Source: Terramyces sp. JEL0728
Taxonomy: Eukaryota > Chytridiomycota > Chytridiomycetes > Rhizophydiales > Terramycetaceae
DNA length: 37,711 nt
Direction: 5' to 3'
Assembly: GCA_027603945.1 (NCBI GenBank)
Contig: JADIIU010000119.1
Location: 1-37,711 of the forward strand
A program made the translations under genes and the position numbers. Below are positions 1-37,711 of the stretch, piece after piece (position 1 is the first letter of the stretch; every line of letters starts with the position of its first letter). Below the pieces are notes generated by a model. The model ran no database searches. It saw only the letters and a program-made list of their open reading frames with translations, and had not been told where the DNA came from.

Positions 1-105
1 CTGTTTCAGTATTTCCTGTGCACCAAGATTTATAACATGCGCCATACATTCTATTTGATTCCATTTAACACTAAACGCATTAGTAGGATAGTTGGAGATT
101 TCCTT
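1..105 (-). mobile_element. possible hAT-type transposase fragment, cut by window edge
   Basis: Read on the minus strand, the first 105 bases are one open frame of 35 codons that starts after a TAA (positions 108-106) and runs off the window. Near its end it contains CMAHVINLGAQEILK, which resembles the C-x-A-H-[VI]-[IL]-N-L signature in the RNase H-like core of hAT transposases. No start codon fits and the frame is closed just upstream, so this is either one exon of an element lying mostly outside the window or a decayed remnant. No terminal inverted repeats or target-site duplication can be seen. The call rests on one short motif. Confidence 0.35.
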
Positions 106-593
106 TTATTCCTGAAATTACGGTAAATGGTAGAAATAACTCCTATCGAGTCACCAACAAATATTTGTTCGTGGGAATTTGGATCATAGATATGAGAATT
201 GCATTTGAAAGATGATAGGTTGAGGTTATCGCGTATTTATAGCCAAAGTTTGTGATCAATTCATACAATGCGTAATTAGTACAAAATCAACATTGCAATT
301 AAGAGTCTATGGACTTTAAATTTATTATATATTTGACTTTTCATTTAATTCGTTAGATTTTGCATCCTTTCTCTCCAAAATATTAATATTTGCTCTAATC
401 ATCCCCAAATTTGACTGGTCTCAAAACCAACCCTATGATTTGCTTATTTCTGACGATGATAACTCGTTTGCTATTACGTTCTAAAAGAATTTCAAATTCA
501 GTCCCTTCAAATCTGCAAATTGAAGCATCCAAATCTGCAAATTGAAGCATCCAAATTTAGAAATAGCCCAAATGATTGAACACAAAGCACATC
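106..593. other. AT-rich stretch without a supported gene
   Basis: About 490 bp between the transposase-like scrap and the oligopeptidase gene. A minus-strand frame between about 235 and 50 is open for roughly 50-60 codons but has no start codon and no similarity I recognise; it may belong to the same decayed element. The right end holds a short tandem repeat just upstream of the first gene. I see no RNA gene. Confidence 0.5.
509..552. repeat. perfect 22-bp tandem repeat, two copies
   Basis: Positions 509-530 and 531-552 are identical 22-bp units beginning AAATCTGCAAATTGAAGC and ending ATCC, followed by four more matching bases (AAAT). It ends 41 bp before the proposed ATG of the oligopeptidase gene, so it lies in its promoter or 5' leader. 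Slippage is the simplest origin; a duplicated regulatory site is possible. Confidence 0.85.
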
Positions 594-2840
594 ATGAAAT
601 TTCTTGCCAAAATGACAGTTCTAGCCCCGCCTGAAGCAATGCAAGTTGAACATTTTCATACCTACCATGGTAGACAGTATTCTGACAACTTTAACTGGAT
701 CAAGAGCAAAGACCCAGAATCTAACAAGGATATCATGGAATACATTAATGTAACTTTTACTAACTTGGGCGGAAAACAAGTACTTTGATGAATACTTTAC
801 AGACAAAAAGTCGCTCATCGAATCACTGGTTAAGGAAAAGAAAGAGTTGGAAACTGGTGGTGAATCAATTTGGAATCTTCCTTTTTATAATAAGCCGTAT
901 TATTACTATTGGAGAAAGGAAGAGGGTAAAAAGCGTCAATTGTATTGTCGCAGAAAGGATTCAATGGAAGGAGAGGAGCAGGTTTTGCTCGATATGAATG
1001 AATTCACAGAAGCTTTTGTTGGATCAAGTACAACCAAAGTCAGTCCTGATCATAGCGTAAGATTCGACTGATTTAGATGCTGGCATATTCGTTAGATTTC
1101 AAAGGCGATGAAAACTATGCAATTTATTTTAAAAATCTAAATACCATGCAGGTGCTACCGGATGAAACTATTCCTGTTTCTTCTGGACCAATCGTGTGGT
1201 CGAAAGATAGTTGTTCAGTCTTTTATGTCCAGAGAGACGAGAAGCAACGGCCATGTTCAGTCTATCGACACACATTGGGAAAAGAAAGTGTTCAAGTTTA
1301 TTTCAGCGATGATGAGGGATTCAGAACGTATTTGCAGCAGTCAATTTCAAAAGAATATTTGTTTATCGTGACCTACTCCAAAAATACTAGGGAATGGCTG
1401 TATATCCCCCTAGCTGACCCACAAGCAGGTTAAAGGTTGCTAACACAGAACCAGAGCTCGTCGTGGAGCGGTCTATAGGCCACGAATACTTTGTTGAGCA
1501 TATTGGAAACCAGTTCCTCATTACTACCAATGGAGGAGGTGTCTATAGAAACAATAGGGTGTGCATCTGTCCAATTGAAGCAACAGCACTGGAAAATTGG
1601 AAAGAATTGGTTGCTTATGATCCAAATATCCGATTGATTGACGTGATTGCGTTCAAAAGTCATGTGGTATTGATAGAAAGAACAAATGGCCAGAATAGAT
1701 ACAGAGTATTTGAATATGATGCTGAAAATGGACATTTATCTGCTCCTGAAATTATTGATTTTCCAGAGCAAGTTTATTTTTCACGAATCTATAGTGTAAA
1801 CTTGATTAATCGTAGTTTGATCAGTTGAATTACAATTCGCTAGAGTTTGATATTATATACGAATCGCCAATATCACCGCCAAAGGTACTTTGCTACAATC
1901 TGTCTTTCAAGACTCTTGCTATCGTCAAAGAAACCAGCTATAAATCATTTGACTCGTCGTTGTACACTTGCGAAATGATTCAAGTTCCGATTGCACCAGA
2001 GAACCAAGTAAACTTTGAAGACTGTATTCTATCAACTACGGTACCGTTAGTAGTAGTTTACAGAAAGGATTTGATGAATAAGGATGGTTCGAATCCTGCC
2101 TACCTTAAAGGATACGGTGCTTATGGAACAATGACAAGTACGTGGAATTAAAATTAGAATTCTTTTGGAATAGTTCAAATATTTCGCTGTTGGACAGAGG
2201 ATACGTTGTTGCAGCAGCATTTGTTAGAGGAGGAGATAAGAGCAAAGAATGGTAACTTTTATTCATTCAGGCATGATACTGGAAGGCTGCATCACAAAAA
2301 GAATTCGTTTGTGGATTTTGTTAGTTGCGCAAAGGCAATGTTCGAGAGGAAACTCACCAGTCCTCAGAAACTAGCGATTGAAGGCAAATCTGCTGGCGGT
2401 TTATTGATTGGGGCAGTACTAAACATGGAGCCTGGAATCTGCAAGTCTGCTCTTTTAGATGTTCCGTTCCTTGACGTGATCAACACAATGATGGATCCAA
2501 GCATTCCTTTAACGATACAGGAGCGTGGAGAGTGGGGAGATCCTAACAAGCCAGAAACATTTGACTATGTCATGTCGTATTCTCCTTATGAAAACATTCC
2601 AAAAGGAGAAAAGGTAGTTTGGCACTAAACCAGTTTCCAAATGTGATGATTAACACCAGTGTGAAAGATACTAGAGTACCATATTGGGAACCAATGAAAT
2701 ACTTGGCTAGATTGAGAGAGCGACAGAAAAGCGATTCTGTTTTTGTAGGGAATTGTAACACCTTATCTGGGCACTTTGGTGGTTTGAATGACAATGAAGA
2801 AGCACGGGCAATTGCCTTTATCATATCTACTATTCAATAA
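594..2840 (+). CDS. oligopeptidase B-like prolyl oligopeptidase (S9A), 7 mini-introns
   Basis: Serine peptidase of family S9A; oligopeptidase B cleaves short peptides after basic residues in the cytosol. Splicing out seven introns (750-768, 1057-1076, 1429-1448, 1796-1815, 2138-2157, 2252-2270, 2614-2633) gives a 702-aa protein, the usual length of the family. The N-terminal part is the beta-propeller region (for example KVSPDHS then MLAYSLDFKGDENY). The C-terminal hydrolase carries the Ser motif GKSAGGLLIG, an Asp in VKDTRVPYWEP and a His in LSGHFGG, so the triad is complete. ATG at 594 is chosen because upstream in-frame codons lack another ATG; 612 is also possible. The first intron seems to end in GG rather than AG (separate entry). 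The next gene starts 89 bp downstream on the same strand. Assignment to oligopeptidase B rather than another S9A type rests on the YWEP and GxSAGG contexts. Confidence 0.92.
750..768 (+). other. 19-nt intron with apparent GT-GG ends
   Basis: Removing GTAACTTTTACTAACTTGG restores the family-typical reading YIN-AENKYFDEYF across the junction. The intron has a good branch motif (CTAAC) but its last two bases are GG. The only nearby AG is 12 bases on; using it would make a 31-nt intron and delete the conserved AENK residues. So this is a non-canonical acceptor, a base error or a polymorphism (AG to GG). Confidence 0.6.
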
Positions 2841-2929
2841 ATCTGGTGCAACCCTCGATCTTTGTCTTCATAAAGTTGGCTGAAATAGAGTTTTGTGGCT
2901 TGTTTCAAAATATTTTTTGTTTCCCCAAA

Positions 2930-3798
2930 ATGAGCTGCCAATGCTATCCAGAGTTTAAAGATGGACACAAATATATCCAGTGGATTGGGACTGTATTTAA
3001 CGACTGCGTATACACTCCGATCGAGCAATTCTCATTTTATATCGCATTCATTGGTTTGTTTTGTTCATTAATCGCCATGTTTCCCCAATTCTACACTAAT
3101 TACAAATTAAAAAACGTTCATGGATTATCCTTTGGCCTAGTATTACTATGGACTGCGGGAGATATAGCGTCACTGGCGGGAACAATTCTAACCAAACAAT
3201 TGACAACTCAGAAATGGACTGCTATTTTCTTTACAATTATTGATGTAGCTATGATGATTCAGTATTTCTATTACAGCAGATTTTATCCTAAAGTCTATCC
3301 ACATGAATATGTTCAAGTACCAGAAGTTGATCAAGATTTTCAACAGCCACAAAGTACCAGCAGCGTACCAACTTCTCTCGTAGCCGCTACACTCATTCCA
3401 GGTGCTGCTGCAATCGTGATTCCTCTTAGATCTACGGTTGCTGAACTGTGCAATGCTACATCGGAAGTTTCAAATGGAGGAAAGATTTTTGGGTACGTGT
3501 TAGCCTGGTCTGCTGGTTTATTTTACTTTTGTAGCAGGTAGCTATTGTTAATTCCAGAATACCACAGTTGATTCAAAACCACAAGGAAAAATCTGTTCAT
3601 GGTCTGTCGTTATACTTGTTCTTGCTATCTATAGCTGGTAATGTTGGGTACGGCGTTTCAATCTTTTTGAGAATGCCTCTTATTGATATCGAATTCTTCT
3701 TGTCCACATTTCCATACCTAGTTGGTTCGATTGGCGTTAGCGTTCTAGATTTTGGCACTCTGTATCAAGCGCGCTTGTATGGCGGATTTGATTCTTAA
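2930..3798 (+). CDS. YPQ/PQLC2-type PQ-loop transporter of the vacuole
   Basis: Predicted seven-helix PQ-loop (SLC66/YPQ) protein; relatives export cationic amino acids from the vacuole or lysosome. One 20-nt intron (3538-3557, GTAGCTATTGTTAATTCCAG) is removed to give 282 aa. The first PQ motif is in MFPQFYTNYK (about residue 57), the second in RIPQLIQNHK (about residue 204), where the intron cuts the Arg codon just before the Ile-Pro-Gln. The loops VHGLSFGL and VHGLSLYL following each motif are typical of the fungal family. Hydrophobic segments flank both motifs, with a polar loop rich in Gln/Ser between them at residues about 120-145. ATG at 2930 is the first that precedes the whole family-like region. 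Substrate is inferred from the family only. Confidence 0.88.
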
Positions 3799-3926
3799 TC
3801 CTCATTAATATAATAACTGCCTATTCACGATTCACGCTGCGTAAACCACAGGTGTCCAGGTGCTTGTAATGCACGAATTCCAGCTTTATTTGTAAGAGGG
3901 CTATATTATGAGATTTTTGGGGCATT

Positions 3927-5207
<1,281 letters not shown>

Positions 5208-5759
5208 TTTTAAAATGTCAACCTTTTGCAGGTTCGCCGTTGAATCAGCTTGCCATGCCGTTCCCAACAAATGGACTGGTTCTGCGCACAGACAAATGGC
5301 AAAATAATTGCATGCGGAACTACTCCCTCGCCCCGACACTGGTTTTCATCACCTCTCTCTTGGCATACAGTTTCATGCGCTACAGATAATCAGCTCTCTT
5401 GGCGCTATATTAAAATTTTTCTCGGGACCATAAGTTCTGTTATATTAAAAACTGCTTGTGATCATTGTTACCTTGCGCTGAGCTGCAATTGCTTGGACTT
5501 TGGAACTCGACATCGAAATGCCACAGCTTCTAAACCAGAGTATTGGGACAACAAAGGCAATCACTCGCAGTGGAACTCAATAAATTATGACTGGATATCA
5601 GGAGGTTATACTGCAATAGCTAAACTCGATTGTATTGCCCTGAGCCTCCTTGTTACTTTAGCACAAGTGTTATTGAGAAATCAACTAGCTGATAGCCAAC
5701 AATTTGTGTGCAGAGAAAACGGAAAATTCTGCAAAGAATTTGTATTATGATTATACAGA
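5208..5759. other. 552-bp interval between MAPK and DnaJ genes
   Basis: This gap between two minus-strand genes is wide for the region. It contains the MAPK promoter (right of 5207) and the 3' side of DnaJ, and most of it is covered by the open frame 5271-5750 listed separately. No clear TATA box stands directly right of 5207. Confidence 0.5.
5271..5750 (+). CDS. orphan open frame, 159 codons, function unknown
   Basis: ATG at 5271 (context ACAAATGG, with A at -3) opens a 159-codon frame ending TGA at 5750, only 9 bp before the convergent DnaJ stop. I recognise no domain. The product would be Cys- and Trp-rich with one hydrophobic stretch near the end (LDCIALSLLVTLAQVLL). The case for it is statistical: in sequence of this base composition a stop-free run of this length should be rare (of order 1 in 10,000 per frame), and no coding frame lies opposite it to explain the lack of stops. 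It would share a 63-bp divergent promoter with the MAPK gene. No homology support, so confidence is low. Confidence 0.35.
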   Translation: MDWFCAQTNGKIIACGTTPSPRHWFSSPLSWHTVSCATDNQLSWRYIKIFLGTISSVILKTACDHCYLALSCNCLDFGTRHRNATASKPEYWDNKGNHSQWNSINYDWISGGYTAIAKLDCIALSLLVTLAQVLLRNQLADSQQFVCRENGKFCKEFVL

Positions 5760-7009
5760 CTATTGTTGGGCACACTGGACTTGAGGGCCGTGACCTTCTT
5801 CATCATCTTGGACTGGCTGGTTTCTGGCTTGTCTGCTTGTATCCACTTCTGATAACACGACTTCCTCGACATGCTTGTCCATAGGTGCGTCGACAGGCTG
5901 TCTAGGCGGTAATACTGTTTCTAAAATAGCCAATTTAGAGTTGTCTACCCAGTTTGGCTTTGGGAATTCAATTTCAAACTTTACGTAAAGCACACCCTTG
6001 TCGAATGGATTTTTATATCTAGCATTAGCTAATACTTACGTTGGCATTCCTTCGTTGTTGATAGCTTTGATGCTCCCTGGAGTAATAACCTCACCTGGCA
6101 AGATGTTGACCATTAGTACCCTGTCGTCAAGATGTGGAATAGCGAATGGACCGCCAGCAAGAGCAGTCAATAGATCAATTTTGACATCAGTATATAAATC
6201 GTTTCCTTTCCTTTGGAATCTAGCATGTTCTTTTTGTTCGATTACAATTACAATATCTCCAGGGATAATGCCTGGTGCCTGGTCGCCTTCGCCTGTGAAT
6301 GTAATCTTTTGACCGTCCAACATACCCTTTTCGATAAAGACTTCTAAAATCTTGCGTTCAGTTGCCACTTTGCGACCATTACATGCTTTACATCTGTCTT
6401 TTTCTTGGATAACTTCGCCTTCTCCTTGACAATCTGGACAAGTTTGCTGCATTTGCTGGATCATAGGTCCCATTTGGCGCATAATGATCTTGATACCACG
6501 TCCGTTACATCCAGAACAAGACTTAACAGAGCCTTCTTTTCCACCACGGCCTTCACAAGAGCCACACAACACTTGTTTTTGTAAAGCCAATTTGGAGGTC
6601 TTGCCCTTGTACAAGTCTTCAAGACTGACTTTTAAGCCGTGAGCCATATCTTTTCCTTTTCTTGGACCTCTTTGCTGCTGTCTTCCGCCGCCTCCAAAGA
6701 AACCACCTCCTCCGCCAAAGAGTTGAGAGAATAAATCCTCTGGGTTGACACCATGGCCGCCATCTCCAGACAAACCTTCCTCGCCATATCTGTCATAAAC
6801 CTGTCTTTTTTGATCGTCTGAAAGAACTTCGTAGGCATGAGATATCTCCTTGAATTTATCGCCGGCATCAGGGTTTTTGTCAGGGTGATACTTTAACGCT
6901 AATTTTCTGTATGCTTTCTTTAATTCACCTTCAGAGCAGTCTGGAGATACTCCTAAAGTGTCATATAACTTAGTTTCCTTGGGCACTGGAATTAAAAAAA
7001 ATACTTACT
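5760..7009 (-). CDS. YDJ1: DnaJ/Hsp40 co-chaperone, Ydj1 type, farnesylation motif
   Basis: Type I Hsp40 that stimulates Hsp70 ATPase and delivers substrates at the cytosol and organelle surface. Two introns (6986-7008, 23 nt; 6019-6039, 21 nt) give 401 aa, against 409 in yeast Ydj1. J domain at residues about 5-70 with YHPDKNP; Gly-rich linker; zinc-binding region with four CxxCxGxG-like repeats ([32 protein letters not shown]); substrate-binding C-terminal domains; and a C-terminal CAQQ, a CaaX box like Ydj1's CASQ. The first intron splits the start codon, A before it and TG after it, giving MPKETK as in MVKETK of Ydj1. A perfect heat-shock element lies about 215 bp upstream. Confidence 0.95.
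6986..7008 (-). other. 23-nt intron that splits the DnaJ start codon
   Basis: The intron begins GTAAGTATT, has a T-rich middle, a TTAAT branch motif and ends CCAG. The base before it (7009) is A and the bases after it (6985-6984) are TG, so ATG exists only after splicing. The upstream exon has no ATG in this frame, and the spliced N-terminus MPKETKLYD matches Ydj1 proteins. The unspliced message would lack the normal start. Confidence 0.85.
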
Positions 7010-7393
7010 TTTTTGATTACTGCAGCTTGAGAATGGTCTTTTAAATAGAGAAAAAATCAAAGCCACAGGGAAAGATAACAGTAGGAAATATAGGATTCCC
7101 AATGGAAAAATATTAACCTAATAGAGCCCATCAAGTTCACTCACAATGCGGTTTTGATTGCACTAGGTTTGGATATTATGGTTGCTCGTCTCTATTAATT
7201 TTAACGGACGTGAATATCCTGGAATGTTCCAGAATTTTCTGCCAGAAAAAACAAAGAGTCCGAAACTATCGAGTACTCTCGTCCATGATCAAAATTGTAG
7301 CTTTATGATTAAAATCATGCCTATTTCTTGGCCAATGGCGTGATGATCCTACGACAGATAAAATTTCCCGCATTAAATCTGGAAATGTACAGT
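7010..7393. other. intergenic region, DnaJ promoter side
   Basis: 384 bp between the DnaJ start and the APC10 stop, both on the minus strand. It holds the heat-shock element at 7222-7239 and, on the minus strand at about 7039-7049, a TATA-like CTATTTAAAAG some 30-40 bp upstream of the DnaJ start codon. Nothing else is recognisable. Confidence 0.6.
7222..7239. promoter_or_regulatory. perfect four-unit heat-shock element (HSE)
   Basis: GAATGTTCCAGAATTTTC reads GAA-nn-TTC-nn-GAA-nn-TTC, four perfectly spaced inverted HSF1 units. It sits about 215 bp upstream of the DnaJ gene. YDJ1-type genes are known HSF targets, so motif and location agree. The APC10 gene ends on the other side, so DnaJ is the only promoter it can obviously serve. 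Confidence 0.85.
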
Positions 7394-7853
7394 TTATTCT
7401 TCCAATGGATCAATCGTTTGCAGTAACTTGATTCCACGGACGTGAGTGTCTTTACCGTTCTGATGGTTCAGTAATACACAGACTTGAATCATAAAAGTCT
7501 TTTGTCCTGCAATTGGAATATCAACCCATCCTGTTGGTTCTGGATTAACTAGTATTACCTTCAAACTCCTGCTTGACGACCTCCAGCAACGTGTCCGGAT
7601 TAGTTCCAATTCTCACCGATATCACTTTGGGCGAATAAGATTCGTCCTGTTTAAAGTCAAAATATATCGAGACTGTATTGATCCTTGTTCGTTTCTTAAA
7701 ATTAAAGTTGATGTAGTGCGGTTGAGGTCCATCTGACTGCCAAAATGTTTCTAAATTCGAATTTAACAGCTGCTTGATTGAAAATCCAGGTTTATAGGAA
7801 GACATAGATATCTGGGCTGTCGAAGTCAAATCTCGCTGATTCAGATTCAGCAT
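7394..7853 (-). CDS. APC10: anaphase-promoting complex subunit 10 (APC10/Doc1)
   Basis: DOC-domain subunit of the APC/C ubiquitin ligase; with Cdc20/Cdh1 it forms the degron (D-box) receptor and promotes processive ubiquitination in the nucleus. One 19-nt intron (7540-7558) is removed to give 146 aa. Family hallmarks are clear: SSYKPGFSIKQLL, NLETFWQSDGPQPHYINFNF, TVSIYFDFKQDESYSPK, SVRIGTN, EEPTGWVDIPI (across the junction), and FMIQVCVLLNHQNGKDTHVRG. The usual DOC length is about 160-250 aa; this one has a very short N-terminus from ATG at 7853 and lacks a long C-terminal IR tail (ends LLQTIDPLEE). The frame stays open upstream of 7853 but without ATG, so an upstream exon is not excluded. 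Divergent from the next gene across 262 bp. Confidence 0.93.
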
Positions 7854-8115
7854 TTTTGCCAAAGAATTTAATCCATCAAATCCAATTATTACATCAGCGA
7901 TAACTATTAAGGGATATATAACATCGATATGCCAGCAATCGCTCTCAAATACTTGGGATTCCAAATGGTCATGTGAGAATAATGGATCAAAGCAAACAGT
8001 GAGTACATCTATAACTAGTGCACAAGTGTGATACTGAAATGGCAACAGATTTTTATATTAAAGTGTCACTGACAACAATTTGGTCCAAACGCGATAAAAA
8101 GTTTTCAATTTCAAA

Positions 8116-9424
8116 ATGAGAAGAGAGTACGATGGAGTCCAAGATTTACAGGATACGATAACAAAATTAAAAGTAAGGTCGGAATCGAGTGCCAAACGAC
8201 AAGCCCTGCGCAATATTAAGCCAAGTTCGTTTTATGCTCCTGCTGCAGGTTATAGTGCACTAATTGTAGAAGAGAACGATGAAGATTTAAGCGATAGCAC
8301 CTTTGAGCCGAGCACACAAGAAACCACCGAATCATCAGAGGATATAGAAACAGCAGAAGAGGAAGAGCTGGAAACCACAGTTTTGGAGACTATTGAAGCT
8401 TGTACTCCTGTATTTTTCAACACCACAGCATTATACGAAGGAGATAGTGAAGGAGGTACTTTTTTTAAATTAATATAGCTTCGGATTATCATGGTAGTGA
8501 CGATGGCGAAGGTCCTGAAGAATTACCTCCAGCTCATTACAGCAACAAAGTCGAAAAGTGGGCAAGTAGAGCCGCCAATATGCTCTCTAGTCCAAATCCG
8601 CAAGATCAGAGGTTTTATGGGTTACCTAGTAATCTCACTTACTGGACCACATTTCTATACAAATACAAGCGAGAACAGAGCAGATGGGTGAAAAAGGGTC
8701 CAGTAATCCTGTACTTTAATCAACAAACCCAAGTTCCAAGGTTGATGGGAAATTACCTGTACGGAACTAAAGCGAATTGTGTGGACATGCAGCTATTTGG
8801 AAATCTCAATCATTACCTACGATGTGCGAATAACTTGATGTGCTTTTCCACGTTCAGACGCAACGCTGTAAAGAAGGCTGAGATTATTTCTGAAAGAGTA
8901 GCTTTGGAAATGATCTTTCCTAATGCTCCGATTGACCATAGCTTGCCTGTTTTCAAATGCACACCAAGGATCTATTCCGCACAAGAAGAGGAAGCAACTG
9001 TGCTTGCTTTCAAGTTTCTAAATGTCCAAGGTATTTTTTGCTAATGTAGAATGTGAGCGATTTAGAGCTTCAATTGATGAAGCTTGCAATTATACCAGTG
9101 AAATCGAATACCGACAACGACTAGCAACTTTTGACACCCCGCAGCCAGTTCATCGTTTCAACCATGTGGTAATGCAAGATTGTACCTACAAAATCAATCC
9201 AAACTTTTGCGCAACTGTAATCTTTACTAATGTAGATGGCTAGAAATGGTCTGGTATATCACCCAACGAATTCTCATACAGGTATATTGGATACAGTACA
9301 ATGTACGTGGTGTGGAGCTCAGTTTGGTCCGTTCAATGATGTAGTAGATGTTGTAGCGCACCACCAACATGCGCATTCAGTTGGCGAGCCTAAAGTTAGC
9401 TGTCCCTTCTTGAACCAGTCTTAA
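8116..9424 (+). CDS. unrecognised 415-aa protein with C-terminal C2H2-like finger
   Basis: I do not recognise the family. Three introns (8456-8478, 9031-9049, 9217-9235; 23, 19 and 19 nt) restore one continuous frame. The first ~110 residues are polar, with an acidic Glu/Ser/Thr-rich run at about 60-100. A middle region with aromatic residues (YGLPSNLTYWTTFLYKYKRE) follows. Near the C-terminus, CTWCGAQF...HHQHAH has the spacing of a C2H2-type zinc finger, so a nuclear role is possible. Evidence that it is a gene: four exons join in frame at good mini-intron sites and the frame stays open over 1.2 kb. It converges on the esterase gene, whose stop lies 48 bp away. Confidence 0.7.
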
Positions 9425-9472
9425 TTTAAAAAATATATAATTAAATTTTCAGTGCGACTATATTCTAGTAAT

Positions 9473-10822
9473 TCATTCTTTGTTTGTGGCCGAAATGACT
9501 CTAGTTCCATCCAGCAACTGCTCTTGCGTCCAGATTCCTTTTTGTACCAAAATGTCCATCCCATCTTGTATAATCTCGCCATAATCAGATATTTCTTCAG
9601 CGGGAAAGCGTTCTCTATTTCTAATCAAGTAGGCTCCGCTTTCAAGCTCTGCATTTGGCTCACTGCCAGTGTACTTTTTTATGAAATCGCCTAATCTTGA
9701 AAGTGCTTCTCTACCAAATTCTTCAAACCCTGAAAATAGTTGGAAAACATGGACTCCGTGCTCATACAATTCTAGTTTGATGTTTTCATTTGGAAAGAGC
9801 TTCTTGAAGAAGATTCCGTCATCTCTGACTCTTTCCGCGTCTCCAACCTGAATCAGCATTGGTGGGAATGCTACGTGTGATGGTTCGGCAAATATAGGTG
9901 ATGCGTAGGGATCGGTCAAGTATTTATCATGGGAAACGTATAAATTAGATCTAGAATTGGAAATGTACTTTTTGTCTGGAGTACCTTTTGGCAAATAGCA
10001 GTACGGCTTGTTTAAATGCCAGGCTGGCAACGATTGGGTTAAATCCATCTAGATTAGCAATAATTACATATGGAGACATGCAGCATAATGCTCCTGGCAC
10101 CGGCAAATCTCCCGTATCTCTGCAGTACAGCATTGCTGCAGTTGCCAATGCACCGCCAGCACTATCGCCAACAAATGATATTTGGTGGGGCTCATATTTC
10201 TGCAAAAGGTATTGGTAAGCCGATAAAACATCAATCAATGCTGCTGGGAATACATGCTGCGGTGCTAACCTGTAATCAACTGCCAGTAATTTGGCTTCTG
10301 CATTCTTTGCCACTCTCCAAGTAATGCCTCTATGAGTTCTTCTTGATGCTAATACGTATGCACCTGATTAAATTGGAATATACCTCCATGAACATACAGG
10401 ATCACTCTGTCACTGCTTGGAGTGTCTGGATATTCTATCCACTCTGAATTAATAACCCCGTCTTTGTCGTTATACACAATTCCATTCAACTCTATGGAAG
10501 GCACCCTTGGAATTTTGATTTTTGTAACATTGGTTTTGATTGAGTTTGGGAGGGTTGCTTTTCGGCCACCTGCAATCAGTTTTGCAACATCAATTTGAGC
10601 TTTAAACGTATTCAAAAGCAGTCTTAACCACCTGATGATTGCTGCTGATTTCACCGATGTAGTGCTGAGCGGAAATGGCAAGTCATTCAAGTACCTGTCA
10701 TCCAATTCCTTTCTGACTGTGGATTTATCGTCTGCGTTCTCTTGAAATTCAAAAATAGTCTTTGGAAGAAAGTCTGAAGTCAATATTGATGTTTTCAGCC
10801 TGATATCAGTATTTTCCTGCAT
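9473..10822 (-). CDS. HSL-type (family IV) alpha/beta hydrolase, esterase or lipase
   Basis: Carboxyl-ester hydrolase related to hormone-sensitive lipase and arylacetamide deacetylase. Removal of introns 10364-10383 (20 nt) and 10049-10067 (19 nt) gives 436 aa. The oxyanion motif HGGAY is formed exactly across the first intron, followed by ASRRTHRGITWRVAKNAEAK and VDYRLAPQHVFPAAL; nucleophile elbow GDSAGGALA; acid residue in IQVGDAERVRDD; His in YEHGVHVFQLF. The N-terminal ~150 residues form a less conserved cap region. Start at 10822 (MQENTD) is the only ATG in the frame; about 30 codons upstream are open (VGVFPKVLLWFAK looks like real helix), so a short upstream exon may be missing. Substrate unknown. 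Confidence 0.88.
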
Positions 10823-10884
10823 TATTTTTGCAAACCACAAAAGAACTTTTGGAAAAACTCCAACCAAGCCAACTTTAAAATATA

Positions 10885-11055
10885 TTAGATTTTCTTTACT
10901 TCTGAAAAGTATTCATGGCATACCTTGCATTTTCCTCCCGATGCTTGTTTCATCGCGCAGGACTTGCAGAGATTGATATGTCTACAAGGCATAATGAAAT
11001 ATTCCGCCGAATTCTTTTTGCAAGTAAAGCAGGTATCGCTAGCTTCCATTTCCAT
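10885..11055 (-). CDS. 56-aa RING-finger microprotein
   Basis: A single-exon frame of 56 codons holds little more than a C3HC4 RING: CFTC, then eleven residues, CRH, INLC, KSC, ten residues, CKVC. All eight zinc ligands are present with the spacing C-x2-C-x11-C-x-H-x3-C-x2-C-x10-C-x2-C. The motif resembles the C-terminal RING of MUL1/IAP-like E3 ligases (MPCRHINLCKSCA). No other domain is joined to it that I can find. Its ATG is only 36 bp from the ATG of the divergent MFS gene, and its stop is 62 bp upstream of the esterase ATG. It could be a free-standing ubiquitin-ligase module or the last exon of a gene with an upstream exon I do not see. Too short for many gene finders. Confidence 0.7.
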   Translation of the reverse strand: MEMEASDTCFTCKKNSAEYFIMPCRHINLCKSCAMKQASGGKCKVCHEYFSEVKKI

Positions 11056-11091
11056 TTTTTTTTGAAAAATTAAATTAAATTTACAATAGAA

Positions 11092-12344
11092 ATGTCGTTT
11101 TTTGCGTCAAAGCCATACATAGTTGCAGTGGTTACTCTGGGAATATTTACGGATGCCTTTGCTTATGCGGTCTGCATTCCAAGTAGCATGTCTCTAACCC
11201 AGTATTTCCTTTTGTTATTCAAAAGTTTGGCGATGACAAAGACGTTGGATTATTAATTAGTTGCTTTTCAATCGGATTGCTCATTGGGTCGATTTCCTTT
11301 GGCATACTGGGAGATATATTGAACAGGCGGAAAACAATGGCTGGTGGACTAATAATTCTTGCAGCAGCTACGCTATTAATTGCGTTTGTGGAGGAGTATT
11401 GGTCAATTGCTTTGGGGAGATTTATTCAAGGACTCTCGTCCGGATCAATATGGGTGGTTGGATTAGCTTTGATTGTTGATACACACAATAAAGAGGAGCT
11501 AGGGATGGCAATGTCCATACCATTTACCGGATATACTTTGGGGACACTAATTGGCCCACTAGCAGGCGGCTATCTATATAAATACGGATATACAGTTCCA
11601 TTTTATTCGACTCTAGGACTTATTGGGTTGGATCTGGTAGGAAGATTGCTGTTAAAGGACCCCACTAAAGAAGTCCAGCAGGAAAAGATTACGTTTAAAG
11701 AATTTGCTGTTTCACTTCCGAAAAACAAACCACTAATGATACTGTTGCTATGCAGTCTGTTTGTTGGGGCGATAATTGGAAGTTTGGAAGTGTCAATGTC
11801 ATTGTATCTTCGTGATAACTATGGATTTACATCGGACCAGATTGGACTTGGGTTCTTGGCAATTGTGATTCCAGAAACCATCTTTTCTCCAATTTCTGGT
11901 TGGGTGTACGATAAATACGGATTTGGGAAAACCGCGATTGCTGGACTATCTGGCTGTACAGCGCTCTTAATTGTGTTGGGGTTCAATTTCAACTACCTGG
12001 TATTTGTAATCATACTTGCTTTAATGACATGCTTTTATTCCCTTTCGTTGGCGCCATTGCTACCAGAAATATCTACATGTGTATCTCCAGCAGCATATTC
12101 AAAAACATATGGAGTATTTAATTGCGCATATGGAGGAGGTTTCCTGCTTGGTCCATTTGTAGGAAGTGTCATATATGAATATTACGGCTGGCTGTGGCAG
12201 TGTATACTACTTTCAGCGATTACATTTATAGAAATATTTTTAGTGTATTATTATTTGGTACTGGTAAGAAGCACCGGCTTAGTCGATCCAGAATCGGATG
12301 AACAAACAGGGAGCTCTCCATCGATTCCAACAGACAAAATTTGA
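11092..12344 (+). CDS. major facilitator superfamily transporter, DHA1/VMAT-like
   Basis: Polytopic membrane transporter, 410 aa after removing one 20-nt intron (11183-11202, GTAGCATGTCTCTAACCCAG) in helix 1; splicing restores AVCIPIFPFVIQKFGDD. Twelve helices are apparent. The loop 2-3 signature GILGDILNRRKTMAGG and the helix 4 region GRFIQGLSSGSIWVVGLALI followed by DT are typical of drug:H+ antiporter-1 and vesicular amine transporter groups; motif C is seen as GYTLGTLIGPLAGGYLYKYG. A second half with GWVYDKYGFGKTAIAG mirrors the first. Substrate cannot be told from sequence. The C-terminal tail is short, polar and Ser/Pro-containing. Start at 11092 directly follows an AT-rich stretch shared with the divergent RING gene. 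Confidence 0.9.
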
Positions 12345-12487
12345 ATGCAATAAACAATTTAGATGCAGGCCATTTATTACACAGCATTTGATGCTCATAG
12401 CAGATTTTAAAGCACATTGCATCTATCTGCAGTAGTGTGTTTGCCCGCGGCTATTGATTAGTTACCATATCAGCTGAAGTTTCTAAA

Positions 12488-12683
12488 TCAATCAGAATTT
12501 CTTTTTAGAGACATGACCAATCTGGGCTGATCTTGAACAGAGCAATAGGAAATCAACTGAAAATGGCACTTGATTCCTTTTCTTTACTTGAGTAATCTTT
12601 TCATATTCACCATCTTGGTTTCTCTGAACAGAATGTTCTGAATTAAATTTCAAATTCCGCGGTGGCACTCTAATCATTTTCAT
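12488..12683 (-). CDS. tentative small gene, 58 aa, function unknown
   Basis: ATG at 12683 opens a frame (MKMIRVPPRNLKFNSEHSVQ...). Removing a 19-nt GT-AG intron at 12569-12587 (GTAAAGAAAAGGAATCAAG) leads to a 58-aa product whose second half reads CHFQLISYCSVQDQPRLVMS. Without splicing the frame ends at 63 aa; a 31-nt intron is also possible. The branch motif is weak, and there is no family I recognise. It would be divergent from the GATA gene across a 306-bp promoter region. Treat as a candidate only. Confidence 0.3.
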
Positions 12684-12702
12684 GGGGCAGATTGATTTTC
12701 CA

Positions 12703-12839
12703 AGATAAAAAAAAGTCAGATATTAAAATTAATTTTCTCATGAAATTAAAATGTTGATGTTGATACTATCTCTAAAATATCTGATTTGTGTCAACCGCAG
12801 TTATCAATCTGATCTGGGCTCACAAGGCTGATGTTATCG
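12703..12839. promoter_or_regulatory. cluster of GATA-factor-like sites upstream of the GATA gene
   Basis: Within 137 bp there are AGATAA at 12703-12708 (+), TCAGATAT at 12716-12723 (+), ATCAGATAT at 12777-12785 (-), TGATAA at 12801-12806 (-), ATCAGATT at 12806-12813 (-) and CGATAA at 12834-12839 (-). ATCWGATA-type sites are the reported targets of fungal SreA/Fep1-type GATA repressors, so autoregulation is a reasonable idea. The rest of 12684-12989 holds a CCAAT at 12905-12909 and a TATA box (next entry). Confidence 0.45.
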
Positions 12840-12948
12840 AGTTCGGAATTAGCCTATTTCGCTGATGGTAAGTTTCATCTGGATCAATGTGGCTTCTTTG
12901 GCAACCAATTAGGTAGCATGAATGGCGGATCCCATTAAATTAAATTCG

Positions 12949-12956
12949 TATAAAAG
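12949..12956 (+). promoter_or_regulatory. TATA box of the GATA-factor gene
   Basis: TATAAAAG lies 34 bp upstream of the ATG at 12990, which implies a very short 5' leader. It is the clearest TATA box on the plus strand in this part of the window. Confidence 0.65.
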
Positions 12957-12989
12957 CAGGTTCTCACTGTTCAACTAAACCCTTTCAAC

Positions 12990-13676
12990 ATGCAGGACCA
13001 TATACCAACTGATGTCAAGAATATATCCAGCGATAAACCGATAAGACAATGCACGGGTTGCGGTACCACTCAAACACCACTCTGGAGAAGATCAGAAACA
13101 GGTGCAATTGTCTGCAATGCTTGTGGCCTTTACCTCAAATCTAATCTGCGGAAACCAAAGAGAGATTCATCTTGTGAACTAGATGAACACAAGAATTTGC
13201 AATTCTACTGGAGCAATTCGGCTGACAGAAAGGACTATCCAACAAACCGATGCAATAACTGCTACACAACGGACACTCCACTTTGGCGACGAGATTTTGA
13301 AGGTACTTTTTATGTAACTGTAGGGAATAGTATCTGTAATGCCTGTGGATTGTACTACAAACTCCATGGGGCTCATCGACCAAAGGAAATGAAGAATCCA
13401 ATAATACGACGGAGGAAGCGAGCACAGATATCGCGGCGCTCGCCAGAGACTAGTATTTCCTCAATGGACAGTTTCGCATCATTAACACTCCCGCCAATCA
13501 GAAAAATGCCGGACATTTCAACTGATAGCGGGTACCTTCCCTCTCCTTGCCTATCTCCACAAAACAAAATAACAAAGACAGAATCACACGGTTTATTATG
13601 TTTGGCCGAAATAGCAACGCTTAGGAACAAAGAACTATCTCCGTCTATAATGTCTCTTTCAAATATCCTCAGCTAA
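12990..13676 (+). CDS. GATA-type transcription factor with two zinc fingers
   Basis: 221 aa after removing a 21-nt intron (13303-13323). Finger 1 (residues about 21-45) has CTGC-x17-CNAC with [13 protein letters not shown]; finger 2 (about 87-111) has CNNC-x17-CNAC with [13 protein letters not shown], the 17-residue loop appearing only after splicing. After finger 2, [16 protein letters not shown] and IIRRRKR match the DNA-contacting tail of fungal iron repressors (SreA, Fep1, Sfu1); finger 1 is followed by GLYLKSN. However, the Cys-rich linker that senses iron in those proteins is not present: the ~45 residues between fingers hold a single Cys. So the family is sure, the iron role is only inference. 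The C-terminal half is Ser/Pro-rich ([11 protein letters not shown]). Confidence 0.9.
13303..13323 (+). other. 21-nt intron inside GATA finger 2, translatable if retained
   Basis: The intron starts GTACTTTTTATG, has GTAAC as branch-like motif and ends TGTAG. It is the only intron here whose length is a multiple of three and which contains no in-frame stop. Retention would insert seven residues into the zinc-finger loop (24 instead of 17 residues) without ending translation. Confidence 0.8.
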
Positions 13677-13683
13677 CTTTGTT

Positions 13684-13689
13684 AATAAA
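13684..13689 (+). terminator. AATAAA polyadenylation-type signal of the GATA gene
   Basis: AATAAA lies 7 bp after the TAA stop of the GATA gene. Similar signals follow GGT (20809-20814, 29605-29610), and ATAAA overlaps or follows the stops of SDHB and MFS, so 3' ends appear very short throughout. Confidence 0.5.
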
Positions 13690-13906
13690 ATGATTTTTCA
13701 ATGCACTGATTTTCATTACTGTATTTATGGTGACAGGAACAGACTGTGCACTTGATCTTTATTTAGCAAATCAACACATTAGTGGCAGTGAGCATTGCCA
13801 TGCCTGATTCTATTTTGTGTAATTGTCGGTCAGCAGCAATAAGATGAGCAAAGAAACAAATCACTATTCAATATTATTTATTAGTCTAGTATGGTATATA
13901 ATATAT

Positions 13907-14584
13907 CTATGCAAAAATAGATGAGAAACTATGAACAGGAGAAACTGATAGTAATCCGCTGGTAATTGACGGAGACGGAACGTGGAAATCGTCATCAGTG
14001 AAATGAAATAAATTAGTCGCAGTGGAAATTGCAGTTGGAACCCAAATTTCATAATCTTCCTTTTCCAAAAAACTTGGGACAAGTGACAGTGGGATATGAT
14101 GATCGGTTTTGATTTTCAATCCTTCCTTTCTGATCTTTCTTCGTTCATGCAGATTCTGAGATGGACTTTGTAAAACTTTGTAATGGATATTCAATTCTTC
14201 TGTCGATTGATGAGTGATTTTTAGAGAGAGCCGTTGATAATTCATATCCAGTCCTACTTCGAAATTTACTGTATTTACATTATTTTCAACAAAGTAGAAA
14301 CATGGCACTCTGAATTGCGACTCGAATGAATCGAACGAAGCCCAAACCGATACATTATTGATATTGTCTACGTCAAGTTGTCCGGCTATGGTTTTCTTTT
14401 TGATTTCCAAATTGCAGAGGGACTTGATTTTGGATTCCGCAGTTACTTTCCAAATAATTTCCTTTGAATTATTTTCTTCTTTTGTTCCAAGTGTGATATA
14501 TACAAGGTCGTTAGTATCGAGATCCACTGGCCGATCACTTGAATTAAAGTAACACGTCGTTACTAGAGTATCCGCAAACTTCAT
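13907..14584 (-). CDS. unrecognised 225-aa protein, copy 1
   Basis: Single-exon gene; I do not recognise the family. The product begins MKFADTLVTTCYFNSSDRPVDL, has alternating hydrophobic/polar stretches suggesting beta structure, a basic central stretch (LHERRKIRKEGLKIK, about residues 145-160) and ends VHSFSSIFA. No signal peptide or membrane segment is evident. That it is real is supported by the duplicate: copy 2 keeps the entire frame with one amino-acid change (K to R) while silent differences have accumulated. A TATAAAAGG lies 27-35 bp upstream of the ATG. The stop codon is 6 bp from the duplication edge. Confidence 0.75.
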   Translation of the reverse strand: MKFADTLVTTCYFNSSDRPVDLDTNDLVYITLGTKEENNSKEIIWKVTAESKIKSLCNLEIKKKTIAGQLDVDNINNVSVWASFDSFESQFRVPCFYFVENNVNTVNFEVGLDMNYQRLSLKITHQSTEELNIHYKVLQSPSQNLHERRKIRKEGLKIKTDHHIPLSLVPSFLEKEDYEIWVPTAISTATNLFHFTDDDFHVPSPSITSGLLSVSPVHSFSSIFA

Positions 14585-14610
14585 TAGAATGAAATCCGTC
14601 TGTTTTCTTT

Positions 14611-14619
14611 CCTTTTATA
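14611..14619 (-). promoter_or_regulatory. TATA box of the 225-aa gene, copy 1
   Basis: On the minus strand TATAAAAGG lies about 30 bp upstream of the ATG at 14584; the same box is at about 23469-23476 in copy 2. Further upstream, 14656-14673 is an 8-bp perfect inverted repeat (TGCTTTTT, two bases, AAAAAGCA), also kept in copy 2 (23513-23530), of unknown meaning. Confidence 0.6.
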
Positions 14620-14673
14620 CGAAATGTCGTCATCCAAGCCATCCACTGCTTTTTTTGCTTTTTCAAAAAAGCA

Positions 14674-15192
14674 TTACCCCTTGTGAAGATACAAGCGTTT
14701 CATTGGCCGAAAACTCCCACCTAAAACACAGGGTAAGGGTTTGACGTTCACAGTAATCAAAGCTCGTTAGCAAAGCGAAATCAAACAGAATGCTTCAATG
14801 ATCTGTTTTAATTCTCTATTCATTTGGATTTTTCTCGGTGTCCTTTCCAATACGATTTTATATAAAGATGCCAACCTTGGTAATTGCCATAGCTATTGAA
14901 GTACATTTAATCTCTTCTGCAATCTATTATTTCCAAATTTATTATTTTCAAAAGCAGTCCTTTAGTCCTTGAAAATGGTAGATTCGGTCCCTGGGTGAGA
15001 TTGTAAACGGTCAGTGGTGATAAGCTTGAAGGGAATTGCAAATTATAATTGCCGATTGGAGCGGTGGAGTTTCTTATTTGATTATCTGTTAAGCTGGTAC
15101 TTCTTTGCCAACCATTTCTTCCAAGCCTTGGACAGAAACAATTTAGACATTCTACTTGCACATTGATGCTTGTTTGCAAAACAAACTATTTA
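14674..15192. other. intergenic region, copy 1, rich in indels relative to copy 2
   Basis: The 225-aa gene promoter merges into the 3' flank of the peptidyl-tRNA hydrolase. A minus-strand frame at 15179-14907 (90 codons) is interrupted by frame-changing indels in copy 2, so I do not call it a gene. A 22-codon frame on the minus strand near 15151-15083 (MSKLFLSKAWKKWLAKKYQ...) is also shifted in copy 2. Confidence 0.5.
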
Positions 15193-15801
15193 TTAAATAC
15201 TTGCCGACTCTTCACAGCTTGATTTCTTGATCAGTTGGATCAAAGATTTGTGGAATAACGGAAACACCGTGGATTCAATGGCTTCTCGCTCAGTTGAATT
15301 AAACGGCGATAACACATAGGTATCGACTTGATCTCTATCTGCAGGCCTGTCAATACCAATGCGAATTCTTGGAAATTCAGCGGTATTTAAACAAGAAATT
15401 ACAGATTTAATTCCATTATGGCCATTCGCAGAACCTTTCTCTTTTACAGTAACCTTTCCCAGTTTCTTTTCCAAATCATCATGCACAAGAACCAACTGGT
15501 TATCTTTGAAATTATAATGCCGCATTGCTTTGGATATCTGCACGCCATTTCTATTCATGTATTCCTTTGGTTTGAAAAATACAACCCGTCGTTCCCAGTT
15601 TCCTTTATCCCCCACATCAATTCCTCTGACTATGCCTTCTGCTATCCATCCACCTATTTTTTTGTTCAATGACCATGCATTTGGTCCAAGCAAGATATTT
15701 ACAGAGTAGTCCAGGGCAATCCATCCCATATTATGTCTTGTAGATTGAAGGGTGTGATTTCCTAGCCCAGCAAACAGCATTTGAATGGAAAATTGTTTCA
15801 T
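15193..15801 (-). CDS. PTH1: peptidyl-tRNA hydrolase (Pth1 family), copy 1
   Basis: Releases peptides from peptidyl-tRNA that drops off the ribosome; eukaryotic Pth1 proteins of bacterial type act mainly in mitochondria. 202 aa from ATG at 15801, the family's usual size. Key residues are present: Asn in GLGNHTLQ, catalytic His in STRHNMG, YMNRNG loop, Asp in VHDDLEKKLGK, and NGHNGIKSV with the second conserved Asn; then FPRIRIGIDRP and VDTYVLSPF. An upstream in-frame ATG at 15864 would add 21 residues with a basic character (possible targeting sequence), but copy 2 is frameshifted there, so I prefer 15801. No intron. Divergent from SDHB across 151 bp, possibly a shared promoter of two mitochondrial genes. 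Confidence 0.92.
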   Translation of the reverse strand: MKQFSIQMLFAGLGNHTLQSTRHNMGWIALDYSVNILLGPNAWSLNKKIGGWIAEGIVRGIDVGDKGNWERRVVFFKPKEYMNRNGVQISKAMRHYNFKDNQLVLVHDDLEKKLGKVTVKEKGSANGHNGIKSVISCLNTAEFPRIRIGIDRPADRDQVDTYVLSPFNSTEREAIESTVFPLFHKSLIQLIKKSSCEESASI

Positions 15802-15952
15802 TGCAACTTTAAACAAGTAAGCCACACCAACTCTACTAGTAAGTTCTTTCCATTGCTTTTTCATTTTTTTATTTGTTGATTTGATGCATATGTTGAAATG
15901 ATCATGCGGTCGTGTGTTTTTTGTTTTTCCTCACTCACTTTTTGTCATCAAG

Positions 15953-16811
15953 ATGCAGAGAGGATTGAATTTAGTAAAAGTATTTAATAAACCAGATTCA
16001 AAAGAGTGCATTTCATGCAACCGCTTTTGCCAGACTCGCCTCAGAAGCACCAGCAAAAGCACCATTGATGAAAACCTTCCAAATTTACAGATGGGTAATA
16101 CAACTCTAACGGCAGAATCCAGATACACCAGAAGTAAAGCCAAAATTACAGACTTATCAAATCAATTTAAACGACTGCGGACCTATGACTCTTGATGCGA
16201 TTATTAAAATCAAAAATGAAATTGACCCAACTCTCACTTTCAGAAGATCTTGCCGTGAAGGAATTTGCGGTTCTTGCGCAATGAATATCGACGGAGGAAA
16301 TACACTCGCTTGTTTATCAAGAATTGACAGGGACGCTTCAAAAGTATTGAAAATTTACCCTCTTCCACACACCTATGTCGTAAAGGATCTTGTCCCTGAC
16401 TTGACCAACTTTTACAGACAATACAAGTCAATTGAGCCGTATTTGAAGCAAAAAACTCCTCCTCCAGAGCGTGAAAATCTGCAATCTATTGAAGAAAGAA
16501 AGAAGCTTGACGGTCTTTATGAATGTATCTTGTGTGCTTGCTGCTCAACCTCCTGCCCAAGTTACTGGTGGAACAGGTAATGAAAAATCTAATTTAGTGA
16601 TAAATACCTTGGCCCAGCTGTATTGATGCAAGCTTACCGTTGGATCATTGATTCGCGTGATCAATTCTCTGCTGAGCGTCGTTTGGCATTGCAAGATCCA
16701 TTCTCAGTATATCGTTGCCACACCATCATGAACTGTGCAAGAACTTGTCCTAAAGGGCTGAACCCTGGGCTGGCTATTGCTGAAATTAAGAAGCAGATGG
16801 CTTTTGATTAA
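15953..16811 (+). CDS. SDH2: succinate dehydrogenase iron-sulfur subunit (SDHB), copy 1
   Basis: Electron-carrying subunit of respiratory complex II in the mitochondrial inner membrane, between the flavoprotein and ubiquinone. Three introns (15974-15995, 16095-16115, 16577-16597; 22, 21, 21 nt) are removed to give 264 aa. The mitochondrial presequence [20 protein letters not shown] is assembled only after the first splice, and [17 protein letters not shown] only after the second. All clusters are ligated: [2Fe-2S] [22 protein letters not shown]; [4Fe-4S] [17 protein letters not shown]; [3Fe-4S] [17 protein letters not shown] with the shared Cys. A complete second gene lies at 24777-25635. An ATAAAA overlaps the stop codon. 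Confidence 0.96.
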
Positions 16812-16999
16812 ATAAAATACTCATTCAATTGTTGATCTCATAGTTGCATAGCTATATCTTTTTTTCATATCCTGGGAGATTTTGAATCAGCCGAGGAGAG
16901 GCATGAAATACCCATAGTGAACAGTAGCGATTGTATTCATGAAATTTCATTAAGCAGAAGCAAACAGAAAAAGTTTAAAAACCAATCACAAAAATTAGT

Positions 17000-17458
17000 A
17001 TGAGCACCGATCCAGAAGAGAGCCGACAGACATTTACAAGCGACGAAACAGGGCACGATGAACCATGTCTATCCGATTTATATGCACTACTGCAAACATC
17101 GATATCCACACTAGAAAAATCACCACACCAGTCAATTGATACCCTAACGCTACTGATGGAACAGGTTTGCGCTCAACAAGAAGTATTGCAATCTTCTTCG
17201 GCGTACCAAGAACGCCTGGAATTTTGGCGACAAGTGAATGAAACGTGGTTGTATGTAATTGACTCGGCAATGAAAACCAAAGTACTTGAACGTGGCGATT
17301 GGCGAGCAGTTTGCGAAACCGTCGTAGCCGTTGGAAACGTACTATCTTTATACGGCATGGTAGAGTAAGCATGTTACTGATCTAGTTATCCAATGGGGTT
17401 TGCGGAAGCAAGGATAGTTCAGGCTATATGTAGAGGATTGGCAGATATATCAAGTTAG
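17000..17458 (+). CDS. unrecognised 145-aa helical protein, copy 1
   Basis: No family recognised. One 21-nt intron (17365-17385) lies close to the 3' end; splicing replaces the end GMVE-stop by GMVDYPMGFAEARIVQAICRG and a few more residues, total 145 aa. The N-terminus is polar and acidic; the rest looks helical (LSDLYALLQTSISTLEK, ERLEFWRQVNETWLYVIDSA, WRAVCETVVAVGNVLSLYG). The two copies encode identical proteins, which argues for a functional product. It is convergent with MNN1-A, whose stop is only 20 bp away. The unspliced mRNA would encode 122 aa, lacking the last helix. Confidence 0.72.
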
Positions 17459-17478
17459 CAATAATAAATTAATATTCC

Positions 17479-18893
17479 CTAGTTTATTGAATCGTCGAAA
17501 TTCAAGTTTTCTGAATTAATAAAATCGATTGAATTTTGGATGTATGCTTGCTGAATAGGAGAGAATTGCCGGGCTTCCTTTGGCGATGATACGCAAACGT
17601 AGCTGGGTGATTTGCCAGTAAAGAGGTAGCTGGATTTGCTGCTGCCGATGTTGTAGTGCGTAAATGTACCCAAGCCTTCTCCTTTACGGAATTTTGTATT
17701 TACATACCCGCCATTGGCCCATCCAGGTAGCCCATTTTCAGCCAGATGTATCATTTGTTCGCTACAAACTCTAGAATTCAGCTCGAGTTTGTCCGCGATC
17801 CCCATTGAGCCTGGTAGACTCTGTTCAAATTCAAAATCAGACTCAACCGCCGTGAATCCAATCCAAAAAGTTTCCTTGTCTATGATTAAAGTGTGCTACC
17901 TCCGTGGAATAACTTGTACATCACCTGTTTAATTAGCCCGCTATTTAATACACATGTAGCTAATAGCCCCATAAAAGATGCAGATTTATCCATAACAATT
18001 AGTCCAGATTCTTGAAAGTGCTGCGCTTCATGCGATAAAATAGCAGTGTTTTTTACTTTTTCTGGTATAAATCCACCAAACAAGCTTTGAGCTGCTAGTA
18101 CCGAAGTGATTGAAGCCGAGAATACCGGCCTGTCTTTGAAAAATAGTGCTCTATGCTGACGGTACAAGTCGCCTTCAAAGAACGTTTCTGGTGGTTGCAA
18201 AAAGATGGTGTCCGCGTCAATCATTATAACTTGTTCAAAGCTAGAAATTAGGGTAGCAAATGGTTTAGCATCCCATCCAGTCAATTCCAAAACAGAGTTG
18301 TCAAATACTTGCGACAAGTCAATGACTTTAAGATTGGAAACCGTCATCAGCCATTTCCTATTTGATTCACTTAAATCGCCGTCTCCGATATAAAACGCTT
18401 CTATTGGCAATGTTGAATTATAAACTTTTCTAATGATTTGTGCGGTTGCGTATGCCATTGTGGTGTACCTATCATTCACGCAAAAAACAATTCCTTTCCC
18501 AGAGTATGAGTTTCGCAAGTGGATTGAAGAGTTGAAGCTCTTTTTGATAAACCCAACTAATCCAGCTTCAATAATCTTGTATTCTGGCTGGAATGACTCT
18601 ATATCTGTGTTGTTTATCGAGACTTGTTTCCAGATGTTCTCATGGTAAACCTTGAACGTACGCAGATAGTTGCCAATTGCCAAAAAATCTCCAGGTTCAT
18701 GAGTTGGCTGATATTTCAAGATTTCTCGATCTTGTTCTGAAATGTTGATTTCTACTTTTGGCTTTCCCAGTTTAGCTGAATTGAATTGATCCCAGTGGGC
18801 TTTAATCACTGTAAATTGCCGCAAAACAAACGCGGTAATTAGTATGATTAGTATATATTTTGTCCATCTCTTTCGCTTCATCATGATTTTCAT
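17479..18893 (-). CDS. GT71 alpha-mannosyltransferase, MNN1 family, paralog A copy 1
   Basis: Type II Golgi membrane enzyme that adds terminal mannose to N- and O-glycans using GDP-mannose. 464 aa after removing one 20-nt intron (17880-17899, GTAGCACACTTTAATCATAG) that interrupts the HG-DKETFWIGF motif. N-terminus MKIMMKRKRWTKYILIILIT is a basic cytosolic tip plus signal anchor. Family blocks: YSGKGIVFCVNDRYTTMAYA, IRKVYNSTLPIEAFYIGDGD, WDAKPFATLISSFEQVIMIDADTIFL (DxD metal-binding), QESGLIVMDKSASF, GLLATCVLNS, then the NGG motif in PGWANGGYVN. Divergent from GGT across 136 bp. More diverged from B, C and D than they are from each other by eye. Confidence 0.92.
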
Positions 18894-19029
18894 TTTAATT
18901 CGCGTAAACCTATTGTTTATGCGTGTCAGCTACAAACGTGTTGCATCATTCACAAAAGCTATCTTCTTTTGTAATTACTGGTGCCGATTTCATTGGGTTT
19001 GAATTCGGCCAAGGGCCATTTATTTTTCC

Positions 19030-20803
19030 ATGATTTTCAACTCAAGACGTTCGACAGTTTACAGCACCAAGGCAATTGTCTCTGCTACCCAGCCATTGGC
19101 TGTACAATGCGGAATAGAAGTGTTGCGACAAGGTGGGAACGCAGCTGATGCTGCAGTAGCAGTAATAGAAAGTTGAATTAGGTCGCTGCTGGATTAAATG
19201 TAACAGAGCCGTCCTCAACTGGAATTGGAGGAGACTTGTTTTGTTTGTATTTCGATGCAAAAACACAGAAAGTGCATTCGTTAAATGCAACTGGGAAGTC
19301 AGCACAAGCAGTTACTTTAGAAAAGGTAAAGACAAAAGTTGGAGATGCTTCACATATCCCCTTTGATAATGTGCTTGCAGTTAATGTTCCTGGAGCAGCT
19401 GCTGGCTGGGTAGATATGCATGAGATATTTGGAAGTAAAGCAGTAACATTGCAGCAGATTCTCCAACCTGCTATTGCTCTTGCCCGGGATGGATTTGCAA
19501 TTAGTGAAATATCTGCCAAGAAATGGCAAGATAAAGTAGAATTGCTGAAACGCAACATGCCTGGAGCAAAAGAATTTCTTCCAAACGGAAATGCACCAAA
19601 AGAAGGGGATTTAGTCTTTTTACCTGGACTTGCAAAGTAATTTCCTATTGACAAGAACTTTTGAATCAGTTGCAAAGCATGGAAAAGCTGGCTTTTACTC
19701 TGGTGAGATTGGAGCGGCGATTATCGAAGCTGTTCAATCCCGAGGTGGATTGTTGACGCTTGAAGACTTGGAAAGCCACGGAAACATCATCGGAGAGTCA
19801 ATATATGCTCCATTTAGACATTTGATGGTTCATGAGCATGGGCCAAACGGCCAAGGGCGAGTTTATTATTGACATTAGCATCGTTGCTTTGATGGTACTG
19901 CAAATCTTGGAATCACTCGAGAATCAAGGCAGAATTCCAAAATTAGAGTCGATGCAGCACAATTCAGTAGATTACATTCATGTAATCGTGGAAGCGCTAA
20001 AGCTAGCATTCGCCGACGCGCAATGGTATGTTACTGATCCACAAAAATATAACGTCCCGACTAAAGGACTACTTTCGCCGGAATATTTGACTAGTCAAAG
20101 TCATTTGATTGACATGAAGAATGTTCTAAAAGAATACAACCACGGCCAGCCTCCCTCTTCTGGAAATACTGTGTAGTACTTTTGACTTTAGATTTAGCTT
20201 TAGTGTAGTTGACAAAGATGGAAATGCTTGCTCTGTAGTAAATTCTACTTATTCTCCTTTCGGCTCAGGTATTATTGTTCCAGGAACTGGGATAAATCTT
20301 CATTCAAGAGGAGCCAATTTCTCGCTTGATCCTGCAAGTCCAAATGTCATTGAAGGCGGAAAGAGGCCATACCACACAATCATGTAAGTTTTACTAATTC
20401 AGCCCTGCTTTAGCGACAAACAAGGAAACAGGATATTTGGAAATGAACTTTGGGGTAATGGGTATCGTGGTTGGTAATATTAGGGGCCTTTATGCAGCCT
20501 CAGGGCCATGTACAAGTACTATTGAATCATTATATCTATGAAATGCAAGTACAGCAAGCGCTAGATGCTCCTCGTTTTTGTTTTGAGGTTTCATCTGGTG
20601 AACTGCTTTTGGAAGATGGTATCAGCGAATCTGTCAAGAAGGAGCTGGAAGCTAAAGGGCATAGGGTCAGAATTGTCACTGGCCATGATAGAGCAGTATT
20701 TGGAAGAGGTCAGATTATAAAAAATATTCAGACCGAAAATGGGTTTGTTTTAGCTGGAGGTTCAGATCCAAGAGGGGACGGCCATGCTGTTCCAATGTTA
20801 TAA
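19030..20803 (+). CDS. gamma-glutamyltransferase, copy 1, six mini-introns
   Basis: Ntn-hydrolase that transfers or hydrolyses the gamma-glutamyl group of glutathione. Introns 19162-19181, 19637-19655, 19857-19878, 20176-20197, 20384-20402 and 20462-20483 (19-22 nt) are removed to give 549 aa. Visible: [81 protein letters not shown], the catalytic Thr at [15 protein letters not shown] (right beside intron 4), [25 protein letters not shown], and [17 protein letters not shown]. No N-terminal membrane anchor or signal peptide is seen, so it resembles bacterial-like or cytosolic fungal homologs more than vacuolar Ecm38. The third intron begins GC in this copy. Confidence 0.94.
19857..19878 (+). 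other. GC-AG mini-intron of GGT copy 1
   Basis: The 22-nt intron begins GCGAGTTTATT and ends CATTAG; protein continuity (NGQG-IVALM) fixes its borders. In copy 2 the same intron (28653-28674) begins GTGAGTTTATT. The two differ only at the second base, so this is a T to C (or reverse) change at the donor. Confidence 0.85.
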
Positions 20804-20808
20804 ATTGT

Positions 20809-20814
20809 AATAAA
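20809..20814 (+). terminator. AATAAA signal after GGT copy 1
   Basis: Six bases after the TAA stop of GGT; kept in copy 2 at 29605-29610. The convergent VOC gene ends 71 bp from the GGT stop. Confidence 0.5.
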
Positions 20815-20874
20815 GATTTGATGAATATTTCCCAACTGAATGGATATTATCACCTTGGCAAGTACATGAATGGT

Positions 20875-21390
20875 TTATTTATTGCTCTGCTCAATTTCAA
20901 TTACCTTTTCCAAAGGCAGATTATGGAACTTTACATTCAGTCTCTTGCTTTCCGTGGACAAATCAACCCTAATATCTGCGTTAAAGCTCTTTTTCAGTCC
21001 AGAATAATCCCAGTTTACATTATGCAACTTGGCAAACTCTCCCAATGGGGTTTCAGTAACAAATTCAGCATGTTCCCAGCCAGTCGCATAAAAACTGTTT
21101 TCTTTTGGCATTGGCAATTCAATTACATCTACACTACGGCCGTACTTTGGAATTTGAATTGGTTCGTCGAGCTTAAACGTCGCAATTGGTCTGCCTCCTA
21201 CTATATCTTCAACTAAAACTTTTCCCAGTTGCTTTAATAAAACGTAAATATCCAGGTATTCCTGTTCTGTTTCTACTCTGTAGCAGACGTGATCCATGAA
21301 TAATCCGTCTACTGAGATATTGAATTCGTTCAACCTTGTGATTATCAGATCAACAAAGTCTGGAACTCGGTTTAAAATCTCGTTGACCAT
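20875..21390 (-). CDS. YecM-type VOC-fold protein, copy 1
   Basis: 171 aa, no intron. It resembles the bacterial YecM family (vicinal oxygen chelate fold, putative metal-dependent enzyme of unknown reaction): FMDHVCYRVE with the first metal-ligand His, VGGRPIATFKLDEPIQIP, VDVIELPMPKEN with a Glu ligand, TGWEHAEFV, and a C-terminal LNVKFHNLPLEKVIEIEQ. ATG at 21390 is only 20 bp after the stop of MNN1-B on the same strand; a shared promoter, a bicistronic message or just extreme compaction are all possible. The family is known mainly from proteobacteria, so bacterial origin is conceivable but untested. Codon use does not look different from its neighbours by eye. Confidence 0.82.
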   Translation of the reverse strand: MVNEILNRVPDFVDLIITRLNEFNISVDGLFMDHVCYRVETEQEYLDIYVLLKQLGKVLVEDIVGGRPIATFKLDEPIQIPKYGRSVDVIELPMPKENSFYATGWEHAEFVTETPLGEFAKLHNVNWDYSGLKKSFNADIRVDLSTESKRLNVKFHNLPLEKVIEIEQSNK

Positions 21391-21410
21391 AAAGTAAATT
21401 GGAAATTTTT

Positions 21411-22727
21411 TTATTGGGATTTGGCAATATCCAACCAAATTTTTCCGCTATCAACTAGTACATTTTGTACAGAAATAGGGATGACTTCCGGTGTACTGTT
21501 GGTGTACAAACAAGCGAGGTTCCTAACCTTGCCAGAAAAACTCCACTCTCCAGGCTCGTGAACATAATGAGTTGGCTCGATAATATGTGCATTAGTACTA
21601 TTGAACTTGTCGTGAATGATACCGCCATTGATCCACATTGGTCCATCTTCTGTTGAATGCAAGATTTGTGCGCTGCATACAGAATACACCCATGAATCAC
21701 TCCCGCAATGCTCTTTCTTTCCCAAGGTCCCTATTGGAGTGGGATTGAAAATATATTGTTCTCCGACAGCTTCAAATCCAAGCCAAAAGGTTTCTTTATC
21801 CCCATGAACATACTCATAAGTTTCTTCCTTTACGCTGCCTGCGTTGAGTGTGCATGTAGCTAGCAGCCCTGGTAATCTTCTCGTTTTGTCTATTAGCACC
21901 ACGCCAGACTCTTGTTGGTGGGCAGTGTCGCCTCTCATTATCCGCAAATCCCTTGCATAATCGGACAAAGGTAAATGTAAGAATATTTCAATCCAAAATT
22001 GTTGCATTAGCGTCAAGGCATAAGCTGTTCTATCTTGGAAAAACAAGGCACCGTTTTCCAAATATAGCTTGTTTTTGAAGAGCAACTCTGGTGATTGAAG
22101 GAACACGGTATCGGCATCAATAATCATTGCATTACGAAATGAGCTCGCCAGTAGCGCAAATGGTTTTGAGTCCCATCCATCCAATTTCAAAATATCATTG
22201 TTAAATACTTTGGTAATATCGATTGTTTTGGTATTCGGTAGTACGTTGAGTGTATTCTGGTTTTCCATCGACAAGTCCTGTTCTCCAATGTAGAAGATTT
22301 CAACTGGCAAATTACACTTGTGGACTTTTCGGATCATTAAAATAGTTGATAGAGCGAGGTGGGTGTACCTGTTATTGACAGACATGACTATCCCGTCTCC
22401 TTTGAACGATTTGCGAAGCCGTACAGTGTTTTCATGTTTCTTCAACCATGGAAATAGGCTGGATTCAATATGGTTTGCGCTGTCATCATAGAAATACAGT
22501 GATCCAAAGTATCCCAGAGAGCTTGTGTATATTTCATCGTGAATAGATTTAAATGTCGTCAGTGAGGTTTTGAGTCCTGAGAAATCAATATTGTCGGAGC
22601 GTATATTAAAATTCAAGTTGTTTTGCTCCTCCTCGGACAGCTTAAGTGTGTTGAGCTGGTTGAAAATGGATAAAATAAATATTATCAGCGCAAGGTAGAA
22701 TATTATTCGACCATGCTTGCGCTTCAT
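21411..22727 (-). CDS. GT71 alpha-mannosyltransferase, MNN1 family, paralog B copy 1
   Basis: 438 aa, intronless, start at MKRKHGRII (22727) followed by a signal anchor (FYLALIIFILSIF). Family blocks: FKGDGIVMSVNNRYTHLALS, RKVHKCNLPVEIFYIGEQDL, WDSKPFALLASSFRNAMIID then ADTVFLQSP (DxD), QQESGVVLIDKTRRLPGLLA, VHGDKETFWLGFEAVGEQY, MWINGGIIHDKFN, THYVHEPGEWSF. Only 30 bp of DNA upstream of the ATG is shared with copy 2; beyond that lies the 3' end of the 225-aa gene of unit 2, whose stop is 36 bp from this ATG. The gene has therefore lost its ancestral promoter if copy 2 has the original arrangement. Confidence 0.93.
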   Translation of the reverse strand: MKRKHGRIIFYLALIIFILSIFNQLNTLKLSEEEQNNLNFNIRSDNIDFSGLKTSLTTFKSIHDEIYTSSLGYFGSLYFYDDSANHIESSLFPWLKKHENTVRLRKSFKGDGIVMSVNNRYTHLALSTILMIRKVHKCNLPVEIFYIGEQDLSMENQNTLNVLPNTKTIDITKVFNNDILKLDGWDSKPFALLASSFRNAMIIDADTVFLQSPELLFKNKLYLENGALFFQDRTAYALTLMQQFWIEIFLHLPLSDYARDLRIMRGDTAHQQESGVVLIDKTRRLPGLLATCTLNAGSVKEETYEYVHGDKETFWLGFEAVGEQYIFNPTPIGTLGKKEHCGSDSWVYSVCSAQILHSTEDGPMWINGGIIHDKFNSTNAHIIEPTHYVHEPGEWSFSGKVRNLACLYTNSTPEVIPISVQNVLVDSGKIWLDIAKSQ

Positions 22728-22763
22728 TTTTTGTATAAATTGAAACAAAAATATTGTATATAT

Positions 22764-23441
22764 CTATGCAAAAATAGATGAGAAACTATGAACAGGAGAA
22801 ACTGATAGTAATCCGCTGGTAATTGACGGAGACGGAACGTGGAAATCGTCATCAGTGAAATGAAATAAATTAGTCGCAGTGGAAATTGCAGTTGGAACCC
22901 AAATTTCATAATCTTCCCTTTCCAAAAAACTTGGGACAAGCGACAGTGGGATATGATGATCGGTTTTGATTTTCAATCCTTCCTTTCTGATCTTTCTTCG
23001 CTCATGCAGATTCTGAGATGGACTTTGTAAAACTTTGTAATGGATATTCAATTCTTCTGTCGATTGATGAGTGATTTTTAGAGAGAGCCGTTGATAATTC
23101 ATATCCAGTCCTACTTCGAAATTCACTGTATTTACATTATTTTCAACAAAGTAGAAACATGGCACTCTGAATTGCGACTCGAATGAATCGAACGAAGCCC
23201 AAACCGATACATTATTGATATTGTCTACGTCAAGCTGTCCGGCTATGGTTTTCTTTTTGATTTCCAAATTGCAGAGGGACTTGATTTTGGATTCCGCAGT
23301 TACTTTCCAAATAATTTCCTTTGAATTATTCTCTTCTTTTGTTCCAAGTGTGATATATACAAGGTCGTTAGTATCGAGATCCACTGGCCGATCACTTGAA
23401 TTAAAGTAACATGTCGTTACTAGAGTATCCGCAAACTTCAT
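22764..23441 (-). CDS. unrecognised 225-aa protein, copy 2
   Basis: Duplicate of 13907-14584, one residue different (FLEREDYE here, FLEKEDYE in copy 1). The stop is followed after 6 bp by the duplication junction, so its original 3' flank is replaced by the start region of MNN1-B copy 1. Whatever 3'-end signal it used beyond those 6 bp is absent here. Confidence 0.75.
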   Translation of the reverse strand: MKFADTLVTTCYFNSSDRPVDLDTNDLVYITLGTKEENNSKEIIWKVTAESKIKSLCNLEIKKKTIAGQLDVDNINNVSVWASFDSFESQFRVPCFYFVENNVNTVNFEVGLDMNYQRLSLKITHQSTEELNIHYKVLQSPSQNLHERRKIRKEGLKIKTDHHIPLSLVPSFLEREDYEIWVPTAISTATNLFHFTDDDFHVPSPSITSGLLSVSPVHSFSSIFA

Positions 23442-23477
23442 TAGAATGAAATCCGTCTGTTTTCTTTCCTTTTATAC

Positions 23478-24011
23478 GAAATGTCGTCATCCAAGCCATC
23501 CACTGCTTTTTTTGCTTTTTCAAAAAAGCATTACCCCTTGTGAAGATACAGGCGTTTCATTGGCCGAAAACTCCCACCTAAAACACAGGTTAAGGGTTTG
23601 ACATTCACAGTAATCAAAGCTCGGTTAGCAAAGCGAAATAAAACAGAATGCTTCAATGGTCTGTTTTAATTCCCTATTCATTTGGATTTTTCTCGGTGTC
23701 CTTTCCAATACGATTTTATATAAAGATGCCAACCTTGGTAATTGCCATAGCTATTGAAAAGTACATTTACTCTCTTCTGCAATCTAATTTATTATTTTCA
23801 AAAGCAGTCCTTTAGTCCTTGAAAATGGTAGATTCGGTCCCTGGTGAGATTGTAAACGGTCAGCGGTGATAAGCTTGAAGGGAATTGCAAATTATAAATG
23901 CCGATTGGAGCGGTGGAGTTTCTTATCTGTTAACCTGGTACTTTTTTGCCAACCATTTCTTCCAGTCTTGGACAGAAACAATTTAGACAACATTGATGCA
24001 AAAACTATTTA
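23478..24011. other. intergenic region, copy 2
   Basis: Counterpart of 14621-15192 with a net 38 bp less sequence in several small gaps, one removing ATCAAATA-like bases and others near 23785 and 23985. No frame is conserved between the two copies here, so I see only promoter and 3'-flank DNA. Confidence 0.5.
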
Positions 24012-24620
24012 TTAAATACTTGCCGACTCTTCACAGCTTGATTTCTTGATCAGTTGGATCAAAGATTTGTGGAATAACGGAAACACCGTGGATTGAATGG
24101 CTTCTCGCTCAGTTGAATTAAACGGCGACAGCACATAGGTATCGACTTGATCTCTATCTGCAGGCCTGTCAATACCAATGCGAATTCTTGGAAATTCGGC
24201 GGTATTTAAACAAGAAATTACTGACTTGATTCCATTATGGCCATTCGCAGAGCCTTTCTCTTTTACAGTAACCTTTCCCAGTTTCTTTTCCAAATCATCA
24301 TGCACAAGAACCAACTGGCTATCTTTGAAATTATAATGCCGCATTGCTTTGGATATCTGCACGCCATTTCTATTCATGTATTCCTTTGGTTTGAAAAATA
24401 CAACCCGTCGTTCCCAGCTTCCTTTATCCCCCACATCAACTCCTCTGACTATGCCTTCTGCTATCCATCCACCTATTTTTTTGTTCAATGACCATGCATT
24501 TGGTCCAAGCAAGATATTTACAGAGTAGTCCAGGGCAATCCATCCCATATTATGCCTTGTAGATTGGAGGGTGTGATTTCCCAGCCCAGCAAACAGCATT
24601 TGAATGGAAAATTGTTTCAT
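24012..24620 (-). CDS. PTH1: peptidyl-tRNA hydrolase (Pth1 family), copy 2
   Basis: Duplicate of 15193-15801, 202 aa, four residues different (RGVDVGD, KGSWE, FKDSQ, REAIQS); all catalytic residues kept (GLGN, TRHN, HDDLE, GHNG). The longer N-terminal form open in copy 1 is not available: an extra A and an inserted CTCGA-like pair of bases shift the frame, and the ATG equivalent to 15864 now leads to a stop after nine codons. This supports translation from 24620 in both, or means the copies differ in N-terminal targeting. Confidence 0.92.
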   Translation of the reverse strand: MKQFSIQMLFAGLGNHTLQSTRHNMGWIALDYSVNILLGPNAWSLNKKIGGWIAEGIVRGVDVGDKGSWERRVVFFKPKEYMNRNGVQISKAMRHYNFKDSQLVLVHDDLEKKLGKVTVKEKGSANGHNGIKSVISCLNTAEFPRIRIGIDRPADRDQVDTYVLSPFNSTEREAIQSTVFPLFHKSLIQLIKKSSCEESASI

Positions 24621-24776
24621 TGCAACTTTGTACAAGTAAGCCACACCAACTCGACTCGACTAGTAGGTTCTTTCCATTGCTTTTTTCATTTTTTATTTGT
24701 TGATTTGATGCATATGTTGAAATGATCATGCGGTCGTGTGTTTTTTGTTTTTCCTCACTCACTTTTTGTCATCAAG

Positions 24777-25635
24777 ATGCAGAGAGGATTGAATTTAGTA
24801 AAAGTATTTAATAAACCAGATTCAAAAGAGTGCATTTCATGCAACCGCTTTTGCCAGACTCGCCTCAGAAGCACCAGCAAAAGCACCATTGATGAAAACC
24901 TTCCAAATTTACAGATGGGTAATACAACTCTAACGGCAGAATCCAGATACACCAGAAGTAAAGCCAAAATTACAGACTTATCAAATCAATTTAAACGACT
25001 GCGGACCTATGACTCTTGATGCGATTATTAAAATCAAAAATGAAATTGACCCAACTCTCACTTTCAGAAGATCTTGTCGTGAGGGAATTTGCGGTTCTTG
25101 CGCAATGAATATCGACGGAGGAAATACACTCGCTTGTTTATCAAGAATTGACAGGGACGCTTCAAAAGTATTGAAAATTTACCCTCTTCCACACACCTAT
25201 GTCGTAAAGGATCTTGTCCCTGATTTGACCAACTTTTACAGACAATACAAGTCAATTGAGCCGTTTTTGAAGCAAAAAACTCCTCCTCCAGAGCGTGAAA
25301 ATCTGCAATCTATTGAAGAAAGAAAGAAGCTTGACGGTCTTTATGAATGTATCTTGTGTGCTTGCTGCTCAACCTCCTGCCCAAGTTACTGGTGGAACAG
25401 GTAATGAAAAATCTGATTTAGTGATAAATACCTTGGCCCGGCTGTATTGATGCAAGCTTACCGTTGGATCATTGATTCGCGAGATCAATTCTCTGCTGAG
25501 CGTCGTTTGGCATTGCAAGATCCATTCTCAGTATATCGTTGCCACACCATCATGAACTGTGCAAGAACTTGTCCTAAAGGGCTGAACCCTGGGCTGGCTA
25601 TTGCTGAAATTAAGAAGCAGATGGCTTTTGATTAA
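24777..25635 (+). CDS. SDH2: succinate dehydrogenase iron-sulfur subunit (SDHB), copy 2
   Basis: Duplicate of 15953-16811 with introns 24798-24819, 24919-24939 and 25401-25421. One residue differs (IEPFLK here, IEPYLK in copy 1). The third intron has branch motif CTGAT here and CTAAT in copy 1, a change that may affect splicing. All iron-sulfur ligands are intact. Two complete genes for one complex II subunit is unusual unless other subunits are also duplicated. Confidence 0.96.
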
Positions 25636-25811
25636 ATAAAATACTCATTCAATTGTTGATCTCATAGTTGCATGGCTGTATCTTTTTTTCATATCCTGGG
25701 AGATTTTGAATCAGAGGAGAGGCATGAAATACCAGTAGCGATTGTATTCATGAAATTTCATTAAGCAGAAGCAAACAGAAAAAAGTTTAAAAACCAATCA
25801 CAAAAATTAGT

Positions 25812-26270
25812 ATGAGCACCGATCCAGAAGAGAGCCGACAGACATTTACAAGCGACGAAACAGGGCACGACGAACCATGTCTATCCGATTTATATGCACT
25901 ACTGCAAACATCGATATCCACACTAGAAAAATCACCACACCAGTCAATTGATACCCTAACGCTACTGATGGAACAGGTTTGCGCTCAACAAGAAGTATTG
26001 CAATCTTCTTCGGCGTACCAAGAACGCCTGGAATTTTGGCGACAAGTGAATGAAACGTGGTTGTATGTAATTGACTCGGCAATGAAAACCAAAGTACTTG
26101 AACGTGGCGATTGGCGAGCAGTTTGCGAAACCGTCGTAGCCGTTGGAAACGTACTATCTTTATACGGCATGGTAGAGTAAGCATGTTACTGATCTAGTTA
26201 TCCAATGGGGTTTGCGGAAGCAAGGATAGTTCAGGCTATATGTAGAGGATTGGCAGATATATCAAGTTAG
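25812..26270 (+). CDS. unrecognised 145-aa helical protein, copy 2
   Basis: Duplicate of 17000-17458 with the same intron (26177-26197). The encoded protein is identical; one silent change is seen early in the frame (GAC for GAT). Convergent with MNN1-A copy 2, 20 bp between stops. Confidence 0.72.
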
Positions 26271-26290
26271 CAATAATAAATTAATATTCC

Positions 26291-27705
26291 CTAGTTTATT
26301 GAATCGTCGAAATTCAAGTTTTCTGAATTAATAAAATCGATTGAATTTTGGATGTATGCTTGCTGAATAGGAGAGAATTGCCGGGCTTCCTTTGACGATG
26401 ATACGCAAACGTAGCTGGGTGATTTGCCAGTAAAGAGGTAGCTGGATTTGCTGCTGCCGATGTTGTAGTGCGTAAATGTACCCAAGCCTTCTCCTTTACG
26501 GAATTTTGTATTTACATACCCGCCATTGGCCCATCCAGGTAGCCCATTTTCAGCCAGATGTATCATTTGTTCGCTACAAACTCTAGAATTCAGCTCGAGT
26601 TTGTCCGCGATCCCCATTGAGCCTGGTAGACTCTGTTCAAATTCAAAATCAGACTCAACCGCCGTGAATCCAATCCAAAAAGTTTCCTTGTCTATGATTA
26701 AAGTGTGCTACCTCCGTGGAATAACTTGTACATCACCTGTTTAATTAGCCCGCTATTTAATACACATGTAGCTAATAGCCCCATAAAAGATGCAGATTTA
26801 TCCATAACAATTAGTCCAGATTCTTGAAAGTGCTGCGCTTCATGCGATAAAATAGCAGTGTTTTTTACTTTTTCTGGTATAAATCCACCAAATAAGCTTT
26901 GAGCTGCTAGTACCGAGGTTATTGAAGCCGAGAATACCGGCCTGTCTTTGAAAAATAGTGCTCTATGCTGACGGTACAAGTCGCCTTCAAAGAACGTTTC
27001 TGGTGGTTGCAAAAAGATGGTGTCCGCGTCAATCATTATAACTTGTTCAAAGCTAGAAATTAGGGTAGCAAATGGTTTAGCGTCCCATCCAGTCAGTTCC
27101 AAAACAGAGTTGTCAAATACTTGCAACAAGTCAATGACTTTAAGATTGGAAACCGTCATCAGCCATTTCCTATTTGATTCACTTAAATCGCCGTCTCCGA
27201 TATAAAACGCTTCTATTGGCAATGTTGAATTATAAACTTTTCTAATGATTTGTGCGGTTGCGTATGCCATTGTGGTGTACCTATCATTCACGCAAAAAAC
27301 AATTCCTTTCCCAGAGTATGAGTTTCGCAAGTGAATTGAAGAGTTGAAGCTCTTTTTGATAAACCCAACTAATCCAGCTTCAATAATCTTGTATTCTGGC
27401 TGGAATGACTCTATATCTGTGTTGTTTATCGAGACTTGTTTCCAGATGTTCTCATGGTAAACCTTGAACGTACGCAGATAGTTGCCAATTGCCAAAAAAT
27501 CTCCAGGTTCATGAGTTGGCTGATATTTCAAGATTTCTCGATCTTGTTCTGAAATGTTGATTTCTACTTTTGGCTTTCCCAGTTTAGCTGAATTGAATTG
27601 ATCCCAGCGGGCTTTAATCACTGTAAATTGCCGCAAAACAAACGCGGTAATTAGTATGATTAGTATATATTTTGTCCATCTCTTTCGCTTCATCATGATT
27701 TTCAT
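26291..27705 (-). CDS. GT71 alpha-mannosyltransferase, MNN1 family, paralog A copy 2
   Basis: Duplicate of 17479-18893, 464 aa, intron 26692-26711. Three residue differences: KARWDQ for KAHWDQ, DLLQVF for DLSQVF, and VSSSKEA for VSSPKEA. DxD and other family blocks unchanged. The divergent promoter shared with GGT is 16 bp shorter than in copy 1. Confidence 0.92.
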
Positions 27706-27825
27706 TTTAATTCGCGTAAACCTATTGTTTATGCGTGTCAGCTACAAACGTGTTGCATCTTCTTTTGTAATTACTAGTGCCGATTTCATTGGGTTTGAAT
27801 TCGCCCAAGGGCCATTTATTTTTCC

Positions 27826-29599
27826 ATGATTTTCAACTCAAGACGTTCGACAGTTTACAGCACCAAGGCAATTGTCTCTGCTACCCAGCCATTGGCTGTA
27901 CAATGCGGAATAGAAGTGTTGCGACAAGGCGGGAACGCAGCTGATGCAGCAGTAGCAGTAATAGAAAGTTGAATTAGGTCGCTGCTGGATTAAATGTAAC
28001 AGAGCCGTCCTCAACTGGAATTGGAGGAGACTTGTTTTGTTTGTATTTCGATGCAAAAACACAGAAAGTGCATTCGTTAAATGCAACTGGAAAGTCTGCA
28101 CAAGCAGTTACTTTAGAAAAGGTAAAGGCAAAAGTTGGAGATGCTTCACATATCCCCTTTGATAATGTGCTTGCAGTTAATGTTCCTGGAGCAGCTGCTG
28201 GATGGGTAGATATGCATGAAATATTTGGAAGTAAAGCAGTAACATTGCAGCAGATTCTCCAACCTGCTATTGCTCTTGCCCGGGATGGATTTGCAATTAG
28301 TGAAATATCTGCCAAGAAATGGCAAGATAAAGTAGAATTGCTGAAACGCAACATGCCTGGAGCAAAAGAATTTCTTCCAAACGGAAATGCACCAAACGAA
28401 GGGGATTTAGTCTTTTTACCTGGACTTGCAAAGTAATTTCCTATTGACAAGAACTTTTGAATCAGTTGCAAAGCATGGAAAAGCTGGCTTTTACTCTGGT
28501 GAGATTGGAGCGGCGATTATCGAAGCTGTTCAATCCCGAGGTGGATTGTTGACGCTTGAAGACTTGGAAAGCCACGGAAACATCATCGGAGAGTCAATAT
28601 ATGCTCCATTTAGACACTTGATGGTTCATGAGCATGGGCCAAACGGCCAAGGGTGAGTTTATTATTGACATTAGCATCGTTGCTTTGATGGTACTGCAAA
28701 TCTTGGAATCACTCGAGAACCAAGGCAGGATTCCAAAATTAGAGTCGATGCAGCACAATTCAGTAGATTACATTCATGTAATCGTGGAAGCGCTAAAGCT
28801 AGCATTCGCCGACGCGCAATGGTATGTTACTGATCCACAAAAATATAACGTCCCGACTAAAGGACTACTTTCGCCGGAATATTTGACTAGTCAAAGTCAT
28901 TTGATTGACATGAAGAATGTTCTAAAAGAATACAACCACGGCCAGCCTCCCTCTTCTGGAAATACTGTGTAGTACTTTTGACTTTAGATTTAGCTTTAGT
29001 GTAGTTGACAAAGATGGAAATGCTTGCTCTGTAGTAAATTCTACTTATTCTCCTTTCGGCTCAGGTATTATTGTTCCAGGAACTGGGATAAATCTTCATT
29101 CAAGAGGAGCCAATTTCTCGCTTGATCCTGCAAGTCCAAATGTCATTGAAGGCGGAAAGAGACCATACCACACAATCATGTAAGGTTTGCTAATTCAGCC
29201 CTGCTTTAGCGACAAACAAGGAAACAGGATATTTGGAAATGAACTTTGGGGTAATGGGTATCGTGTTTGGTAATATTAGGGGCCTTTATGCAGCCTCAGG
29301 GCCATGTACAAGTACTATTGAATCATTATATCTATGAAATGCAAGTACAGCAAGCGCTAGATTCTCCTCGTTTTTGTTTTGAGGTTTCATCTGGTGAACT
29401 GCTTTTGGAAGATGGTATCAGCGAATCTGTCAAGAAGGAGCTGGAAGCTAAAGGGCATAGGGTCAGAATTGTCACTGGCCATGATAGAGCAGTATTTGGA
29501 AGAGGTCAGATTATAAAAAATATTCAGACCGAAAATGGGTTTGTTTTAGCTGGAGGTTCAGATCCAAGAGGGGACGGCCATGCTGTTCCAATGTTATAA
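27826..29599 (+). CDS. gamma-glutamyltransferase, copy 2, six mini-introns
   Basis: Duplicate of 19030-20803, 549 aa. Introns 27958-27977, 28433-28451, 28653-28674, 28972-28993, 29180-29198 and 29258-29279. Three residue differences (VKAKVG, APNEGD, LDSPRF). Intron 3 has the ordinary GT donor here. Intron 5 reads GTAAGGTTTGCTAATTCAG against GTAAGTTTTACTAATTCAG in copy 1, and intron 6 has one G/T change. Catalytic Thr and substrate loops are unchanged. Confidence 0.94.
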
Positions 29600-29660
29600 A
29601 CTGTAATAAAGATTTGATGAATATTTCCCAACTGCATGGATATTATCATGCATGAATAGT

Positions 29661-30176
29661 TTATTTATTGCTCTGCTCGATTTCAATTACCTTTTCCAAA
29701 GGCAGATTATGGAACTTTACATTCAGTCTCTTGCTTTCCGTGGACAAATCAACCCTGATATCTGCGTTAAAGCTCTTTTTCAGTCCAGAATAATCCCAGT
29801 TTACATTATGCAGCTTGGCAAACTCTCCCAATGGGGTTTCAGTAACAAATTCAGCATGTTCCCAGCCAGTCGCATAAAAACTGTTTTCTTTTGGCATTGG
29901 CAATTCAATTACATCTACACTACGGCCGTACTTTGGAATTTGAATTGGTTCGTCGAGCTTAAACGTCGCAATTGGTCTGCCTCCTACTATATCTTCAACC
30001 AAAACTTTTCCCAGTTGCTTTAATAAAACGTAAATATCCAGGTATTCCTGTTCCGTTTCTACTCTGTAGCAGACATGATCCATGAATAGTCCGTCTACTG
30101 AGATATTGAATTCGTTCAACTTTGTGATTATCAGATCAACAAAGTCTGGAACTCTGTTTAAAATCTCGCTGACCAT
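29661..30176 (-). CDS. YecM-type VOC-fold protein, copy 2
   Basis: Duplicate of 20875-21390, 171 aa, two residue differences (MVSEIL for MVNEIL, ITKLNEF for ITRLNEF). Putative metal-ligand positions are conserved. Again it begins 20 bp after the stop of MNN1-B. Confidence 0.82.
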   Translation of the reverse strand: MVSEILNRVPDFVDLIITKLNEFNISVDGLFMDHVCYRVETEQEYLDIYVLLKQLGKVLVEDIVGGRPIATFKLDEPIQIPKYGRSVDVIELPMPKENSFYATGWEHAEFVTETPLGEFAKLHNVNWDYSGLKKSFNADIRVDLSTESKRLNVKFHNLPLEKVIEIEQSNK

Positions 30177-30196
30177 AAAGTAAATTGGAAATTTTT

Positions 30197-31513
30197 TTAT
30201 TGGGATTTGGCAATATCCAACCAAATTTTTCCGCTATCAACTAGTACATTTTGTACAGAAATAGGGATGACTTCCGGTGTACTGTTGGTGTACAAACAAG
30301 CGAGGTTCCTAACCTTGCCAGAAAAACTCCACTCTCCAGGTTCGTGAACATAATGCGTTGGCTCGATAATATGTGCATTAGTACTATTGAACTTGTCGTG
30401 AATGATACCGCCATTGATCCACATTGGTCCATCTTCTGTTGAATGCAAGATTTGTGCGCTGCATACAGAATACACCCATGAATCACTCCCGCAATACTCT
30501 TTCTTTCCCAAGGTCCCTATTGGAGTGGGATTGAAAATATATTGTTCTCCGACAGCTTCAAATCCAAGCCAAAAGGTTTCTTTATCCCCATGAACATGCT
30601 CATAAGTTTCTTCCTTTACGCTACCTGCGTTGAGTGTGCATGTAGCTAGCAGCCCTGGTAATCTTCTAGTTTTGTCTATTAGCACCACGCCAGACTCTTG
30701 TTGGTGTGCAGTGTCGCCTTTCATTATCCGCAAATCCCTTGCATAATCGGATAAAGGTAAATGTAAGAATATTTCAATCCAAAATTGTTGCATTAGCGTC
30801 AAGGAATAAGCTGTTCTATCTTGGAAAAACAAGGCACCGTTTTCCAAATATAACTTGTTTTTGAAGAGCAACTCTGGTGATTGAAGGAACACGGTATCGG
30901 CATCAATAATCATTGCATTACGAAATGAGCTCGCCAGTAGCGCAAATGGTTTTGAATCCCATCCATCCAATTTCAAAATATCATTGTTAAATATTTTGGT
31001 AATATCAATTGTTTTGGTATTCGGTAATACGTTGAGTGTATTCTGGTTTTCCATCGACAAGTCCTGTTCTCCAATGTAGAAGATTTCAACTGGTAAATTA
31101 CACTTGTGGACTTTTCTGATCATTAAAATAGTTGATAGAGCGAGGTGGGTGTACCTGTTATTGACAGACATGACTATCCCGTCTCCTTTGAACGATTTGC
31201 GGAGCCGTATAGTGTTTTCATGTTTCTTCAACCATGGAAATAGGCTGGATTCAATATGGTTTGCGCTGTCATCATAGAAATACAGTGATCCAAAGTATCC
31301 CAGAGAGCTTGTGTATATTTCGTCGTGAATAGATTTAAATGTCGTCAGTGAGGTTTTGAGTCCTGAGAAATCAATATTGTCGGAGCGTATATTAAAATTC
31401 AAGTTGTTTTGCTCCTCCTCGGACAGTTTAAGTGTGTTGAGCTGGTTGAAAATGGATAAAATAAATATTATCAGCGCAAGGTAGAATATTATTCGACCAT
31501 GCTTGCGCTTCAT
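30197..31513 (-). CDS. GT71 alpha-mannosyltransferase, MNN1 family, paralog B copy 2
   Basis: Duplicate of 21411-22727, 438 aa, six residue differences (NTIRLRK, ITKIFN, AYSLTL, IMKGDT, TYEHVH, KKEYCG). Upstream it faces the 3' end of MNN1-C (stop 75 bp away) in the same orientation, which is probably the ancestral arrangement of this glycosyltransferase array. This copy thus keeps its native upstream DNA. Confidence 0.93.
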   Translation of the reverse strand: MKRKHGRIIFYLALIIFILSIFNQLNTLKLSEEEQNNLNFNIRSDNIDFSGLKTSLTTFKSIHDEIYTSSLGYFGSLYFYDDSANHIESSLFPWLKKHENTIRLRKSFKGDGIVMSVNNRYTHLALSTILMIRKVHKCNLPVEIFYIGEQDLSMENQNTLNVLPNTKTIDITKIFNNDILKLDGWDSKPFALLASSFRNAMIIDADTVFLQSPELLFKNKLYLENGALFFQDRTAYSLTLMQQFWIEIFLHLPLSDYARDLRIMKGDTAHQQESGVVLIDKTRRLPGLLATCTLNAGSVKEETYEHVHGDKETFWLGFEAVGEQYIFNPTPIGTLGKKEYCGSDSWVYSVCSAQILHSTEDGPMWINGGIIHDKFNSTNAHIIEPTHYVHEPGEWSFSGKVRNLACLYTNSTPEVIPISVQNVLVDSGKIWLDIAKSQ

Positions 31514-31588
31514 TTTTTGTATAAATTGAAACAAAAATATTGTTACAGCCGGCATCACTTGCAAGCCCAAATTCCAAGCTCGGTTTAT

Positions 31589-32936
31589 TTATTGAACTAA
31601 ATCAACCCACACAAGCCCTGATAATTCAATGACATCAATGATATTCTGTGGCAATTCTGGGGGCTTATCATCAGTAACTAGACACGCCATGTTTTTCACG
31701 CTAGAATTGACAAATGACCATGTACCTGGCTCATTAACATAATGGGTCGCTTCAATAATTTTTGTGCTGTTAGGTGCATATTTATTGAATTGAATTCCAC
31801 CGTTCATCCCTGTGTTAGTATTAATTACACGCAGGGCCGATCGACGTTGTATGAAGGATCTGAATTCCACATACTTCATAGTGTGTTGTAACATTATTGG
31901 CAGTTACTTTCTTTAATTCCCCAATTGAGCCAGCTCCTATTGGATTAAAAGCATAATCTTCTTGCGCGATTTCAAACCCAATCCAAAATGTTTCTTTGTC
32001 GCCATGCATATTGCCATAGGTTGCTTTCTTTACTTCATTCGTGTTCAACATACATGTCGCTAGTAGACCAGGTAAATGTCTTGCCTTGTCTATCATTACT
32101 ACTCCGGATTCCTGCATATGGCGAGATTTATTTGTAATTAGCCTATTCTTTGATGCCTTTTCAGATAATCTCGTCTGCAGCAACATTTTGATCCATTTTA
32201 TTTTGTAATATTCGATATGAAATGTTGTACGGTCGTTGAAAAACAATGCTCCGTGGTCAGAAAATAGCGGATCTGCAAACAACTTTGACGGCGATTGCAG
32301 AAACACTGTATCTGCGTCTATTAGCATTACCTTTCGAAATGAAGAAGCCAGCATTGCAAATGGTTTCATATCCCATGTGTTCAATTCCAGTTCTTTTGGA
32401 TATATTTTGCTAATATCGATTACCTTCAAATTAGGTATCTTTTTGAATTTCGCTTGGTTTTCCTTTGATAAATCATCTGCCCCGTTGAAAAATATTTCAA
32501 TTCTGATTATACATCGATGAATACTGCGAATCATCAGAATGGTGGATAACGCCATATCGGTGTATTGATTGCCAACTGCAATAACAATTCCTCTGCCCGA
32601 AAATGATTGTCGCATACTGACAGAGTCTCCAAAGGAAGGTTTCAAGTATGGAAATAGCTGTTTATCCAACTCTTGAGCAGCTTTGCTATACTTCCAAAAG
32701 AGACCTGCTTTTGAATAGTATCGATTATGCAGTGCGCTGTAGTGCCGTAATGCTTTTCCAAGTTCTCCTATTTTATTTGCTTTTTTGAAACTGACACCTT
32801 TGATTCTGAAATTAATTGCGTCAAGGTCATCTTTTGGTATTTCACTCAGCAATCCGCTCCATGCTGTACACGCAAATATGAAAAATAGTAACAACAGTGT
32901 GAGTACCAGGTATCGCACGATTTTGCGAAGGCGCAT
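31589..32936 (-). CDS. GT71 alpha-mannosyltransferase, MNN1 family, paralog C
   Basis: 442 aa after removal of a 19-nt intron (31810-31828, GTAATTAATACTAACACAG) that interrupts GPAW-MNGG, a place different from the intron of paralog A. N-terminus MRLRKIVRYLVLTLLLLFFI is a signal anchor. Blocks: SFSGRGIVIAVGNQYTDMAL, IEIFFNGADDLSKENQ, WDMKPFAMLASSFRKVMLID then ADTVFLQSP (DxD), MQESGVVMIDKARHLPGLLA, MHGDKETFWIGFEIAQEDY, THYVNEPGTWSF. Compared with B and D the donor-proximal block is IFFNG rather than FYIGE, and the DADT core is unchanged. Not part of the duplicated block. Its start is 48 bp from the stop of paralog D. Confidence 0.92.
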
Positions 32937-32984
32937 CTAAAACTGGGGAAAAATATTTTGGCAGTTTGCAACTCTAAAGGAGGT

Positions 32985-34316
32985 TTATTTAATTAATTTT
33001 TTCCATACTCTACCCGATTGCTGGATATTGCCAAGGAGCTCATCAGAGAGGGGTTGCGGTATATCCTGGGTCAGCAAGCATGCCCGGTTTTTGACCGTAG
33101 AAGAAAATCGCCATTCTCCAGGCTCGTTAACATAGTGAGTAGCAGCTAGGATATTATGATTGCTGGAATTGTACTTGTCTTGGACAATACCACCATTCAT
33201 CCAAACTGGGCCACTAGTCGGTGTCACATGAAGAATTTGGGCATTGCACACCTGGTATCTATTCATGAACGTTTCGTCTTCTATTACGTCTTCATGCTCA
33301 AGCAATCCCAAAACCCCAGCCCCGATAGAATTGAAGGCATATTCGTCGCCAACAACTTCGAATCCAATCCAAAAAGTCTCTTTATCGCCATGGACATGCT
33401 CATACGTGATTTCTTTAACTATTCCCATATTTAGTGTACATGCTGCCAACAACCCAGGTAGGTGCATTTCCTTGTCTATCAGAACAACACCAGACTCTTG
33501 CTGGTGCAACGATTTCCAATTTAAAATATCATAGTTTCTCGCAGCTTCCGATAAATTGTCCTGGAAAAACTTTTCAAGCCATAGTTTTCCGTCATAACTA
33601 AGCATATAAACCTTGCGATCTTGGAAAAACAGTGCCCGCTTGTCGAGAAATTGGGGGTCTTTGAACAGCAGCTTGGGCGATTGCAGAAATACGGTATCCG
33701 CGTCTATAATCATTGCGTTTCTGAACGAACTGGCCAGAAGGGCAAATGGTTTAGAATCCCAGCCATCCAATTGCAATATATCATTTTTAAATACTTTAGT
33801 GAGATCTATGGTTTTTGTATTTGGTATTTGCTTAAACTTTTGTTGATTTTCTTTTGATAAATCGTTCTCTCCGATGTAAAATATTTCAAACGGCAAGTTA
33901 CATTTGTGAACTGTTCTTATAGCCGTCAATGTTGATAATGCGAATTCTGTATAGTTGTTGTTTACAGACATAACAATGCCGTTCCCTTTGAATGATTTCC
34001 GCATCTTGACAGTGCTGGTGTGTATCCAAGGAAAAAGCTGTCGATCGATAATTTTGGATTCGTACTCATAGTGGTAGAATAGTTTGTACCACCCTCGGCT
34101 GCGTTCGTAAATTAAATTATGGTACTTGGCAAAGGTTTTTAGTCCTTTCCCTAGAGCCTCAAAATCTACATCCTCGATTGGTCTGTATTGCACTGCTTGA
34201 TATTCCTGATCCGACAATTCTATATAGCTGGAGGAGCTTTCGTTAAAATAAAATAGTAATCCCCCGATCATGAATAGGAACAGAGAATACAGTATCCTGT
34301 TGTATTTCCTTTTCAT
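32985..34316 (-). CDS. GT71 alpha-mannosyltransferase, MNN1 family, paralog D
   Basis: 443 aa, intronless. Start set at MKRKYNRILYSLFLFMIGG (34316), by alignment with the MKRK start of paralog B; the frame is open further upstream but has no other ATG. Blocks: FKGNGIVMSVNNNYTEFALS, KCNLPFEIFYIGENDLSKEN, WDSKPFALLASSFRNAMIID then ADTVFLQSP (DxD), QQESGVVLIDKEMHLPGLLA, HVHGDKETFWIGFEVVGDEY, VWMNGGIVQDKYN, THYVNEPGEWRF. Closest to paralog B by eye, also in lacking introns. Golgi location and GDP-mannose use are inferred from the family. Confidence 0.93.
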   Translation of the reverse strand: MKRKYNRILYSLFLFMIGGLLFYFNESSSSYIELSDQEYQAVQYRPIEDVDFEALGKGLKTFAKYHNLIYERSRGWYKLFYHYEYESKIIDRQLFPWIHTSTVKMRKSFKGNGIVMSVNNNYTEFALSTLTAIRTVHKCNLPFEIFYIGENDLSKENQQKFKQIPNTKTIDLTKVFKNDILQLDGWDSKPFALLASSFRNAMIIDADTVFLQSPKLLFKDPQFLDKRALFFQDRKVYMLSYDGKLWLEKFFQDNLSEAARNYDILNWKSLHQQESGVVLIDKEMHLPGLLAACTLNMGIVKEITYEHVHGDKETFWIGFEVVGDEYAFNSIGAGVLGLLEHEDVIEDETFMNRYQVCNAQILHVTPTSGPVWMNGGIVQDKYNSSNHNILAATHYVNEPGEWRFSSTVKNRACLLTQDIPQPLSDELLGNIQQSGRVWKKLIK

Positions 34317-34494
34317 TATTTTGACTTTTTTTTGCAGTTCTTTTATGGATCGGTGGTTACCTTGAAAACCGAGCAGAACTGGGAACTGAAAACTGTTAGT
34401 GGAAGGATTTTCCAAATTCCGATCGGTTAATCGGAGAGAATTGCATTTGCGCTTCTTGAAGGAATCAAGCTGAAGGAATCAGGACATTCGATTT

Positions 34495-34638
34495 CTACAA
34501 TTGCCAATTTATGGTTAGTAAAAACGTGTTATAAAACTGCCGAAAAGGAATTGTCAAAGAGCACGCAGCTAATCCCATCACACAGCTGAGCAGTAGAACA
34601 GCACTCAGAAACCAACCGAATGTTTTACCTGCCAGCAT
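34495..34638 (-). CDS. possible 47-aa single-pass membrane peptide
   Basis: ATG at 34638 opens a 47-codon frame: MLAGKTFGWFLSAVLLLSCV, a hydrophobic segment of about 20 residues, then a short tail ending TINWQL. It starts 25 bp after the Bin3 stop on the same strand. No family recognised; small ER membrane subunits can look like this. The frame is also open upstream into the Bin3 gene. Could equally be chance. Confidence 0.25.
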   Translation of the reverse strand: MLAGKTFGWFLSAVLLLSCVMGLAACSLTIPFRQFYNTFLLTINWQL

Positions 34639-34663
34639 TGGTCTTGGACGGACACTATTTCCT

Positions 34664-35491
34664 TTATTTAATATAAATATATAGCGGACGTTTAAATCCT
34701 CCCTCTTCATCTGGTATAACCTTTTTCAGCAGTTTGAATCCAACTTTCTTTTCCAAAAAGCGGGGGAAATCATCTGGATAGAACTCCATATCAATATAGT
34801 TTTGTCGCATAACTTCAGTCATTCCAGCCCTTTTCTTGTATCCATCTATCCCTTGCCACTCTAGAATAAATATTCCTCCTTTATTCAAATATTTGTAACA
34901 TTTGTGAAAGAAATAGCGAACTCCTCCATCACCATAACTCAGATGGATCCATTTCGTAATGCTGAGCGCAAGCACCACATCAAACAGGTCCTGGTGCTCA
35001 GTCGGAAACGCTTCATGCACCCAATCACCACACCTGAAATGGATATTGAGACCTCGCTGTGACTGCACAGGCAGCATTCCAAATTGCTCGATACAAGAGA
35101 TGGGATAATACTGATTGCGATCTGCGCCAATTAGCGATTGTGTAGTAGATAACACATACCTCGCTTTCCTGACTAATTCAGGGTCAATATCAACACCTTC
35201 AACGTAACTTGGATTAAATTTCCTAGCAATATCGATACTGACCCGTCCAGCATTACATCCAATATCACACACTCTTTTTCCTTCAAACCACTCCTTTTCA
35301 AACTGGGATAATCTAGACTCTGTTGTTCTATATCCATAATAATTCTTGTAATTTCCGAAAATCGTTTCTTTTGGATTTCGTTGTAGATCTATATGAGTCG
35401 CATTTCTCTTTTTGAAACTTATTGTTGGAAGTCTTTGATATTTGTGGTTGGTGGGTTCATTCAAATGTGCAAGGTATGGGTTGAAAGTCAT
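34664..35491 (-). CDS. Bin3/MEPCE-type RNA 5'-methylphosphate capping enzyme
   Basis: SAM-dependent methyltransferase of the Bin3 family, which methylates the gamma-phosphate of RNA polymerase III transcripts; members are 7SK MEPCE in animals and S. pombe Bmc1, which binds U6 and telomerase RNA. 275 aa, no intron. Motifs: FGNYKNYYGYR (family N-terminal block), VCDIGCNAGRVSIDIAR (SAM motif I), VEGVDIDPELVRKAR, FDVVLALSITKWIHLSYGDG, YLNKGGIFILEWQGIDGYKK, and C-terminal FPRFLEKKVGFKLLKKV. The usual LEPQPW of the family is LEWQGI here, a change near the active site. The short length and lack of N-terminal extension are closer to Bmc1 than to MEPCE. Confidence 0.9.
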   Translation of the reverse strand: MTFNPYLAHLNEPTNHKYQRLPTISFKKRNATHIDLQRNPKETIFGNYKNYYGYRTTESRLSQFEKEWFEGKRVCDIGCNAGRVSIDIARKFNPSYVEGVDIDPELVRKARYVLSTTQSLIGADRNQYYPISCIEQFGMLPVQSQRGLNIHFRCGDWVHEAFPTEHQDLFDVVLALSITKWIHLSYGDGGVRYFFHKCYKYLNKGGIFILEWQGIDGYKKRAGMTEVMRQNYIDMEFYPDDFPRFLEKKVGFKLLKKVIPDEEGGFKRPLYIYIK

Positions 35492-35552
35492 TTGGATGTT
35501 AAATGCTGACGAAAAAAAGAGTCTGTAACTGGAATCATAGAAAACAATTTTA

Positions 35553-37241
35553 TTAGAATCCTAACAGTACTTGGGGATAAACTTCGCGAACCTTGTTGAA
35601 CAATTCTGGCTTTGTATTGAATAAAGCTTGTGGATCTTCGGCTAAACAAACAAAAGTAGTGGTGACGCCAGAATCAATCACTCCTGACAACACAGAGAAT
35701 TCGACTATGCCAATAAAGAATCCGATCAAGCCCATAATTAGGAAATTTGGCCATACATCGTCGACGGTAGGACTGAGTTTGACATATGCTAGCGCGATTG
35801 CCCCTGTGATTACACCGATAATCAAGCACCCGATGCCCAAAACATTGCCAATCAAATTGTCGTTTATAACTGCATCAATACCTCGTGATTTAGCCAGTTC
35901 CCAGGTGTCTTTGGCTGCAGTGCAATAGTCTTTTCCATAGATTGCAACTTGTGCGAAAGCGTACTTGTTAAAGTATTCCAGCAAATCTTCAAACATGCTC
36001 AAGATACAAGCAATACAACACAAGATGATCTGGCACGCAACATTGTCATTCCCATCATTATTGCGAGCGCTGTTGACCAGGAATTTTAAAGTTTGGATGA
36101 TAGCAATAAGCAATGAGCCATAGCAGTTTGGCCCCAATCCGCTGGTCAATGCTCTCTTGGCAGCTTTAGCTGTTGGGTTTCGCACTGGAACATTGACGTT
36201 ACCACTGGCATCTGTTGTCCCCATAAAGTAATAAGTTGCAAATACACCAGATACAGTAATATGAACGGCATTTCCAACAACTTGTGATGTCCAGTAAAAG
36301 AAAAATACACAGTAAAGGCTCAATCCATAGACAGCACCGCTCGAAAGCACCTTATTATTCCCCAATACGTCTATACCAATTAAAGTGAATAACCACCATA
36401 CAATAAAGACCATTTGAACAATCAATCCAACAACTCCAACGCCTAATGTTGCTGGGAACTGCTTGGTGATTGAGGTAACAGTTTTTAAGATAACTTTGGC
36501 AAATGGAATGCGTGATCTCCAACTCCAGTAGGCCCAAGCAGTCAATGCGGCAAGAACTAGCATTATAATGCCAGTCACAAATTGTCCGAGAATGAAAAAC
36601 AGCGCTGCAACAGCAAAGTTCATGACAATCGCCAATATCATGGTGATTTTAATTAAAGTACCAGCAAACCTAGGTTAATGCAACTGTACTTTTGCATCAT
36701 AAAAAAGTAAATCACGCTGATAATGAATCCAACACCGACAGATGTAACCAAAACCCCAATGAAATTATTTGTGGAAACTGAAAATTGAGGGTTGCTTGAC
36801 GTGGAAGTGGTTGCTCTTTTTGCGACACCACTTGAATTAGAATTAGTATTTGCAGTGTGAGCTGGATCTCGGAGATAGTTGATACCTACGTTAAATAAAA
36901 TTACTATACGCTGAAAGGCCAGCAAAGGCAATTAAACATATAATCCATAGTCCAACAGCCCAAATATCCTTGTATTTGGAGCTCTTGAATCTATCTTCCT
37001 TTTTCGGCGGTTGAACAGGTGCATTATTGTTCAATGGCTCATTGCTTTGATATACGTAAGGTTGTGGAGGTGGTTGGTTTGTGTTTGGCGGTGGAGTTCC
37101 GTAAGGCGATTGGCCATATTGCTGTTGACCGTACTGTTGTTGCTGGTAAGGCTGTTGACCATATTGCTGTTGACCATACGGCTGCTGTTGATATGGTTGT
37201 TGACCATAAGGTTGCTGTTGGTGCGGTTGCTGGTATGACAT
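35553..37241 (-). CDS. PNS1: Pns1/choline-transporter-like (CTL, SLC44) membrane protein
   Basis: 549 aa after removal of introns 36886-36904 (19 nt) and 36670-36689 (20 nt). The N-terminal ~60 residues are low complexity, with repeats of QQPYGQQ and PYQQQ then a Pro/Asn stretch, typical of fungal Pns1. Then about ten hydrophobic segments and the CTL domain with ILAIVMNFAVAALFFILGQ, ASGNVNVPVRNPTAKAAKRA, CYGSLLIAIIQTLKFLVNSA, NKYAFAQVAIYGKDYCTAAK (the most conserved CTL block), DSGVTTTFVCLAEDPQAL and FNKVREVYPQVLLGF. Plasma-membrane location is expected; the transport activity of fungal Pns1 is not well defined. A second paralog begins its 3' end 143 bp upstream. Confidence 0.93.
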
Positions 37242-37384
37242 TTAGTCAGATTTAACTGCGAGAAAGACTTAAAATTTCACCAGAAATGTGGCGTGACCTT
37301 TGCCACAAACAAACTGGCTTTCATTAATAGATTGCAATAATTAGGATAAACCGATTTGCAATTCACATGATTGGCACGTCTTTA

Positions 37385-37711
37385 TTAAAAACCAAGTAGC
37401 ACTTGGGGATAAACTTCGCGAATCTTGTTGAACAAATCCGGCTTGGTATTCAACAAAGCTTGTGGATCTTCTGCCAGGCAAACAAAGGTGGTTGTTACTC
37501 CAGAGTCGATAACTCCAGATAGTACAGAGAATTCCACGACACCAATGAATAATCCCGCGATCCCCATGATTAAAAATGCTCCAGTTTCATTTGGAATTGC
37601 TGGACTGAGTTTGACATAAAGAACTGCAATTGCAGCAGTGATGACGCCAATAAACAAGCATCCCATACCCAAAACATTGCCAATCAAATTGTCGTTTATA
37701 ACTGCATCAAT
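37385..37711 (-). CDS. second Pns1/CTL paralog, C-terminal 108 residues, cut by window edge
   Basis: The frame runs from the window edge to a stop at 37385 and encodes DNLIGNVLGMGCLFIGVITA ... DSGVTTTFVCLAEDPQALLN and ends REVYPQVLLGF. It matches the C-terminus of the neighbouring CTL gene at most positions, same orientation, so the two are tandem paralogs. The main difference in the visible part is a short loop (SPAIPNETGA here, SPTVDDVWPN there). The 5' part lies beyond the window. Confidence 0.9.
   Translation of the reverse strand: MDAVINDNLIGNVLGMGCLFIGVITAAIAVLYVKLSPAIPNETGAFLIMGIAGLFIGVVEFSVLSGVIDSGVTTTFVCLAEDPQALLNTKPDLFNKIREVYPQVLLGF

Follow-up and report, generated by a model that had tools for sequence, protein, structure and literature searches.

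The window, i.e. the whole 37,711-nt contig analysed here, comes from Terramyces sp. JEL0728 (Rhizophydiales), and the fungal source proposed in an earlier note on this DNA is thus correct. In 15 of its genes we re-derived 37 distinct introns (48 including duplicated copies), all of them 19 to 23 nt long (Table 1). The earlier note had counted 36 (47 with duplicates) in the same range, and the three examples it quoted were located at 1796-1815, 3538-3557 and 9031-9049. Eleven of the distinct introns have 19 nt, 12 have 20, eight have 21, four have 22 and two have 23; typical fungal introns are far longer than 19-22 nt. After splicing, all 19 gene copies have a length that is a multiple of three and contain no internal stops. 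Stretches that align with a Pfam domain or with a protein of known structure contain 26 of the 37 introns (seven in OpB, six in GGT, four in MAPK, two each in SDH2 and the esterase, and one each in the DnaJ, APC10, MFS, GATA and Mannosyl_trans3 genes). The other 11 are based on reading frame and motifs, with the deposited protein as additional evidence in the case of SDH2 intron 1.

GT-AG ends were found in 35 of the 37 distinct introns. The exceptions are a GT-GG intron (750-768) and a GC-AG intron (19857-19878), the duplicate of which (28653-28674) has GT-AG; the GC-AG ends were spotted by hand via this second copy and not by the run with other end pairs. For the last MAPK intron (4018-4038), lengths of 18 and 21 nt are both possible. 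The 21-nt GATA intron (13303-13323) contains no stop, and its excision restores the 17-residue finger spacing.

Table 1. Introns of the window, with positions, strand and the basis of each call
Intron	Position	Strand	Basis
OpB intron 1, 19 nt, GT-GG	750..768	+	gene model, structure alignment; deposited model 31 nt, loses AENK
OpB intron 2, 20 nt	1057..1076	+	gene model, structure alignment; deposited protein agrees
OpB intron 3, 20 nt	1429..1448	+	gene model, structure alignment; deposited protein agrees
OpB intron 4, 20 nt (earlier note's example)	1796..1815	+	gene model, structure alignment; deposited protein agrees
OpB intron 5, 20 nt	2138..2157	+	gene model, structure alignment; deposited protein agrees
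OpB intron 6, 19 nt	2252..2270	+	gene model, structure alignment; deposited protein agrees
OpB intron 7, 20 nt	2614..2633	+	gene model, structure alignment; deposited protein agrees
PQ-loop (cystinosin-like) gene intron, 20 nt (earlier note's example)	3538..3557	+	gene model; PQ-loop via Pfam
MAPK intron 1, 19 nt	5100..5118	-	gene model, structure alignment
MAPK intron 2, 20 nt	4894..4913	-	gene model, structure alignment
MAPK intron 3, 21 nt	4472..4492	-	gene model, structure alignment
MAPK intron 4, 21 nt	4292..4312	-	gene model, structure alignment
MAPK intron 5, 21 nt (or 18)	4018..4038	-	gene model; beyond aligned range
DnaJ gene intron 1, 23 nt, splits ATG	6986..7008	-	gene model
DnaJ gene intron 2, 21 nt	6019..6039	-	gene model, Pfam
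APC10 intron, 19 nt	7540..7558	-	gene model, Pfam
Unnamed gene (8-9 kb) intron 1, 23 nt	8456..8478	+	frame and motifs only
Unnamed gene (8-9 kb) intron 2, 19 nt (earlier note's example)	9031..9049	+	frame and motifs only
Unnamed gene (8-9 kb) intron 3, 19 nt	9217..9235	+	frame and motifs only
Esterase intron 1, 20 nt	10364..10383	-	gene model, Pfam
Esterase intron 2, 19 nt	10049..10067	-	gene model, Pfam
MFS transporter intron, 20 nt	11183..11202	+	gene model, Pfam
GATA factor intron, 21 nt	13303..13323	+	gene model, Pfam
SDH2 intron 1, 22 nt	15974..15995	+	gene model, deposited protein
SDH2 intron 2, 21 nt	16095..16115	+	gene model, deposited protein, structure alignment
SDH2 intron 3, 21 nt	16577..16597	+	gene model, deposited protein, structure alignment
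Unnamed gene (17 kb) intron, 21 nt	17365..17385	+	frame and motifs only
Mannosyl_trans3 gene intron, 20 nt	17880..17899	-	gene model, Pfam
GGT intron 1, 20 nt	19162..19181	+	gene model, structure alignment
GGT intron 2, 19 nt	19637..19655	+	gene model, structure alignment
GGT intron 3, 22 nt, GC-AG	19857..19878	+	gene model, structure alignment
GGT intron 4, 22 nt	20176..20197	+	gene model, structure alignment
GGT intron 5, 19 nt	20384..20402	+	gene model, structure alignment
GGT intron 6, 22 nt	20462..20483	+	gene model, structure alignment
SDH2 copy 2 intron 1, 22 nt	24798..24819	+	gene model
SDH2 copy 2 intron 2, 21 nt	24919..24939	+	gene model
SDH2 copy 2 intron 3, 21 nt	25401..25421	+	gene model
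Unnamed gene (17 kb) copy 2 intron, 21 nt	26177..26197	+	gene model
Mannosyl_trans3 gene copy 2 intron, 20 nt	26692..26711	-	gene model
GGT copy 2 intron 1, 20 nt	27958..27977	+	gene model
GGT copy 2 intron 2, 19 nt	28433..28451	+	gene model
GGT copy 2 intron 3, 22 nt, GT-AG	28653..28674	+	gene model
GGT copy 2 intron 4, 22 nt	28972..28993	+	gene model
GGT copy 2 intron 5, 19 nt	29180..29198	+	gene model
GGT copy 2 intron 6, 22 nt	29258..29279	+	gene model
Second mannosyltransferase-like gene (putative name, by reading) intron, 19 nt	31810..31828	-	gene model
Choline-transporter-like gene intron 1, 19 nt	36886..36904	-	gene model; beyond Pfam range
Choline-transporter-like gene intron 2, 20 nt	36670..36689	-	gene model; beyond Pfam range

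The spliced SDH2 is identical to the deposited Terramyces protein (264/264 aa), and oligopeptidase B (OpB) differs from its deposited version only at the start and at the first intron, six of seven introns being in agreement. At the first intron the deposited model removes 31 nt and thereby four residues (AENK). The claim that no longer intron is needed holds for the present reading of the window; against it stand this 31-nt model and introns of 45-62 nt elsewhere. Likewise, the prediction that standard gene finders misannotate this genome applies to OpB intron 1 and to some relatives, but not to SDH2 or the other six OpB introns (two Terramyces proteins compared). Some deposited proteins of relatives show errors of the kind expected from missed tiny introns, and the OpB protein of Boothiomyces macroporosus contains a 7-aa insert precisely at the site of OpB intron 5 (2138-2157). 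These proteins hint that the tiny introns may be common to the relatives.

Sequencing errors, frameshifts or pseudogene damage could imitate introns, with the length peak created by choosing GT and AG by eye. Such an artefact would be compatible with the missing AG of intron 750-768 and with the fact that splicing is read here from sequence only, but in the structure alignments the conserved genes give uninterrupted, full-length proteins, a branch motif is present in 131 of 133 distinct introns of a larger sample, and the sharp peak at 19-22 nt appears without gene models and is gone with decoy dinucleotides. We therefore consider this explanation highly improbable. The sample comprised 20 other 10-kb stretches and the window (237,711 bases, window share 16%). 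Counts of GT..YTAAY..AG in it, made without gene models, were 75, 89 and 57 at 19, 20 and 21 nt compared to about 30 per length. A gene finder using splice signals and no length preference called 134 introns of 18-23 nt (decoys: 2, 5 and 1). The signal model was trained on introns of 17-26 nt and favours that class; with signals off and a flat length prior, 67 introns of 19-22 nt were found, versus 10, 5 and 9 in three decoys. Further runs with signals off likewise showed the excess over decoys in this class. A first, weak coding model, later replaced, had given 14 introns of 19-21 nt versus 1-2 in decoys.

In the whole genome, the pattern GTAAN{2,32}TTAATNNTAG had 773 matches and its reversed form 269. 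Among the first 100 matches listed for this strict GTAA pattern, 83 were 20-22 nt long and none 19 nt; a 19-nt match would place the branch A at nucleotide 13. In the sample, the branch-AG motif itself occurred about as often as its reversed form (304 versus 298); the two differed in the number with a GT lying 17-24 nt upstream of the end (196 versus 81). Eleven other end pairs yielded 2-12 introns of 18-23 nt each, versus 143 for GT-AG; in the three pairs inspected, many were genuine GT-AG introns with a shifted end, and only the GT-GG intron at 750-768 was convincing. In-frame stops occurred in 24/24 introns of 3n length, 24/47 of 3n+1 and 40/64 of 3n+2 in the sample. Selection against stopless 3n introns was rejected as the cause, since the gene finder reads through such introns, as exemplified by the one in the GATA gene. 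Judged from sample and genome-wide pattern counts, which support the earlier note on the spliceosomal signals and on the dominance of the tiny class beyond the window, most introns genome-wide appear to be shorter than 25 nt. A broad length distribution elsewhere, named there as a refutation, was looked for in the sample, and an excess was seen at 18-23 nt only.

It might also be possible that a substantial second set of ordinary introns (40-100 nt) exists and is by chance missing from the window. Homology-supported longer introns were indeed found in RPS3 (45 nt), PWP1 (about 56 nt) and ISY1 (62 nt), although few genes were examined closely. However, the gene finder revealed no excess over decoy ends at 24-300 nt in the sample, a loose limit on a longer class because decoy counts are inflated there, the decoys having to bridge real tiny introns in other ways. 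Furthermore, when binned by 20 nt between 30 and 390 nt, the GTA..YTAAY..YAG spectrum keeps to counts of 3.5-4.4 per length throughout; such tests could miss a class of several per cent. A substantial second class is thus unlikely, but because of these 45-62 nt introns, uniformly tiny introns can be claimed for the window and not for the genome. Since these few longer introns seem to be processed too, the machinery would tolerate rather than require tiny introns.

The geometry of the introns is rigid. Branch A is nucleotide 14, 15 or 16 in 59, 46 and 13 of the 133 introns, respectively (118 in total), and never nucleotide 13; seven have it at 10-12, six at 17-18, and two have no clear branch site. 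The unit would thus consist of a 5' GTA(A), a spacer of 6-8 nt, YTRAY with the A usually at nucleotide 14-16 and a tail of 5-6 nt ending in AG, adding up to 19-22 nt in most introns. The sharp floor at 14 most likely reflects the smallest lariat loop that the Terramyces spliceosome can close. The branch A follows the first G at a distance of only 13 nt, a space in which U1 and U2 snRNPs would scarcely fit next to each other the way they do in longer introns, so that U1 would have to hand over to U2 faster or in a different arrangement.

Taken together, the introns are very probably spliceosomal introns of the U2 type that have been compacted to a fixed set of spacings. Their excision by the U2 spliceosome is suggested by the signals, by protein homology and by the components found in the genome: a U2 snRNA (140.2 bits) with the usual branch-pairing GUAGUA, SF1 in two exons (66.2 and 42.9 bits, cut-off 29.3) and U2AF65 (251.7 bits, below the family cut-off of 310.3, perhaps because introns interrupt the gene). 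The U2AF65 search also matched in two of 14 control genomes, which on reading is due to RNA-binding domains common to other proteins. Removal by DNA elimination or ribosomal bypassing could be considered, since a passage of PMC6692369 states that an adenovirus pre-mRNA no longer supports assembly once the distance from 5' splice site to branch is reduced to 35 nt. The GT-branch-AG consensus, the U2 snRNA with GUAGUA, the presence of introns in all phases (61, 37 and 37 in phases 0, 1 and 2 in the sample) and the same signals in longer introns all argue against it, leaving it very little probability.

Searches for U1 snRNA gave no match in the Terramyces genome and none in the control genomes, and absence is thus not implied. 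The same applies to U6, for which Rfam gave two weak matches (27.4 and 26.9 bits, gathering score 44) and none in the control genomes; on reading, the two resemble copies of a coding region. A DNA query and a gapped pattern did not find U6 in the genome either, and a two-mismatch pattern had three matches, as many as its control. It had been expected that a tiny intron would interrupt the U6 gene, but none of these searches found such a gene.

The predicted CWC25 starts with MGGGDLNLKKSWHP, as in the solved CWC25 5yzg_X, and retains the GGG plug. In the ISY1 gene model the predicted N-terminus is MAPKTLAQKQE in place of MARNEEK. M[AS]RN occurs within the first 60 residues in 71 of 120 ISY1 homologs among the matches listed (262 passed the threshold), a count that is no test alone because many of the misses look like later-Met starts or one-residue variants (MARS, MARD). 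The earlier note had named U2AF, SF1, Prp8 and the snRNAs as places to look for changes; of these, U2, SF1 and U2AF65 look ordinary, as does the CWC25 plug. A spliceosome adapted to intron definition in about 20 nt is plausible, with the ISY1 N-terminus as the sole candidate change seen among U2, SF1, U2AF65, CWC25 and ISY1.

Similar introns are known from other lineages, described here from excerpts of the cited papers. Chlorarachniophyte nucleomorph introns have nearly the same length range (18-21 nt, PMC10245619) but belong to a relic endosymbiont nucleus and not to a 15-Mb chytrid genome with a few 45-62 nt introns. Mikrocytos mackini likewise has tiny, uniform introns of conserved sequence (16-17 nt, PMC10245619); however, this is an intracellular parasite with 224 introns in its genome, whereas 134 were called in 238 kb of Terramyces. 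Paramecium and Nyctotherus, with ultra-short introns only (around 25 nt, PMC5014332), are ciliates with somewhat longer introns. Stentor and other heterotrichs (15-16 nt, PMC9505925) share with Terramyces the rigid geometry, the 5-nt tail, the U2 GUAGUA and an ISY1 N-terminus that is not conserved. In contrast to Terramyces, where branch A is mostly at 14-16 within YTRAY and the predicted CWC25 keeps its plug, the Stentor branch A is at 10-11 with no strong consensus reported, and CWC25 is described without the GGG plug (PMC9505925). It is conceivable, if rather less probable than not, that the introns of a whole fungal lineage, comprising Terramyces, Boothiomyces and perhaps also Globomyces, were reduced to a minimum given by a 14-nt lariat loop, the spliceosome adapting by loss of the ISY1 N-terminal active-site motif, a part reported to be altered in Stentor too, with the CWC25 plug kept. 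If true, one active-site element would have evolved convergently in two kingdoms.

Among the papers listed in our literature search, which covered subscription papers only in small part, none was seen to report introns this small in chytrids, Terramyces and Boothiomyces included, and the intron passages of two chytrid genome papers, as far as available, gave no intron lengths. Such introns would escape surveys: a pan-eukaryotic one left out introns below 30 bp in all species (PMC10639083, in part), and the intron-density table of a survey of 644 fungal genomes includes two Chytridiomycota (PMC8476143, in part). The tiny-intron genomes found in the literature belong to ciliates, to a parasitic rhizarian and to relic nuclei of algae; Terramyces would add a chytrid and bring the trait, at 19-22 nt, into the kingdom whose splicing genetics is the best developed. 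About 50 nt from 5' splice site to branch is given as needed for efficient human splicing (PMC6692369, in part), compared to 13 nt in Terramyces, and the minimal distance would become testable. Terramyces would thus be a new place for studying the minimum of intron size.

The window is the complete contig C119 (37,711 bases) of the 15.0 Mb, 231-contig genome of Terramyces (Chytridiomycota, Rhizophydiales, Terramycetaceae), and all of its introns are tiny. Reading frame, homology and a purpose-written gene finder yielded models of 15 genes plus four duplicates, which contain 37 distinct introns, or 48 if the duplicates are counted. The earlier note had arrived at 36 and 47 introns of 19–23 nt, and our recount leaves this length range unchanged, with 11, 12, 8, 4 and 2 distinct introns of 19, 20, 21, 22 and 23 nt, respectively. 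All 19 spliced gene copies are free of internal stops and have a length that is a multiple of three. Intron positions within the proteins were derived from these spliced models, and 26 of the 37 junctions fall within a range aligned to a solved structure (oligopeptidase B (OpB) seven, GGT six, MAPK four, SDH2 two) or to a Pfam domain (esterase two; DnaJ, APC10, MFS, GATA and Mannosyl_trans3 one each). In the GATA gene the intron has 21 nt and no stop, and its removal gives the second zinc finger the same 17-residue spacing as the first. Features with coordinates are collected in the table.

Features of the window and of the ISY1 locus with their coordinates
Feature	Location	Observation
DnaJ gene model, first intron	6986–7008	splits the start codon, A/TG
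Gene	8116–9424	BIR match in Pfam under its cut-off; otherwise without a good family
Tandemly duplicated segment of about 8.8 kb	13907–31513	holds SDH2, GGT, mannosyltransferase-like genes and one read as peptidyl-tRNA hydrolase; copies offset by 8,857 for the gene at 13907, by 8,824 for SDH2 and by 8,786 for the final mannosyltransferase-like gene
Gene	17000–17458	no family match in the Pfam search
GGT intron, one copy	19857–19878	GC start
GGT intron, other copy	28653–28674	GT start
Intron-bearing gene	31589–32936	left out of the Pfam search
Second choline-transporter-like gene copy	37385–37711	incomplete, cut by the contig end
ISY1 5' end, genome stretch L036	1694–1758, minus strand	three tiny-intron signatures in tandem within 65 nt, 3–4 nt apart

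The length peak is not confined to the window: it was found at 19–22 nt in our sample and at 20–22 nt among the listed matches of a genome-wide pattern. The sample comprised 20 stretches of 10 kb, chosen by contig number and a fixed offset before inspection, and together with the window amounts to 237,711 bases, the basis of all sample counts. Without any gene model, GT..YTAAY..AG occurred 75, 89 and 57 times at 19, 20 and 21 nt versus 18–44 times at other lengths between 10 and 80 nt. No peak at 19–21 nt arose in controls that replaced GT by CT or TG or used another branch motif; the CT control was elevated at 9–13 nt, a range in which its letters overlap. The stricter GTA..YTAAY..YAG spectrum was 46, 56, 24 and 11 at 19, 20, 21 and 22 nt, compared with about 4 per length over 30–390 nt. 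With a flat length prior of 10–300 nt and only GT/AG as signal, the gene finder returned 67 introns of 19–22 nt versus 10, 5 and 9 in decoy runs, in which other dinucleotides took the place of the GT/AG intron ends; with trained signals it returned 102 at 19–23 nt versus 1–2 at 18–23 nt in four decoys. After retraining, 134 introns of 18–23 nt were found (decoys 2, 5, 1), and 76 at penalty 12 (decoys 1, 3, 0). Between 24 and 300 nt the counts were 52 (decoys 125, 107, 122) and 22 (decoys 54, 41, 58), respectively; since decoys must bridge the real tiny introns, their counts above 24 nt are inflated and the comparison shows only that no large longer class is required. In the whole genome a strict intron pattern had 773 matches versus 269 for the reversed pattern, and the first 100 of the 773 (contigs C1–C5) had lengths of 20 nt (47), 21 nt (30), 22 nt (6) and other values between 17 and 44 nt (17).

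The statement in the earlier note that no longer intron was needed holds for the window models but not beyond them. The RPS3 gene (stretch L005) has an intron of 45 nt, running from GTAAGT to CTAATCTTAG, with a junction that is contiguous compared to solved ribosomal protein S3. One intron of PWP1 (L021) has about 56 nt, and its solved counterpart protein has two residues fewer at this site. A third, in ISY1, has 62 nt by hand count, and the protein is gap-free across this position in both Boothiomyces sp. JEL0838 and Globomyces. These three came from close reading of a few genes and give no estimate of the share of longer introns. The signatures at the ISY1 5' end could reflect micro-exons or a single intron of 65–70 nt; a single long intron agrees with the protein of Boothiomyces sp. 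JEL0838.

The signals within the tiny introns are fixed, and so is their spacing. In 133 distinct introns of the sample, 20 of them in the window, the branch A is located at position 14 in 59, 15 in 46, 16 in 13, 17 in 5, 18 in 1 and 10–12 in 7; it is at position 13 in none of the 133, and a clear branch site was not found in two. The tail after the branch A has 5 nt in 58 introns, 6 nt in 53 and 3–11 nt in the remainder. In agreement with this geometry, a length of 19 nt does not occur among the first 100 listed genome-wide matches, for which a 6-nt tail was fixed. The consensus consists of a 5' site GTA(A), a branch site YTRAY and an acceptor that is usually TAG or CAG, and the introns have an A+T content of 70%.

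Splicing components were inspected for changes, as the earlier note had proposed. The U2 snRNA (140.2 bits) carries the usual GUAGUA and SF1 is present in the genome; the U2AF65 match reached 251.7 bits, under the cut-off of 310.3, and contains four stops, and its gene model has four introns of 19–20 nt. A family model, a DNA query and two patterns found no U6 snRNA gene in the whole genome. CWC25 retains MGGGDLNLKKSWHP and was found twice, on contigs C30 and C33 (stretches L033 and L034), with the same predicted protein in both; L023 and L024 form a similar near-identical pair, and both pairs are perhaps haplotypes or recent duplications. The Terramyces ISY1 model starts with MAPKTLAQKQE. An additional exon upstream of this start is unlikely as judged from the sequence, because GT first appears in the reading downstream of these residues and an apparent opposite-strand ORF begins some tens of nucleotides upstream. 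The same 11 residues are present in Boothiomyces sp. JEL0838, while Globomyces has MANNQKEKQ and Thoreauomyces, Capsaspora, Basidiobolus and a jgi/Hompol1 protein (presumably Homolaphlyctis) have MARNEEK; the Batrachochytrium salamandrivorans model begins at a later Met.

The expectation that gene finders would misannotate such a genome holds only in part, as most introns of the two Terramyces genes checked, SDH2 and OpB, are already annotated in the deposited proteins. Our spliced SDH2 is identical to the deposited Terramyces sp. JEL0728 protein across 264 amino acids. Deposited OpB (HDV01_000891) differs from our model only in a start six residues further in and in the absence of AENK; thus, the depositors' introns agree at six of seven OpB sites. 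At the first site the deposited intron has 31 nt and an AG end, ours 19 nt and a GG end. Barring a base sequencing error, the 19-nt reading would fit better, since homologs have residues at this place (AEN in Boothiomyces macroporosus, KEN and AEN in two others aligned) and 2xe4, the best solved OpB structure, aligns gap-free across the site. The B. macroporosus OpB protein is longer by seven residues, STSKLTL, located precisely at the place of intron 5 (phase 1). The codons for them could hold a 21-nt intron that runs from GT to AG and includes a branch-like motif, and removing this intron would restore K-F. The same protein is without eight residues adjoining intron 4, and Globomyces SDH2 (P0090) is without 15 residues immediately before the site of intron 3, a loss not shared by the three further chytrid SDH2 proteins in the alignment. 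Such an insert and such losses may well be the gene-finder errors expected where tiny introns are unusable.

Tiny introns as a kind are already known from other lineages. The excerpt of PMC10245619 lists 15–16 nt for heterotrich ciliates, 16–17 nt for mikrocytids and 18–21 nt for the nucleomorph, matching the Stentor and nucleomorph lengths given in the earlier note. In Terramyces the property is visible in the deposited annotation of the two genes checked, and no report of it in chytrids was found in the open literature among the matches listed. According to PMC9505925 (section 2.6), Stentor lacks the CWC25 plug, and the N-terminus of its ISY1, a part in contact with the intron backbone, shows a striking lack of conservation; the Terramyces model is likewise diverged at the ISY1 N-terminus, but its CWC25 prediction retains the plug.

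PMC6692369 puts the distance between 5' splice site and branch that human splicing needs at about 50 nt, and reports that an adenovirus pre-mRNA no longer supported assembly at 35 nt. In Terramyces, both the sample and the genome-wide pattern are dominated by tiny introns with fixed signals at fixed spacing, and the branch-pairing motif of U2 is the usual one. These introns would be removed by a U2 spliceosome in which the lariat loop might have a floor of 14 nt and the hand-over from U1 to U2 might be altered. The two copies of the GGT intron, one with GC and one with GT, are a natural test pair for donor use.
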